DNA from: Desulfobacula sp.
Lineage (GTDB): Bacteria > Desulfobacterota > Desulfobacteria > Desulfobacterales > Desulfobacteraceae
Reading direction: 5' to 3'
Assembly (NCBI GenBank): GCA_023701135.1
Contig: JAMPXP010000027.1
Location: 1-52,180, forward strand
DNA length: 52,180 nucleotides
The translations under genes were made by a program, and so were the position numbers. Positions 1-52,180 of this stretch are shown piece by piece; the stretch's first letter is position 1, and the number at the start of each line of letters is the position of its first letter. A model generated the notes under the pieces. That model saw nothing but the letters and a program-made list of their open reading frames with translations, was not told the origin of the DNA and made no database searches.

Positions 1-200
1 CTCCTGATCTGATCATCCAGGGTTTTTACCCTGGGCGGCAGAAAACCGCTGAGTTTGAGTTTCTGCCGTTCTTCTATGGTAAAGGCAGGCCCTTTGCTGA
101 TATTGTTAAAGCGAAGAACGTCATAGCCCTTAAGATTGATCTGAACCCCCAGGGTTTCTCCGAACTCGCCGTATTTAAACTCGTAATGATTGATTTCCAT
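1..200 (-). CDS. NAD(P)-dependent malic enzyme, N-terminal part (runs off window start)
   Basis: The minus strand from 200 reads as an open frame of 66 codons to the window edge. It contains FNNISKGPAFTIEERQKL followed by FLPPRVKTLDDQI. This is the conserved N-terminal signature of bacterial malic enzymes, which decarboxylate malate to pyruvate with NAD(P) reduction. About 30 residues precede that signature, beginning MEINHYEFKYGEFGETLG, a short extension compared with enzymes that start right at it. The ATG (198-200) has GAGGA ten bases upstream. Only the first tenth or so of the protein is visible, so cofactor preference and completeness cannot be judged. Confidence 0.8.
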   Translation of the reverse strand, partial: MEINHYEFKYGEFGETLGVQINLKGYDVLRFNNISKGPAFTIEERQKLKLSGFLPPRVKTLDDQIR

Positions 201-462
201 AGCTAAAATGTCCTCGGTATCATTTCTTTATATTCTGTGTTGAAAAATGTGGGAATAAATATATCATAATTGGTCATGATTATATAAAAAGAGCAAAGCC
301 ATTGGAAATCGGAAGTTTTCTGAATTGCCTGTAAGAAATACTCTTATTCCGGCACAAGACCCGATGCCTCTAAAAATTTTCTCACCGGGGATTGCTGTGG
401 ATTTCCCATTTGGGGTGTGATATACACGGATTTATAGACAAAATCGTTAACCCGTCCCGGCT

Positions 463-1506
463 ATGGATACCATGAAAACAATGAAAGCACTGGTGAAATC
501 AAAACCTGAAAAGGGCCTGTGGCTGGAGGAGGTTCCTGTTCCCGATATCCGCCACAACGAAGTTCTCATCAAAATCCTTAAAACCGCCATCTGCGGCACC
601 GATGTCCATATTTACAACTGGGACAAATGGTCCCGGGCCACCATTCCCGTGCCCATGCACATCGGCCACGAATATGTGGGAACCATCGAAAAAACCGGAT
701 CCCATGTGGTCGATTTCAAACCCGGCGATCTGGTCTCCGGGGAGGGCCATATTGTCTGCGGCCATTGCCGCAACTGCCTGGCCGGCCGGCGGCATCTGTG
801 CCGCGACACCAGGGGCGTGGGCGTAAACCGGCCCGGCGCCTTTGCCGAATACCTGGCCATCCCGGTCACCAATGTCTGGTACTGCAATAAAACCATTCCC
901 CTGGATGTGCTGGCCTGTTTTGATCCCCTGGGCAATGCCACCCACACGGCCCTTTCCTTTGATGTCCTGGGGGAGGATGTCCTCATCACCGGCGCCGGGC
1001 CCATCGGATGCATGGCCGCCGCCATTGCAAAGCATTCCGGCGCAAGGTATGTGGTGGTCACGGATATCAATCCCTATCGCCTGGACCTGGCCCGGAAAGC
1101 CGGGGCCACCCTGGCCGTGGATGCCACAAAACAGAACCTGGCCGACATCCAGAAGGAGCTGGGCATGAAGGAAGGCTTTGATGTGGCCATGGAAATGTCC
1201 GGCAGCCCGGCGGCCCTGAATTCCATCCTGGACAATATGTGCCATGGCGGCAAAATCGCTCTTCTGGGCATCATGCCGGAAAAAACCGAAATCGACTGGA
1301 ACAAGGTGGTGTTCAATATGCTGACCATCAAGGGCATTTACGGCCGGGAGATGTATGAGACCTGGTACAAGATGACCAGCATGATCCAGTCCGGCCTGGA
1401 TATCTCCCCCCTCATCACCCACCGGTTCCCTTACACGGAATTTGAAAAGGGCTTTGAGGTCATGCGGTCCGGTAATTCGGGCAAGGTGATCCTGGACTGG
1501 GATTAA
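463..1506 (+). CDS. tdh: L-threonine 3-dehydrogenase
   Basis: Zinc-dependent medium-chain dehydrogenase that oxidises L-threonine to 2-amino-3-oxobutyrate with NAD+. The 347-aa sequence follows E. coli Tdh almost block for block: [14 protein letters not shown] with the catalytic zinc Cys, [19 protein letters not shown] with the structural zinc cysteines, [13 protein letters not shown], the Rossmann motif [11 protein letters not shown], and [16 protein letters not shown] near the end. Three in-frame ATGs (463, 472, 481) compete and none has a good ribosome site. Starting at 481 (MKALVKSK) would put the zinc Cys at residue 38 as in E. coli, so the true start may be 18 nt downstream. The product should feed the kbl-like gene at 2160, from which it is separated by a toxin-antitoxin pair. 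Confidence 0.95.
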
Positions 1507-1543
1507 ACGGTCATACCCGGTACCATCTTCCGGAGAATTATAC

Positions 1544-1578
1544 TTGAAAACCAACTCGGTATGATTTATTGTCATACC
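1544..1578 (+). promoter_or_regulatory. Promoter and inverted-repeat operator of the toxin-antitoxin pair
   Basis: TTGAAA (1544-1549), 17 nt, then TATTGT (1567-1572) fits a sigma-70 promoter. A perfect inverted repeat GGTATGA (1558-1564) / TCATACC (1572-1578) with a 7-nt spacer overlaps the -10 box. A further TCATACC half-site sits at 1511-1517. Ribbon-helix-helix antitoxins usually bind such repeats to repress their own operon. Autoregulation is inferred from position and symmetry. Confidence 0.5.
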
Positions 1579-1592
1579 AAGAGGTGATTACA

Positions 1593-1835
1593 ATGGCAGC
1601 ATCAAAAATAGCAATTACAATTGACGACAAGACGCTCAAACAGCTTGACCTTCTCGTTAAATCCAATTTCTTTGCAAACCGCAGCAAAGCCATCCAGCAG
1701 GCGGTGAATGAAAAGCTCATGCGTATGGAAAAAAGACGCCTTGCCAAAGAGTGCGCCAAACTCAACCCGGAATTCGAACAATCCCTATCCGAGGAAGGTT
1801 TTTCATCGGAACTGGAAGAATGGCCGGAATATTAA
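1593..1835 (+). CDS. Ribbon-helix-helix antitoxin of a MazEF/PemIK-type pair
   Basis: An 80-aa protein beginning [20 protein letters not shown]. The alternating beta-strand pattern KIAITID followed by two helices with [14 protein letters not shown] is typical of ribbon-helix-helix DNA-binding antitoxins. The acidic C-terminus ([16 protein letters not shown]) probably wraps the toxin. The start at 1593 is chosen over an upstream GTG (1569) because GAGGTG lies seven bases before it. The reading frame overlaps the toxin gene by 16 nt, so the two are probably translationally coupled. It should neutralise the toxin and, with it, repress the promoter just upstream. Subfamily assignment (MazE6-like or CopG-like) is not secure. 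Confidence 0.8.
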
Positions 1836-2158
1836 GGGGTGACATTCATTGGGCCGATCTGAATCCGGTCATTGGCAGCGAACAGGGAGGCCTTCGCCCT
1901 GTTCTGATTTTAAGCCACAATGTGTTTAATGAGAGATCCGGCACCGTTATTGCCGTGGCCATCACCAGCCAACCGCAAAAGGCAGGCTACCCTTTGACCA
2001 TGGAGCTTGTGGATACAGAACTTCCAAAAAAATCCTGGGTAAAAATCAGCCAGATTCGAGTCCTCTCTACCCAACGTATCGGTAAAAAGACAGCAAAAGT
2101 ATCTGATGAAGAATTGGCCCTCATCATTGACGGTTTGAATGAAATAATCGGAGATTAA
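1820..2158 (+). CDS. MazF/PemK-type endoribonuclease toxin
   Basis: A 112-aa protein starting [27 protein letters not shown], which matches the SH3-like PemK/MazF fold: RGDIxWxDLxP strand, then [14 protein letters not shown] and the later [16 protein letters not shown] block carrying the conserved arginine region. The family cleaves mRNA at short sequence motifs. The ATG at 1820 lies inside the antitoxin gene and follows a GGAAG element; the longer upstream frame is out of keeping with the family start. Its stop (2156-2158) is one base before the ATG of the kbl-like gene, so toxin, antitoxin and kbl are likely on one transcript. The length is normal for the family and no disruption is seen. 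Confidence 0.88.
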
Positions 2159-2159
2159 A

Positions 2160-3383
2160 ATGAGCACTGACAAGCTTGACCTTTCCCTTGCACGGGAACT
2201 GGATTCACTGAAAGCGGAAGGCCGGGCCAAAGCCCCGGAAAGGATCATAGAGGCCTATATTCCGGCCAAAGGCCCCAAAGGCCCGCGGTATAAGCTGGCC
2301 GGAAGCGATAGGGAATTTATCCGGCTCAATTCCAATTCCTATCTGTCCCTTTCCCAACATCCCGGTCTTGTGGCGGCAGCGGACCAGGCCACCCGTGAAT
2401 TCGGCGTCGGACCCGGCGCGGTCCGGTTCATCGACGGCACCTTTATCCATCACGTTGCCCTTGAAAAACGGGTGGCGGCCTTTGTGGGAAAACCGGCGGC
2501 CAAAATCTTCAATTCCGCCTATACGGCCAATTGCGGGCTGGCCCTGTCCGTTTCCCATGCCAGAACCTATTGGATAGGAGATCAGCTCAATCACAACAGC
2601 ATTATCCGGGCCATGCGCATCAGCAATATCCCCAGCCAGAACAAGGCGATTTACAAACACAATGACATGGCCGACCTGAAACGATGCCTGGATGAAGTGC
2701 CCCGGGATATGGAGCGGGTGGTGGTCATCTTTGACGGGATCTTCAGCATGCGGGGGGATAATGCCCCCATCCATGACATCAATGCCCTGTGCAAAGCCTG
2801 TGATTCAACATTCAAAGACGGGGTCATCACCGTGGTGGACGATTCCCACGGCATCGGGGCCTACGGGGATAAGGGGCGCGGCACCCCGGAGTATTGCGGG
2901 GCCTCACCGGACATCATTGTCGGCACCTTTGGAAAAGCCTTTGGGGTGAACGGCGGGTTCATTGCAGGGAGCCCCACCCTCATCGAAACCGTTCGCCAGA
3001 AGGCGGATACCTATATTTACACCAACCCCCTGAGTGTTGCCGACTGCGCAGCCGCAGTAAAAGCCCTGGATATCTGCGACAGCCAAGAGGGGCGGATTTT
3101 ACTTGAAAACCTCAGGCAAAGAACCGCCCAATTCCGCCGGGGCCTCTCAGACCAGGGCAGGGAATCCATTCCCGGCCCCCATCCGGTGGTGCCCCTGATG
3201 GTGAGAGACACAAGCAAAACCCACGACCTTGTCAAATATCTGTTTGATCATGGGGTCCTGGTGGTGGGACTGACCTTTCCCGTTGTTCCCAGGGGGGATG
3301 AGACCATCCGGTTCCAGATCAATGCCTGTCATACAACAACAGATATTGAATATATTATTGAATTATTAAAAAATTTCGCATAA
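2160..3383 (+). CDS. kbl: 2-amino-3-ketobutyrate CoA ligase-like alpha-oxoamine synthase
   Basis: PLP-dependent fold-type I enzyme of the alpha-oxoamine synthase family, 407 aa. Conserved family blocks include SNSYLSLSQHPGL, a glycine-rich segment GVGPGAVRFIDGTF, DDSHGIGAYGDKGRG (pyridine-nitrogen Asp and catalytic His) and GTFGKAFGVNGG with the Schiff-base Lys at residue 259. FPVVPRGDETIRFQI near the end matches the Kbl C-terminus. The role as Kbl, cleaving 2-amino-3-oxobutyrate with CoA to glycine and acetyl-CoA, is inferred mainly from tdh 650 bp upstream. The N-terminal part is divergent from E. coli Kbl (SAYTANCG in place of SSCFDANGG), so another acyl-CoA:amino-acid synthase role is possible. 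Confidence 0.75.
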   Translation: MSTDKLDLSLARELDSLKAEGRAKAPERIIEAYIPAKGPKGPRYKLAGSDREFIRLNSNSYLSLSQHPGLVAAADQATREFGVGPGAVRFIDGTFIHHVALEKRVAAFVGKPAAKIFNSAYTANCGLALSVSHARTYWIGDQLNHNSIIRAMRISNIPSQNKAIYKHNDMADLKRCLDEVPRDMERVVVIFDGIFSMRGDNAPIHDINALCKACDSTFKDGVITVVDDSHGIGAYGDKGRGTPEYCGASPDIIVGTFGKAFGVNGGFIAGSPTLIETVRQKADTYIYTNPLSVADCAAAVKALDICDSQEGRILLENLRQRTAQFRRGLSDQGRESIPGPHPVVPLMVRDTSKTHDLVKYLFDHGVLVVGLTFPVVPRGDETIRFQINACHTTTDIEYIIELLKNFA

Positions 3384-3422
3384 GGTAATCCACAGGTCGG
3401 CATACAAAAATCAGGAGCCTTT

Positions 3423-3947
3423 ATGGATCCTCAAAGCATTCTTGAAAAGAAAAAAATCCTGGTGGTGGATGATGAACCGGATGTCCTGGATACCCTTGAA
3501 GAACTGCTGTATATGTGCGTCGTGGACAAGGCCGCCGGCTTTGATGAAGCGGTCCGGTTATTAAGAAACAAAACCTATGATGCAGCCATCCTGGATATCA
3601 TGGGGGTGAAAGGCTATGATCTTTTAAAAATAACCCATCGGCTTGATATCCCGGCCCTGATGCTGACGGCCCATGCCCTGACCCCGGACAATCTGAAAAT
3701 TTCCATTGAACAGGGGGCCGATGCCTATGTGCCCAAGGATAAACTGGCCGATATTCCCCTTTATGTGGCCGATATTCTGAATGCCCGTCAGGAGGGCAAA
3801 AGAACCCATGTCCGATGGTTTTCCCTGTTGAAACCCATCTTTGACAAATTGTTCGGTGAAAACTGGCGAAAAAAAGACCGGGATTTCTGGGATAAATTTG
3901 ATGAAAAGCAGATGTCGGCCAGGGACGATATCCAGAAAATGGATTAG
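3423..3947 (+). CDS. Single-domain response regulator with conserved C-terminal tail
   Basis: A 174-aa cytoplasmic protein. Residues about 10-125 form a CheY-like receiver: ILVVDDEPD acidic pocket, phospho-acceptor Asp in AAILDIMG, the conserved Thr in MLTAHA and Lys in YVPKDKL. The C-terminal 45 residues are not a DNA-binding domain; they contain WFSLLKPIFDKLFGENWRKK. Both receiver and tail are closely similar to the second half of the UspA-receiver fusion at 15903-16805, so the two are paralogues. It ends head-to-head with a small histidine kinase gene and shares a terminator with it; that kinase and the one at 4876 are likely partners. AGGAGCC lies just before the ATG. Confidence 0.85.
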   Translation: MDPQSILEKKKILVVDDEPDVLDTLEELLYMCVVDKAAGFDEAVRLLRNKTYDAAILDIMGVKGYDLLKITHRLDIPALMLTAHALTPDNLKISIEQGADAYVPKDKLADIPLYVADILNARQEGKRTHVRWFSLLKPIFDKLFGENWRKKDRDFWDKFDEKQMSARDDIQKMD

Positions 3948-3954
3948 GCCCGGC

Positions 3955-3978
3955 AAAATCCTCCTAAAGGGGGATTTT
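3955..3978. terminator. Bidirectional hairpin terminator between convergent genes
   Basis: AAAATCCTCC (3955-3964) pairs with GGGGGATTTT (3969-3978), including one G-T pair, around a TAAA loop. The A and T runs at the stem ends can serve as the tract in either direction. It lies between the stop of the response regulator and the last codons of the opposing kinase. Confidence 0.6.
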
Positions 3979-4704
3979 CACTATAAATTCAGCACCCTTC
4001 CCGTCATTGGAATTCAAATTCATTTCGCCTCCCATATCCTTTAAGAGCACCATGACACCGGCAAGGCCAAGGCCGTGACTTTTGATGGCGTTGTCCAGGG
4101 AAGATCCGGTGCTAAAATAGGTTTTGAAAATTTTCTGGTGGTCCGACGGCGGAATTCCCCGGCCGTCATCCCTGACGCATAAGGTGAGCAGTTTTCCCTC
4201 AATGCTGCCGGCAATCTCCACAAAGGCGGCCTTGTATTTGAAGGCATTGGTCACCAGGTTCCGCAGAATCTGCCGGACCTTGGCTTCATCCAGATGGACC
4301 ACGGTTTTCCAGACCTTTGAATCAAAGGCCAGCTTGACCCCGAAATCCTCCACCACCCGGCAAAGCTCCTCATAGGAATGGACCTTCCGGATCACGTCCA
4401 CTGCGGCCGGATCGGCAAGGTCGAAGATTTCAACCAGGACCGTCATCACCAGGGAGGAAACATAAAAATCCCGGGTGATCATGACCCCTTCCCTGGACCG
4501 CCCCAGTTCCAGCACATCATTGACCAGCCTCTGGGTGGTCAATGCATTCCGGATGATCCGTTTGAGTACCTTGATTTGTTTTTCCGTCAGGGGGCCATAG
4601 GTGTCCTGACGGTTCAGGAGGGATTTGGCCCCGGCATCAATCACTGAAATGGGAACCTTTAAATCGTGAATCAGGATCTCTGTTTTGATGGCAGTATCTG
4701 GCAT
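3964..4704 (-). CDS. Small soluble histidine kinase without a sensor domain
   Basis: A 246-aa protein with a HisKA dimerisation domain right at the N-terminus (H-box ILIHDLKVPISVI, His13) and a HATPase domain (N-box LRNLVTNAFKYKA, G1 box VRDDGRGIPPSD, G2 box SHGLGLAGV). There is no signal peptide, membrane segment, PAS or GAF domain, so it probably works in the cytoplasm and takes its signal from a partner. The His13 box and ATP-binding residues look intact, so it should be catalytically competent. It converges on the response regulator at 3423 and is divergent from the PAS-PAS-GAF kinase at 4876. The three genes probably form one signalling unit; the exact phosphotransfer order is unknown. 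Confidence 0.85.
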   Translation of the reverse strand: MPDTAIKTEILIHDLKVPISVIDAGAKSLLNRQDTYGPLTEKQIKVLKRIIRNALTTQRLVNDVLELGRSREGVMITRDFYVSSLVMTVLVEIFDLADPAAVDVIRKVHSYEELCRVVEDFGVKLAFDSKVWKTVVHLDEAKVRQILRNLVTNAFKYKAAFVEIAGSIEGKLLTLCVRDDGRGIPPSDHQKIFKTYFSTGSSLDNAIKSHGLGLAGVMVLLKDMGGEMNLNSNDGKGAEFIVKIPL

Positions 4705-4875
4705 TTGTTTCTTTTACCTTTAAAATCCTTGCAATTCCAGTCAATGATTTTATATAGTGGTGCCGATTGAAACACTCCCGGCTGATTCGGGCAAAGACCG
4801 TGTACGATCTTTAAAATCATAAAAGTTGTTATACGAGGATCATTCAATCTTGTAAAGTCTTTTGGAGTTTTATTT

Positions 4876-7197
4876 ATGAAGAGCAGTGACGCTTATGTTT
4901 CCGAACTGGAAGCCAGGATCAAAACACTGGAAGAAGAGAATCGAGTCCTGGGCAATATCCTGTATAAAGCACCCATTCCCATATTCGTCCTGGATAAAAG
5001 CCATACCATCACCCATTTTAACCAGGCCCTTGAAGAACTCACCGGGCTTTCGGCCAAAGACGTCATCGGTACCCGGGAACAGTGGAAAGCCTTTTATGCA
5101 GAACCCCGCCCGGTCATGGCCGACCTTATTATCGACCGGTCCTCCGATGAAGAGATTGTCGAACATTACGGATTGAAATATGACCGGTCCTCCAAGGACA
5201 AGGAAAGATTTGCAGCCACGGATTTTTTTCAGGAACTCAGCGAACAAGGGAAATGGCTTTATTTTACGGCCTCAGCCTATACCGACGGCAAGGGTGAAAT
5301 TGCCGGGGCTGTTGAAACCCTCCAGGATGTCACAGAGGAAAAGCTGGCCTTAAGGGAAACCAAGGAACTTTACCGGATCTACCGGAAAATCCTTGAATTT
5401 GTTCCCTACCCTATTGTGGTCTATGATGACAACGGACTTGTATCCTATGTCAACCCCTCTTTTTCAACCACTTTCGGATGGAGCCTGGATGAATTGAAAG
5501 GCTGCCATGTGCCCTTTGTTCCGGAAGCGCTGAAAGCTGAAACCGGCCGGATGCTGGATAAATTCCGGGAAAACAAAAACCTGACCCGCTATGTTACCCA
5601 GCGCCTGACAAGGACCGGCAAGATTCTGGATGTTGTTCTCTGGGCTGCTTCCCATTCGGATTTAAAGACGGAATCCACCCAGACCTTTGTTCTCTTGAGG
5701 GATATTACCGAAGAAAAACGGCTGGAAGCCAATACCAAAACCATCATGAGGATCAGTGCAGTGCTTCCGGAATACCCGGAACTGGAAGACCTCATGACCT
5801 ATATTTCAAAGGAAGTCAAAGCCCTTTTAAACACCGAAGGGGCCCTGGTCCTCCTCTATGATGAAATCCGGGACGAGCTGTTTTTCAAAGGCGGGGCCTA
5901 TGATGATTCCGATACGGACAGAAGAGCCAAGACCTTCCGGTTTCCGGCCTCCTCCATCCTTGCCGGGGAAATCATCAAAACCGGGGAATACGCCCTGGTC
6001 AACGATGCTGAAAAACTCACCAAGGATTATCCCGAAAGGGAAGAACGGCTGGGGTACAAAACCCGGAGCCTTCTGGAAGTGCCCATCAAAAGCGATGACC
6101 GGATTATCGGGGTGCTCTGCGCCATCAATAAGAAACAGAATCCATTTGATTACCATGACATGGAACTCATGAGCATGATCGCCGGCACCTGTGCCATTTC
6201 CATTGAGAATGCCAGGTTCTCGGAAGCAGTCCGGGATGCCTACCGGGATGTGGCCTCCATGAACCGGGCCAAGGGCAAGGCCATCAACCACCTCTCCCAT
6301 GAACTGAAAACCCCGGTGGCCGTGCTGACGGGCTCCCTCCAGATCCTGAAGAAAAAACTGGAATCCCTTCCCCAGCTCAAGGTGGAGGCCACCCTGGGCA
6401 GAATAGAAAGAAACCTGAACCGGATCATCGATATCCAGGATGAGGTGGCCGATATCATGGACGACAAGACGTATTCGGCCCAGACCCTGTTGCTCAGGAT
6501 GTTCGAAGCCTGCCAGGACGAACTGGAAACCCTGATCCAGAAAAATCTGGGTTCGGATCAGCTTGAACAATCGGTCAGACAGCTCATTGATGATAAATTC
6601 GGTCCAAGGACCCTTGTATTTAAACCCATTCATTTCGCCGATTATTTTAAAGACCTTTTTTCCGCCCTCAAACCTCAATTTGAATTCAGGGATATCCGGA
6701 TCCAAACCACCATTGATGACGACCTGTCCGTTATTCGCCTGCCCGAAGAGATCATCTCCAAGATGATGACGGGGATTATCAAAAACGCCGTTGAAAACAC
6801 GCCGGACAAAGGCAGGATTCATATTTCCATGACGAAAAAAGATTCAGGTGTGCTTTTCAGTGTTCATGATTTCGGGGTGGGTATTGAGAGCGATGCCCAG
6901 AAACGCATCTTTGAAGGCTTTTTCACCACCCAGGAAACCCTTTTATATTCCACCAAGACACCCTTTGCCTTCAACGCCGGCGGAAAAGGAGCAGATCTGC
7001 TGAGGATGAAGATCTTTTCCGACCGCCATGGATTCGTCCTGAAAATGGATTCCCAGCGGTGCCGGTTCCTTCTGGAAAATGAGGGGTCAACCTGTCCGGG
7101 GGATATCGAAACCTGCGGATTCTGCAAGAGCATTGACGATTGTTTGGGTTCAGGATATTCAGTTTTTACAGTATTTTTCCCGGCAGAAAAAAAATAA
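4876..7197 (+). CDS. PAS-PAS-GAF sensor histidine kinase with a C-terminal cysteine cluster
   Basis: A soluble 773-aa kinase. An N-terminal coiled segment (about 5-25) is followed by two PAS domains (about 25-155 and 165-280), a GAF domain (about 290-450), HisKA with NHLSHELKTP (His475) and a HATPase domain (about 620-770; N-box IIKNAVENTP, G-box VHDFGVGIES). Between the G-box and the last strand is an insertion carrying Cys729, Cys740, Cys747, Cys750 and Cys756, the last four spaced C-x6-C-x2-C-x5-C. No second glycine box of usual form is seen; GGKGADLLR stands in its place. Start supported by GGAG nine bases upstream. Cytoplasmic redox, metal or ligand sensing is an inference. It likely pairs with the receiver protein at 3423. 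Confidence 0.88.
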   Translation: MKSSDAYVSELEARIKTLEEENRVLGNILYKAPIPIFVLDKSHTITHFNQALEELTGLSAKDVIGTREQWKAFYAEPRPVMADLIIDRSSDEEIVEHYGLKYDRSSKDKERFAATDFFQELSEQGKWLYFTASAYTDGKGEIAGAVETLQDVTEEKLALRETKELYRIYRKILEFVPYPIVVYDDNGLVSYVNPSFSTTFGWSLDELKGCHVPFVPEALKAETGRMLDKFRENKNLTRYVTQRLTRTGKILDVVLWAASHSDLKTESTQTFVLLRDITEEKRLEANTKTIMRISAVLPEYPELEDLMTYISKEVKALLNTEGALVLLYDEIRDELFFKGGAYDDSDTDRRAKTFRFPASSILAGEIIKTGEYALVNDAEKLTKDYPEREERLGYKTRSLLEVPIKSDDRIIGVLCAINKKQNPFDYHDMELMSMIAGTCAISIENARFSEAVRDAYRDVASMNRAKGKAINHLSHELKTPVAVLTGSLQILKKKLESLPQLKVEATLGRIERNLNRIIDIQDEVADIMDDKTYSAQTLLLRMFEACQDELETLIQKNLGSDQLEQSVRQLIDDKFGPRTLVFKPIHFADYFKDLFSALKPQFEFRDIRIQTTIDDDLSVIRLPEEIISKMMTGIIKNAVENTPDKGRIHISMTKKDSGVLFSVHDFGVGIESDAQKRIFEGFFTTQETLLYSTKTPFAFNAGGKGADLLRMKIFSDRHGFVLKMDSQRCRFLLENEGSTCPGDIETCGFCKSIDDCLGSGYSVFTVFFPAEKK

Positions 7198-7206
7198 AAA
7201 AAGTCT

Positions 7207-7269
7207 TTGACAAACCCGGACAAATTAAATTAATAGAGAGTATGAATTAAGACTGAGCGCTCGTTTGGT
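7207..7269 (+). promoter_or_regulatory. Promoter with TetR-type operator (site 1) before the acyl-CoA synthetase/Liv operon
   Basis: TTGACA (7207-7212) is followed 18 nt later by a weak -10 candidate, TAATAG (7231-7236). The element ACTGAGCGCTCGTTTGGT (7252-7269) lies where the transcription start would be. Its first half, with the preceding G (GACTGAGCGCTCG), is identical to the sites at the TetR gene and at the acyl-CoA dehydrogenase promoter near 45.4-45.6 kb. The right half-arm is degenerate here, so binding may be weaker. Confidence 0.6.
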
Positions 7270-7341
7270 TTGCACACGCTTAAGTAGAAGTTGAGTTCCT
7301 AAAAAAATTGCCAGAAATGAATTGAAAAGGAGTCATGCTTC

Positions 7342-8838
7342 ATGGACAGTCTTCACACCCTGACCTGTTTTGACATCTTTGAAAAAAATGCCCTTTATAA
7401 CGGCCCGGCCTGTGCAGTTCACTGGAACGACAAAGATATCACATATGCTGATCTTTTCATGCAAACCGCAAAACTGGCCGGCGGTCTTAACCGTCTGCGC
7501 CTCCCTGCCCAAAGCAGAATCGCCGTCCTGTGTAAAAATCATCCGGTTTTCTTCCACCTTCTGGGTGCCGCCTCTGCCCTTAATCTGGTGCTGGTGCTCA
7601 TCAACAGGCGCCTGAGCCGGGATGAAGTCTTTCATATCGTTGAGGACACAACACCGACGGTGATGGTCTGTGACGCTGAAATGGCGGATCAGGCCAGAGA
7701 GATTGCAAAATCCGCCGCCTGTATCCAACACTGTTATGTGGTGGATGAAACGGATTTTTCAGCTCTTTACGATTCCTCCCCGCTTCAAGACACTTGTCCT
7801 GTAGGACCCAAAGACCCGTATCTCATTATTCATACGGCAGCGGTCCAGGGCAAGCCCAGGGGGGCCGTTCTCTCCCAGGAGAACGTCCTTCTTTCCAACC
7901 AGCAGATTATCCAGACCTATGGCCTTGACCGAACCAAAGCCTATCTGAACATATTGCCGCTGTTTCATATCATGGGGATCAATATGAGCCTTGGGACCCT
8001 TCAGGCCGGCGGTAAAAATATTTTACAGGAAAAATTTGATCCAAAACAAACCTTAGCCCTTATCCAGGAACAAAGCGTCAATATTTTTGGTTCCTTCCCG
8101 CCCATATTATCCAACCTCATGGACGCCATGCAGGACGGTAATTTTGATCTTTCAAGCCTTGAAATCGCAGCTGGGCTTGAAACGCCTGAAACTGCAAAAA
8201 AATGGGAGTCCTGTACCGGTTCCAAATTCTGGACCATGTACGGACAGACCGAAACCTCAGGCCTGATCACCTTTGCCGAATATTTTAAAAAACCAGGTTC
8301 GGCCGGTGCTGTATCAGCGCTTGCCAATATTCGAATTGTCGATGAAGTGGACACCCTTCTGCCCACAGGCGCCACCGGAGAAATAGTCGTCCGGGGCCCC
8401 CTGGTGTTCCAGGGATACTGGAACGCAGAAGAGGTCAACGCCCTTACCTTCAGAGAAGGCTGGCACCATACCGGAGACCTCGGGATGCTGGATACAGACG
8501 GCTTTTTATTTTTCAAAGGCCGGAAAGCAGAAAGAGAATTGATCAAACCCGGTGGAGAAAATGTATTTCCTGCAGAGGTGGAAAAAGCCATTCTCAAGCA
8601 TGAGGCCATTCGAGAAGTCTGCGTTTTCGGTGTGCCTGATCCCAAATTCGGGGAAGGCATTAAAGCGGTCTGCTCCCTCAACCCCGGCAAAAGCCTGACC
8701 AAAGAGGACCTCATTGCATTCTGCGGGACCCTCATTGCAGGCTATAAAAAGCCGAGATATGTTGAATTTGTGAAAGAGCTGCCCAAGGCTGAAAACGGCG
8801 TCATCGACCGGCAGAAAATAAAAGCGGAATTTGCCTGA
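7342..8838 (+). CDS. AMP-dependent acyl-CoA synthetase-like protein with altered catalytic motifs
   Basis: A 498-aa member of the ANL (acyl-CoA synthetase) superfamily. The fold-defining motifs are present: MYGQTETSGLITF, GEIVVRGPLVFQGYWN, WHHTGDLGMLDTDGFLFF and GGENVFPAEVEKAI. Two catalytic motifs are unusual. The phosphate-binding loop, normally TSGTTGxPKG, reads HTAAVQGKPRG (residues 164-174). The C-terminal adenylation Lys of the usual GK motif is replaced by Val487 in ENGVIDRQKI. It may belong to a divergent but active branch or have lost adenylation. AAGGAG lies nine bases before the ATG. The gene stands first after the shared TetR operator and precedes a Liv-type importer. The natural substrate cannot be read from the sequence. 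Confidence 0.8.
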   Translation: MDSLHTLTCFDIFEKNALYNGPACAVHWNDKDITYADLFMQTAKLAGGLNRLRLPAQSRIAVLCKNHPVFFHLLGAASALNLVLVLINRRLSRDEVFHIVEDTTPTVMVCDAEMADQAREIAKSAACIQHCYVVDETDFSALYDSSPLQDTCPVGPKDPYLIIHTAAVQGKPRGAVLSQENVLLSNQQIIQTYGLDRTKAYLNILPLFHIMGINMSLGTLQAGGKNILQEKFDPKQTLALIQEQSVNIFGSFPPILSNLMDAMQDGNFDLSSLEIAAGLETPETAKKWESCTGSKFWTMYGQTETSGLITFAEYFKKPGSAGAVSALANIRIVDEVDTLLPTGATGEIVVRGPLVFQGYWNAEEVNALTFREGWHHTGDLGMLDTDGFLFFKGRKAERELIKPGGENVFPAEVEKAILKHEAIREVCVFGVPDPKFGEGIKAVCSLNPGKSLTKEDLIAFCGTLIAGYKKPRYVEFVKELPKAENGVIDRQKIKAEFA

Positions 8839-8988
8839 AAACAATCTGCTTTTTTACGAACAGGGTTTTTGTCTTGACACTAAAAGACTGATTTATTAAG
8901 GAGGTTCATTCGATCGGTATTGTCAATCCGTTTTGTTTTTCCGGGAAGCAGGTTTTCTTTAATCCCATTTAAAGAATTTGGATAATAT

Positions 8989-9750
8989 ATGGCACAACTC
9001 ACAGTTTCAGACGTTACACTTTCTTTTGGCGGACTCAAGGCGCTGTCCGAGGTCAATATGACCATCGAGCCGGGTCTGATTACCTCTATCATCGGGCCCA
9101 ACGGGGCCGGCAAAACCAGTATGCTCAACTGCATATCCGGATTTTACCACCCGACCCGGGGCAATATCTTTTACAAGGATAAAAAGCTCACCCATGCTTC
9201 CCCCCACGAAGTCTCCAATATGGGCATTGCCAGGGCTTTCCAGAATCTTGAGCTTTTTTCCGGTCTCACGGTTCTGGACAACCTTCTTTTAGCCCGGCAC
9301 CAGAACCTGAAATACAATTTTATAGAGGCCGTTGTTTTTTACGGCAAGGCCTCCCGCGTTGAGGCCGAAAACCGGGCCTATGTCGAGGACATCATTGATT
9401 TTATGGAGCTGGAGCCCTACCGTAAAAGCCTGGTGGGAAACTTAAGCTACGGGGTCCAGAAAAAAGTAGAGGTGGCCCGGGCCCTGACCCTGGCTCCGGA
9501 TATCCTGCTCCTGGATGAACCCATGGCCGGAATGAACCAGGAAGAAAAAGAGGATATCGTCCGGTTTGTCCTGGATATCCAGAAGGAGCGGGAAATCACC
9601 GTGGTGCTGGTGGAACATGACCTGGGCGTTGTCATGGACATTTCAGACCGGATCTATGTCCTGGATTTCGGCGAGGTGATCGGCTCGGGAACACCTGAAG
9701 AGGTGGCTCAGAATCCCAAAGTAATTGAAGCTTATATTGGAGAGGGTTAA
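8989..9750 (+). CDS. livG: ABC transporter ATP-binding protein, LivG type
   Basis: A 253-aa ATPase of the branched-chain amino acid (HAAT) importer family. Walker A is GPNGAGKTS, the signature is LSYGVQKKVEVARAL (LSYG instead of the usual LSGG), Walker B is ILLLDEPMAGMN, and the switch His is in VLVEHDLGVVMD. The LivG-type insertion after Walker A (ISGFYHPTRGNIFYKDKKL) is present. The ribosome site is weak; a TTGACA at 8874-8879 could add an internal promoter in the 150-bp gap upstream. It ends 2 nt before the next acyl-CoA synthetase gene. The symbol reflects subunit type only; the transported compound may be a carboxylic acid rather than an amino acid. Confidence 0.88.
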   Translation: MAQLTVSDVTLSFGGLKALSEVNMTIEPGLITSIIGPNGAGKTSMLNCISGFYHPTRGNIFYKDKKLTHASPHEVSNMGIARAFQNLELFSGLTVLDNLLLARHQNLKYNFIEAVVFYGKASRVEAENRAYVEDIIDFMELEPYRKSLVGNLSYGVQKKVEVARALTLAPDILLLDEPMAGMNQEEKEDIVRFVLDIQKEREITVVLVEHDLGVVMDISDRIYVLDFGEVIGSGTPEEVAQNPKVIEAYIGEG

Positions 9751-9752
9751 AC

Positions 9753-11678
9753 ATGACTGACAACAGACACCTGCTTGAATACTCCATCCCCCAACTGCTT
9801 CGATGGCGGGTCAAAACCAGCCCCAACCGTCCGGCTCTCCGGGAAAAGGATTTCGGGATCTGGAACACCTATACCTGGCAGGATTATTATGATCATGTCC
9901 GGAAAACCGCCCTGGGCCTCAGAGCCATCGGCCTTGGAAAAGGCAGCACCATCGCCCTTATCAGCGATAATATCCCGGAAATCCTCTTTGTGGCCATCGG
10001 CGCCCATTCCATCGGGGCCGTGTCCGCCGGTATTTATCAGACCAGCATGCCCCATGAAATCGCCCAGATCCTTCAGTCCCTGAAAGTCACGGCCGTGTTC
10101 TGCGACAACCAGGAACAGGTGGACAAGGTGCTGGAGGTCCGGGACCAGATCCCCAATGTGCAAAGGGTCATTTTTGAAGATCCGAGAGGCATGCGGGGCT
10201 ACCGGTCCGACGACTGGTTCATTGACATCCGGGAATTGTACCGGCTGGGGGACCTGGAGCATGCCAAAAACCCGGCCCTGTTTGAATCCCTGGTGGACCA
10301 GGGCAGGCCGGATGATGTCTGTCATCTCTGCCTCACCTCGGGAACCACGGGTCTTCCCAAGGGCACCATGCTGACCCATAAGAATTATATCAACATGGGG
10401 GTCCAGCTCACCGAGGTGGACCCCCTTGAACCCACGGATGAATATGTCTCCTTTTTGCCCTTTGCCTGGATCGGCGAACAGATGAATTCCTTCGGGGTAG
10501 CCATGGCCGCCGGCATCACCCTGAATTTTCCGGAATCCGTTGAAACCGCCATGTCGGATTTAAAGGAAATAGGGCCCCATTTCATGTTCGGGGCTCCCCG
10601 GATTTATGAGACCATCCGGTCCCAGATCTGGCTGAAGATCGACCAGTCCTATTGGCTCAACAAGCTTCTCTATAATTATTTCATCAAAATCGGGATTAAG
10701 GCCGCACAGTACAGGATGCGCGGCAAATCCATGCCCCTGGGCCTGAAAATCACCTCCTGGCTGGGCAAACAGTTTATTTTCAGGCCTCTTGTCAACCAGA
10801 TCGGGTTTTTACGCCTGCGGCGGGCCTATACCGGCGGGGCCGCCCTGGGTCCGGAACTCTTTACCTTTTACCAGGCCATCGGGGTCAATTTAAAACAAAT
10901 TTACGGCCAGACGGAAATCGTCGGAATTGCCTATATGCACAGGGACGGAGATATCCGGCCGGAAACCGTGGGCAAACCCCTGCCCGGAACCCGGTGCAAG
11001 ATTTCTGAAATCGGAGAAATCCTTTCCCAATCCGATTCCGTCACCCCAGGATATTTTGAGCTGCCGGAAAAATCGGCAGAGCTCCTGGAAGGAGGTTGGC
11101 TTCATTCCGGGGATGCCGGATTTATTGACGAACACGGCCATCTGGTGGTCATTGACCGAATCTCCGATGTCATGCACAATAAAAAGGGAGACATGTTCTC
11201 TCCCATGTTCCTTGAAAACGCCCTGAAATTCAGTCCCTATATCAAGGAGGCCGTGATCTACGGCAATAAGGAGGATTTTGTGGCCTGTCTGATCAACGTG
11301 GACCCCATTGTTGTGGGCAAATGGGCTGAGGACAGAGGGATTTCCTTTACCACCTATATGGACTTGTCCGGCAAACCGGAAGTGGCCGAACTCATCATGG
11401 AACAGGTCATTGACGTCAATTCCAGGGCGGAAAAAGAGCATTTCAAAATCAAACGGTTTGCCCTTCTTTATAAGCTGTTGGATGTGGATGACGGGGAACT
11501 CACCAAAACAGGGAAAATCCGCCGTAAATATGTACAGGAAAGATACCAGAACCTGTATGAAGCCCTTTATGACGAAACGGTGGACAAAAAAGATGTGGAG
11601 GCTTCCTTCCAGTACCAGGACGGGCAATCCACCAAGGTTAAAACGACAATCGCTTTTTACACGGTGAAAGGAGTCTGA
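9753..11678 (+). CDS. Long-chain-type acyl-CoA synthetase inside the Liv operon
   Basis: A 641-aa AMP-forming acyl-CoA synthetase with intact motifs: LTSGTTGLPKGTMLTH, YGQTEIVGIAYMH, SGDAGFIDEHGHLVVIDRI and the adenylation Lys in TKTGKIRRKY. The length, the IWLKIDQSYW region and the long C-terminal part resemble the eukaryotic-like FadD15/Faa branch. It activates a carboxylic acid to its CoA thioester with ATP, probably at the inner face of the membrane. Its position between livG and livH, with a 2-nt gap before and a 1-nt overlap after, points to vectorial uptake: import by the ABC system and trapping as CoA ester. Start by ATG with GGAGAGG a few bases upstream. Chain length of the substrate is not determinable. 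Confidence 0.88.
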   Translation: MTDNRHLLEYSIPQLLRWRVKTSPNRPALREKDFGIWNTYTWQDYYDHVRKTALGLRAIGLGKGSTIALISDNIPEILFVAIGAHSIGAVSAGIYQTSMPHEIAQILQSLKVTAVFCDNQEQVDKVLEVRDQIPNVQRVIFEDPRGMRGYRSDDWFIDIRELYRLGDLEHAKNPALFESLVDQGRPDDVCHLCLTSGTTGLPKGTMLTHKNYINMGVQLTEVDPLEPTDEYVSFLPFAWIGEQMNSFGVAMAAGITLNFPESVETAMSDLKEIGPHFMFGAPRIYETIRSQIWLKIDQSYWLNKLLYNYFIKIGIKAAQYRMRGKSMPLGLKITSWLGKQFIFRPLVNQIGFLRLRRAYTGGAALGPELFTFYQAIGVNLKQIYGQTEIVGIAYMHRDGDIRPETVGKPLPGTRCKISEIGEILSQSDSVTPGYFELPEKSAELLEGGWLHSGDAGFIDEHGHLVVIDRISDVMHNKKGDMFSPMFLENALKFSPYIKEAVIYGNKEDFVACLINVDPIVVGKWAEDRGISFTTYMDLSGKPEVAELIMEQVIDVNSRAEKEHFKIKRFALLYKLLDVDDGELTKTGKIRRKYVQERYQNLYEALYDETVDKKDVEASFQYQDGQSTKVKTTIAFYTVKGV

Positions 11679-12571
11679 TGAGTTATTTTTTTCAAATCGT
11701 CGTCAGCGGCATTGTGGTCGGCTCCATCTATGCCCTGGCCGCCCTGGGCCTGGTCCTGGTGTATAAATCCAGCCGGGTGGCCAATTTTGCCCATGGCCAG
11801 ATCATTGCCGCCGGAGCCTTTATCACCTTTTTTCTGACGGTGAGGGTGGGGGTGCCGATTTTTCTTGCCTTTTTGGCCAGCATGATCATCACCTTTTTTC
11901 TGGCCATGAGTGTGGAAAGAATCTTTTTACGCCGCCTTATCGGCGAGCCCATCATCTCGGTGATCATGGTGACCATAGGGCTTGCCTCCATCATTGACGG
12001 CCTGATCTATCTGACTCCCTTTGGATCGGAAAATTTCTCCTTTCCCGCCTTTCTTCCCGAGGATTCTTTAAGTCTCGGCGGGGTTTCCATTTCCTGGACC
12101 CAACTGGTGGGGCTCATGATCACAACCCTTCTCATCGGAGCCTTTTCCTGGTTCTTCAAAAAATCCACCGTCGGTATTTCCATGCGGGCTGTTTCCGACG
12201 ACCAATTCGGCGCCATGTCCGTGGGGATTTCCGTACCCCGGGTTTTCGGTCTGGCCTGGGCCACGGCCGGGTTGTCCGCCGCCGCCGCAGGCTGCATCAT
12301 CGGTAATATCACGGGATTAAATTTTGAGACCCTCCACGCCTTCGGCATTGTGGTCTTTCCCGTGGTCATCCTGGGGGGGCTTGATTCCATCCTGGGCGCA
12401 GTGGTGGCCGGCATCATCATGGGGCTGATCCAGCAGTTTGCCGGCGGATACCTGGACGGCAATTTCGGGCTCCACGGCACCGGAAATGTCATGCCCTATA
12501 TTATCCTGTTAATCATTCTTCTGTTTAAACCCCATGGTTTATTTGGAATCCATGAAATCGAGAGGGTGTGA
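11678..12571 (+). CDS. livH: ABC transporter permease, LivH type
   Basis: A 297-aa integral membrane protein with about eight hydrophobic segments, beginning IVVSGIVVGSIYALAALGLV, a hallmark of LivH permeases. Also typical are YKSSRVANFAHGQII near residue 30 and the cytoplasmic loop MRAVSDDQFGAMSVGISV that contacts the ATPase. It overlaps the preceding synthetase gene by one base (TGATG arrangement), so it is translationally coupled. With LivM it forms the membrane channel of a high-affinity importer. The substrate-binding protein is encoded two genes downstream. Confidence 0.9.
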   Translation: MSYFFQIVVSGIVVGSIYALAALGLVLVYKSSRVANFAHGQIIAAGAFITFFLTVRVGVPIFLAFLASMIITFFLAMSVERIFLRRLIGEPIISVIMVTIGLASIIDGLIYLTPFGSENFSFPAFLPEDSLSLGGVSISWTQLVGLMITTLLIGAFSWFFKKSTVGISMRAVSDDQFGAMSVGISVPRVFGLAWATAGLSAAAAGCIIGNITGLNFETLHAFGIVVFPVVILGGLDSILGAVVAGIIMGLIQQFAGGYLDGNFGLHGTGNVMPYIILLIILLFKPHGLFGIHEIERV

Positions 12572-12574
12572 TCC

Positions 12575-13669
12575 ATGTCAGTCAACACGTGGTTAGCAAC
12601 AGGCAATTTCAACACGACCTACCGGCAGGAGCAAAAGACATTCGTCACCAGTCTGGACCGGTCGATATTTACCTTATTTCTTCTTACCCTTTTTGCCTGG
12701 CCGGTATTTTTTCCCATCAGCCAGAAATACATGCTGGTGGTGGATAATATCCTTGTTGCCATTGTGGCGGTCATGGGGCTGAATCTTTTGCTCGGTTTTG
12801 CCGGGCTGATTTCCATCGGCCATGCCGCCTTCATCGGCATCGGGGCCTATACCGTGGCCTCCTTCTCCAGGACCCTGGGAGATTCCCATGTCATTGTCAC
12901 CCATTTCTGGCCCGTTCTCATCCTCCTGGCCGGGTTTATGGGGGCCTTGTTCGGCGCCATAGTCGGGCTGCCGGCCCTTAGACTCAAGCATCTGTACCTG
13001 GCCATTGCCACCCTGTCCTTTCAAATGATTTTCCAGTGGGTGATCAATTTCATGAGTTTTTTCAACCAGGGCCAGACCATCTATGTGGGAAGGGTTTTCT
13101 GGTTTACCGGAGAAATCGGCCGGAACCAGCATTATATGTTCTGGTATTATATCATCCTGACCCTGGTGGTGCTCATGGGATTCGGGGTTCGAAACCTTTT
13201 AAAGACACGGTACGGAAGGTCCCTGGTTGCGGTCCGGGACAATGACCGGGCCGCCGATGCCATGGGCATGAACCCCGGACTCACCAAGGTATACGCCTTT
13301 GCCCTGGCCGGTTTTTTCGCCGGGGTGGCCGGCGCCCTCCATGCCTATCTTTACCGGGGCATCGGGTTTGAATCCTTTACCCTGCATCAGTCTGTCGGGT
13401 ATCTGGCCATGGCCATTGTCGGCGGCCTGGGGACCCTGAACGGGTCCTTCTGGGGACCGGTGGCCATCAAATACCTGGATATCCAGATGGAGCACCTTGC
13501 CGAATTTGCAGGTCATTACATGGTCCAGGCCTCCAACCTGTCAACGGCTTTAAAACCTCTCAGCTTCGGCCTTGTCATCGTTTTATTCCTGATGTTCGAG
13601 CCCAGGGGGATAGCCAACTGGTGGCGTATTGCCAAATCCTATACCAAGCTGTGGCCCTTCCGCTACTGA
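12575..13669 (+). CDS. livM: ABC transporter permease, LivM type
   Basis: A 364-aa membrane protein. A hydrophilic N-terminal stretch of about 30 residues precedes the first membrane segment. LivM hallmarks are present: NLLLGFAGLISIGHAAFIGIGAYT, LPALRLKHLYLAIATLSFQ, the coupling-loop block GRSLVAVRDNDRAADAMGMN and GGLGTLNGSFWGPV near the C-terminus. It starts 3 nt after livH with a GAGAGGG ribosome site. It is the second half of the permease heterodimer. A 68-nt gap without a convincing terminator separates it from the binding-protein gene. Confidence 0.9.
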   Translation: MSVNTWLATGNFNTTYRQEQKTFVTSLDRSIFTLFLLTLFAWPVFFPISQKYMLVVDNILVAIVAVMGLNLLLGFAGLISIGHAAFIGIGAYTVASFSRTLGDSHVIVTHFWPVLILLAGFMGALFGAIVGLPALRLKHLYLAIATLSFQMIFQWVINFMSFFNQGQTIYVGRVFWFTGEIGRNQHYMFWYYIILTLVVLMGFGVRNLLKTRYGRSLVAVRDNDRAADAMGMNPGLTKVYAFALAGFFAGVAGALHAYLYRGIGFESFTLHQSVGYLAMAIVGGLGTLNGSFWGPVAIKYLDIQMEHLAEFAGHYMVQASNLSTALKPLSFGLVIVLFLMFEPRGIANWWRIAKSYTKLWPFRY

Positions 13670-13737
13670 AGCATGCGGCAAGGATCCCGGCTTTGAACAT
13701 ATTGAGGTCAAAACCCAAACCTAGGAGGGAAAGTATC

Positions 13738-14964
13738 ATGAAAAGCAAAAAAGCATTATTATTCAACACATTACTCGTTTTTGCGGTAGTGTTTGCATTC
13801 ACCCTGCCGGCCCAGGCCGGCGGAAAGGCATACAAGATGGGTCTGTCCCTGGCCATCACAGGCCCCACATCCGATGCAGGAAATCCTTATGCCAAAGGGG
13901 CTGAAGACTGGTTCAAATATGTGAATGATACCAAGATGCTGGGAGAGGATACCATTGATTGCACCATCAAAGACGATCAATATGAAAATGATACCACCAA
14001 AAGATTTTTTGAACAATTTGTTGATGACGGGATTGTTCTTTTCCTGAGCTATGCCACCGGTGCCAACCTGGCCCTGAAACGGGACTTTGAGGAAATTCAG
14101 ATCCCCGTTGTCCCGGCCTCCTACCATGAGGGCCTCATCGTTGATGCAAAATATACCTTCATGCCCGTGGCCACCTATTCTGAAAACATTGTCGGACTGG
14201 CCGAATATGTGGTGGAGAATCATAAAGACGGCGGCGTTCCCAAGGTTGCCTTTTTTATCCATCCCTCGGCCTTTGGCCGGGGCCCCTTGGAAGACACCCA
14301 GAAAGCCGTTGCCGCCGGCCTGAAAATGGAAATTGTCGAAGTGGTCGAACATGGAAAGGACCTTGACAACAGCGCCATGCTCCAGCGCCTCATTAGCAAG
14401 GGCGTTCAGTATGTTCTCTGCCACTCGGTTCAGTCGCCCGTGGCCACCATGCTGACCGATGCCCAGCGCCTGGGCCTGGCCGCCAAGACCTTTGGTGAAA
14501 AAGGCAAACTGACCTTCCTCGGCGCCCATTATACCGGCGGCAACGACCTCATCGCCCTGGCCGGAGCAGCCACCGAAGGTTTTTTCTGGGCCTGTTCCTA
14601 TAACCTGACCTCGGAAAACAATGAAGGGGCCAAAAAGCAGTTGGATCTGGCCAAAAAATACGGCCGCGACGACAAGGCTGCCAATTCCCACAATTACGGC
14701 GCCGGCATCCTGGCGGCCCAGATTGCCACGGAAGCCGTCAAGATGGCAAAGGCTGCAAAACTGGAAGTCAACCGGGAAAACCTGTATAAAATGCTCAACG
14801 ACATGAAATTTGATTCCTTTGTGGCCGCCGGACCGGTCACCTTATCCAAAACCGAACGCATCGGGGTGGATGTCCTGAATATTTATGTGGCTGAAGGCGG
14901 AAAATTCAAGAAAATCAAATCCGTCGAATCCGAATTCATTAAAAAAGTCAGGGCCGGCCGTTAG
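13738..14964 (+). CDS. ABC transporter periplasmic substrate-binding protein, LivK family
   Basis: A 408-aa type I periplasmic binding protein. The start at 13738 is chosen because AGGAGG precedes it and because it gives a clean Sec signal peptide (MKSKKALLFNTLLVFAVVFA, cut after PAQA). The mature protein opens with KMGLSLAITGPTSDAGNPYAKGAEDWFKY, the family's ligand-binding first strand, and continues through RFFEQFVDDGIVLFLSYATG and FFIHPSAFGRGP. It captures the transported compound in the periplasm and hands it to LivHM. Relatives in this operon type often bind carboxylates or aromatic acids rather than leucine, and I cannot tell which here. A strong hairpin follows the gene. Confidence 0.88.
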   Translation: MKSKKALLFNTLLVFAVVFAFTLPAQAGGKAYKMGLSLAITGPTSDAGNPYAKGAEDWFKYVNDTKMLGEDTIDCTIKDDQYENDTTKRFFEQFVDDGIVLFLSYATGANLALKRDFEEIQIPVVPASYHEGLIVDAKYTFMPVATYSENIVGLAEYVVENHKDGGVPKVAFFIHPSAFGRGPLEDTQKAVAAGLKMEIVEVVEHGKDLDNSAMLQRLISKGVQYVLCHSVQSPVATMLTDAQRLGLAAKTFGEKGKLTFLGAHYTGGNDLIALAGAATEGFFWACSYNLTSENNEGAKKQLDLAKKYGRDDKAANSHNYGAGILAAQIATEAVKMAKAAKLEVNRENLYKMLNDMKFDSFVAAGPVTLSKTERIGVDVLNIYVAEGGKFKKIKSVESEFIKKVRAGR

Positions 14965-15014
14965 TTTTAATAATATGCACGGGGCATAAGCGTCCCTGCA
15001 GAAGGCGAATTCAT

Positions 15015-15044
15015 CTTACCGGGAATCCTTCAATTCCCGGTAAG
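15015..15044 (+). terminator. Strong hairpin between binding-protein and LivF genes
   Basis: A perfect 12-bp stem, CTTACCGGGAAT (15015-15026) and ATTCCCGGTAAG (15033-15044), closes on a CCTTCA loop. No T-run follows, so it is more likely a partial attenuator or a 3' stabiliser of the highly expressed binding-protein message than a full terminator. Confidence 0.6.
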
Positions 15045-15072
15045 AATAACCCCCAAACCAGAGAAAGTGCAT

Positions 15073-15879
15073 ATGGGAACAAATCTGCTTGAAGTCAACA
15101 ATATTGAAGTGGTTTACAATGATATCATCCAGGTGCTGCGCGGTGTCAGCCTCAATGTCCCCGAGGGCAGCATTGTTGCCCTTCTCGGAACCAACGGGGC
15201 CGGCAAAACCACTACGTTGAGGGCCGTCAGCGGCCTGTTAAAACCGGAAAACGGCGCCATCAAGGAAGGGTATATCAAATTTAACGGCAAGGAGACCACA
15301 CAATTTTCAGGCACGGATATTGTGAAACTCGGCGCCGTCATGGTCCCCGAAGGAAGACGGGTATTCAAGCATCTGACCGTGAACGAAAATATCCTGGTGG
15401 GCTCCATTACCCGGAAGGACGGATCCGCCAAAATCCGGGAAGACAACGACCTCATGTACAAACATTTCCCCAGGCTCTCCAAGGTGACCAATCGGATGGC
15501 CGGGTACAGCTCGGGCGGAGAACAGCAGATGATCGCCATTGCCAGGGCCTTGATGGCCTCCCCCCGGATGCTGATGCTGGATGAGCCTTCCCTGGGGCTT
15601 GCCCCGCTTCTGGTCAAGGAAATATTTGATAATATTCAAAGAATCAATAAAGAATTGAAAACCACCATCCTGGTTGTAGAACAGAACGCAAAGGTCGCAC
15701 TTGCCGTGTCCGATTATGCCTATATCATGGAATCGGGCAAAATAGTCCTGGAAGGCCCTTCCACGGAATTGCAGAACAACCCGGATGTCAAGGAATTTTA
15801 TATGGGGATCACCAAGGGCGGCGGCAGGAAATCCTTTAAAAACGTGAAATCTTATAAACGCCGCAAACGCTGGATGTAG
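15073..15879 (+). CDS. livF: ABC transporter ATP-binding protein, LivF type
   Basis: A 268-aa ATPase with Walker A GTNGAGKTT, LivF-type VPEGRRVFKHLTVNENILVG, signature SSGGEQQMIAIARAL, Walker B LMLDEPSLGLAP and switch region ILVVEQNAKVAL. LivF proteins are usually 233-240 aa; this one carries about 20 extra C-terminal residues, strongly basic (GGGRKSFKNVKSYKRRKRWM). An upstream GTG at 15067 is in frame, but the ATG at 15073 is closer to the normal family start; the ribosome site GAGAAAG is weak. It is the second ATPase of the importer. A 23-nt gap follows to the UspA-receiver gene, which is probably on the same transcript. Confidence 0.88.
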   Translation: MGTNLLEVNNIEVVYNDIIQVLRGVSLNVPEGSIVALLGTNGAGKTTTLRAVSGLLKPENGAIKEGYIKFNGKETTQFSGTDIVKLGAVMVPEGRRVFKHLTVNENILVGSITRKDGSAKIREDNDLMYKHFPRLSKVTNRMAGYSSGGEQQMIAIARALMASPRMLMLDEPSLGLAPLLVKEIFDNIQRINKELKTTILVVEQNAKVALAVSDYAYIMESGKIVLEGPSTELQNNPDVKEFYMGITKGGGRKSFKNVKSYKRRKRWM

Positions 15880-15902
15880 ACTGTAATCTCAAGGAGTTCG
15901 AT

Positions 15903-16805
15903 ATGAAGATACTGGTTGGGTATAATGGCGGTGAAGTCGGAAGGTTGACCTTGTCCCTTGCAAGGGATTATGCAAGGATGGCCAATGCATTTGTATATAT
16001 CATCACCTCCATGGAAGGCGGAGCTTCTGAAAAACAGTCGGATATCGTCAAGGCCGAAGAAGAACTGGATGCGGCCAGAAAGCTCATGAAAGATTCAGGA
16101 GTGCCCCATGACGCCCAGCAGAGCGTCCGGGGGTTTTCCGCAGGAGAAGACCTGGTCCGGTTTGCCGAAGAAAACGAGATCGACCAGATTTTTCTGGGCA
16201 TCAAGAAAAAATCCAAGGCCCAGAAAGCCATCCTGGGCTCCACGGCCCGGTATGTCATTTTAAAGGCCCCCTGCCCGGTCACCACCATCAAATTCGAACT
16301 GGACACCATCAAAATGGAAACCCTCCTTAGGGACCGGCGGATACTGGTGGTGGACGACGAACCCGATATCCTTGAAACCGTTGAAGAACTCCTGGACATG
16401 TGCGCCATCGACAAGGCCGCCAGTTTTGAAGAAGCCAAAAAACTCCTGGAGAAGAATCGGTATGATGTGGCCATCCTGGACATCATGGGCGTCTCCGGAT
16501 ACGATGTGCTGGAACTGGCCCGGCAAAAGGACATCCCGGCCCTCATGCTGACGGCCCACGCCCTGACCCCGGAAAATCTCAAGGAATCCATCGTAAAAGG
16601 TGCAGACTCCTATATTCCCAAGGATGAGCTGGCCAACCTGGTCCGCCATGTGGCCGACGTCATCAAGGCCCGCATCGAAGGCCGCCAGGGCTACGGCGCC
16701 TGGTTCAGAAATCTGAAGCCCTTCTTTGACAAGGCCTTCGGCAAAGGCTGGCGGGACCGGGACCGGAATTTCTGGAATTCCTTTGACGATAAATACGGGA
16801 GATAG
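15903..16805 (+). CDS. UspA-receiver fusion protein
   Basis: A 300-aa soluble protein joining two regulatory domains. Residues 1-138 are a universal stress protein (UspA) domain: MKILVGYNGGEVG at the start and LGSTARYVILKAPCPV at the nucleotide-binding end. Residues about 145-270 are a CheY-like receiver with ILVVDDEPDI, phospho-acceptor Asp in VAILDIMG, Thr in MLTAHA and Lys in YIPKDEL. The last 45 residues contain WFRNLKPFFDKAFGKGWRDR, nearly the same as the tail of the protein at 3423. AAGGAG precedes the ATG. Its place at the end of the importer operon suggests it links uptake of the substrate to a phosphorelay, perhaps through the kinases at 4-7 kb. That link is inference. Confidence 0.88.
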   Translation: MKILVGYNGGEVGRLTLSLARDYARMANAFVYIITSMEGGASEKQSDIVKAEEELDAARKLMKDSGVPHDAQQSVRGFSAGEDLVRFAEENEIDQIFLGIKKKSKAQKAILGSTARYVILKAPCPVTTIKFELDTIKMETLLRDRRILVVDDEPDILETVEELLDMCAIDKAASFEEAKKLLEKNRYDVAILDIMGVSGYDVLELARQKDIPALMLTAHALTPENLKESIVKGADSYIPKDELANLVRHVADVIKARIEGRQGYGAWFRNLKPFFDKAFGKGWRDRDRNFWNSFDDKYGR

Positions 16806-16833
16806 GACTCAAAAAATTCGGTTGGATTGATAT

Positions 16834-16899
16834 GAGTTATGAGAGGTGAGTGATGAGTATTGAGAATGGCATCATTTCTCACAACTCAAAACTCATAAC
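16834..16899. repeat. Imperfect inverted repeat of GAGTTATGAG-type words
   Basis: The non-coding stretch 16806-17193 begins with a purine-rich array of related words (GAGTTATGAG, GTGAGTGATGAGTATTGAGAA) at 16834-16866. It is answered by a pyrimidine-rich arm at 16874-16899 (TTTCTCACAACTCAAAACTCATAAC). GTTATGAG (16836-16843) and CTCATAAC (16892-16899) are exactly complementary. It may be a dispersed intergenic repeat. Confidence 0.35.
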
Positions 16900-17022
16900 A
16901 CACTACTTAAGGCCGTGAGACCCTGTTAAAAGATTCCCAAAACTGAATATTGAGAACTGGATATAACCATTGGCCTGGTAGGGAAAAGAATCCTCTTTTT
17001 TGTAAGAAAAACTTCATAATTT

Positions 17023-17042
17023 TTGTGAAAATATTTTCACAA
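17023..17042. promoter_or_regulatory. Perfect 20-bp palindrome, candidate enhancer site of a sigma-54 activator
   Basis: TTGTGAAAATATTTTCACAA reads the same on both strands. Its centre is about 85 bp upstream of the start expected from the sigma-54 promoter at 17093. That is where activator proteins of the NtrC class normally bind. The protein that binds is not known from this window. Confidence 0.5.
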
Positions 17043-17092
17043 TAGACCGCCCTATTTTTCTAAAACCATTTCCTATCTTTAAATTCCAAGCA

Positions 17093-17108
17093 TGGCACGC
17101 TGTTTGCT
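17093..17108 (+). promoter_or_regulatory. Sigma-54 (RpoN) promoter of the PEP-CTERM VWA-like gene
   Basis: TGGCACGCTGTTTGCT has the invariant GG and GC of the -24/-12 elements with the correct five-base gap (TGGCAC, GCTGT, TTGCT). It lies 86 nt before the ATG at 17194. PEP-CTERM genes are known in several bacteria to be driven by RpoN with the PrsK/PrsR pair; neither of those genes is in this window. Confidence 0.85.
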
Positions 17109-17193
17109 CTATTTTCTCCTTCCAATGGACAATTCAAGCGAAAAATGGTTTGGCTTGAATCAGAATTAAACTTGATAGACAAAGGAGTTTTTT

Positions 17194-17934
17194 ATGAAAA
17201 AAGTTTTAGTTGGCTTGCTCTTTTTAGTATTGGTTCCGTTTTCAGCATACGCTGCGCCGGTTGATCTTGAGCTTGCATTGTTGGTAGATGTTTCAGGTAG
17301 CGTAGAGGACGACGAATATCAACTTCAGAAACAAGGGTACATTAATGCCTTTCAAAGCACTGCCATCCAGAATGCAATTGCAGCCGGAACCATCGGCAGC
17401 ATCGCTGTAACTTACATTGAATGGGCCTGGGGATATCAGCAATCACCGCTTGTCGGTTGGACATTGATCAATGATGCCGCATCTGCAAATGCATTTGCAA
17501 CTGCAATTTCCGAAACAGACCGGGCTTTTGACGGCTGGACCGCACCCGGATCCGCTATTAATTATTCTGTCCCGCTCTTTAACAATAATGGCTTTGAAGG
17601 AACCAGACAGGTTATCGATGTCTCCGGGGATGGAGCAGAGAACGACGGTGATGATACCTCAGACGCAAGAGATGCAGCACTGGCTGCAGGGATTGATGCA
17701 ATCAACGGCATTGTTATCCTTGGTGAATCTGGACTGAAAGCATGGTATGAAGACAATATCCAAGGCGGGGCCAATAGTTTTGTCATTGCTGCAGGTTCTT
17801 TTAATGATTTTGGAGCAGCTATTATTGACAAACTGGAAAGAGAAATTACCAACGACCCGGTTCCCGAACCGGCCACCATGGTTCTTTTCGGCCTTGGCCT
17901 CCTGGGCCTGGCCGGTGTGAGCAGAAAAAAATAA
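17194..17934 (+). CDS. Exported VWA-like (DUF1194) protein with PEP-CTERM anchor
   Basis: A 246-aa exported protein. It has a Sec signal peptide (MKKVLVGLLFLVLVPFSAYA), then a von Willebrand A-like domain with the metal-site motif LLVDVSGSV at about residues 29-37 and a second acidic loop VIDVSGDGAENDGDD. The pattern fits the DUF1194 family. The C-terminus is a classic PEP-CTERM sorting signal: VPEPATMVLFGLGLLGLAG, then RKK. The exosortase/EpsH system should cleave it and place the protein at the cell surface, where it may bind metal-dependently to a matrix or protein. AAAGGAG precedes the ATG. It is transcribed alone, from a sigma-54 promoter to a hairpin terminator. Confidence 0.88.
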   Translation: MKKVLVGLLFLVLVPFSAYAAPVDLELALLVDVSGSVEDDEYQLQKQGYINAFQSTAIQNAIAAGTIGSIAVTYIEWAWGYQQSPLVGWTLINDAASANAFATAISETDRAFDGWTAPGSAINYSVPLFNNNGFEGTRQVIDVSGDGAENDGDDTSDARDAALAAGIDAINGIVILGESGLKAWYEDNIQGGANSFVIAAGSFNDFGAAIIDKLEREITNDPVPEPATMVLFGLGLLGLAGVSRKK

Positions 17935-17960
17935 GACTTTAGAAATCGATTTTAGGTTTA

Positions 17961-17995
17961 AGGCAGGGGAAATCTCCCCTGCCTTTGTATTTTCA
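17961..17995 (+). terminator. Rho-independent terminator after the PEP-CTERM VWA-like gene
   Basis: AGGCAGGGGA (17961-17970) and TCCCCTGCCT (17975-17984) form a 10-bp stem with an AATC loop, followed by TTGTATTTTC. It lies 26 nt after the stop codon. Confidence 0.85.
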
Positions 17996-18100
17996 AATTC
18001 CCCCCATCTCCAGAAATTCAAAAAGAACATTGAAAAAGCCTCCTGTTCAGTGTTAAAAAGAAGAACCGTATTTTTGTTAACCCTTTTTCCGGAGTAACCC

Positions 18101-20386
18101 ATGACTCGTTTATCTGCAAGGTTCATTATCGTTCTTATTTTTATCGGATTTATTTTTTCAGGCTGTGCTTCAGATGAAAAAAAGGCCCAAAACTTTCTCA
18201 AGGAGGCCCAGGGGTATTTTGAAAAAGGGGATTACGCCAAGGCCAAGATCCAGATCCAGAATGCCGTCAAGCTGGTTCCCAATTCCGTTGAAGCCCATGA
18301 TCTTCTGTCCAAGGTATATCTGAAACTGGGCGATGCTCCGGAAACCTTCAAAACCTTTCTGCGGCTGGAACAACTGGCGCCGGAAAACACGGAATATAAA
18401 CTCCAGACCGCTTCCTTTTACCTGCTTTCAAAAGAACGCCAGGAAGCGGAAAGAAGGGTGGATGAAGTCCTCGGCAAAGAGCCGGAGAATATCAAGGCCC
18501 TTTATCTGCATGCCGGGATCCTGGGGGCAAAGAATGAAGACCTGAACGCGATCAAGGCTGTGTACGAAAAAATCCTGGGAATTGATAAAAACCAAACCAA
18601 GGCACTCCTGGTCATGTCCAAAATTGCCATGGCCCAGAACCACCCGGAAGAAGCCGAAGGCCATCTGAACCAGGCCCTGGCCATTGAGCCCGAAGATACG
18701 GGAATTTACAGGGCCTTATTTGAATTCTACCTGTCCCGGAAAGATCTCGCTTCTGCTGAAAAGGTCCTGGAAAACCTGATCCAAAAGAAACCCCGGGAGG
18801 TGGAGCCCCTTCTGATTTCAGCCAATTTCTATGCATCCCAGGGGAAAATCGATGAAGCAGAAAAAAGACTCGTAAACGCCGTTGAAATTGACCCCAAAAA
18901 CCTGAATCCCTATATGCTGCTGGCCAGACTTTTGAATGGTCAGAAAAAAACAAAAGAAGCAGAGGCCTATATTCAAAAGGCCCTGGCCATTGAGCCGGAC
19001 AATTTTGAAGTTAAAAACGCCTATGCCGACTTTCATCTGTCCAATAATGAACCCCTCAAAGCCGAGGTCCTGGCCGATGAAATCCTGGCCAAACGGCCGG
19101 ATTATCAGCCCACCAAACTCTTAAAGGGAAAGATCCTGGCCGGCCGGAAAGACTACGATAAAGCCATTGACATTTTTCAGGGCCTGGTCAAGGATGAGCC
19201 GGAATCCCCCACCTTCAATTTCCTCTTAGGCTCGGCCTATTTTGAAAAAAATGATTTTGACAAGGCCAAACCGTTTCTTTCAAAGGCCCTGGAAAAAAAT
19301 CCCGAGCTTTTCCAGGCAAGGCTCATGATGGCGGATATGCATTTTCGGGGAGGGGACCTGTCTCTGGCCGAAGACAATGTCAAACAGGTGCTCAAGCAAA
19401 TTCCCAAACATTACAATGCCAATATCCTCATGGGCAATATTGCCATGGCCAACCGGAAAAATGATCTGGCCAAAGCCCTATTTGAAGACATGGTTGAACT
19501 TGAGCCCGGTAACCCTTCGGCTTACTACCGGCTTGGGATGGTTTACCAATCGGAAAAAAACTTTCCGGATGCCTTGAAAAATTACAATAAGGCCCTGGAG
19601 CTGAACCCCAACCTCATGGATGTGTTTACCAACCTCATATCGGTTCATGCCTCCCAGAAAGAGTTTAAACGAGCCGCCGACCTCTGTGATGATCAATTGA
19701 AAAAAGTGGGCGAGAACCCTGTTGTGGTTTCCATTATCCTGAATCTCAAGGGAAATCTGCTGCTTGCCTTAAAAGAAACGGAGCAGGGCAAGGCGTTGTT
19801 CAAACAATCCATTGAAAAAAATCCGGCCTTTATCACCCCCTATCTGACCCTGGCCAACCTCTACACGGGTGAGGAAAAAACCGATGAAGCCATTGCCCTG
19901 TACCAGGCCCTCATCGAAAAAAGGCCGGATCAGGCGTCTCCCCACAGCCTCATCGGAACCCTGTATGAGAGGCAAAAGAAATCGGATCTTGCTGAAACCC
20001 ATTATAAAAAAGCCCTGGAGATTGACCCGGATTATATTCCGGCCGTCAACAACCTTGCCTTTTTTTACGCCGAACAGGGAAGGGAACTGGACAAGGCCCT
20101 GGATCTGGCCCGCCAGGCCAAGGAAAGGTTTGGAAAGCTTCCGGCCATAATGGATACCCTGGGCTGGGTCTATTATAAAAAAGAACTCTATGATGCCGCA
20201 TTAACGGAATTTGAAGCCTGCGTGGAAAAAGAACCGGCCAACCCGATTTTCAATTATCACCTGGGACTTGCCTACAATAAAAAGGGCGACTATGCCAAAG
20301 CGGAAAAGGCCCTGAAAAAAGCCCTGGAGCTTCAAAAAGATTTTGAAGGGGCTGAAGACGCCAGAAAAGTCCTTGGACAGATCTAA
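18101..20386 (+). CDS. TPR-repeat lipoprotein, PrsT-like (PEP-CTERM system)
   Basis: A 761-aa protein with a lipoprotein signal (FIFSGC, Cys22 lipidated) followed by TPR repeats over almost its whole length, roughly 18-20 units of 34 residues with patterns such as AEAYIQKALAIEPDNFEV and AETHYKKALEIDPDYIPA. It is probably held in a membrane facing the periplasm and acts as a protein-interaction scaffold. PrsT, the large TPR protein of PEP-CTERM/exopolysaccharide systems, has this architecture, and this gene sits between two PEP-CTERM genes, so a role in their export or surface assembly is likely. No exosortase gene is in the window. CCGGAG lies before the ATG. A generic TPR secretion lipoprotein remains possible. 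Confidence 0.75.
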   Translation: MTRLSARFIIVLIFIGFIFSGCASDEKKAQNFLKEAQGYFEKGDYAKAKIQIQNAVKLVPNSVEAHDLLSKVYLKLGDAPETFKTFLRLEQLAPENTEYKLQTASFYLLSKERQEAERRVDEVLGKEPENIKALYLHAGILGAKNEDLNAIKAVYEKILGIDKNQTKALLVMSKIAMAQNHPEEAEGHLNQALAIEPEDTGIYRALFEFYLSRKDLASAEKVLENLIQKKPREVEPLLISANFYASQGKIDEAEKRLVNAVEIDPKNLNPYMLLARLLNGQKKTKEAEAYIQKALAIEPDNFEVKNAYADFHLSNNEPLKAEVLADEILAKRPDYQPTKLLKGKILAGRKDYDKAIDIFQGLVKDEPESPTFNFLLGSAYFEKNDFDKAKPFLSKALEKNPELFQARLMMADMHFRGGDLSLAEDNVKQVLKQIPKHYNANILMGNIAMANRKNDLAKALFEDMVELEPGNPSAYYRLGMVYQSEKNFPDALKNYNKALELNPNLMDVFTNLISVHASQKEFKRAADLCDDQLKKVGENPVVVSIILNLKGNLLLALKETEQGKALFKQSIEKNPAFITPYLTLANLYTGEEKTDEAIALYQALIEKRPDQASPHSLIGTLYERQKKSDLAETHYKKALEIDPDYIPAVNNLAFFYAEQGRELDKALDLARQAKERFGKLPAIMDTLGWVYYKKELYDAALTEFEACVEKEPANPIFNYHLGLAYNKKGDYAKAEKALKKALELQKDFEGAEDARKVLGQI

Positions 20387-20443
20387 GCCGGATAAACTCC
20401 TATATGATTGTGGATACTGATTTTAAAAAGGGTGGATAACCTC

Positions 20444-20675
20444 ATGAAACGATTCATGGAACAACAGGCCCTGGCCTGGAAGGATTCGGCCCGGCACGGC
20501 TCAGATCTTTTTTATTAGCTCCGTGAGGCCCCGGAGCAGCGCTGCCGAAGTCGATTTTCTGACTGTTTTTGAAGGGAACCCCATAGAAGTCAAATCCGGA
20601 GCCGGTGGAAGCTTACGAAGCCTGCACCTCAAACTTGAAAAATTTCCCAACTGCCCGCGTGTGAAAACAAGGTAA
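20444..20675 (+). pseudogene. Remnant of an AAA/DUF4143-type ATPase gene
   Basis: Two fragments of one family lie next to each other in different frames. From 20444, MKRFMEQQALAWKDSARHGS then a stop matches the start of the archaeal-type AAA_14/DUF4143 ATPases (normally followed by the P-loop). From about 20535 to the stop at 20673-20675, SSAAEVDFLTVFEGNPIEVK then SGAGGSLRSLH matches their nuclease-like C-terminus. The complete protein is about 400 aa; the P-loop and all the middle are missing, so this is an internally deleted, dead gene. Confidence 0.7.
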
Positions 20676-20690
20676 TAATTTTCCAATAAT

Positions 20691-20718
20691 TGTTACATAA
20701 ACCATATAAATTGTAACA
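20691..20718. promoter_or_regulatory. Inverted repeat upstream of the second sigma-54 promoter
   Basis: TGTTACA (20691-20697) and TGTAACA (20712-20718) form a 7-bp inverted repeat with a 14-nt AT-rich spacer, followed by a run of T. It is about 200 bp upstream of the expected transcription start. It could be an activator site or a weak terminator for upstream transcription. It is not the same sequence as the palindrome at 17023. Confidence 0.3.
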
Positions 20719-20879
20719 TTTTTTTCTTACTATTGGCTTATGTGATGAAAATCAACTGACCGCCGGATTGGCATTTCTTTTTAATTTCACTTTTTTAGTA
20801 TTGACCAAATCCTTGATGGAAGGTCTTTTTCGCCTTCATAACACCCTTTTCCGAACAAACATGACTAAAAAATAATTTA

Positions 20880-20895
20880 TGGCACTAATATTGCT
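20880..20895 (+). promoter_or_regulatory. Sigma-54 (RpoN) promoter of the second PEP-CTERM gene
   Basis: TGGCACTAATATTGCT carries the exact TGGCAC, five-base gap and TTGCT of the RpoN consensus. It lies 67 nt before the ATG at 20963, and the only other match seen in the window is in front of the other PEP-CTERM gene. Confidence 0.85.
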
Positions 20896-20962
20896 TTAGC
20901 TATTGTCCAAGACTGAAATGAATTTTGAAATTATAAAACCAAATAGATCGGAGTATAGCTGG

Positions 20963-21694
20963 ATGAAAAAATCAATATTGTTTTTATTATTAACCGGATT
21001 TCTTCTTTTTCAAACCTCAGCCGCAATGGCTGCGTATATCTATGAAATAAAAGCCGGGGATAGGATTAAATTCACCAATTATAATTCAGTTTCCGGTGCG
21101 GGTGAGTTCACATGGAAAGCTGATATAAAAGATGGAAATGGAAACTTTGACGGCGATTTTGATGATTATGTATGGCAAAGCTTCTGTGTTGAAAAGAATG
21201 AGTATGTGACCAAGAACACCGTCTATACAGTGCAGGGGATATCCGGTTATGCCAAGGCTGGCGGCATTGGCGGACAGGACGCAACCTTCGCCCTAGAAGG
21301 GGGGAAAACTTTGCGTGGAGACTCGCTGAGTGACAAAACCGCATGGCTCTATTGGAATTTTTCAAAAAACGAATTGTCTGGGTATAGCAGTGCTTCTCCA
21401 GAACATCAGGCGTCCCTTCAAAATGTCATCTGGTTCTTGGAAGGGGAAATCAATGGACTCAACGGCAATGACAATACCTTAATGACTGCTTGGCTATCCG
21501 GTATGGGCAACTGGACCAATGAAGGCCAGGTTCAGGTTGTCAATCTGGGTTATTTCGATACCAATGGAAACTGGAAGGGTATTCAGGACCAGTTGATCGT
21601 CGGCACCCACGCTCCGGAACCGGGAACCATGGTTCTCCTGGGATTCGGGCTCATCGGCCTGGCCGGCATCGGCAGGAAAAAACTGACAAAATAA
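20963..21694 (+). CDS. PEP-CTERM surface protein with candidate internal thioester motif
   Basis: A 243-aa exported protein. The start at 20963 has GGAG nine bases upstream and gives a Sec signal (MKKSILFLLLTGFLLF, cut after AMA); an upstream TTG frame is not needed. The middle contains WQSFCVEKNEYV (Cys75), TAWLYWNF and LQNVIWFLEGE (Gln153). The C-terminus is a PEP-CTERM signal, APEPGTMVLLGFGLIGLAG then basic residues, so it should be processed by an exosortase. The Cys/Gln blocks resemble thioester-domain proteins in which a Cys-Gln bond captures a surface ligand; that is a resemblance, not proof. It is transcribed from its own sigma-54 promoter to a strong hairpin. Confidence 0.82.
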   Translation: MKKSILFLLLTGFLLFQTSAAMAAYIYEIKAGDRIKFTNYNSVSGAGEFTWKADIKDGNGNFDGDFDDYVWQSFCVEKNEYVTKNTVYTVQGISGYAKAGGIGGQDATFALEGGKTLRGDSLSDKTAWLYWNFSKNELSGYSSASPEHQASLQNVIWFLEGEINGLNGNDNTLMTAWLSGMGNWTNEGQVQVVNLGYFDTNGNWKGIQDQLIVGTHAPEPGTMVLLGFGLIGLAGIGRKKLTK

Positions 21695-21717
21695 TTCCAT
21701 CCGATAAACACGATTGA

Positions 21718-21760
21718 AATAGCCAGGGCCGGGTATCCGGTCCTGGCTATTTTGGTTTTA
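21718..21760. terminator. Terminator between convergent genes
   Basis: AATAGCCAGGGCCGG (21718-21732) pairs with CCGGTCCTGGCTATT (21737-21751), 15 bp with one G-T pair and a GTAT loop, followed by TTGGTTTT on the plus strand. It separates the PEP-CTERM gene from the end of the acyl-CoA synthetase on the other strand and may work in both directions. Confidence 0.85.
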
Positions 21761-23530
21761 CGGCTTTTTTGAACTCAATTCCGGGAAATCCGGGTAGAAA
21801 AATTCATTGGCTCCGGCGCCGGTTCCCTGGTCTTGTTTTTTGGCTTCATTTTCCCGCAATTCGATTCTCCGGATCTTGCCGGAGATGGTTTTGGGCACCT
21901 GGTCCACAAATTCAATGATCCTGGGAATCTTAAACTTGGCCAGGATCCGGATGGTATGTTGGAACAGCTCCAGGGCCAGTTCCCTTGAGGGCTTAAATTC
22001 CGGGTTAAGAATCACATAGGCCTTGACCAGTTGATGTCTTTTGGGGTCAGGGGCGCCGATGACGGCGGCTTCGGCCACGGAGGGATGCTCCACCAGGGCG
22101 CTTTCCACCTCAAAGGGGCCGATGCGGTAATCCGAAGATTTGATGACGTCATCGGATCTGCCCACAAACCACCAGTATCCGTCTTCATCCATGGACGCCC
22201 GGTCACCGGTGTAATAATACTTATCCCTGAAGACCTCGGCCATTTTTTCCGGGTTGCCGATATATCCTGTAAAAAGACCCATGGGCCGCCATCGGTCCAG
22301 GCGGATGACAATATTTCCGGGTTCGTTCGGAACAAGTATCTCCAGGCCGTCGTCATCCACCAGAACCACATCATACATAAAGGAAGGATAGCCAAAGGAC
22401 CCGCTTTTCATCTTTCCCGTCATCCAGGGCGGGTTCCCGATCATGGCCGTTGATTCGGTCTGGCCGTAAAAATCCCGGATTTCCGTTCCCGTATGTTTTT
22501 TCCACTGGGTGATCACCTCGGGATTCAAGGGTTCCCCGGCTCCCACGGACTGCCGGAGGGAGGACAGGTCATATTTGGAGATGTCCAGGTTGATGAACAT
22601 CCGCCAGGCCGTGGGCGGGGCGCAGAACACACTGACCTTATGGGCCGCCACCGCCTCCAGGTATTTTTTACCGTCCAGGACCGTGAAATTAAACCCCGTG
22701 GCCGTGGCGCCCACATTGAAGGGGGCGAAAAAACTGCTCCAGGACCATTTGGCCCAGCCCGGCGCACTGAGATTATGATGCACGTCATCGGGCCGGATAC
22801 CGGTCAGAAGGGTGGTGGACAGATGGCCCACGGGATAGGAGACCGCCGTATGCCCCACTTTTTTGGGCAGGCCCGTGGTGCCGGAGGTAAAGAAACAGAA
22901 CAGAAGATCCCGGGATTTTGTTCGAGCCGCCTCAGCCGTTTCCGGTTCCCGGTCCAAATCGGCATAGCCTGTCCAACCTTTCTGAGCTTGGGTCCGGGCC
23001 CCCAGGACGATTTTGATTTTCGGCTTTACCCCGGTGGCACGGATGGCTTCATCCATTACATCCGTAAATTTCGCATCGCACAGGATGGCATCCGGAGGAT
23101 AGGATTCAAATCGGAACTGAAGTTCCCTCAGGGTCATGGTGGTGGCCGTGGGCACTGTCACAAGCCCGCCTTTGATGCAGGCAAGACTGGCAAACCAGGT
23201 TTCAGGAACAATAGGAACCATCATGACCATATTGTCCCCTTTTTCAATCCCGGCCCGGCGAAGGGCATTGAGGCATTTGTTCCCCTGAACCGCCAATTCC
23301 CTGTAGGTATAGGTTTTGACCTCCCGGCTGACGATGTCCGTCCAGATGAGGGCCCTGTGATCTCCCCTTTCCCTGACATGGAGCCTTTCAAAAACCTCCT
23401 CTGCCCAGTTGAAATATTCCGGCAGCTCCATGGCATTGAGCTTGCTGAAAAATGCCCGGGCAGCAGATTCTTTATGTGTGTCATCCGCCATCATATTAAT
23501 TTTTATGGCGTCCCTGTATAAATTTTCCAT
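21758..23530 (-). CDS. Medium-chain-type acyl-CoA synthetase (ACSM/Acs-like)
   Basis: A 590-aa AMP-forming acyl-CoA synthetase with intact motifs: FTSGTTGLPKKVGHT, YGQTESTAMIGNPPW, YTGDRASMDEDGYWWFVGRSDDVIKS in part, and the adenylation Lys in TISGKIRRIELR. The DDVIKSSDYRIGPFEVES block is typical of the medium-chain/acetyl-CoA synthetase branch rather than FadD. Start: the ATG at 23530 has GAGGAG ten bases upstream; the longer frame from a TTG would overlap that ribosome site. It is a single transcription unit, divergent from the XRE-cupin/acyl-CoA ligase pair, with its own promoter. The substrate is probably a short or medium-chain, or an aromatic, carboxylate. Confidence 0.85.
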   Translation of the reverse strand: MENLYRDAIKINMMADDTHKESAARAFFSKLNAMELPEYFNWAEEVFERLHVRERGDHRALIWTDIVSREVKTYTYRELAVQGNKCLNALRRAGIEKGDNMVMMVPIVPETWFASLACIKGGLVTVPTATTMTLRELQFRFESYPPDAILCDAKFTDVMDEAIRATGVKPKIKIVLGARTQAQKGWTGYADLDREPETAEAARTKSRDLLFCFFTSGTTGLPKKVGHTAVSYPVGHLSTTLLTGIRPDDVHHNLSAPGWAKWSWSSFFAPFNVGATATGFNFTVLDGKKYLEAVAAHKVSVFCAPPTAWRMFINLDISKYDLSSLRQSVGAGEPLNPEVITQWKKHTGTEIRDFYGQTESTAMIGNPPWMTGKMKSGSFGYPSFMYDVVLVDDDGLEILVPNEPGNIVIRLDRWRPMGLFTGYIGNPEKMAEVFRDKYYYTGDRASMDEDGYWWFVGRSDDVIKSSDYRIGPFEVESALVEHPSVAEAAVIGAPDPKRHQLVKAYVILNPEFKPSRELALELFQHTIRILAKFKIPRIIEFVDQVPKTISGKIRRIELRENEAKKQDQGTGAGANEFFYPDFPELSSKKP

Positions 23531-23619
23531 GGCTGCTTCACTCCTCAAAATTCAGACCCGCCCCTTCTTATCTTTGCCTCAAAGAGAAGAGGGTTTTTTT
23601 TATCCATAACAAAACAGAA

Positions 23620-23649
23620 TGTATAAAAGACTCCCATGATATTTGTCAA
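23620..23649 (-). promoter_or_regulatory. Sigma-70 promoter for the leftward acyl-CoA synthetase
   Basis: On the minus strand TTGACA (23649-23644), 18 nt, then TATACA (23625-23620). It lies about 90 nt upstream of the ATG at 23530. Confidence 0.55.
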
Positions 23650-23688
23650 AGATTTTGTATAAAAAATTGATTTTTCGTATCATTCATT

Positions 23689-23718
23689 TTGACAAACCCA
23701 TGGCTGGTGTAATATAAA
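23689..23718 (+). promoter_or_regulatory. Sigma-70 promoter for the XRE-cupin/acyl-CoA ligase operon
   Basis: TTGACA (23689-23694), 18 nt, TATAAA (23713-23718), 32 nt before the ATG at 23750. It is back-to-back with the leftward promoter, forming a 100-bp divergent control region where the XRE-cupin protein could act on both sides. Confidence 0.6.
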
Positions 23719-23749
23719 ATTTATTTTTTTATGGAAGCAGGGAGGAAAG

Positions 23750-24319
23750 ATGCAGAATGTAAAGGTGAGCCTGAGGATCAGGGCGTTCATGGTAAAACGG
23801 CAGATGGATATTCAAGATCTTGCCACGGCCTCGGGCCTGACCCCGGAATTTATTGAAACCATGCTGATGGAGGGCGTCTATCCGCCCCTGGGACCCCTGA
23901 TGAAAATCGCCAGGGCCCTGGGCGTCCGGCTGGGGACCTTCCTGGACGACCAGGAAAGCAGCGATCCCTATATCGTCCGCCAGGCGGAAAGGGCCTCGGA
24001 ATTTTCCGTGCTGGGGGGGAAAAACAAGGCCACGGCCCTGAATTTCTATTCCCTGGGCAAGGGGAAAGCCGACCGCCATATGGAACCCTTTTTTGTGGAA
24101 ATCCTGCCTGAATCGGCCAAGGAAAAGACCCTGTCCTCCCATGAAGGAGAAGAATTCATTGCCGTGCTCAAAGGCAGCATCGAAGTCATCTACGGAAATG
24201 AAACCCATGTCCTCCACGCCGGGGATTCTGTTTATTATAATTCCATTGTTCCACACTATGTCTCCTGCGTGGGACCGGAAAAAGCGGAAATCCATGCCGT
24301 CATCTATATACCCGAATAA
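23750..24319 (+). CDS. XRE-family regulator with cupin sensor domain
   Basis: A 189-aa protein. Residues about 5-65 form a helix-turn-helix of XRE type (KRQMDIQDLATASGLTPEFI, then IARALGVRLGTFLDD). Residues about 105-189 form a cupin_2 barrel (HMEPFFVEILP, HEGEEFIAVLKGSIEV, LHAGDSVYYNSIVPHYV). Such regulators bind a small molecule in the cupin pocket. GGAGG stands five bases before the ATG. It is followed after 15 nt by an acyl-CoA ligase gene, and the same pairing recurs at 50404/51048, so the ligand is probably the ligase substrate or product. The second protein is a clear paralogue with the same domain order. Confidence 0.85.
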   Translation: MQNVKVSLRIRAFMVKRQMDIQDLATASGLTPEFIETMLMEGVYPPLGPLMKIARALGVRLGTFLDDQESSDPYIVRQAERASEFSVLGGKNKATALNFYSLGKGKADRHMEPFFVEILPESAKEKTLSSHEGEEFIAVLKGSIEVIYGNETHVLHAGDSVYYNSIVPHYVSCVGPEKAEIHAVIYIPE

Positions 24320-24334
24320 AAGAGCAGAATAAAA

Positions 24335-25987
24335 ATGAATACAGAACACGGATTAAGAGACCTGACCCTGGGACAGATCCTGGACCGGACCGCAGCCAAA
24401 TTTCCGAATCAGCCGGCCCTTGTCTATGTGGACCGGAATTTCCGCCTGACCTACAGGGAATTCAACCGCATGGTGGATGAAACCGCCAAAGGCCTCATGG
24501 CCCTGGGCATTCAAAAAGGGGAAAAAGTGGGGGTCTGGGCCACCAATATCCCGTTCTGGGTGATCTTCCAGTTTGCCACGGCCAAGATAGGGGCCGTTCT
24601 TCTGACCGTGAACACCAATTACAAGACAGCCGAACTGGAATACCTGCTCGCCCAGTCGGAAACGGAAAACCTGTTTATCATTGACCGGTTCCAGGACACC
24701 GACTATGTGAACACGGTCTATGAACTGGTGCCGGAACTGAAAACCTGCCAGCGGGGCCATCTGTCCAGCCCCAAATTCCCCCGGTTAAAACGGGTGGGAT
24801 TCCTGGGACCGGAAAAACACCGGGGCATGTATACCCTGCCGGAGATCCGGTCTCTGGGGGTCATCGTCTCCGACGCCGACTACCGGGCCCGCCAGGACAG
24901 CCTGAACCCCCATGATGTGGTCAATATGCAATATACCTCGGGCACCACGGGTTTTCCCAAGGGAGTCATGCTGACCCATTACAATATCGGCAACAACGGG
25001 TATTGGATCGGCGCCAACCAGAAATTCACCGAAAAGGACCGGGTCTGCCTGCCGGTCCCGCTCTTCCATTGTTTCGGCTGTGTCCTGGGGGTATTGGCCG
25101 CCGTGAACCACGGCGCCTGCATGGTGATCCAGGAAGGCTTTGACCCGCTCATGGTCATGGCCTCGGTGGAACAGGAAAAATGCACGGCCCTCTACGGGGT
25201 GCCCACCATGTTCATCGCCCTACTGGAACATCCCCTGTTCTCGAAATTTGATTTTTCCAGCCTGCGCACCGGCATCATGGCCGGGTCCAACTGCCCGGTC
25301 CATGTCATGGAACAGGTCATCGAAAAGATGCACATGAAGGACATCACCATCTGCTACGGGCTCACGGAAACATCCCCCGTCATGACCTATACCCGCATCG
25401 GCGACGAGATGCGCCTGAGGGTGGAAACCGTGGGCCGGGCCCTGCCCCATGTCGAGGTCAAGGTGGTGGACCCGGAAACGGGGGAACCGCTTGCACCGGG
25501 CCTCCAGGGCGAGGTCTGCTGCCGGGGGTACAATGTCATGAAAGGCTATTACAACAACCCGGGAGCGACAAAAGAGGCCATTGACGGCGAGGGCTGGCTC
25601 CACTCCGGCGATCTCGGGGTCATGGATGCGGCCGGAAACCTTTCCATCACGGGCCGGCAAAAGGACATGATCATCCGGGGAGGGGAAAATATCTATCCCC
25701 GGGAGATTGAAGAATTCCTCTACCGCATGGAAGATATCCGGGATGTCCAGGTGGCCGCCGTTCCCAGCCCCAAATACGGGGAGGAAGTGGGGGCCTTTAT
25801 CATCCTAAAGGAAGGCTCCACCCTTGAACCCAGCGATATCGCGGATTTCTGCCGGGGCAAGATCAGCCGGTACAAGATTCCCAAATATGTGCATTTTCTC
25901 ACCGGCTACCCCATGACCGCCTCGGGCAAAATTCAGAAATACAAGCTGACGGAAATGTCCCGGGAGATCTGGCCGGACCGCATCTGA
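24335..25987 (+). CDS. Acyl-CoA synthetase (AMP-forming, FadD-like)
   Basis: A 550-aa enzyme with complete motifs: YTSGTTGFPKGVMLTHYN, YGLTETSPVMTYTR, GWLHSGDLGVMDAAGNLSI, GGENIYPREIEEF and the adenylation Lys in TASGKIQKYKL. The sequence suits the medium/long-chain acyl-CoA ligase group often annotated as fatty-acyl-CoA synthase. It makes acyl-CoA and AMP from a carboxylate, ATP and CoA in the cytoplasm. It is translated just after the XRE-cupin regulator gene and likely shares its promoter. A GC-rich stretch with short inverted words (25990-26030) follows but does not form a convincing terminator. Confidence 0.88.
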   Translation: MNTEHGLRDLTLGQILDRTAAKFPNQPALVYVDRNFRLTYREFNRMVDETAKGLMALGIQKGEKVGVWATNIPFWVIFQFATAKIGAVLLTVNTNYKTAELEYLLAQSETENLFIIDRFQDTDYVNTVYELVPELKTCQRGHLSSPKFPRLKRVGFLGPEKHRGMYTLPEIRSLGVIVSDADYRARQDSLNPHDVVNMQYTSGTTGFPKGVMLTHYNIGNNGYWIGANQKFTEKDRVCLPVPLFHCFGCVLGVLAAVNHGACMVIQEGFDPLMVMASVEQEKCTALYGVPTMFIALLEHPLFSKFDFSSLRTGIMAGSNCPVHVMEQVIEKMHMKDITICYGLTETSPVMTYTRIGDEMRLRVETVGRALPHVEVKVVDPETGEPLAPGLQGEVCCRGYNVMKGYYNNPGATKEAIDGEGWLHSGDLGVMDAAGNLSITGRQKDMIIRGGENIYPREIEEFLYRMEDIRDVQVAAVPSPKYGEEVGAFIILKEGSTLEPSDIADFCRGKISRYKIPKYVHFLTGYPMTASGKIQKYKLTEMSREIWPDRI

Positions 25988-26114
25988 ACGAACCGCCGTT
26001 TTTTTCCGGCCGCCGTCCGGCCTTAATTCTTGCCTGGCCCTGATTCTTGCCGGTGGCCCTTGATTTTCGGCAGGGAAAGGCTTAAGCTCCATAAAACAGA
26101 AATTGGAGGGTTCG

Positions 26115-26702
26115 ATGATGACATATCTGGTTCGTTATATAGTGGTATTCCTTGCTTTCGGATTCATCTCCGGTTGCGGATACAATACCCTGCAGCAGAA
26201 AGAAGAGGCCGTGTTTAAGGCCTGGGGGGACGTGGAATCCAGCCTCCAGAGGCGCGCCGATCTCATTCCGAATCTTGTGGAAACCGTCAAAGGCTATGCC
26301 TCCCATGAAAAAGAGACGCTTGAGGCCGTTATAGAAGCCCGGTCCAAAGCCACCTCCATCCAAATCTCCCACAAGGACCTGGGCAGCGCCGAGGCCATGG
26401 GACGTCTCAGCCAGATGCAGGGAGGGTTGTCTTCCGCATTGTCCAGGCTCATGGTGGTGGTTGAACAATATCCGGATCTTAAGGCCAATCAAAATTTCCT
26501 GGATCTTCAAAACCAGTTGGAAGGGACGGAGAACCGTATCAATGTAGCACGTCAACGCTATAACGAAGCGGTTGAGCAATTCAATTTTTCCATCCGGAAA
26601 TTTCCGGACAGCCTTACCAACAGCCTTTTGCTTCACCTGGACCGGAAGGAATATTTCAAGGCTGAGGAAACGGCAAAGAGCGCGCCCAAGGTTAAATTTT
26701 AA
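26115..26702 (+). CDS. lemA: LemA family lipoprotein
   Basis: A 195-aa protein with a lipoprotein signal ([13 protein letters not shown]) and the LemA signature [21 protein letters not shown], followed by long helices ([37 protein letters not shown]). LemA proteins are membrane-bound helical-bundle proteins of unclear function, usually encoded beside TPM-domain proteins as here. Two adjacent ATGs (26115, 26118) follow GGAGGG, and the second has the better spacing; a TTG upstream is ignored. It is the first gene of a LemA-TPM-TPM group. Confidence 0.88.
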
Positions 26703-26731
26703 TTCGTAAACAGACCTTCTTCGGTAGGAGA

Positions 26732-27640
26732 ATGATGATGAATAAGCCTTTGTGGATGCGGCGGATAAGCTCTCTTGGCATCGCCGGCCTGGTGCTGTTG
26801 TTTTGTCTTGCCCCGGTCCATGGCTCGGAGGTTCCGGCCCTGAAGGGGCGGGTCAACGACTATGCCGGTATCCTGTCTCCTGCCGCTGAAAGCCGGCTTG
26901 AAACCGTGCTCGGCGATCTGGAAAAAACCGACGCCACACAAATTGTGGTGCTGACCCTCCCCTCCCTTGGCGGAGAGACCATCGAAGAATACGGGATCCG
27001 GGTTGCCGATGCCTGGAAAATAGGCCAAAAAGGCTTGGATAACGGGGCCATCCTCATCATTTCCAAAAACGACCGCAAGCTTCGCATCGAGGTCGGATAC
27101 GGCCTGGAGGGAACCCTGACCGATCTTATGGCGGGACGCATCATCGGTAATATCATCGTTCCCCGGTTCAAGGCCGGAGATTTTGATCAAGGCATCACAG
27201 AAGGGGTTCAGGCCATGATCCAGGTCGTTCGCGGAGAATTCAAGGCGGAAAACCGCCCGGCGCCGTCTGCTGTCCCGTGGCACGAAAATCTGTTCAGCAT
27301 CATTGTCGTTCTTTTTCTCATCAATCTCATGGGCCGGATCAGGAAGCCCATGGGAGCCCTGGCCGGGGCCGGTCTTTTTCCCATACTGGGAGCCCTGTTT
27401 TTTAACCCCGGCCTCTTCTGGATTCTGGTGATGATCCCCATCGGCGCCCTGGGAGGACTTGCCATGAGCTTTTTCGGGTCCCCCCTCAGCTTCAGCTCCT
27501 CTTCTTTCCATGGCAGGCATGGGGACGGATTCCGGCTGGGTGGCGGCAGAGGGTTTGGCGGCGGCAGTTTCGGCGGTTTTGGAGGCTTCTCAGGGGGCGG
27601 CGGCGGTTTTGGAGGCGGCGGCGCCTCCGGGGGATGGTGA
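26732..27640 (+). CDS. TPM-domain (YgcG-like) exported membrane protein with Gly-rich tail
   Basis: A 302-aa protein. A signal peptide (about residues 10-32, ending VHGSE) leads to a TPM domain at about 40-165 (LKGRVNDYAGILSP, TQIVVLTLPSLGG, RVADAWKIGQKGLDNGAIL, KLRIEVGYGLEGTLTD). Two hydrophobic segments (about 190-250) and a glycine-rich tail follow. The TPM domain probably faces the periplasm. Three ATGs in a row follow TAGGAG; the third (26738) has the best spacing and may be the real start. TPM proteins next to LemA are thought to act in envelope or membrane-protein quality control; the exact function is unknown. Confidence 0.85.
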   Translation: MMMNKPLWMRRISSLGIAGLVLLFCLAPVHGSEVPALKGRVNDYAGILSPAAESRLETVLGDLEKTDATQIVVLTLPSLGGETIEEYGIRVADAWKIGQKGLDNGAILIISKNDRKLRIEVGYGLEGTLTDLMAGRIIGNIIVPRFKAGDFDQGITEGVQAMIQVVRGEFKAENRPAPSAVPWHENLFSIIVVLFLINLMGRIRKPMGALAGAGLFPILGALFFNPGLFWILVMIPIGALGGLAMSFFGSPLSFSSSSFHGRHGDGFRLGGGRGFGGGSFGGFGGFSGGGGGFGGGGASGGW

Positions 27641-28293
27641 TCATGAAATCTTTAGCCCAAGGGTTTTTGTCCCATGGGGACCGGGAAAAAATCATTCAAG
27701 CGGTCAGGGAAGCGGAACAGGGGACAGCCGGTGAAATCGTCCCCATGGTGGTGTCAAGAAGCTATTCCTATCCCATGGCCGATATTATCGGCGGAGGGGT
27801 GCTGGCGCTTCCGGCCGCCTTGGCCCTCAGCCGGTTCATCAACACCCGGTTTTGGATCAGCGACCCTGATCACTGGCTTTTCCTGGGAATTTTAACCCTC
27901 TGTTTCATCGCTTTTCATCAGGCCTGCAAACGCATCCTTTGGCTGAAGCGGCTGTTTATCTCCCAGCGGGAAATCGAAGAAGAGGTGGATGAGGCTGCAA
28001 CCCTCCATTTTTTCCGGGAAGGCCTTCAGCAGACCCGGGAAAGAACAGGCATTCTGATCTTTATCTCGGTTTTTGAACGCAGGGTCCGGGTCCTTGGAGA
28101 TCAGGGCATCAACGAGAAAGTGTCAAAGGACCAATGGGATCGAATCGTCCATATCATTACGGACGGGATTAAACAGAAAAATCAGGCAGAGGCCGTCTGC
28201 CTGGCCGTCAAAGAGGCGGGCCGCATTCTCCGGACCCATTTCCCCATGGGGCCCGATGACCGGAACGAGCTGAAGGACCTGGTGATAAAATAA
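27634..28293 (+). CDS. Second TPM-domain membrane protein
   Basis: A 219-aa protein. The N-terminal part (HGDREKIIQAVREAEQGTAGEIVPMVV) and C-terminal part (RTGILIFISVFERRVRVLGD, INEKVSKDQWDRIVHII) together form a TPM-type domain split by two membrane segments at about 50-110. It lacks a signal peptide. It overlaps the preceding gene by 7 nt; an alternative ATG at 27643 leaves a better gap from the GGGGG. With LemA and the YgcG-like protein it makes a frequently seen three-gene membrane module whose biochemical role is not settled. Confidence 0.82.
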   Translation: MVIMKSLAQGFLSHGDREKIIQAVREAEQGTAGEIVPMVVSRSYSYPMADIIGGGVLALPAALALSRFINTRFWISDPDHWLFLGILTLCFIAFHQACKRILWLKRLFISQREIEEEVDEAATLHFFREGLQQTRERTGILIFISVFERRVRVLGDQGINEKVSKDQWDRIVHIITDGIKQKNQAEAVCLAVKEAGRILRTHFPMGPDDRNELKDLVIK

Positions 28294-28326
28294 CAGAAAA
28301 ACCGTGGCGGCCGGAGAACATCGTAT

Positions 28327-30015
28327 ATGCTGACATCCTATCATATCACCGTCCTGTTTCTTTCTCTGGGGGTTCTGCTGTTTGCGGCCCGGGTGCTGGG
28401 TGAGCTGGCCCAGCGGTTCCATCAGCCCGCCGTGCTGGGGGAGCTGACGGCCGGTGTTCTGCTGGGCCCCACGGTCCTGGGGACCCTGGCACCGGACCTG
28501 AGCCTCTTTCTCTTTCCCCTCAACGGCTTGAACGCCATAGCCCTGGACACCATCGGATCCCTGGCCATTGCCCTATTTCTTCTGGTGGCGGGCATGGAAG
28601 TGGATCTGTCCATTATATGGAAACAGGGAAAAACCGGCGCCAAGGTGGGGATGGCCGGTATGGTCATCCCGTTTTTCATTGCATTGGCGGCGGCCCTGGT
28701 CATCCCCGGCGCCCTGGGCCGTCATTCAGGGGTTGATCCGACCGTATTCGCCTTATTTTTTGCCATCGCCATATCCATATCCGCCCTGCCCGTCATTGCC
28801 AGAATCCTCATGGACATGGGCCTCTACCGCACCGATCTGGGCATGGTGGTCATCAGTGCGGCCATCCTCAACGACATCATCGGATGGCTTGTTTTTGCCA
28901 TTGTCTTAAGCCTTCTGGGAAACCCGGCCGAAAACGCCCACCCCCTTGTCCTGACCATCACGCTGACCCTGGCGTTTACCGGGCTCATGCTGACCCTGGG
29001 CCGCCGGCTGATTCACAAGGCCATGCCCTTTGTGCAGGCCTATACCCGGTGGCCCGGCGGTGAACTGAGCTTTGCCCTCTGCCTTGGGCTCCTCGGCGCG
29101 GCGTTTACCGAATGGATCGGCATTCATGCCATTTTCGGCGCCTTTATCGTGGGCGTGGCCGTCGGCGATTCTTCCCACCTGCGGGAACGGACCCGGGTCA
29201 TCATCGGTGATTTTGTTTCCTTTATTTTTGCACCGGTATTTTTTGCCGGCATCGGCCTTAAGGTGAATTTCCTGGCCCATTTCGACCTTCCCCTGGTTTT
29301 GACGGTACTGGGGATTGCCTTTTCCTGCAAACTCCTGGGCGGCTTCATGGGGGCACGGTGGGGGGGAATGTCTTCACGGGAATCCTGGACCGTGGGCTCT
29401 GCCATGATATCAGTCGGAACCATGGGAATCATTGTGGGAATGATCGCCCTTCAAGCCGGGATCATCCGGGAGCCCCTCTTTGTGGCCCTGATTGTGATGG
29501 CCATGGTCACATCAATGGCCAGCGGCCCCCTGATGCGCCTCATCCTTAAAACCGAAAAAAAGCAAAGACTTCGGGATCTCCTGTCCTCAAAATATTGTAT
29601 ATGGGAATTGAAAGGCCTTTCCCGCAGGGAGGTCATCCAGGAGATGACGGCTCTGGTTTCCGGCCCCGAGGGCCTGAATGCACACAGCCTGGAAACAGCG
29701 GTCTGGGCTCGCGAGCAACTCCTCAGCACCGGCATCGGCAATGGCGTGGCCCTTCCCCATGCCCGCATCGAAAACCTCCGGGCTCCTCTGGTCGTGGCGG
29801 GCATCTCCAAAACAGGCATTGATTTTGATGCACCGGACGGCAGACCGGCAACGGTTATTTTCCTGGTTCTCACGCCTGAAAACGATCCCGGCGCCCAGTT
29901 GGAGATTGCCGCTGAAATCGCAAAACTTTTCAGAGATCCGCACATCCTGGATCAGATTCTCCGCATGAAGACCTTCACGGAATTTCTGGCATTGATCCGG
30001 GCAGGGGTGCATTAA
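28327..30015 (+). CDS. Kef-type cation/proton antiporter fused to a PTS EIIA domain
   Basis: A 562-aa protein. Residues 1-400 are a CPA2 antiporter with about 12-13 membrane segments (LGELAQRFHQPAVLGELTAG, the ISISALPVIARILMDMG helix, LNDIIGWLVFAIVL with the ion-site Asp). Residues about 420-562 are a type-2 EIIA domain like nitrogen-PTS PtsN: REQLLSTGIGNGVALPHAR, with His478 as the phosphorylation site, then LVLTPENDPGAQLEIAAEIA. It probably exchanges Na+ or K+ for H+ at the inner membrane, with activity set by phosphorylation of its own C-terminal domain. In other antiporters this position is taken by TrkA domains. The cation is not determinable. It stands 33 nt after the TPM gene. Confidence 0.85.
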   Translation: MLTSYHITVLFLSLGVLLFAARVLGELAQRFHQPAVLGELTAGVLLGPTVLGTLAPDLSLFLFPLNGLNAIALDTIGSLAIALFLLVAGMEVDLSIIWKQGKTGAKVGMAGMVIPFFIALAAALVIPGALGRHSGVDPTVFALFFAIAISISALPVIARILMDMGLYRTDLGMVVISAAILNDIIGWLVFAIVLSLLGNPAENAHPLVLTITLTLAFTGLMLTLGRRLIHKAMPFVQAYTRWPGGELSFALCLGLLGAAFTEWIGIHAIFGAFIVGVAVGDSSHLRERTRVIIGDFVSFIFAPVFFAGIGLKVNFLAHFDLPLVLTVLGIAFSCKLLGGFMGARWGGMSSRESWTVGSAMISVGTMGIIVGMIALQAGIIREPLFVALIVMAMVTSMASGPLMRLILKTEKKQRLRDLLSSKYCIWELKGLSRREVIQEMTALVSGPEGLNAHSLETAVWAREQLLSTGIGNGVALPHARIENLRAPLVVAGISKTGIDFDAPDGRPATVIFLVLTPENDPGAQLEIAAEIAKLFRDPHILDQILRMKTFTEFLALIRAGVH

Positions 30016-30068
30016 GGCGCGGACCGGCAGCCTGGAATCCGCCGGGTTGAAATTCATTCTGAAGGAAA

Positions 30069-32066
30069 TCAGCCCATCACCACCTTGTTTCTCCCGGTTT
30101 CCTTGGCCTTGTACAGGGCCTTGTCTGCCTGGGAAATGAGGGCGTCCCGGTTTTTCATGTTTTTTTGATACCCGCTGACGCCGGCGCTCACGGTCAGAGA
30201 AAGGCCGGGGAACCTGTTGGACAGGATTTTTCCCAACTGCTCAATTTCATTTCTGATCCTTTCGGCGTAGACCAGGGCCTGGGATAAATCCGTATGGTTT
30301 AGAACCACAATAAATTCTTCTCCCCCATAGCGTCCCACATGGTCAAAGGGCCGGGACAATTTTTTTAAAGTATCGGCAATCAATTTCAGGATATTGTCAC
30401 CGGACTGGTGTCCGAATTGATCATTGAATTTTTTAAAAAAGTCCACATCAATCATGACCACGGCCAGATCATTTTCCCCGTCCACAGCCTTTCTGAAGGA
30501 TTTTGCCAGCAGACCGTCAATGGCGACCCGGTTCAGCAGGCCCGTGAGCCCGTCCTTGAGAGATACGGCCTTGGCCTCTTTGTAGATCCCTGCATTTTCC
30601 AGGGCCATACCGAGCTCATGGGCCACAACGGCAATGGGAGACAGCATTTCCTGAAGAATGAGGGCTTCTGAAGCCGTGTTGTCCATGCCCAGGATGCCGA
30701 TGACCTTGTTATGGCTGTAAAAAGGAGCGATGACCATTTCTTTGGTGTTGAATTGTTCCAGGATCTTTTTTCCGCCTGCGGTTCTGCCGGTAATGATCAT
30801 GGGTTTATGATTTCTCAGGCAATGCACAAAACCATCGGCCGTATTATCCAGGGGAATGTCAACAGATCCCGGATTCATCCGGAATTTTGTCCCGTCAAAG
30901 CATTCAATCATTTTAAGGCTTCTGGCCGCTTTCATCATGCGCATCACATAAATCCGGTCAAATTTGAAATCCTTATGGATCGCCTTTAAGGTAGCCCTGA
31001 TGATCTGCCTGGGGTCAAGGCTGCGGTGAGGTGCGGTAAGGCTTTCCCTCATGGGCGGGACCCCGGGGCTATTGCCGGCGGGACCTTGGACCTCGCGGTA
31101 ATAATAGCGGGTATTAATGCTGCAAAGGCTGAGGTTGGCCTTGAGCAGGTTTTCCCGGAGCCGGCCGGCGGAAGGAAAAATAAAATTGTAAAATTGGGAT
31201 GTGCTCTGCATTTCCCTGTCCATCCGGCTGATGATGGGATTAAAATCGATTTTCCCCAGATCCAGGTTTTTTTCAATTTCAGGCTGAAGAATCGGGAGCC
31301 GGTCAACGGCAAACGATCCCATGCCCTGGGTCCAGGCCAGAAAATCGGCGAGGGAAACGACAGAGATCAGGCGTGAATCCTCGCTGGAAAGATCAAGATG
31401 GTCATATCGCTGATGGTGATATTTTAGGGCCAGGACAATGGAATCCGGCAGATTCCACAAGGACCCGTAATAGGCGCCCGCATCGTCATGCCCCATGCCC
31501 ATGAGTTCCCTTTCTTCCGTAATCATGGGACCGGTGGACCTTGCCAGGGTGAAAATGAAGTCGCCGTAATCCACACAGGCCTGGAGATCAAACATAATCT
31601 TTCCCAGGTCATGTAACAGCCCTCCGATATAAGCCTTTCCAGGGTCTGCTACCTGGGTTTCTTCGGCAATGGCCATACTCAGTGCAGCCACACAGAGGCA
31701 GTGCCGCCAGAAAAAAATCCGGTCAAACCGTTTTTGTTTTCCCGGTCGGATGATGGTTTCAAATACCGTCACCCCGAGGGCCAGCCGTTTCACCGCATCA
31801 AACCCGAGATACACCACAGCTTCGGGAATATTTGTAATGTTCTGCCTCAGGCCGTAGAACGCCGAATTAACAAGGCCCAGCACCTTGGCGGAAATCCCCG
31901 GATCTGTTTTCACGATCCGGGCAAGATCCTCCATGGAAGCGGTCCCGTCACCGGAGAGCTCCAGCAGTTTGGCCATGACCGGGGGAAAGCTGGGAATATC
32001 TTTGGCACCACCCTTTAATACGCGTTTGATATCGGATTCCAGGGGGGCCTGAATTTTTTTATCCAT
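30069..32066 (-). CDS. HDOD-GAF-GGDEF signalling protein (diguanylate cyclase)
   Basis: A 665-aa soluble protein. An HDOD domain (about 10-230; IPSFPPVMAKLLELSGD, YIGGLLHDLGKIMFD) is followed by a GAF domain (about 350-490) and a GGDEF domain (about 500-665). The active-site loop is GRYGGEEFIVVL and a product-inhibition motif RxxD (RPFD) stands five residues before it, so it should make cyclic di-GMP with feedback control. The start at 32066 is chosen because upstream codons lie inside the preceding gene. The 8-nt overlap indicates coupling with the hybrid kinase, which would provide its input. HDOD with GGDEF is common in deltaproteobacterial signalling. Confidence 0.88.
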   Translation of the reverse strand: MDKKIQAPLESDIKRVLKGGAKDIPSFPPVMAKLLELSGDGTASMEDLARIVKTDPGISAKVLGLVNSAFYGLRQNITNIPEAVVYLGFDAVKRLALGVTVFETIIRPGKQKRFDRIFFWRHCLCVAALSMAIAEETQVADPGKAYIGGLLHDLGKIMFDLQACVDYGDFIFTLARSTGPMITEERELMGMGHDDAGAYYGSLWNLPDSIVLALKYHHQRYDHLDLSSEDSRLISVVSLADFLAWTQGMGSFAVDRLPILQPEIEKNLDLGKIDFNPIISRMDREMQSTSQFYNFIFPSAGRLRENLLKANLSLCSINTRYYYREVQGPAGNSPGVPPMRESLTAPHRSLDPRQIIRATLKAIHKDFKFDRIYVMRMMKAARSLKMIECFDGTKFRMNPGSVDIPLDNTADGFVHCLRNHKPMIITGRTAGGKKILEQFNTKEMVIAPFYSHNKVIGILGMDNTASEALILQEMLSPIAVVAHELGMALENAGIYKEAKAVSLKDGLTGLLNRVAIDGLLAKSFRKAVDGENDLAVVMIDVDFFKKFNDQFGHQSGDNILKLIADTLKKLSRPFDHVGRYGGEEFIVVLNHTDLSQALVYAERIRNEIEQLGKILSNRFPGLSLTVSAGVSGYQKNMKNRDALISQADKALYKAKETGRNKVVMG

Positions 32067-33957
32067 GATCCAGAATATCCCGTAAGGTGGTTGAAAGGGC
32101 ATATTGAGTAAGGGGTTTCATTAAAAAAGTCCTGATGCCGGAGGACCGGAGCTTTTCCCGGGTAATATTTTTGCTGTACCCGGTGCAAAGGACAATGGGG
32201 ATATCCTTGCGTATCCCCTGTATTTTTTCCGACAGTTCAAGGCCTGTAAGACCCGGCATATTATAATCCGTCAGGATCAGATCAAACTCGTCCGGATGAT
32301 CTGAAAAATACGCAGCCGCCTCCAGGCTGTTATTAAACCCCTTCACCGTATATCCCAAGGAACTCAGGTGCTTTTGCACCAGATGAACCAGGGTTTTCTC
32401 ATCGTCCACCACCATGATGCGTTCGGTTCCGGAAGGGGGCGTAAAGACTTCTTCCGGGTCCGGCCCGGTATCGGTATGGGCCATGGGCAGGTAGATCACA
32501 AAGGTTGTACCCTGTCCGGGTTCACTGTATACCCGGATGGTTCCATTGTATCGTTTTACAATGCCGTGGACAACGGAAAGCCCCATGCCGGTGCCGTGAT
32601 CCACAGACTTGGTGGTGAAAAAAGGATCAAAAATTTTCTCAATAATCTCCGGCGTCATACCCCGGCCGGTGTCCCCCACGGTCAGGATCACATATTTCCC
32701 CGGAGCCATGGGCTCCCCGGCCTGTAAAATCTCCTGGTCCAGTATCGTATCCTCCACCCTCACCTCAATGGTCCCCTTTTCATTTTCCATGGCATGGTAA
32801 GCATTGGTGCAAAGATTCATGATGATTCTATGCAGCTCTCCTTCGTCTCCAACAATAAAAGCCGGGCTTTTGATGTCCTGGATAATATCAATGCCGGCCG
32901 GGATGGAGGCCCGGATCAATTTCAGGGCTTCGGTGACGACCTTGCCCAATTGAACCGGCTCCGCCTTCCGTTCGCCCTGGCGACTGAAGGTAAGGATCTG
33001 CCGGGTCAGCTCCTTGGCCCGCATCCCGGCCTGGAGGATTTCTTTGGTATTGGCGTATTCTTCGGAATGCTTATCCAGGCTTGCAAGGGATAATTCAGAA
33101 TACCCGATGACGGCGGCCAGGATATTGTTAAAATCGTGGGCAATGCCTCCGGCAAGAGTTCCGATGGCTTCCAGCTTATGTTTCCGGTTCAGCTCTTTTT
33201 CCAGTTTAATTCTTGATTTTTCAGCACTTATCCTATCCTGGATTTCTTTTGTGAGTTGTTCATTGGCCGTTGAAAGAGCAAGGGTTCTCTCCCTGACCCG
33301 ATGGTCCAGCTCCCGGTTGATCCGGCCCACCTTGTTCCTCTCCTGCTCCAGCTTAAAGCCGGAGAAAAACCGTTTCCGTATGTTCAATTCCATGGAATAG
33401 CCGGCCAGCATGCAGAGGATATTGGCTGAAACAAAGAAAAAATTATTATTGATCAACATGATCCGGGGCGTATCGGCAATCCAGACGGCCCCGATTTCAT
33501 AGCCGGCCACAATGAGCCAGGAACAGGCCACGGCCCAGAGAAACCGCATTCTAATAAAGGTATAGATGGTAATGAAAATCAATATGATTCCGGCGTAATA
33601 AGAATAGCTTGCCGGCGGGTCGGCAAGGATGACCATGAGTTCGATTCCGAGCCCACCCGAAAGGCACATGAAAAACAGACAGGGCTGGGCATAGGTTTCA
33701 AACCCCGGCCGGAAGGAAAACCAGAAGACCCCCAGGGCAATGGGACAGATCACCGCATACCGGATGGCCCAGAACATCAATTTTTGATCCGGTACGATAA
33801 TGGCATCCAGAAAGCCGAAGATGGAATAAAAAAACATGGCAATGAGAATGGCGATGCGTATCCGGTTCAGGGATTCCCTGAAATGCGATTTGATGAATTC
33901 AGGCTCCAGGTGCTCCCATTCCCCGGTAAAGGACAGGGTAAACACATTATAGGTCAT
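32059..33957 (-). CDS. Membrane-bound hybrid histidine kinase with C-terminal receiver
   Basis: From the chosen start, a 632-aa protein. An N-terminal hydrophobic region of six or so membrane segments (about 35-200) is followed by a coiled coil (about 215-270), HisKA with LAGGIAHDFNNILAAVIGYS, HATPase (LCTNAYHAMENEKG, VGDTGRGMTPE, GTGMGLSVVHGIV) and a receiver domain (IMVVDDEKTLV, Asp in LILTDYNMPG, Lys in FLMKPLTQ). The membrane part has no domain I recognise. The start at 33957 is preferred because AGGAGAAG lies upstream; a longer frame from 34044 would add 29 basic residues. It probably controls the co-encoded diguanylate cyclase. Its upstream region is shared with the divergent SLC13 gene. 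Confidence 0.85.
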   Translation of the reverse strand: MTYNVFTLSFTGEWEHLEPEFIKSHFRESLNRIRIAILIAMFFYSIFGFLDAIIVPDQKLMFWAIRYAVICPIALGVFWFSFRPGFETYAQPCLFFMCLSGGLGIELMVILADPPASYSYYAGIILIFITIYTFIRMRFLWAVACSWLIVAGYEIGAVWIADTPRIMLINNNFFFVSANILCMLAGYSMELNIRKRFFSGFKLEQERNKVGRINRELDHRVRERTLALSTANEQLTKEIQDRISAEKSRIKLEKELNRKHKLEAIGTLAGGIAHDFNNILAAVIGYSELSLASLDKHSEEYANTKEILQAGMRAKELTRQILTFSRQGERKAEPVQLGKVVTEALKLIRASIPAGIDIIQDIKSPAFIVGDEGELHRIIMNLCTNAYHAMENEKGTIEVRVEDTILDQEILQAGEPMAPGKYVILTVGDTGRGMTPEIIEKIFDPFFTTKSVDHGTGMGLSVVHGIVKRYNGTIRVYSEPGQGTTFVIYLPMAHTDTGPDPEEVFTPPSGTERIMVVDDEKTLVHLVQKHLSSLGYTVKGFNNSLEAAAYFSDHPDEFDLILTDYNMPGLTGLELSEKIQGIRKDIPIVLCTGYSKNITREKLRSSGIRTFLMKPLTQYALSTTLRDILDHG

Positions 33958-34114
33958 CCGGGCTTCTTCTCCTGTTCTTTTTATTTTTCTCCTGTTGAAC
34001 ATCACCATAACCGATAAACGATTTGAAATCAATCTGTTGCGCATTGAATCTTGACGGCTCCTCCCAGTATGATACAGTGATCATTCAACCGTTCGTCCAT
34101 CAATTTTTGGAATT

Positions 34115-35911
34115 ATGGCCATGCCTGGATTGGATTTGCAGATCATTTTGGTGTCAATCATTCTCATGGGGGCACTGATCCTTTTGACAACCGGAAAAAT
34201 TTCCGTGGATAAGACCTCCCTGGGAATTATCGCAGCCTTGTCCCTGACCGGGATACTGACCCCGGCGGAAACAGCGGCAGGTTTTGCCAACCCGGCCGTC
34301 ATTACAGTGGGCGCCATGTTCCTTCTCAGCCACGGACTGATCCGAACCGGCGCCGTGGGCTTTGTGACGGAACTGGTCCTCAAATTTTCAAAGGGAAACA
34401 AAAGCCGGGCTTTTTTTCTGATCCTTGTCACCGTTGCCTTTTCCTCTGCCTTCATCAACAATACCCCGGTGGTGGTTCTGTTTATTCCCATTGTCATGGG
34501 TCTGAGCTGTGACTATGACGTTTCCCCGTCAAAACTGCTCATCCCCGTATCCTATGCCTCCATCCTGGCCGGAACCTGCACCCTCATCGGGACCTCCACC
34601 AATATCATTGTCAGTGATCTTGCCGCCGCATCGGGCCACGGCGCCCTTTCCATGTTTGAATTGGGAAAAATCGGAATTCCCCTGGCCCTGGCCGGCATTC
34701 TCTTCCTTTTTTTTGTCTCTCCCAAACTCCTGCCCGGACGGACCGCCCCTGTGTGCCAACTGGAGGAAGGAAAGGAAAAACGATATATTGCAGAATTGAT
34801 TGTTCCCGCCAAAAGCCCCCTGATCGGCATCGACAATATTGTGGATCATGCCGGAACCGCCCTGGGACTGGATGTGATCGAGATCTTTCGCCATTCTAAG
34901 ATATTGGACCCGGCCCGGACCCGGATAACGCTTAAACCGGAGGATATTCTCCTGGTCAAAGGCTCTGCCGAGGATCTTTTGTCCTGCCTGAAAAAAAAGG
35001 GGCTTGAACTGGCCCATGGAGAAGAAGGCCTGACATTTGGGAGCGGGATAAAAGATGATGTCATCGTTGAATTGATCGTTCCGCCTTTATCCACCCTCCT
35101 GGGGGACCGGCTTTTGTCCACCGATCTGCAGGATGATCCGGACATCCGGATCATTGCCGTCCGAAGCCGCCTCAGCCACTATTCCTACCGGAAGATACAG
35201 GAGGTAAGGCTTCAAACCGGGGATATCATCCTGATCCGCTGTCCACAGGACAAGCTTTCTAAAATCCGGAACAATACGGATTTCATTGTGATTGAAGATA
35301 TTCACCACGCCATTGTGGACAGGGAAAAGGCCGGGTCCGCCATGGCTATTTTCATTGCCGTGGTTATCGGGGCCACCTTTGGGCTGGCGGATATCATGAT
35401 CTGCTCGTTGACCGGTATCCTGGCCATGACCCTCACCGGGTGCGTTCGGCTCAAGGATGCTTACAGGTCTTTGCAGCCCGACGTCCTGCTGCTGATCATC
35501 GGAACCATTGCCCTGGGTCAGGCCATGCAGAAAACCGGCACCACCCAACTCTATGCCGATTTTTTCCTGGGACTGTTCACAGGCATGGGGCCGGGCATGG
35601 TTCTTTTCGGCATTATTCTTCTGACCAGTCTCTGCTCCCATATTTTGAGCAATAATGCCACAGCCGTCCTTTTGCTTCCCCTTGCCCTGTCAACGGCGCT
35701 TTCCCTTGGCGCAGACCCCAAACCCTTTATCATCGGCATCTGCATAGGGGCCAGCGCCTGTTTTGCTTCCCCCATCGGATATCAGACCCAGCTTCTGGTA
35801 TACGGCCCAGGCGGATACCGGTTTTCAGATTATCTCAAACTGGGGGTGCCCTTAAATATCCTGGTCATCCTGGCCGCCTCTTTCTTTATTCCGGTCATCT
35901 GGCCCTTTTGA
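34115..35911 (+). CDS. SLC13/DASS-type anion symporter with two TrkA-C domains
   Basis: A 598-aa inner-membrane protein. Two membrane halves (about 1-205 and 400-598) carry the paired signature loops FINNTPVVVLFIPI with LIGTSTNIIVSD, and ILSNNATAVLLLPLALS with FASPIGYQTQLLVYGPGGY. Between them lie two RCK_C (TrkA-C) domains at about 215-385, the layout of bacterial sulfate or dicarboxylate sodium symporters such as SLT/CitT relatives. In a sulfate reducer it could import sulfate, but thiosulfate, dicarboxylates or taurine are equally possible. ATGs at 34115 and 34121 are both usable. It ends 19 nt before the radical SAM maturase gene. Confidence 0.85.
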   Translation: MAMPGLDLQIILVSIILMGALILLTTGKISVDKTSLGIIAALSLTGILTPAETAAGFANPAVITVGAMFLLSHGLIRTGAVGFVTELVLKFSKGNKSRAFFLILVTVAFSSAFINNTPVVVLFIPIVMGLSCDYDVSPSKLLIPVSYASILAGTCTLIGTSTNIIVSDLAAASGHGALSMFELGKIGIPLALAGILFLFFVSPKLLPGRTAPVCQLEEGKEKRYIAELIVPAKSPLIGIDNIVDHAGTALGLDVIEIFRHSKILDPARTRITLKPEDILLVKGSAEDLLSCLKKKGLELAHGEEGLTFGSGIKDDVIVELIVPPLSTLLGDRLLSTDLQDDPDIRIIAVRSRLSHYSYRKIQEVRLQTGDIILIRCPQDKLSKIRNNTDFIVIEDIHHAIVDREKAGSAMAIFIAVVIGATFGLADIMICSLTGILAMTLTGCVRLKDAYRSLQPDVLLLIIGTIALGQAMQKTGTTQLYADFFLGLFTGMGPGMVLFGIILLTSLCSHILSNNATAVLLLPLALSTALSLGADPKPFIIGICIGASACFASPIGYQTQLLVYGPGGYRFSDYLKLGVPLNILVILAASFFIPVIWPF

Positions 35912-35930
35912 GCGGGATGCAAGATTAAAG

Positions 35931-37127
35931 ATGACCCTCCGCAAAATCAAAACCGATTTCCAGGTTTTTGCCAAACCCGCCGGGAATGCCTGCAACCTGG
36001 CCTGCCGATACTGCTATTATTCGGCCAAAGCTCCGGCCGGCTCCGGCCCGCGAATGACGGATGAGATCCTGGAAACCTATATCCGGCAGCACATCCAGGC
36101 CCATCCCGGACCAATGGTCCGCTTCTCCTGGCACGGCGGGGAACCCACCCTGGCAGGCCTGGATTTTTTTAAACGGGCCGTGGGGTTTCAAAAAAAACAT
36201 CGGCCTGAAGGCATCCTGATCCAAAACGGCATCCAGACCAACGGAACCCTGCTGGATGATGCCTGGTGCGCGTTTTTTAAAGAGGCGAGATTTTCCGTGG
36301 GGCTGAGCCTGGACGGCCCTCAGCACCTCCATGACCAATGCCGCCTCACCCGTTCGGGACAAGGCACCCATTCCCGGGTGATGGAGGGCCTTGCCCGCCT
36401 GAAAACATACCAAATCCCCCACGATATCCTGTGTGTGGTCCACCACCATAATGTGGACCATCCCCTGGAGGTCTACGGTTTTTTCAAAGCGATGGGGGCG
36501 GCATATATCGGTTTTCTTCCGGTGGTGAATGCATCGGATAGCGTTGATCCTGAAAAATTCGGGGACTTTCTCTGCGCCGTCTTTGATGAATGGAAAGCCA
36601 AAGATATCGGCCGGATCAGGGTTCAGATCATCGAAGAAGCCCTGGCAACGGCCATGGACCGGGATCACGGCCTTTGCGTCTTCCGAAAGGAATGCGGCGA
36701 AATCCCGGTGGTGGAGGCCAATGGGGATGTCTATCCCTGCGATCATTTCGTAAGGCCGGAGTTTAAACTGGGAAATCTGAACGCCATTTCCCTTGAAACC
36801 CTCATGGGCCGAGATTCCCTGCGAACTTTCGGAAGACAAAAGCATACCGGCCTGCCCCACCCGTGCAAAACCTGTGAGGTCCTGACCTTCTGCAACGGAG
36901 GGTGTCCCAAGGACAGAATCCGGCCCATACCCGGATCAAAACGGGAACTCAATCATCTGTGCCCGGCCTACAAAAAATTCTTCACCCATTGCCTGCCCTT
37001 TGCGGAACAGGTTCAAAGGCTTTGGCAAGGCCGCAGCAAGAATCAAAAGACGGTCCCGCCGGGACGCAATGCGCCCTGCCCCTGCGGAAGCGGGAAAAAA
37101 TTCAAACACTGCTGCCTGAAAAAGTGA
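35931..37127 (+). CDS. Anaerobic sulfatase-maturating-type radical SAM enzyme with SEC-C motif
   Basis: A 398-aa protein. The radical SAM cluster motif is CNLACRYC (Cys21, Cys25, Cys28). FSWHGGEPTLAGLDFFK, QTNGTLLDDAWCAFF and VGLSLDGPQHLHDQ match the anSME family, and C-terminal SPASM cysteines (CDHF, CKTCEVLTFCNGGCPKD) should hold two more iron-sulfur clusters. The family converts an active-site Cys or Ser of sulfatases to formylglycine. The last 23 residues are an SEC-C zinc motif (RNAPCPCGSGKKFKHCC), an added element. No sulfatase is encoded in the window, so the target is elsewhere or is a different protein. It is probably co-transcribed with the SLC13 transporter. Confidence 0.88.
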   Translation: MTLRKIKTDFQVFAKPAGNACNLACRYCYYSAKAPAGSGPRMTDEILETYIRQHIQAHPGPMVRFSWHGGEPTLAGLDFFKRAVGFQKKHRPEGILIQNGIQTNGTLLDDAWCAFFKEARFSVGLSLDGPQHLHDQCRLTRSGQGTHSRVMEGLARLKTYQIPHDILCVVHHHNVDHPLEVYGFFKAMGAAYIGFLPVVNASDSVDPEKFGDFLCAVFDEWKAKDIGRIRVQIIEEALATAMDRDHGLCVFRKECGEIPVVEANGDVYPCDHFVRPEFKLGNLNAISLETLMGRDSLRTFGRQKHTGLPHPCKTCEVLTFCNGGCPKDRIRPIPGSKRELNHLCPAYKKFFTHCLPFAEQVQRLWQGRSKNQKTVPPGRNAPCPCGSGKKFKHCCLKK

Positions 37128-37138
37128 ACCCGGCCCCG

Positions 37139-37984
37139 TCAGGTCTTTAATTTCTCCCTGAGAAATTCAACGGTCCGCTTCCAGGCCAGGTCCGCCGCCT
37201 GCGGATGATAGCGGGAGGCATTGGTGTCATTGAGAAAGGCATGCTCGGCCCCCTCGTACCTATACAGTTTGTAGTCAATGCGGGATGATTTCAGGGCCGC
37301 TTCATAGTCGGGAACAGCCTTGTTGATCCGCTCGTCAAGGCCGGCGTAATGGAGCAGCAGGGCCGCCTTGATCTTCGGCACCTCAGCGGGGTCGGGCGGC
37401 ATTCCGTAAAAAGGAACCGCAGCCTGGATGTCTTGGGTCCGCACCGCCAGTTGGTTGGCCATGGCCCCTCCCCAGCAAAAGCCCACCACCCCGACCCGGC
37501 CCGTTGTCTTGGGATGGGTGCTTAAATACTGGACCACGGCGATGAAATCGTCCACGGTCCGTCCGCTGTCCAGTTTTCCGATGAGATTCCGGGCCTCATC
37601 CGGGTCGGCAGGGGTGCCCCCCAGGGGAGATAAGGCATCCGGGGCCAGGGCGTGAAATCCTTCAAGGGCCATCCTCCGGGTGATGTCTTCGATATGGGGA
37701 TTCAGCCCCCGGTTTTCATGGATGACAATGACCCCGGGCTTTTTGCCCCCGGCTTTTTCCCCGGCCCAATAGGCCCTGATATTGCCGGTCTTGCCCGGGA
37801 ACGAGATATAACCCGCATCCAGGCGCGGGTCATCCCGGGAGATGATTTCCGCCGCAGCGCCATCAAGCCCCGGCAGAGTCAGGGCGGAAACGGCCCCGCC
37901 CGTCAGAAGCGCCAGTTTCTTTAAAAACTCCCGGCGATCCATCCCCTCCTCAGTGTATGGGTCATACAAAAGGTCCTGGTTCAT
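37139..37984 (-). CDS. Exported dienelactone hydrolase family protein
   Basis: A 281-aa alpha/beta hydrolase. The N-terminus holds a Tat-like signal: MDRREFLKKLALLTGG (residues 15-30), then a hydrophobic run ending AAAE. The hydrolase domain shows VIVIHENRGLNPHI, nucleophile Cys in GFCWGGAM, Asp in YAGLDERI and His in GAEHAF, the Cys-Asp-His triad of the dienelactone hydrolase family (YghX-like). It should act in the periplasm on an ester or lactone, substrate unknown. AAGGAGG is four bases before the ATG. It follows the M24 peptidase gene by 15 nt and is likely transcribed with it. Confidence 0.85.
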   Translation of the reverse strand: MNQDLLYDPYTEEGMDRREFLKKLALLTGGAVSALTLPGLDGAAAEIISRDDPRLDAGYISFPGKTGNIRAYWAGEKAGGKKPGVIVIHENRGLNPHIEDITRRMALEGFHALAPDALSPLGGTPADPDEARNLIGKLDSGRTVDDFIAVVQYLSTHPKTTGRVGVVGFCWGGAMANQLAVRTQDIQAAVPFYGMPPDPAEVPKIKAALLLHYAGLDERINKAVPDYEAALKSSRIDYKLYRYEGAEHAFLNDTNASRYHPQAADLAWKRTVEFLREKLKT

Positions 37985-37999
37985 TTTGCCTCCTTTCGG

Positions 38000-39199
38000 T
38001 TATAAAAGGGTGATCCCGTCATCATAGACGGTCAGGGATTCCAGGCCCTGGTCCGTGACCAGCAGGGTATTTTCAATGCCGACAACGCCTTTGCCAGGCA
38101 TGACCACCTTGGGTTCCAGGGCGATGACCATACCCTTTTCCAGCGCCAGGGTCTGGCCCTGGGCGATGAAGGGAAATTCATCCAGTTCCAGGCCGATGCC
38201 GTGGCCGGTGAACCGGATTCTTCTGTCTCCGGCCCCCATGAACGTATCTTTATAACCCCTGGCCTCGGCCTCGGCCATCATCATCCGGTAAATATCCCCG
38301 GTGATATTTCCGGGAAGGGCTTCTTGTTTGACCCGCGCCTGGATCTCCAGCATGGCGTCATGGGCCCTTAAAAGATCGTCCGGAAGCCTGCCCATGCAGA
38401 AGATCCGGGTGTGGTCGCTGGTATAGCCGTTCAGCACAAAGACATAATCCACAAGAACAGATTCATTGCGTCGGATGATATTAAACCCCGGCCCCTGGGC
38501 AATGCTGGGGTTGACGCCCATCCCGCCCGTGGGGGAGGCAAAGGAAGAGGGCACGGCGGCACCGGGTCCGACCATGATATGGCCGTAAAAAAGATCACTG
38601 TCCCACATGCGCATCCGGATGAGGCCCTGGTGCCCCAGGCTCCGGGCATAGGCTTCCAGCAGGCCTGCGAATTCGATCTCCGTTAATCCCTCCCGGAGCA
38701 GCTCCGGCACCTTTGCCGCCACCTTGTCGGCCATGCGGGCGCTTTCCCGCATGAGGCCGATCTCATATCCGGATTTGACGGCCCGCTGAAGCCGGATCTC
38801 CAGGGAGATGTCCATGAGGGTTGAACCGGGAAAAATTTTCTGAAATAAAAGGTAGTGGTTGGCGGAGATCACATCCAGTTCAAGACCCAGAATCTTGGGG
38901 GCCTTGCAGCCGAATCCGTCCAGGGTGGCGGGAATGTCTTTGGGGCTGACAAGGGAGATCACCCGGTCCAGCCCGGACTCTGCCCTGGCCCGGTCAAAAT
39001 CCTTGAAGACCATGAGCAGGGGCCTTCCCACGGCCGGGATATAGAGCCAGCCCTGCTGGGCCGTGCCGGAATAATAGAACATATCGGCCTTCTGCAGGAT
39101 CAGGGCCCCGTCCACACGGCTGTTTTCAAGCCTTGTCTGAAAGGCCGATATCCTTGCCTGCTGCTCTGCTTCAGGCATGCTCCGGTGATATCGGGTCAT
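38000..39199 (-). CDS. M24-family aminopeptidase (Xaa-Pro type)
   Basis: A 399-aa cytoplasmic protein with a creatinase-like N-terminal domain (about 1-155) and a pita-bread catalytic domain. The five metal ligands of M24 peptidases are all there: Asp in LVDYVFVLNGY, Asp in TSDHTRIF, His in FTGHGIGLELDE, Glu in ALEPKVVM and Glu in GIENTLLV. It would hydrolyse N-terminal X-Pro bonds or a related amide. It is downstream of the hbd-thiolase-icmF operon but a hairpin lies between, so it may form its own unit with the hydrolase gene. GGGGGTG precedes the ATG. Specificity is not predictable. Confidence 0.85.
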   Translation of the reverse strand: MTRYHRSMPEAEQQARISAFQTRLENSRVDGALILQKADMFYYSGTAQQGWLYIPAVGRPLLMVFKDFDRARAESGLDRVISLVSPKDIPATLDGFGCKAPKILGLELDVISANHYLLFQKIFPGSTLMDISLEIRLQRAVKSGYEIGLMRESARMADKVAAKVPELLREGLTEIEFAGLLEAYARSLGHQGLIRMRMWDSDLFYGHIMVGPGAAVPSSFASPTGGMGVNPSIAQGPGFNIIRRNESVLVDYVFVLNGYTSDHTRIFCMGRLPDDLLRAHDAMLEIQARVKQEALPGNITGDIYRMMMAEAEARGYKDTFMGAGDRRIRFTGHGIGLELDEFPFIAQGQTLALEKGMVIALEPKVVMPGKGVVGIENTLLVTDQGLESLTVYDDGITLL

Positions 39200-39231
39200 C
39201 GGTCACCCCCCGTTGCGGATATTGGAATAAA

Positions 39232-39265
39232 CCGGGGCCGGGCCTGTCTCTACGCCCTGCCCCGG
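39232..39265 (-). terminator. Hairpin terminator after the tetR-icmF-thiolase-hbd operon
   Basis: Read leftward, CCGGGGCAGGGC (39265-39254) pairs with GCCCGGCCCCGG (39243-39232), 11 of 12 bases, around a 10-nt loop, and is followed by TTTATTCC. The T-run is short, so some read-through into the M24 peptidase gene is possible. Confidence 0.55.
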
Positions 39266-39297
39266 CATGACTCACGGATGAATGATGGGTTCAGCGG

Positions 39298-40149
39298 TTA
39301 TTGATAATCGTAGAACCCTTTTCCGGTTTTTCTTCCCAGCCAGCCGGCTTCCACATATTTCCGAAGCAGTGGGCAGGGCCTGTATTTGGAATCCTTGAAC
39401 CCGTTATAGAGGGTTTCCATGATGGCCAGGCAGGTGTCCAGGCCGATGAGGTCGGCCAGGGCCAGGGGTCCCATGGGATGGTTGGCGCCCAGCCGCATGA
39501 CCGTATCAATGTCTTCGGGTTTTCCCACGCCGTGGTAGAGGCAGAAAATGGCCTCATTGATCATGGGCAGCAGGATCCGGTTGGCGATAAAGCCGGGGAA
39601 ATCATTGGCCTCGGCCGGGGTTTTCCCGAATTTTTCACAGAGCCGCCAGGTGAGATCAAAGGTTTCCTTGGATGTGGCAAGGCCCTTGATGACTTCCACC
39701 AGCTTCATGACCGGCACCGGGTTCATGAAATGCATGCCGATGACCTTGTCCGGCCGGGAAGTCCGGGCTGCAATTCTTCCAATGGGGATGGAAGAGGTAT
39801 TGGTGGACAAAATGACCTGGGGCGGGCAGATTTTATCCAGGTCTTCAAATATCTTGAATTTCAGATCTTCCCTTTCCACGGCGGCCTCCACCACAAAGTC
39901 CACAGCCCCCATGTCCTTTAAATCCGTGGTGGTTTTGATCCGGCCCAGAATGGCCTTCATATCGGCTTCGGACATTTTGTCCTTCTTCACCATGCGGTCC
40001 AGGTTTTTGGATATGGTGCCAAGACCCTTGTCGCAGAATTCCTGTTTGATATCACTCATTAATACTTCAAGGCCGGCGGCGGCTGCAACCTGGGCAATGC
40101 CGTTGCCCATCTGGCCGGACCCGATGACTCCGAATCGTTTTACTTCCAT
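39298..40149 (-). CDS. hbd: 3-hydroxybutyryl-CoA dehydrogenase
   Basis: A 283-aa NAD(P)-dependent dehydrogenase. The N-terminal Rossmann motif is GVIGSGQMGNGIAQVAA. STNTSSIPIGRIA and GMHFMNPVPVMKLVEVI carry the catalytic Ser/His/Asn region, and NDFPGFIANRILLPMINEA begins the helical dimer domain. It interconverts (S)-3-hydroxybutyryl-CoA and acetoacetyl-CoA. With the thiolase upstream (start 41398) it completes oxidation of butyryl-CoA, which IcmF could supply from isobutyryl-CoA. A crotonase for the missing hydration step is not obvious, unless the hydratase at 46851 serves. GGAGGAAG precedes the ATG. Confidence 0.93.
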   Translation of the reverse strand: MEVKRFGVIGSGQMGNGIAQVAAAAGLEVLMSDIKQEFCDKGLGTISKNLDRMVKKDKMSEADMKAILGRIKTTTDLKDMGAVDFVVEAAVEREDLKFKIFEDLDKICPPQVILSTNTSSIPIGRIAARTSRPDKVIGMHFMNPVPVMKLVEVIKGLATSKETFDLTWRLCEKFGKTPAEANDFPGFIANRILLPMINEAIFCLYHGVGKPEDIDTVMRLGANHPMGPLALADLIGLDTCLAIMETLYNGFKDSKYRPCPLLRKYVEAGWLGRKTGKGFYDYQ

Positions 40150-40222
40150 GTCTTCCTCCTTATTGACGGTCTACAGAAAATCGTTCATTTCAATGTGCCT
40201 CTATGGGCAGTTAACCGTCATA

Positions 40223-41398
40223 TCACCTGTTGACGACAAGTGCAACAGCTTCTCCACCGCCAAGGCAAAGAGAGGCCAGACCGTTTTTCACATCCCGCTT
40301 GATCATCTCATGGATCAGGGTGGTCAGAACCCTGGCCCCGCTGGCGCCGATGGGGTGGCCCAGGGCCACGCTGCCGCCGTTGACGTTGACCTTGGCGGGG
40401 TCCAGTTCAAGCACCTTATTAATACCGGCGGAACTGCCGGAAAAGGCTTCGTTGATTTCAAATAGGCCCATTTCGGATATGGAAAGCCCCTGTTTTTTCA
40501 ATACCTTTGGGATGGCGTAGATGGGGGCCATGAGCACGTATTTCATATCAATGCCGTAGGAGGCCTGGGCGCCAATGGATGCAAGGATAGTACACCCCAG
40601 TTCCCTGGCCTTTTTTTCGCTCATGATGACCAGGGCCGAGGCCCCGTCACTGATGATGGAAGCATTCCCGGCGGTTCCCACCCCGTCTTTTTTAAAAGCG
40701 GGTTTCATCTTGGAAAGGGATTCCAGGCTGGTTTCCTGGGGGCATTCGTCCGTGTCGAACTGCCTGGGCTCCCCTTTTCTCTGGGGCACTTTTACCGGCA
40801 GGACCTCATCTTTGAACCGGCCCGAGGCCATGGCGGCCAGGGCCCGTTTATAGGATTCGGCGGCGAACCGGTCCTGATCTTCGCGGGACACCTCCCATTT
40901 TTCACAGCACAGCTCATTGGACATGCCCATGTGAAAATCATTGATCACATCCCAGAGGCCGTCATGGACCATGTGGTCTTCGATTTTACCGGGTCCCATG
41001 CGAAGCCCGAACCGGGCCTTATCCATATAATAGGGGGCCATGCTCATATTTTCCATGCCCCCGGCGATGACGACCTCGGCATCCCCGCACTGAACGGCCT
41101 GGGCCGCCAGCATGACGGCCTTGAGGGAAGAGCCGCAGACCTTGTTCACGGTGATGGATTCCACCTCCCAGGGAAGACCGGCCTTGACGGCCGCGAGCTT
41201 GCCCGGATTCTGGCCGTATCCGCAGGGCAAAACCATGCCCATGATGCATTCGTTGATCTCTTTATCCTCAATCCCCGCCCGGCGAACCGCTTCCCGGATG
41301 ACAAGGGCGCCCAGATCCGTTGCGCCGATGGTGGAAAGGGTCCCGCCGAAACTTCCCAGGGGGGTCCGTACCGCACTGACAATGACTGCCTGATTCAT
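40223..41398 (-). CDS. Acetyl-CoA acetyltransferase (thiolase)
   Basis: A 391-aa thiolase. The nucleophile is Cys88 in [13 protein letters not shown]. The second active-site set is [12 protein letters not shown] (His) and [12 protein letters not shown] (Cys), and NEAFSG is present. The start [19 protein letters not shown] at 41398 has AAGGAG nine bases upstream; the longer frame runs into icmF. Length and motifs fit biosynthetic/degradative acetoacetyl-CoA thiolases, which split acetoacetyl-CoA into two acetyl-CoA. It also connects to acetoacetate made by the lyase branch and activated by the acetoacetyl-CoA synthetase at 51048. It lies between icmF and hbd in one operon. Confidence 0.93.
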
Positions 41399-41436
41399 AT
41401 GACCATACTCCTTTGTATGCCTTTGTGTTTGGGTGA

Positions 41437-44400
41437 TTACATATTTCTTCGATATTTTCCGCCCACCTGGTAAAGGGCCTGGGTAATGGTGCCGAGGCTG
41501 CACACCTGAACCGTCTCCATGAGCCTTTCAAACATGTTCCCGTTGGACAGGGCCGTCTGCTTCAGCTCTTCAACGGCCTTGTCCGCCTTGTCCCCATGGC
41601 GTTCCTTAAAGGCCTTCAGCCTTGCCAACTGGGCGTTTTTCTGTTCATCCGTGGACCTGGAAAGCTCCAGGTGATTGGCCATTTCCGCATAATCCGCATC
41701 CGGGTCCTGGAAGGTATTGACCCCGATGATGGGATGGCCCCCGGAATGTTTCAGGTGTTCATAATGCATGGATTCTTCCTGGATCTTGCCGCGCTGGTAG
41801 CCGGTTTCCATGGCCCCCAGGACCCCGCCCCGTTCCGTGATGCGTTCAAATTCCATGAGGACCGCCTCTTCCACCAGATCCGTCAGTTCATCCACGATAA
41901 AACTGCCCTGGAGGGGATTTTCATTTTTGGCCAGGCCCCATTCCCGGTTGACAATGAGCTGGATGGCCAGGGCTCTTCGCACCGATTCCGTGGACGGCGT
42001 GGTGATGGCTTCGTCAAAGGCGTTGGTGTGAAGGCTGTTGCAGTTGTCATAAATGGCGCAAAGCCCCTGGAGGGTGGTCCGGATATCATTGAACTGGATG
42101 TCCTGGCTGTGGAGGGACCGGCCCGAGGTCTGTATATGGTATTTCAGCTTCTGGGATTTCTCGTCGGCCTTGTATTTGTATTTCATGGCCACGGCCCAGA
42201 TGCGCCGGGCCACCCGGCCGATGACCGTGTATTCCGGGTCCATGCCGTTGGAAAAGAAAAAGGACAGGGAAGGCGCAAAGCTGTTGATATCCATGCCCCG
42301 GGACAGGTAATATTCCACATAGGTGAACCCGTTGGCCAGGGTCAGGGCCAGTTGGGTGATGGGGTTGGCCCCGGCTTCGGCGATGTGATAGCCCGAGATG
42401 GAGACCGAATAAAAATTCATGACCTTGTGGTCGATGAAATACTGCTGGATATCCCCCATCATTTTCAGGGCGAATTCAATGGAAAAAATACAGGTGTTCT
42501 GGCCCTGGTCTTCTTTCAGGATATCGGCCTGGACCGTTCCCCGGACATTGGACAGGGCAAACTGCTGGAGTTCGGCCGCCTCTTCTTCCGAGGGTTCCCG
42601 GCCCTTTTCCTGCCTGAATTTGTCCAGTTGCTGGGCAATGGCCGTGTTCATGAACATGGCCAGCATCATGGGGGCCGGGCCGTTGATGGTCATGGACACC
42701 GAGGTATTGGGGGCACACAGATCGAATCCGCCGTAGAGGACCTTGACATCGTCCAGGGTGCAGATGGACACGCCCGAGGTGCCGATTTTCCCGTAAATAT
42801 CCGGCCGGGTGTCCGGGTCAAACCCGTAGAGGGTCACCGAGTCAAAGGCCGTGGACAGCCGTTTGGCCGGATAGGCCCCGGACAGGAGCTTGAACCGCCG
42901 GTTGGTGTCTTCGGGCCCGCCCTCACCGGCAAACATCCGGGTGGGGTCTTCGTCGGCCCGTTTTAAGGGAAAGACCCCGGCGGTATAGGGAAAAGCCCCG
43001 GCAAAATTTTCTTTCCGGGTCCAGGTATACTGTTCGCCGGGGTCCTGGAACCGGGGCAGTGAGATTTTGGGGATTTTGGAATGGGACAGGGAGGTGGTAT
43101 AGAGCGGGACCCGGAGTTCCCTATCCCGGACCTGGTAGACCAGTTCGTCTTTCCCATACCGGTCCCGGGCCTGGACGAATTCCTGGATGTTTTTCTCGGT
43201 TTCTTCAAAAATAAAGGACCTGGCCTCTTCCACGGCCATTTTAAGCTGCAAGAGAACATCGGGCCCCGGGTCTTTATCCTCCATGATCTTGAGGGTTTCC
43301 AGGATGTGCCAGTAATCCCGCACGGCCCCGGCCTGGGTAGCCGTGGTTTTATGGTATTCCCGGATCGTATCGGCAATCTCGGCCAGGTACCGGGTTCTCT
43401 CTCCGGGAATGATGATGGTCTTGGATGAGGATTCCTTTCTGCCGGTCCGCGGGAGCCTGGATTCATAGCGGATCCCTTTTTTCTCCGCAATCAGATCCAG
43501 GAGCCCGTGATAAAAGGCGGTGATGCCGTCGTCATTGAATTTGGAAGCAATGGTGCCGTAGACCGGCAGGTCTTTGGGGTCCCGGTCAAAGGCCTTGCGG
43601 TTCCGCTGCACCTGCTTTCTCACATCCCGCAGGGCGTCCTCGCTGCCTTTTTTCTCGTATTTGTTCACCACCACGATATCGGCGTAATCCAGCATGTCGA
43701 TCTTTTCCAGTTGGGAGGGGGCCCCGAATTCAGCCGTCATGACATAGACGGACATGTCCGTCATGTCCACCACCCTTGAATCCCCCTGGCCGATGCCGGC
43801 GGTTTCCACCAGGATGATGTCATAGCCCGCGGCCTTAACCACGGCGATGGCGTCGGGCAGGACCTCGGGCAGCTCGGTCTGGGACCGCCGGGTGGCCAGG
43901 GACCGCATATAGACCCGGCCGCTTTCAATGGAATTCATCCTGATCCGGTCGCCCAACAGAGCCCCGCCGGTTTTCCTGCGGGACGGATCACAGGAAATGA
44001 TGGCAATATGAACCTCCTTCAGATCATTGAGCATCCTCAGGACCAATTCGTCGGTCAGGGAAGACTTGCCTGCCCCGCCGGTCCCGGTGAGGCCGATGAC
44101 CGGCACATCCCGCTTTTCCGCCCTTTGGAGGACCCCGGCCATGATCCGGTCAAAGGCCCCACTGTCATTGGCCTTGGCTTCCTGGACCGCTGAAATGAAA
44201 TTGGCCGTGACAAATTTATTGTCCACGGTGAGGGCCGCCAGGTCCAGGCGCTCATAATCCACAGAGGATGCGTCCATGGACTGCATCATATCGTTGATCA
44301 TGCCCTGGAGCCCCATCTTTGCCCCGTCTTCGGGGGAATAGATCCGGGTGATCCCGTAGGCATGGAGTTCATCCATTTCCGAGGGGATGATGACCCCGCC

Positions 44401-44700
44401 GCCGCCGCCGAAAATCTTGATATGGGAGGCGCCCCTTTCCTTTAACAGGTCCTTCATATACTTAAAATATTCCATATGGCCGCCCTGGTAGCTAGACACG
44501 GCAATGCCCTGGGCGTCTTCCTCAATGGCCGCATCCACCACCTCTTTGGCCGACCGGTTGTGGCCGATATGGATGACCTCGGCCCCCGTATCCTGCAAAA
44601 TTCTTCTCATGATATTGATGGAGGCATCATGGCCGTCAAAAAGCGAGGTGGCGGTGACGACCTTGATGGAATGCATTGGTTTATAGATCAGGGGGTCCAT
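41437..44700 (-). CDS. icmF: Fused isobutyryl-CoA mutase (IcmF), B12-dependent
   Basis: A 1087-aa fusion protein. It starts with a cobalamin-binding domain (about 10-140; DGHDASINIMRR with base-off His24), then a MeaB-type G-protein chaperone (about 190-420; P-loop GLTGTGGAGKSS at 203-214, and NKYEKKG), a linker, and the mutase TIM barrel (about 560-1087; TSVSMTINGPAPMMLAMFMN, SISGYHIAEAGANPITQ, YHIQTSGRSLHSQD). This is the IcmF layout. At the site where methylmalonyl-CoA mutase has its substrate-carboxylate Tyr there is Phe590 (TRMFAGEGG), which favours isobutyryl/butyryl or isovaleryl/pivalyl substrates. The upstream tetR gene ends 17 nt before. The exact substrate remains open. Confidence 0.93.
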   Translation of the reverse strand: MDPLIYKPMHSIKVVTATSLFDGHDASINIMRRILQDTGAEVIHIGHNRSAKEVVDAAIEEDAQGIAVSSYQGGHMEYFKYMKDLLKERGASHIKIFGGGGGVIIPSEMDELHAYGITRIYSPEDGAKMGLQGMINDMMQSMDASSVDYERLDLAALTVDNKFVTANFISAVQEAKANDSGAFDRIMAGVLQRAEKRDVPVIGLTGTGGAGKSSLTDELVLRMLNDLKEVHIAIISCDPSRRKTGGALLGDRIRMNSIESGRVYMRSLATRRSQTELPEVLPDAIAVVKAAGYDIILVETAGIGQGDSRVVDMTDMSVYVMTAEFGAPSQLEKIDMLDYADIVVVNKYEKKGSEDALRDVRKQVQRNRKAFDRDPKDLPVYGTIASKFNDDGITAFYHGLLDLIAEKKGIRYESRLPRTGRKESSSKTIIIPGERTRYLAEIADTIREYHKTTATQAGAVRDYWHILETLKIMEDKDPGPDVLLQLKMAVEEARSFIFEETEKNIQEFVQARDRYGKDELVYQVRDRELRVPLYTTSLSHSKIPKISLPRFQDPGEQYTWTRKENFAGAFPYTAGVFPLKRADEDPTRMFAGEGGPEDTNRRFKLLSGAYPAKRLSTAFDSVTLYGFDPDTRPDIYGKIGTSGVSICTLDDVKVLYGGFDLCAPNTSVSMTINGPAPMMLAMFMNTAIAQQLDKFRQEKGREPSEEEAAELQQFALSNVRGTVQADILKEDQGQNTCIFSIEFALKMMGDIQQYFIDHKVMNFYSVSISGYHIAEAGANPITQLALTLANGFTYVEYYLSRGMDINSFAPSLSFFFSNGMDPEYTVIGRVARRIWAVAMKYKYKADEKSQKLKYHIQTSGRSLHSQDIQFNDIRTTLQGLCAIYDNCNSLHTNAFDEAITTPSTESVRRALAIQLIVNREWGLAKNENPLQGSFIVDELTDLVEEAVLMEFERITERGGVLGAMETGYQRGKIQEESMHYEHLKHSGGHPIIGVNTFQDPDADYAEMANHLELSRSTDEQKNAQLARLKAFKERHGDKADKAVEELKQTALSNGNMFERLMETVQVCSLGTITQALYQVGGKYRRNM

Positions 44701-44717
44701 AGTTATTCGTTCTCCTC

Positions 44718-45368
44718 TTAAAATATCCGCCCCAGGATAAAATCCGTCTGGATGGCGATGTATTCCTCAATGGTGAAATGTTTCTGCACGTGCCAGCGCC
44801 GGAAGGCCCACATCTGCCCCAGGATGGAAATATCATGGCCCACCAGGTTCATTACCTTGCCGTCCAGGACCGGGAACCCGTTTTTGCCGGAAAGCGAGGT
44901 CAGGGCCTGGATAAAAATCTGGGTGATATTCAATTCGTTTTCAAGCACCTGGGCCTTCCATTTTCCCGGCAGGAACTGGGTCACCTGGTACATGAGAAGG
45001 ATATGGTCGGCCATACTGTCGCAAACATAAAAATACTGGCGGATGACCCGGGCCAGCCTTTCCTTTCCCCTGTCCGTACCGGCCAGGGCCTTTTCAACGG
45101 CATCCTGGACTTCTTCATGGATGGTTTTGCAGACCAGATACAACAGGTCTTCCTTGGAGCTGACATATTCGTATAAGGAGCCGATGGAAAAATCGGCGGC
45201 CCTGGCGATCATCCGGGTGGTGGTCTTGTGGTATCCGTGTTCCACGAAGAGCTTGACGGTGGAATCAATGATCTTGCGCCGTCTTTCCCGCACGAGTTCA
45301 GGATTTTTGATCTGGGTCGGGACCTCTATCTCGGCAACGGGAACCTGTATTTTTTTTAGTCTTCCCAA
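44718..45368 (-). CDS. TetR-family regulator of the branched-acyl-CoA locus
   Basis: A 216-aa repressor from the proposed TTG start at 45368, which has AGGAG seven bases upstream. The longer frame from 45446 would place the operator inside the gene and add 26 residues with no family resemblance. The helix-turn-helix is KIIDSTVKLFVEHGYHKTTTRMIARAADFSIGSLYEY in pieces, typical of TetR proteins. The C-terminal part should bind the effector, probably an acyl-CoA. It is the first gene of the icmF operon and lies under its own operator (45411-45430), so autoregulation is expected, together with the divergent dehydrogenase operon and the operon at 7.3 kb. Confidence 0.85.
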   Translation of the reverse strand: MGRLKKIQVPVAEIEVPTQIKNPELVRERRRKIIDSTVKLFVEHGYHKTTTRMIARAADFSIGSLYEYVSSKEDLLYLVCKTIHEEVQDAVEKALAGTDRGKERLARVIRQYFYVCDSMADHILLMYQVTQFLPGKWKAQVLENELNITQIFIQALTSLSGKNGFPVLDGKVMNLVGHDISILGQMWAFRRWHVQKHFTIEEYIAIQTDFILGRIF

Positions 45369-45410
45369 ACAGCCACTCCTTTCTTCTTGCCGGCCATTAA
45401 ACAGAGCGGG

Positions 45411-45430
45411 CTTGAACGAGCGCTCAGTCA
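45411..45430 (-). promoter_or_regulatory. TetR-type operator (site 2) at the tetR-icmF promoter
   Basis: On the minus strand TGACTGAGCGCTCGTTCAAG contains the imperfect palindrome TGA-n-CG-nn-CG-n-TCA. A TTGACA box lies upstream on that strand (45465-45460); the site starts 36 nt from it. The site is 43 nt before the TTG start, so it is in the leader and supports that start choice. Confidence 0.7.
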
Positions 45431-45539
45431 TGGTTTTTTTTGGCATTTATTCCATCTCTTGTCAAGAATTTATCAAAGGAAGTCATTTGAATTTTTACCT
45501 TTTCCCTTCAACAACCGGTAAAAACCCTTTAAAAAACAT

Positions 45540-45597
45540 TTGACAAAAATATTTCTTTGACTGTAGTATCCGGATATAGACTGAGCGCTCGATCAGT
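45540..45597 (+). promoter_or_regulatory. Promoter with TetR-type operator (site 3) for the dehydrogenase operon
   Basis: TTGACA (45540-45545), 18 nt, TAGTAT (45564-45569). ACTGAGCGCTCGATCAGT (45580-45597) follows at the expected transcription start; it is the most symmetric of the three sites (ACTGA-n-CG-nn-CG-n-TCAGT). Repressor bound here would block initiation directly. Confidence 0.7.
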
Positions 45598-45679
45598 TTT
45601 TGAAGGTTGCCGGGCGGCGTCACGGATGGAAAGATATGCAAAACCAACCAGTTAACCAGTAAGATAAAGGAGGCGAAGG

Positions 45680-46828
45680 GTGGATTTTGACCTTACCAAA
45701 GAGCAGGAAATGATCCGTAAGGAAGTCAGACACTTTGCCCTGAAAGAGATCGCCCCCGTTGCCGGCGAGCTTGACGAGAAAGAGGAATTTTCTCCCGAGC
45801 TGACCCGGAAAATGGGAGAGATCGGTCTTTTCGGCATGTTTGTGTCTGAAAAATATAACGGCCAGGCCATGGATTATATATCCTATATCATCGGTGTGGA
45901 AGAGGTTGCCCGCATCGACGGCTCCCAAGCCGCTACCGTTGCGGCCGGCAACAGCCTGGGCATCGGCCCCATTTATTATTTCGGGACCGAGGAACAGAAA
46001 CAAAAATACCTGCCCAAGCTCTGCGCCGGGGAAGGCCTCTGGGGGTTCGGCCTCACCGAGCCCACGGCCGGGTCTGATGCCGGAGGCAGCAAGACCACGG
46101 CGGTTCTGGACGGCAATGAATGGGTCATCAACGGCTCCAAGATCTTCATCACCAATGCCGCCTGCGACATGACCATGGGGGTCACGGTCCAGGCCATCAC
46201 CGGCACCCGAAGCAACGGCAAGCCTGAATACTCCTGCATCCTGGTGGAAGCCGGGACCAAGGGTTTCAAGGCTGTTCCCATGAAAAAGAAATTCATGTGG
46301 CGGGCCTCCAATACGGCTGAACTCTATTTTGACGATGTACGGGTTCCCAAGGACAATATCCTGGGCAAAAAAGGGGACGGGTTCCACCAGATGCTGGCCA
46401 CCCTTGACGGGGGAAGACTTTCCATCGGTGCCATGGGCCTTGGCGGGGCCCAGGGGGCCTATGACCTGGCCCTGAAATACGCCCGGGAAAGGGAGCAGTT
46501 CGGCCAGCCCATTTCCAAATTCCAGGCCATTGCCTTTAAATTGGCCGACTGCGCCATGGAAATCGAATGCGCCCGGAACCTGCTCTACAAGGCCTGCTGG
46601 CTCAAAGGGAAAAAACGGCCCTTTGAAAAAGAAGCAGCCATGGGCAAGCTCTATTGCTCCGAGGTCATGTCAAGAGTTGTTGACCATGCCGTCCAGATCC
46701 ACGGTGGATATGGTCTCATGAAGGAATACAATGTGGAACGGTTCTACAGGGATCAGAAACTCCTTGAAATTGGCGAGGGAACGTCTGAAGTCCAGCGCAT
46801 TGTCATTTCACGCTATATCGGATGCTGA
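45680..46828 (+). CDS. Acyl-CoA dehydrogenase
   Basis: A 382-aa FAD enzyme starting at GTG with AAGGAGG six bases upstream (MDFDLTKEQEMIRKEVRHFA). FAD and substrate motifs are GFGLTEPTAGSDAGG, MWRASNTAELYFDDVRVP, REREQFGQPISKFQAI and QIHGGYGLMKEYNVERFYRD. The catalytic base is Glu366 in LEIGEGTSEVQR, the position used by short/medium-chain and isobutyryl-CoA dehydrogenases; isovaleryl-CoA dehydrogenases have Ala there. So despite a leucine-like gene neighbourhood, the substrate may be another short or branched acyl-CoA. Electrons would leave through ETF, whose genes are not here. It is first in a rightward operon under the TetR operator. Confidence 0.9.
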   Translation: MDFDLTKEQEMIRKEVRHFALKEIAPVAGELDEKEEFSPELTRKMGEIGLFGMFVSEKYNGQAMDYISYIIGVEEVARIDGSQAATVAAGNSLGIGPIYYFGTEEQKQKYLPKLCAGEGLWGFGLTEPTAGSDAGGSKTTAVLDGNEWVINGSKIFITNAACDMTMGVTVQAITGTRSNGKPEYSCILVEAGTKGFKAVPMKKKFMWRASNTAELYFDDVRVPKDNILGKKGDGFHQMLATLDGGRLSIGAMGLGGAQGAYDLALKYAREREQFGQPISKFQAIAFKLADCAMEIECARNLLYKACWLKGKKRPFEKEAAMGKLYCSEVMSRVVDHAVQIHGGYGLMKEYNVERFYRDQKLLEIGEGTSEVQRIVISRYIGC

Positions 46829-46850
46829 CCCCAATTTCCAGGAGACGACC

Positions 46851-47633
46851 ATGAGCCACAACCTTCTTCTGACGGAAGAAAAAAACCGGGCCGCTATTCT
46901 CACCCTGAACCGGCCCGAGGTAATGAACTGCCTCAATTTCGAACTTTTGTACGCCCTGCGGGACGCCATTGATTCCCTCCAGTACCGGACAGATATCCGG
47001 ACCGTCATCATTACGGGCAAGGGGGATAAATCCTTCTGCGCCGGGGCCGACCTGAAAGAAAGGGCAGGCCTGACTCCGGATGAGGTGAAAAAATTCATCC
47101 TGACCATCAGAACCCTGCTGACCTCCCTCCAGAACCTTCCCATGCCGGTGATTTCCGCCGTGAACGGGGTGGCCCTGGGCGGCGGCACGGAAGTGGCCCT
47201 GGCCTCGGACATCCGCATTGCCTCGGAGACCGCCTCCATGGGCCTCACCGAAACCCGACTGGCCATCATCCCCGGCGGCGGCGGGACCCAGCGTCTGCCC
47301 AGAATCATCGGTGTGGCCAAGGCCAAGGAACTGATCTTCACCGGCCGGCGGGTGGACGCCAAAGAAGCCATGGACATAGGTCTTGTGAACAAGGTCACGC
47401 CTCCTGAAACCCTTCTTGCCGAATGCCTGAAAATGGCGGATATGATCGCCGAGACCGGCCCCATTGCCGTTGAAATGGCCAAATACGCCATTGACCGGGG
47501 CATTGAAACGGATCTGGCCACGGGCCTGGCCATTGAATCCAACGCCTATCGGGTCACCATCCCCACGGAAGACCGGGTTGAAGGCCTCACCGCCTTCAGG
47601 GAAAAACGAAAACCGCAATATAAAGGAAAATAG
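46851..47633 (+). CDS. Enoyl-CoA hydratase, methylglutaconyl-CoA hydratase-like
   Basis: A 260-aa crotonase. The oxyanion/active-site motifs are KSFCAGADLKERAG, NGVALGGGTEVALASDIRI (first Glu) and MGLTETRLAIIPGGGGTQRL (second Glu). The C-terminus, LATGLAIESNAYRVTIPTED then RVEGLTAFREKRKPQYKGK, closely resembles human AUH and bacterial LiuC, which hydrate 3-methylglutaconyl-CoA to HMG-CoA. AGGAG lies before the ATG at 46851; a longer frame overlaps the dehydrogenase gene. It stands between the dehydrogenase and the carboxyltransferase, as in leucine-degradation operons. Crotonyl-CoA hydration for the butyryl branch is an additional possibility. Confidence 0.85.
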   Translation: MSHNLLLTEEKNRAAILTLNRPEVMNCLNFELLYALRDAIDSLQYRTDIRTVIITGKGDKSFCAGADLKERAGLTPDEVKKFILTIRTLLTSLQNLPMPVISAVNGVALGGGTEVALASDIRIASETASMGLTETRLAIIPGGGGTQRLPRIIGVAKAKELIFTGRRVDAKEAMDIGLVNKVTPPETLLAECLKMADMIAETGPIAVEMAKYAIDRGIETDLATGLAIESNAYRVTIPTEDRVEGLTAFREKRKPQYKGK

Positions 47634-47638
47634 TCCCC

Positions 47639-49228
47639 ATGACCGATAAACGCACCTTCTGGGAAGCAGAAGAGACCAAACTGGAACAAAGACGGCAGGA
47701 AGCCATCTGGCCCGGCGGCCAAAAGGCCGTTGACACCCTTGCCAAAAGAGGCAAACGTCCGGTCCGGGAATTGATTAAAGATCTCACCGACCCGGGCACG
47801 GCGTTTTTTGAACTGTCCACCATTGCCGGGTTCGGCATGAATTACCCGGACGTGGAAGATGTTCACTGTGCCGGCATTGTCACCGGCATCGGGAAGATCC
47901 ACAACAACTGGACCATGATCATGGCCAGCGACAGCCGGGTCAAGGCCGGGACCTATTTCCCCATCACCCTGAAAAAGCATATGCGGGCCCAGGCCATTGC
48001 CGAGCAGAACGGGCTCAACTGCGTCTATATCGCCGATTCCGGCGGGGTCTTCCTGCCCATGCAGGCGGAGGTCTTCCCCGATGACCAGCATTTCGGCTCC
48101 ATCTTTTACAATATGGCAAGGATGTCGGCCATGGGCCTGCGCCAGGTCACCATCAGCACCGGCGGCAATACCGCCGGGGGCGCTTATATTGTCTTCATGG
48201 CCTGTGAATCCATCATGATCGACCAGCAGTCCTTTTCCTTCCTGGGGGGCCCTCCCCTGGTGAAAATGGCCACGGGGGAAGAAATCTCCGCCGAAGACCT
48301 GGGCGGGGCCAAGGTCCATACCCAGGTTTCCGGCGGGGCCGACCACCTGTGCCGGGACCAGGCCGAGGCCGTCCAAAGGGCCAGGCAACTGCTGTCCCTC
48401 ACCAAACCCCAGACCCTCCATCTGCACCGCTATGAATCCAGGGAGCCGGACCCCTCGTCCGACTCCCTCTATGACGTCCTGCCTGTTTCCCCCTATATCG
48501 GCATTGACGGCCGGAAGGTCCTCAAGGCCCTGGCCGATGAATCGGAATTCATCGAGCATAAAAAGGATTTCTCTCCCGGCCGGGGCTCCAATATCCTGGT
48601 GGGAAAGATCCGCATTAAGGGAATCCCCGTGGGCGTTGTGGCCTCCAACGGGTCCGGCATCATCTTTCATGAATGCGCCAAAAAGGCGGCGGAATGGGTG
48701 GTGCGGTGCTCCTATGAAAAAATCCCCCTGCTCTTTATCCAGAGTTCCCCCGGCTATATGATCGGGTCTGAATCGGAACATGCCGGCATCGGCAAATACG
48801 GGGCCGACATGGTGAGGGCCGTGTCCTGCGCCCAAGTGCCCCGGATTCAACTGGTCATCGGCCCGGACAACGGGGCCGCCAATTACGGCATGTGCGGCCG
48901 GGCCTACCGCCCGAGATTCCTTTTTTCGACCATGAGGGCCAGGACCGGGGTCATGAGCGGAAAGAGCGCCGGCGGGGTCCTCCTCAGTATTGAGGAAGCC
49001 AAGAGAAAGGCCATGGGCAATCCCATGGGCCCGGAGGAGATCAATGAATTCCAGCAGAAGATGATTGATAAATATGAAGGGGAACTACACCCCTTCTTCT
49101 GCTCGTCCCGGCTCTTAAACGACGGGCTTTTGAAATTTTCCGAAATCCGGGACTGGCTGGCCATGGCCTTTGAGGTCAGCCATCTCCGGCCCGTGGGCGA
49201 ACCCACCTTTGGAAATTTCAGATTCTAG
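47639..49228 (+). CDS. Carboxyltransferase (beta) subunit of a methylcrotonyl-CoA-type carboxylase
   Basis: A 529-aa carboxyltransferase of the biotin-dependent acyl-CoA carboxylase family. GTYFPITLKKHMRAQAIAEQN, GGPPLVKMATGEEISAEDLGG, GGNTAGGAYI and GSNILVGKIRIKGIPVG resemble methylcrotonyl-CoA carboxylase beta subunits (LiuB) more than propionyl-CoA ones. It would move CO2 from biotin to the gamma carbon of 3-methylcrotonyl-CoA. The biotin carboxylase/BCCP (alpha) subunit needed for activity is not in the window; it may be past 52 kb, be shared from another locus, or not be used if the enzyme is a decarboxylase. It starts 5 nt after the hydratase gene. Confidence 0.87.
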   Translation: MTDKRTFWEAEETKLEQRRQEAIWPGGQKAVDTLAKRGKRPVRELIKDLTDPGTAFFELSTIAGFGMNYPDVEDVHCAGIVTGIGKIHNNWTMIMASDSRVKAGTYFPITLKKHMRAQAIAEQNGLNCVYIADSGGVFLPMQAEVFPDDQHFGSIFYNMARMSAMGLRQVTISTGGNTAGGAYIVFMACESIMIDQQSFSFLGGPPLVKMATGEEISAEDLGGAKVHTQVSGGADHLCRDQAEAVQRARQLLSLTKPQTLHLHRYESREPDPSSDSLYDVLPVSPYIGIDGRKVLKALADESEFIEHKKDFSPGRGSNILVGKIRIKGIPVGVVASNGSGIIFHECAKKAAEWVVRCSYEKIPLLFIQSSPGYMIGSESEHAGIGKYGADMVRAVSCAQVPRIQLVIGPDNGAANYGMCGRAYRPRFLFSTMRARTGVMSGKSAGGVLLSIEEAKRKAMGNPMGPEEINEFQQKMIDKYEGELHPFFCSSRLLNDGLLKFSEIRDWLAMAFEVSHLRPVGEPTFGNFRF

Positions 49229-49259
49229 GACACAAAAATAAAGATAAAGGAGAAACCCC

Positions 49260-50384
49260 ATGACGGAATATGATTATTGGAAGATCTTCCCCAGGATGCC
49301 CAAAAAAGTCACCATCGGCGATATCACGGTGAGGGACGGATTCCAACACCTGGAAAAATTTATTTCAACGGAAGCCAAGATCACCTATCTGGAAGAACTG
49401 ATCTTTGCCGGTTGCCGGAATATAGAGGTCACCAACCTGGGCAACCCCAAAAGCATGCCCCAGTTCAGGGACGCCGAGGAACTCCTGGCCCACCTGAGAA
49501 GCAACGACTTTGTCAGCCGGGCCGCCAAACGCGGCATCAACATGGAAGATGTGGTCCTCACCGCCATCACCATCCGGGAACCGGCCGTGGACAGGGCCAT
49601 TGAACTGAAAAAGAGAGGCGTGGGCCCGGACCGGGTACTCATGATGGTGTCCACGGAAGAGCAGCACCATTTTGCCAATTCCGGCACCACCCTGCCCAAT
49701 TACTGGAAGGAAGCCGAACGCTGCATCCAAAAATGCTCCGATGCCGGCATCAAGATGTGCGGAACCGTCAGCACCATCTGGGGCAGCCCCATCGGCGGGG
49801 CCACGGACCTGAAGGATGCCGTTAAATTCACCAAATACTGGCTGTCCATCGGCGCGTCGGATATTGAACACGCCGACCACGACGGGTCAGCCTCGGCGGC
49901 CCAGGTCTACCGATATTTTTCCATGATCCTGGATGAGATCCCGGACACCCGCCTCCATATCGCCCATTTCCATGAAACCAAACGGGTGGCGTCCGCCTCC
50001 ATCCTTGCCGCCCTCCAGGCCGGAATCGCTCATTTTGAAGCCACCCTGGGCGGCCTGGGCGGCCAGCCGGCCAATTTCCTGGATGACCGGCCCATCAAGG
50101 GCACGGGGGATTATTATTATGACGACCCCCGCTATGTGGGGCTGGTCTGTCTTGAAGATACCCTTGTACAAATCGACGAAATGGGTATAGAACACGGATA
50201 TGATGTCGACAGAATCCTGTGGCTGGGCAGGCAGCTTGAAAAAACCGCAGGCACAAGGCTCAGGAGCGAGGCCATAATCAACGGCAGGACCCTGAAGGAA
50301 GGCCATATGCAGTATGCCAGGCCCGGTCTTGCAAAACTGAAGGAAAAAATGGGTGAAAAGCCAGGGCAGAGTTTCCCCGTTTAA
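49260..50384 (+). CDS. HMG-CoA lyase-like DRE-TIM metallolyase, divergent
   Basis: A 374-aa member of the HMGL/DRE-TIM family. Family features are ITVRDGFQHLEKF (RDG at 25-27), IEVTNLGNPKSMPQF, and AHFHETKRVASASI with metal ligands His236/His238. The C-terminal lid is GLGGQPANFLDDRP, where HMG-CoA lyases have GLGGCP; the catalytic loop Cys is Gln269 here. It is also about 75 residues longer than HMG-CoA lyase. Neighbouring genes suggest cleavage of HMG-CoA to acetoacetate and acetyl-CoA, but the change may mean a different acyl-CoA substrate or mechanism. AAGGAG precedes the ATG. It follows the carboxyltransferase gene by 31 nt. Confidence 0.75.
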   Translation: MTEYDYWKIFPRMPKKVTIGDITVRDGFQHLEKFISTEAKITYLEELIFAGCRNIEVTNLGNPKSMPQFRDAEELLAHLRSNDFVSRAAKRGINMEDVVLTAITIREPAVDRAIELKKRGVGPDRVLMMVSTEEQHHFANSGTTLPNYWKEAERCIQKCSDAGIKMCGTVSTIWGSPIGGATDLKDAVKFTKYWLSIGASDIEHADHDGSASAAQVYRYFSMILDEIPDTRLHIAHFHETKRVASASILAALQAGIAHFEATLGGLGGQPANFLDDRPIKGTGDYYYDDPRYVGLVCLEDTLVQIDEMGIEHGYDVDRILWLGRQLEKTAGTRLRSEAIINGRTLKEGHMQYARPGLAKLKEKMGEKPGQSFPV

Positions 50385-50403
50385 CGATGCAAAAGGAGAT
50401 GCT

Positions 50404-51039
50404 ATGGAAAAAAAGGACGCGATCCCCCATATCAATGTGGATTATTTTGAAGATCTGACCGGCAATATCAAAGAGGGAGAAAAGGGAGACCCGGACGATG
50501 TGGGAAAACGTATCCGGCTGCTCAGAAAGGAAAGGGGGATAAGCATTGAAGATCTTTCCCATTTGACCGGGTTTGCCGTTGATCGGCTGAACGATATTGA
50601 AAACGGGATTGAAAAACCCCAGCTCGGAACGGTCATGAAACTTTCCAAGGCCCTGGATGCGGCCGTGGGCCGCCTGGTATCCGGCATGGGGAGCAAACTC
50701 TATTCCGTTACCCGGAAAAATGAAAGAAAACCGGTTGCCCGCTCCAGCTCCAAAACCGGCAAACAGAATGTCTATTCCTATATGAGCCTTGCCCCGGAAG
50801 TCCAGGGCCGGCATATGGAAGCCCTCATCGTGCAACTGGAAAGAACCGAGGACAAGGAAACCTCCATCCACAACGGAGAGGAATTCATCTTTGTCCTGGA
50901 AGGGGTGGTCCATCTGGCCGTGGGCAAGGACAGCTATGATCTTGAACCGGGAGACAGCGCCTATTACCTGTCCACCACCTCCCATTTTATTACGGCAAAA
51001 ACGGAAAAAGCGACCATCCTCGCGGTTCTTTACGAATAG
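50404..51039 (+). CDS. XRE-family regulator with cupin domain (second copy)
   Basis: A 211-aa paralogue of the protein at 23750. Residues about 38-100 are an XRE helix-turn-helix (IRLLRKERGISIEDLSHLTG, then KLSKALDAAVGRLVSG). Residues about 130-211 are a cupin barrel (HMEALIVQLERTED, HNGEEFIFVLEGVVHLAV, LEPGDSAYYLSTTSHFI). It starts at ATG 50404 with AAGGAG; the upstream GTG (50353) lies within the lyase gene. It is 8 nt before the acetoacetyl-CoA synthetase gene, repeating the regulator-ligase pairing. Presumably it senses a carboxylate or acyl-CoA and tunes the ligase, in addition to the TetR control at the operon promoter. Confidence 0.85.
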   Translation: MEKKDAIPHINVDYFEDLTGNIKEGEKGDPDDVGKRIRLLRKERGISIEDLSHLTGFAVDRLNDIENGIEKPQLGTVMKLSKALDAAVGRLVSGMGSKLYSVTRKNERKPVARSSSKTGKQNVYSYMSLAPEVQGRHMEALIVQLERTEDKETSIHNGEEFIFVLEGVVHLAVGKDSYDLEPGDSAYYLSTTSHFITAKTEKATILAVLYE

Positions 51040-51047
51040 GAGGACCC

Positions 51048-52180
51048 ATGGCAAAACTATTGTGGCAACCGTCGGATGCGCGGATCAAAAGCACCAATAT
51101 GTACCGGTTCATGACCCTGGTGAACGAGAGATTCAAAAAGAATTTCACGGACTACCCCGCCCTCTGGGACTGGTCCGTGAACAACCTGGAAGATTTCTGG
51201 GCCCTGACCTGGGATTTCATCCGGATCAAGGCATCCAAAAAATATGACCGGGTCCTGGACAACCCCGATAAAATGCCCGGGGCCCGATTCTTTGTGGGCT
51301 CCAAGCTCAATTTTGCAGAAAACCTGTTGCAGTTCAGAAATGACAGGACGGCCCTGATCTTCCGGGGCGAGGATGCGGTGAGGCGAACCCTGACCTATCA
51401 ACAGCTTTACGATGAGGTGGCCAAGACCGCAGCTTCCCTGAGAAAGCTGGGCATCACCAAGGGCGACCGGGTGGTGGGCTTTGTGCCCAATATGCCTGAA
51501 AGCATCATTGCCATGCTGGCGGCAACCTCCATCGGCGCCGTCTGGTCTTCCTGCTCCCCGGACTTCGGCATCAAGGGGGTTCTGGACCGCTTCGGCCAGA
51601 CCAAACCCAGGGTCCTGTTCACCGCCGACGGGTATTTTTTCAAGGGCAAGCCCATGGACAGCATTGAACGCATTGCCGGCATCGTCAAGGAACTGCCCTC
51701 CCTGGAAAAAATCGTGGTGATTCCCTATGTGTCCCCAAAACCCGATATCAGCTCCCTGCCCCAGGCCGTCCTGTTCAAGGACTTTAAACATCCCAATGCC
51801 AAGGACATTGTCTTTGAGCCCATGGACTTTGATGATCCCCTGTATATCATGTATTCGTCCGGCACCACGGGCCTTCCCAAATGCATGGTCCAGAGCGTGG
51901 GCGGGGTCCTGCTTCACCAGAAAAAAGAGCTGGTCCTGCACACGGATCTAAAAGAAGAAGACACGATCTTTTATTTCACCACCTGCGGGTGGATGATGTG
52001 GAACTGGCTCACCTGTTCCCTGAGTGTGGGGGCCACCCTGGTGCTCTATGACGGCAACCCCTTCCACCCCGGCCCCGACGCCCTGTGGAAGATGGCCCAG
52101 GATGAACGGATCACCATCTTCGGCACCAGCGCAGGATATATTGAAGCCCTTAAAAACGCGGGGGTGAAACCGGGCAAGCA
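51048..52180 (+). CDS. Acetoacetyl-CoA synthetase, N-terminal part (runs off window end)
   Basis: An open frame of 377 codons to the window edge, starting ATG with TAGGAGG four bases upstream. LLWQPSDARIKSTNMYRFM, WSVNNLEDFWALTWDF and MPGARFFVGSKLNFAENLL are the characteristic N-terminus of acetoacetyl-CoA synthetases. MYSSGTTGLPKCMVQS is the phosphate loop, and TTCGWMMWNWLTCSL follows as in the family. It activates acetoacetate with ATP and CoA; thiolase can then cleave the product. Acetoacetate would come from the lyase just upstream. The C-terminal third is missing only because the window ends. Confidence 0.88.
   Translation, partial: MAKLLWQPSDARIKSTNMYRFMTLVNERFKKNFTDYPALWDWSVNNLEDFWALTWDFIRIKASKKYDRVLDNPDKMPGARFFVGSKLNFAENLLQFRNDRTALIFRGEDAVRRTLTYQQLYDEVAKTAASLRKLGITKGDRVVGFVPNMPESIIAMLAATSIGAVWSSCSPDFGIKGVLDRFGQTKPRVLFTADGYFFKGKPMDSIERIAGIVKELPSLEKIVVIPYVSPKPDISSLPQAVLFKDFKHPNAKDIVFEPMDFDDPLYIMYSSGTTGLPKCMVQSVGGVLLHQKKELVLHTDLKEEDTIFYFTTCGWMMWNWLTCSLSVGATLVLYDGNPFHPGPDALWKMAQDERITIFGTSAGYIEALKNAGVKPGK

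Follow-up and report, generated by a model that had tools for sequence, protein, structure and literature searches.

A palindromic operator shared by tetR-icmF, branched acyl-CoA and importer/ligase promoters in Desulfobacula

Genes and promoters at the locus

The window, i.e., the whole stretch of 52,180 nucleotides analysed here, comes from a Desulfobacula sp. genome and carries three promoters at which the same element was found. On the plus strand, a TTGACA at 7207..7212, read in the sequence as the -35 of the ligase/Liv promoter, is followed by operator 1 (AGACTGAGCGCTCGTTTG, 7250..7267), which differs from the 18-mer TGANYGAGCGCTCRNTCA described below by three mismatches, all at the outer positions 1, 17 and 18. 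A consensus scan of this promoter found no full sigma-70 match, so its -10 is weak or unrecognised; TTTGACAAA at the place of the -35 recurs in most of 30 orthologous promoters. The operon behind it begins with an AMP-forming acyl-CoA synthetase (7342..8838; NCBIfam PRK06187-type, 349.5 bits, below the curated cut-off of 476), followed on the same strand by a LivG-type ABC ATPase (8989..9750; NCBIfam LivG, 264 bits, below the cut-off of 362), a second AMP-forming acyl-CoA ligase (9753..11678; NCBIfam FadD11-like, 278 bits, below the cut-off of 950), two Liv/Urt-type ABC permeases (11678..13669; 11678-12571 and 12575-13669), a periplasmic Liv-type substrate-binding protein (13621..14964) and a LivF/UrtE-type ABC ATPase (15067..15879). 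The best solved relative of the binding protein is 3lkb (284 bits), which probably binds branched-chain amino acids.

The second promoter reads on the minus strand, with its -35 TTGACA at 45460..45465, and the longer form CTTGACA was present in all 20 tetR upstream regions displayed, its own included. Operator 2 (TGACTGAGCGCTCGTTCA, 45413..45430, minus strand) matches the 18-mer without mismatch and lies in the 5' untranslated region of tetR. The repressor gene was placed at 44718..45368 (minus strand), starting at the TTG at 45368 behind GGAG-N7; the mechanically called open reading frame extends to 45446 and would translate the operator as codons. Similarity begins at residues 21-41 of the long frame in many orthologues; counted on the short frame, it is secure from residue 16 onward. 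A TTG behind a purine-rich GGAG-like site recurs in eight relatives displayed between L057 and L066. The product has the N-terminal helix-turn-helix and the all-helical C-terminal domain of the TetR/AcrR superfamily, and the palindrome in its own promoter predicts, by its conservation, the autoregulation typical of that superfamily. Downstream on the minus strand lie IcmF, a fused isobutyryl-CoA mutase/GTPase (41437..44700; NCBIfam NF045497, 1871 bits, cut-off 1500), an acetyl-CoA C-acyltransferase or thiolase (40223..41398; TIGR01930, 443 bits, cut-off 240.55), whose start was set where homology begins, at residue 36 of the mechanical frame, and a 3-hydroxybutyryl-CoA dehydrogenase (39298..40149; NCBIfam PRK05808, 460 bits, cut-off 408). 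IcmF scored 1455 bits against the solved IcmF 4xc6. Phe and Gln stand at the places of F598 and Q742, which we take to be the substrate-determining positions, presuming a tag offset of 20 residues. Dienelactone-hydrolase-like and M24 peptidase-like genes (37139..39199, minus strand; Pfam DLH and Peptidase_M24) may form the far end of this operon, judging by strand and spacing.

The third promoter diverges from the second and is sigma-70-like, TTGACA-18-TAGTAT at 45540..45569 on the plus strand, with 10 of 12 consensus matches. Operator 3 (AGACTGAGCGCTCGATCA, 45578..45595, plus strand) has a single mismatch to the 18-mer and precedes a plus-strand operon that starts with a short-chain acyl-CoA dehydrogenase (45680..46828; best solved relative 7szv, 389 bits, all NCBIfam matches below their cut-offs) and an enoyl-CoA hydratase (46854..47633; PRK07657, 350 bits, cut-off 363), the latter with its start set where homology begins, at residue 42 of the mechanical frame. 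The next two genes were assigned from their nearest relatives. A carboxyltransferase of the methylcrotonyl-CoA carboxylase (MCC) beta type (47639..49228) is probable from 3u9r, methylcrotonyl-CoA carboxylase beta (428 bits), and 9tps, named propionyl-CoA carboxylase beta (430 bits), and a diverged, putatively HMG-CoA-lyase-like enzyme (49260..50384) from a distant relative (6nds HMG-CoA lyase, 90 bits; PRK05692, 134 bits, cut-off 246). An HTH-cupin regulator (50353..51039; Pfam Cupin_2 and HTH_3) ends the operon.

The palindrome and its conservation

The sequence-only reading had noticed a 13-mer, GACTGAGCGCTCG, at three promoters, and exact matches were confirmed at 7251-7263 (plus), 45429-45417 (minus) and 45579-45591 (plus). 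Its spacing from TTGACA, given as 36-44 nt, was also reproduced, with start-to-start distances of 44, 36 and 39 nt from TTGACA starts at 7207, 45465 (minus) and 45540. The palindrome type proposed there, TGA-n-CG-nn-CG-n-TCA, was wrong; the full element is the 18-bp palindrome TGANYGAGCGCTCRNTCA, of the form TGA-NY-GAGCGCTC-RN-TCA, and it sits where it would overlap the point at which transcription begins.

No exact 13-mer other than these three exists in the 4.81-Mb genome, against a composition expectation of 0.19 per genome and 0.002 per window. Allowing up to two mismatches added no further site in the window; 100 dinucleotide shuffles of the window gave a mean of 0.70 such sites and reached three in 4 cases. 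Genome-wide, the same tolerance returned 16 matches, equal to the 16 of the reversed control, and the exact 10-mer TGAGCGCTCG had five, fewer than the roughly 11 expected from composition. Raw motif counts were therefore dropped as proof, and the case rests on where the sites lie and how well they are conserved. We took most of the two-mismatch matches as chance, and likewise a one-mismatch match at C9:192351, which lies inside a 457-aa ORF. A weaker motif precedes a GGDEF gene in the same genome.

The genome-wide search that the sequence-only reading had called for bore out its expectation when the 18-mer was used: matches with at most one mismatch occur three times. Two are those of the divergent tetR and dehydrogenase promoters. 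The other, on contig C2 outside the window, is a fourth site; it separates ilvE, the branched-chain aminotransferase gene, from the HTH-cupin/acyl-CoA dehydrogenase pair that comes next on its downstream side.

The sites are also kept in orthologous promoters, as the shared-operator proposal requires. Of 57 distinct regions upstream of tetR orthologues, 52 carry the palindrome with at most two mismatches, identical duplicates and two loci that have no upstream sequence (L070, L079) being left out of the count; L094, which has no tetR match, was dropped. Before the ligase gene, the core GAGCGCTC is present at 29 of 30 family loci, our own included. The palindrome precedes the orthologous dehydrogenase at 9 of 45 sites examined in relatives, with six of the 45 counted as elsewhere, including those of L179 and L199, which lie in ORFs. 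Single-base shuffles served as controls for the ligase-promoter, tetR-upstream and outside-order counts. In genus g144 the motif adjoins an EF-G-like gene.

Across 291 genomes of the order, the palindrome and a tetR orthologue (E<=1e-40, with seven weaker ones at about 1e-44 to 1e-56 counted as present) co-occur with an odds ratio of 18.6. The association is imperfect: 27 of the 168 motif-bearing genomes have no tetR orthologue at E<=1e-40, near-complete G129, G152 and G250 among them, and 27 genomes have the orthologue without the motif at up to one mismatch. The palindrome accompanies the tetR gene across orders (L281, whose contig begins at the gene, was excluded from the outside-order operator count). 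Within the L026-L093 set, icmF is the first tested gene downstream of tetR in only 46 of 57 distinct loci, 55 of which had sufficient downstream sequence. In all 14 loci fetched from outside the order, no more than about 1.5 kb separates icmF from tetR, and icmF is therefore probably the ancestral target. The two loci had been described as 38 kb apart; the distance is better seen as a locally stretched form of a conserved neighbourhood, since among 27 genomes where a single contig carries both, the two lie 6-51 kb apart in 26.

Relation to described regulators

The best solved-structure sequence match of the repressor is B. subtilis FadR (E 1e-9), and its best NCBIfam match is Bacillus FadR (NF053878), at 49.4 bits against a curated cut-off of 200, on which FadR membership was rejected. 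The regulon also differs from that of Bacillus FadR (YsiA; B. subtilis, B. halodurans), a repressor that long-chain acyl-CoA releases from DNA, in centring on icmF and branched-acid genes, and the GCGC centre of the operator is a further difference. AibR, a TetR-type regulator of Myxococcus xanthus, has been solved with isovaleryl-CoA and matches in fold, with 15-16% identity to the present TetR; this comparison covered the matches returned by Foldseek.

Mycobacterial BkaR (Rv2506) has the operator core GTTA(N)T(N4)A(N)TAAC (PMC3920632, excerpts). Membership was rejected on the operator, the conserved element here being TGANYGAGCGCTCRNTCA with core GAGCGCTC, and the excerpts of that paper name no icmF. 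In Proteobacteria, LiuR (MerR) and LiuQ (TetR) play an equivalent part, a single regulator governing the breakdown of branched-chain amino acids. LiuR belongs to a different family from the present TetR; according to the study that describes them, LiuQ is found in betaproteobacteria only, and just five of the regulators it covers have orthologues in deltaproteobacteria (PMC5343134, excerpts). Within the Desulfobacteraceae, the repressor of the sulP cluster is likewise a TetR with an upstream palindrome, of 16 bp, but is tied to sulfate transporter genes and sulfate uptake (PMC11887813, excerpts); among the neighbouring genes scanned at the examined operator sites, none was identified as a sulfate transporter gene. 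Among the matches listed from the open-licence literature, we found no prior description of the present operator or regulator.

Proposed regulon and competing readings

A repressor of the TetR type is very probably what binds the palindrome, and the operator and the regulon are strongly supported. In our model, which we hold with considerable confidence, the TetR encoded at 44718-45368 would be a homodimeric, autoregulating repressor that binds the 18-bp palindrome; with the operator a few bases downstream of the -10, the bound dimer would block RNA polymerase. Conservation shows the operator, whereas we infer the dimer, its binding and the blocking. Four units of valine- and leucine-derived acid use would be controlled in this way: its own operon, in which IcmF, thiolase and 3-hydroxybutyryl-CoA dehydrogenase would take isobutyryl-CoA via butyryl-CoA to acetyl-CoA; the divergent operon of acyl-CoA dehydrogenase, hydratase, MCC-type carboxyltransferase and HMG-CoA-lyase-like enzyme, suggesting a leucine/isovalerate-type route; the Liv-type importer with its two acyl-CoA ligases; and, outside the window, the HTH-cupin/acyl-CoA dehydrogenase pair downstream of ilvE. 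The inducer would probably be a short branched acyl-CoA, isobutyryl-CoA and isovaleryl-CoA being the likeliest candidates; it would free the DNA of the repressor, so that the four units are induced together. The idea that one repressor coordinates uptake, activation and oxidation is thus supported by placement, by conservation of orthologous promoters and by the imperfect co-occurrence with tetR, and has gained a fourth target.

Chance repetition of a GC-rich palindrome, as an explanation of the three matches, would agree with the control-level frequency of the 13-mer at up to two mismatches and with the lack of 10-mer over-representation; conservation at orthologous promoters in distant genomes, together with the strong tetR co-occurrence, refutes this reading and leaves it a negligible probability. 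A different regulator, either a TetR paralogue or the HTH-cupin proteins, might bind some of the sites while tetR controls its own promoter only. HTH-cupin genes do stand at two of the targets, and the motif-bearing genomes without a tetR orthologue point the same way, among them G129 (one contig, 100% complete), which keeps the site at its HTH-cupin pair. The ligase locus of G129, on the other hand, has no palindrome at up to three mismatches, the palindrome accompanies tetR across orders, and its dyad symmetry is that expected of TetR dimers, for which such operators are usual; we judge this reading improbable.

Somewhat less improbable, though still unlikely in our estimation, is that the TetR operator is real and the repressor senses straight-chain or general acyl-CoA in the manner of FadR, with a general fatty-acid regulon. 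The FadR matches named above favour it, as does an acyl-CoA ligase gene in other families, pointing away from the site at 10 of the 19 longer loci retrieved around a site (a non-random set), and IcmF also gives butyryl-CoA, with the thiolase and 3-hydroxybutyryl-CoA dehydrogenase serving butyrate. Against it stand the low FadR score and the recurrent partners, namely icmF, the MCC-type carboxyltransferase, the HMG-CoA-lyase-like gene and ilvE; moreover, Desulfococcus multivorans has another TetR regulator, FadR2, adjoining its myristate genes (PMC5109826, excerpts).

On a wider scale, the repressor and IcmF may form an apparently undescribed, ancient regulator-mutase module of Desulfobacterota, a suggestion whose chances we consider evenly balanced. 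In such a module TetR would sense isobutyryl-CoA or butyryl-CoA and icmF would be the ancestral target, and lineages would have added the importer/ligase genes, the MCC-type operon and the ilvE-linked dehydrogenase under the same operator.

Of the carbon that sulfate reducers oxidise in marine sediments, a large share is attributed to Desulfobacteraceae; the abstract of a 2025 study calls their catabolic and regulatory networks essentially unknown (PMC11887813). For Desulfococcus multivorans, isovalerate proteins were described as substrate-specific, and isobutyrate-use genes could not be assigned (PMC5109826, excerpts). The present result offers a concrete conserved regulator gene, an operator and a target list, ties isobutyrate use to IcmF through shared control, and provides a motif usable to find branched-acid genes in metagenomes. 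If the regulator-mutase proposal is true, sulfate reducers would control the oxidation of valine and isobutyrate at its entry, with carbon-skeleton rearrangement as the regulated step.

Operators and promoters of the window

What can be observed directly is the operator itself, where it lies, how widely it is conserved and which genes adjoin it; these observations bear out the proposal of the sequence-only reading that a single operator serves three promoters. Three exact copies of the 13-mer on which this proposal was based were recovered, at operator 1 (7250–7267, forward), operator 2 (45413–45430, reverse) and operator 3 (45578–45595, forward), upstream of the importer/ligase, tetR and dehydrogenase operons, respectively. 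The window has no further copy at ≤ 2 mismatches, the 4,805,548-base genome contains no other exact copy, and only 0.002 copies would be expected in the window from composition. Start-to-start distances from TTGACA to the 13-mer were 44, 36 and 39 nt, as had been described. Raw counts are no proof, because at ≤ 2 mismatches the 13-mer occurs 16 times in the genome vs 16 for the reversed control, and the 10-mer TGAGCGCTCG was observed 5 times vs ~ 11 expected from composition. The palindrome formula given earlier, TGA-n-CG-nn-CG-n-TCA, was incorrect; the element is in fact an 18-bp palindrome, TGANYGAGCGCTCRNTCA, matched by operators 2, 3 and 1 with 0, 1 and 3 mismatches.

The importer/ligase unit encodes two acyl-CoA ligases and a complete Liv-type ABC importer. 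The tetR unit consists of tetR (44718–45368, reverse), icmF, thiolase and 3-hydroxybutyryl-CoA dehydrogenase; genes resembling M24 peptidases and dienelactone hydrolases come next on this strand. The dehydrogenase unit contains an acyl-CoA dehydrogenase, a hydratase, a methylcrotonyl-CoA-carboxylase-type carboxyltransferase, an HMG-CoA-lyase-like gene and an HTH-cupin gene. The start of tetR is most likely the TTG at 45368: for many orthologues, similarity begins only at residue 21–41 of the mechanical ORF (up to 45446), and the TTG with its preceding GGAG-like site is found again in relatives. With this start, operator 2 would be leader DNA that the mechanical ORF wrongly reads as codons. Comparison of 20 tetR upstream regions revealed a conserved −35 TTGACA, with the operator straight after the −10 region, the placement expected of a repressor that would block transcription start. 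Operator 3 lies 8 nt downstream of a TTGACA-18-TAGTAT promoter. At operator 1 a scan for the full sigma-70 consensus gave none, and the −35 region of this promoter is present again in relatives.

Other features of the window include a PemK/MazF-like toxin-type gene (1751–2158) immediately before an aminotransferase gene and, between both regulated loci (17194–21694), two PEP-CTERM sorting proteins and a PrsT-like TPR protein.

Conservation of the operator with tetR, icmF and the ligase

The closest named relative is a Desulfobacula genome, with a TetR 96% identical. When loci L026–L093 were collapsed to 57 distinct tetR upstream regions, the 18-mer was present with 0 mismatches in 41, 1 in seven and 2 in four, and 11 of its 18 positions were invariant among these 52. 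Five regions lacked it at ≤ 2 mismatches (L035, L041, L088, L089, L091); four are from Desulfamplus or genus g2 and one from genome G245. The first tested gene 3′ of tetR was icmF in 46/57 loci, and all five operator-less loci belong to the 11 without adjacent icmF; the operator was found at 44/44 icmF-linked loci in this comparison (p 1.3e-4, kinship ignored).

In a phylum-wide sample, 19 of 198 genomes encode a tetR orthologue (E ≤ 1e-30). Among 17 newly taken loci, three from the same order and 14 from others, all had an icmF homologue inside the ~ 1.5-kb flanks of tetR, and the 18-mer was present at ≤ 2 mismatches in 14 out of 16 for which upstream sequence was available. For the other orders alone, icmF was near tetR in 14/14 loci and the operator (≤ 1 mismatch) was present in 11/13.

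The order was represented by 291 genomes (tetR orthologue at E ≤ 1e-40): 141 contain both tetR and the motif, 27 only tetR, 27 only the motif and 96 neither, an odds ratio of 18.6 (Fisher p 3.6e-27, uncorrected for kinship or genome incompleteness). The 27 genomes with the motif alone speak against a strict one-to-one association. In G129 (one contig, 100% complete) no tetR orthologue was found, nor any site at ≤ 3 mismatches at the ligase locus; a perfect palindrome is retained at its HTH-cupin/dehydrogenase pair.

At the ligase promoter, 51 genomes had a match and the best 30 loci were examined: 27 carry the 18-mer at ≤ 3 mismatches and two at 4 with the core intact, so that the core is conserved at 29/30, the window's own counted, and the operator is lost only at L163. 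A good ligase orthologue was present in 40 family genomes; ligase and tetR were on one contig in 27 of them and on separate contigs in 12, and tetR was absent in one. The gap on one contig was 5.7–50.9 kb in 26 of the 27 and 275 kb in the other, and in G269 all four units, including that near ilvE, lie within ~ 46 kb of one contig. The sequence-only reading placed the importer/ligase operon and the branched-acyl-CoA locus 38 kb apart; the loci are not unrelated, and the window is a stretched form of a conserved neighbourhood.

Targets beyond the window

The 18-mer (≤ 1 mismatch) was detected in 49/59 family genomes, with 107 forward matches vs 0 for the reversed pattern. Of these, we examined 45 sites in 41 loci, a selection favouring sites not obviously at tetR: 11 belonged to tetR, 9 to the dehydrogenase operon and 19 to an ilvE-type locus, and 6 were elsewhere. 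The ilvE-type locus has a second acyl-CoA dehydrogenase (19/19), ilvE (18/19) and a called HTH-cupin gene (17/19). In the window's own genome this fourth operator (contig C2, 15125–15142; L022, L004; 0 mismatches) lies between ilvE and the HTH-cupin/acyl-CoA dehydrogenase pair, and 11 nt beyond the first core comes another, imperfect one (GAGCGCTT); the gene directly upstream scores as a branched-chain aminotransferase (497 bits, cut-off 307). This target was missed by the sequence-only reading and connects the regulon with branched-chain amino acids. Two of the four targets include genes for HTH-cupin regulators (50353–51039 and C2), which are 31% identical and may constitute a second control layer.

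Sites in other families of the order were at tetR-icmF and at dehydrogenase-hydratase-lyase operons, with an acyl-CoA ligase at the site in 10/19 longer loci.

The six sites elsewhere comprise two inside ORFs (L179, L199), one unexplained (L186) and three in genus g144, with no apparent link to acyl-CoA. In these three genomes (L189, L190, L193) the palindrome is next to a 677-aa ORF. In L190 this ORF is EF-G-like (927 bits), a DUF6125 gene is divergent and a CehA/McbA-type hydrolase is downstream. In another family of the order, a CBS/cNMP-binding/DUF294 gene in G045 (L259, 5422–7356) is flanked by two perfect palindromes, and L263 has a 652-aa ORF in a similar setting. On contig C38 of the window's genome (33325–33342; L014), TGGTTGAGCGCTCGTTTC separates a radical-SAM gene from a diguanylate cyclase (GGDEF) gene.

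Proposed regulation and relation to known systems

We propose that the TetR encoded here would bind the 18-bp palindrome and repress, and that a branched acyl-CoA would induce. IcmF converts isobutyryl-CoA to butyryl-CoA, and the thiolase and 3-hydroxybutyryl-CoA dehydrogenase of its operon would help to complete butyryl-CoA breakdown. Three genes of the window's genome, one on C2, contain a biotin-carboxylase domain, so a carboxylase partner is available. The route through isobutyryl-CoA mutase has been proposed for syntrophs that degrade isobutyrate, and the mutases of these syntrophs have relatives in a group found in sulfate reducers (PMC5017805). For D. multivorans, PMC5109826 favours a different isobutyrate route with genes unassigned; the divergent dehydrogenase operon described here matches the isovalerate set that, in that study, this organism made only on isovalerate.

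Among the open-licence papers searched, no published description of the regulator or operator was found, and, according to PMC5343134, deltaproteobacteria have orthologues for just five of the regulators analysed in that study. Acyl-CoA catabolism is already well known to be controlled by TetR repressors (FadR, BkaR, AibR); the regulator described here is a new member of this kind that has an operator of its own and, unusually, a regulon centred on icmF.
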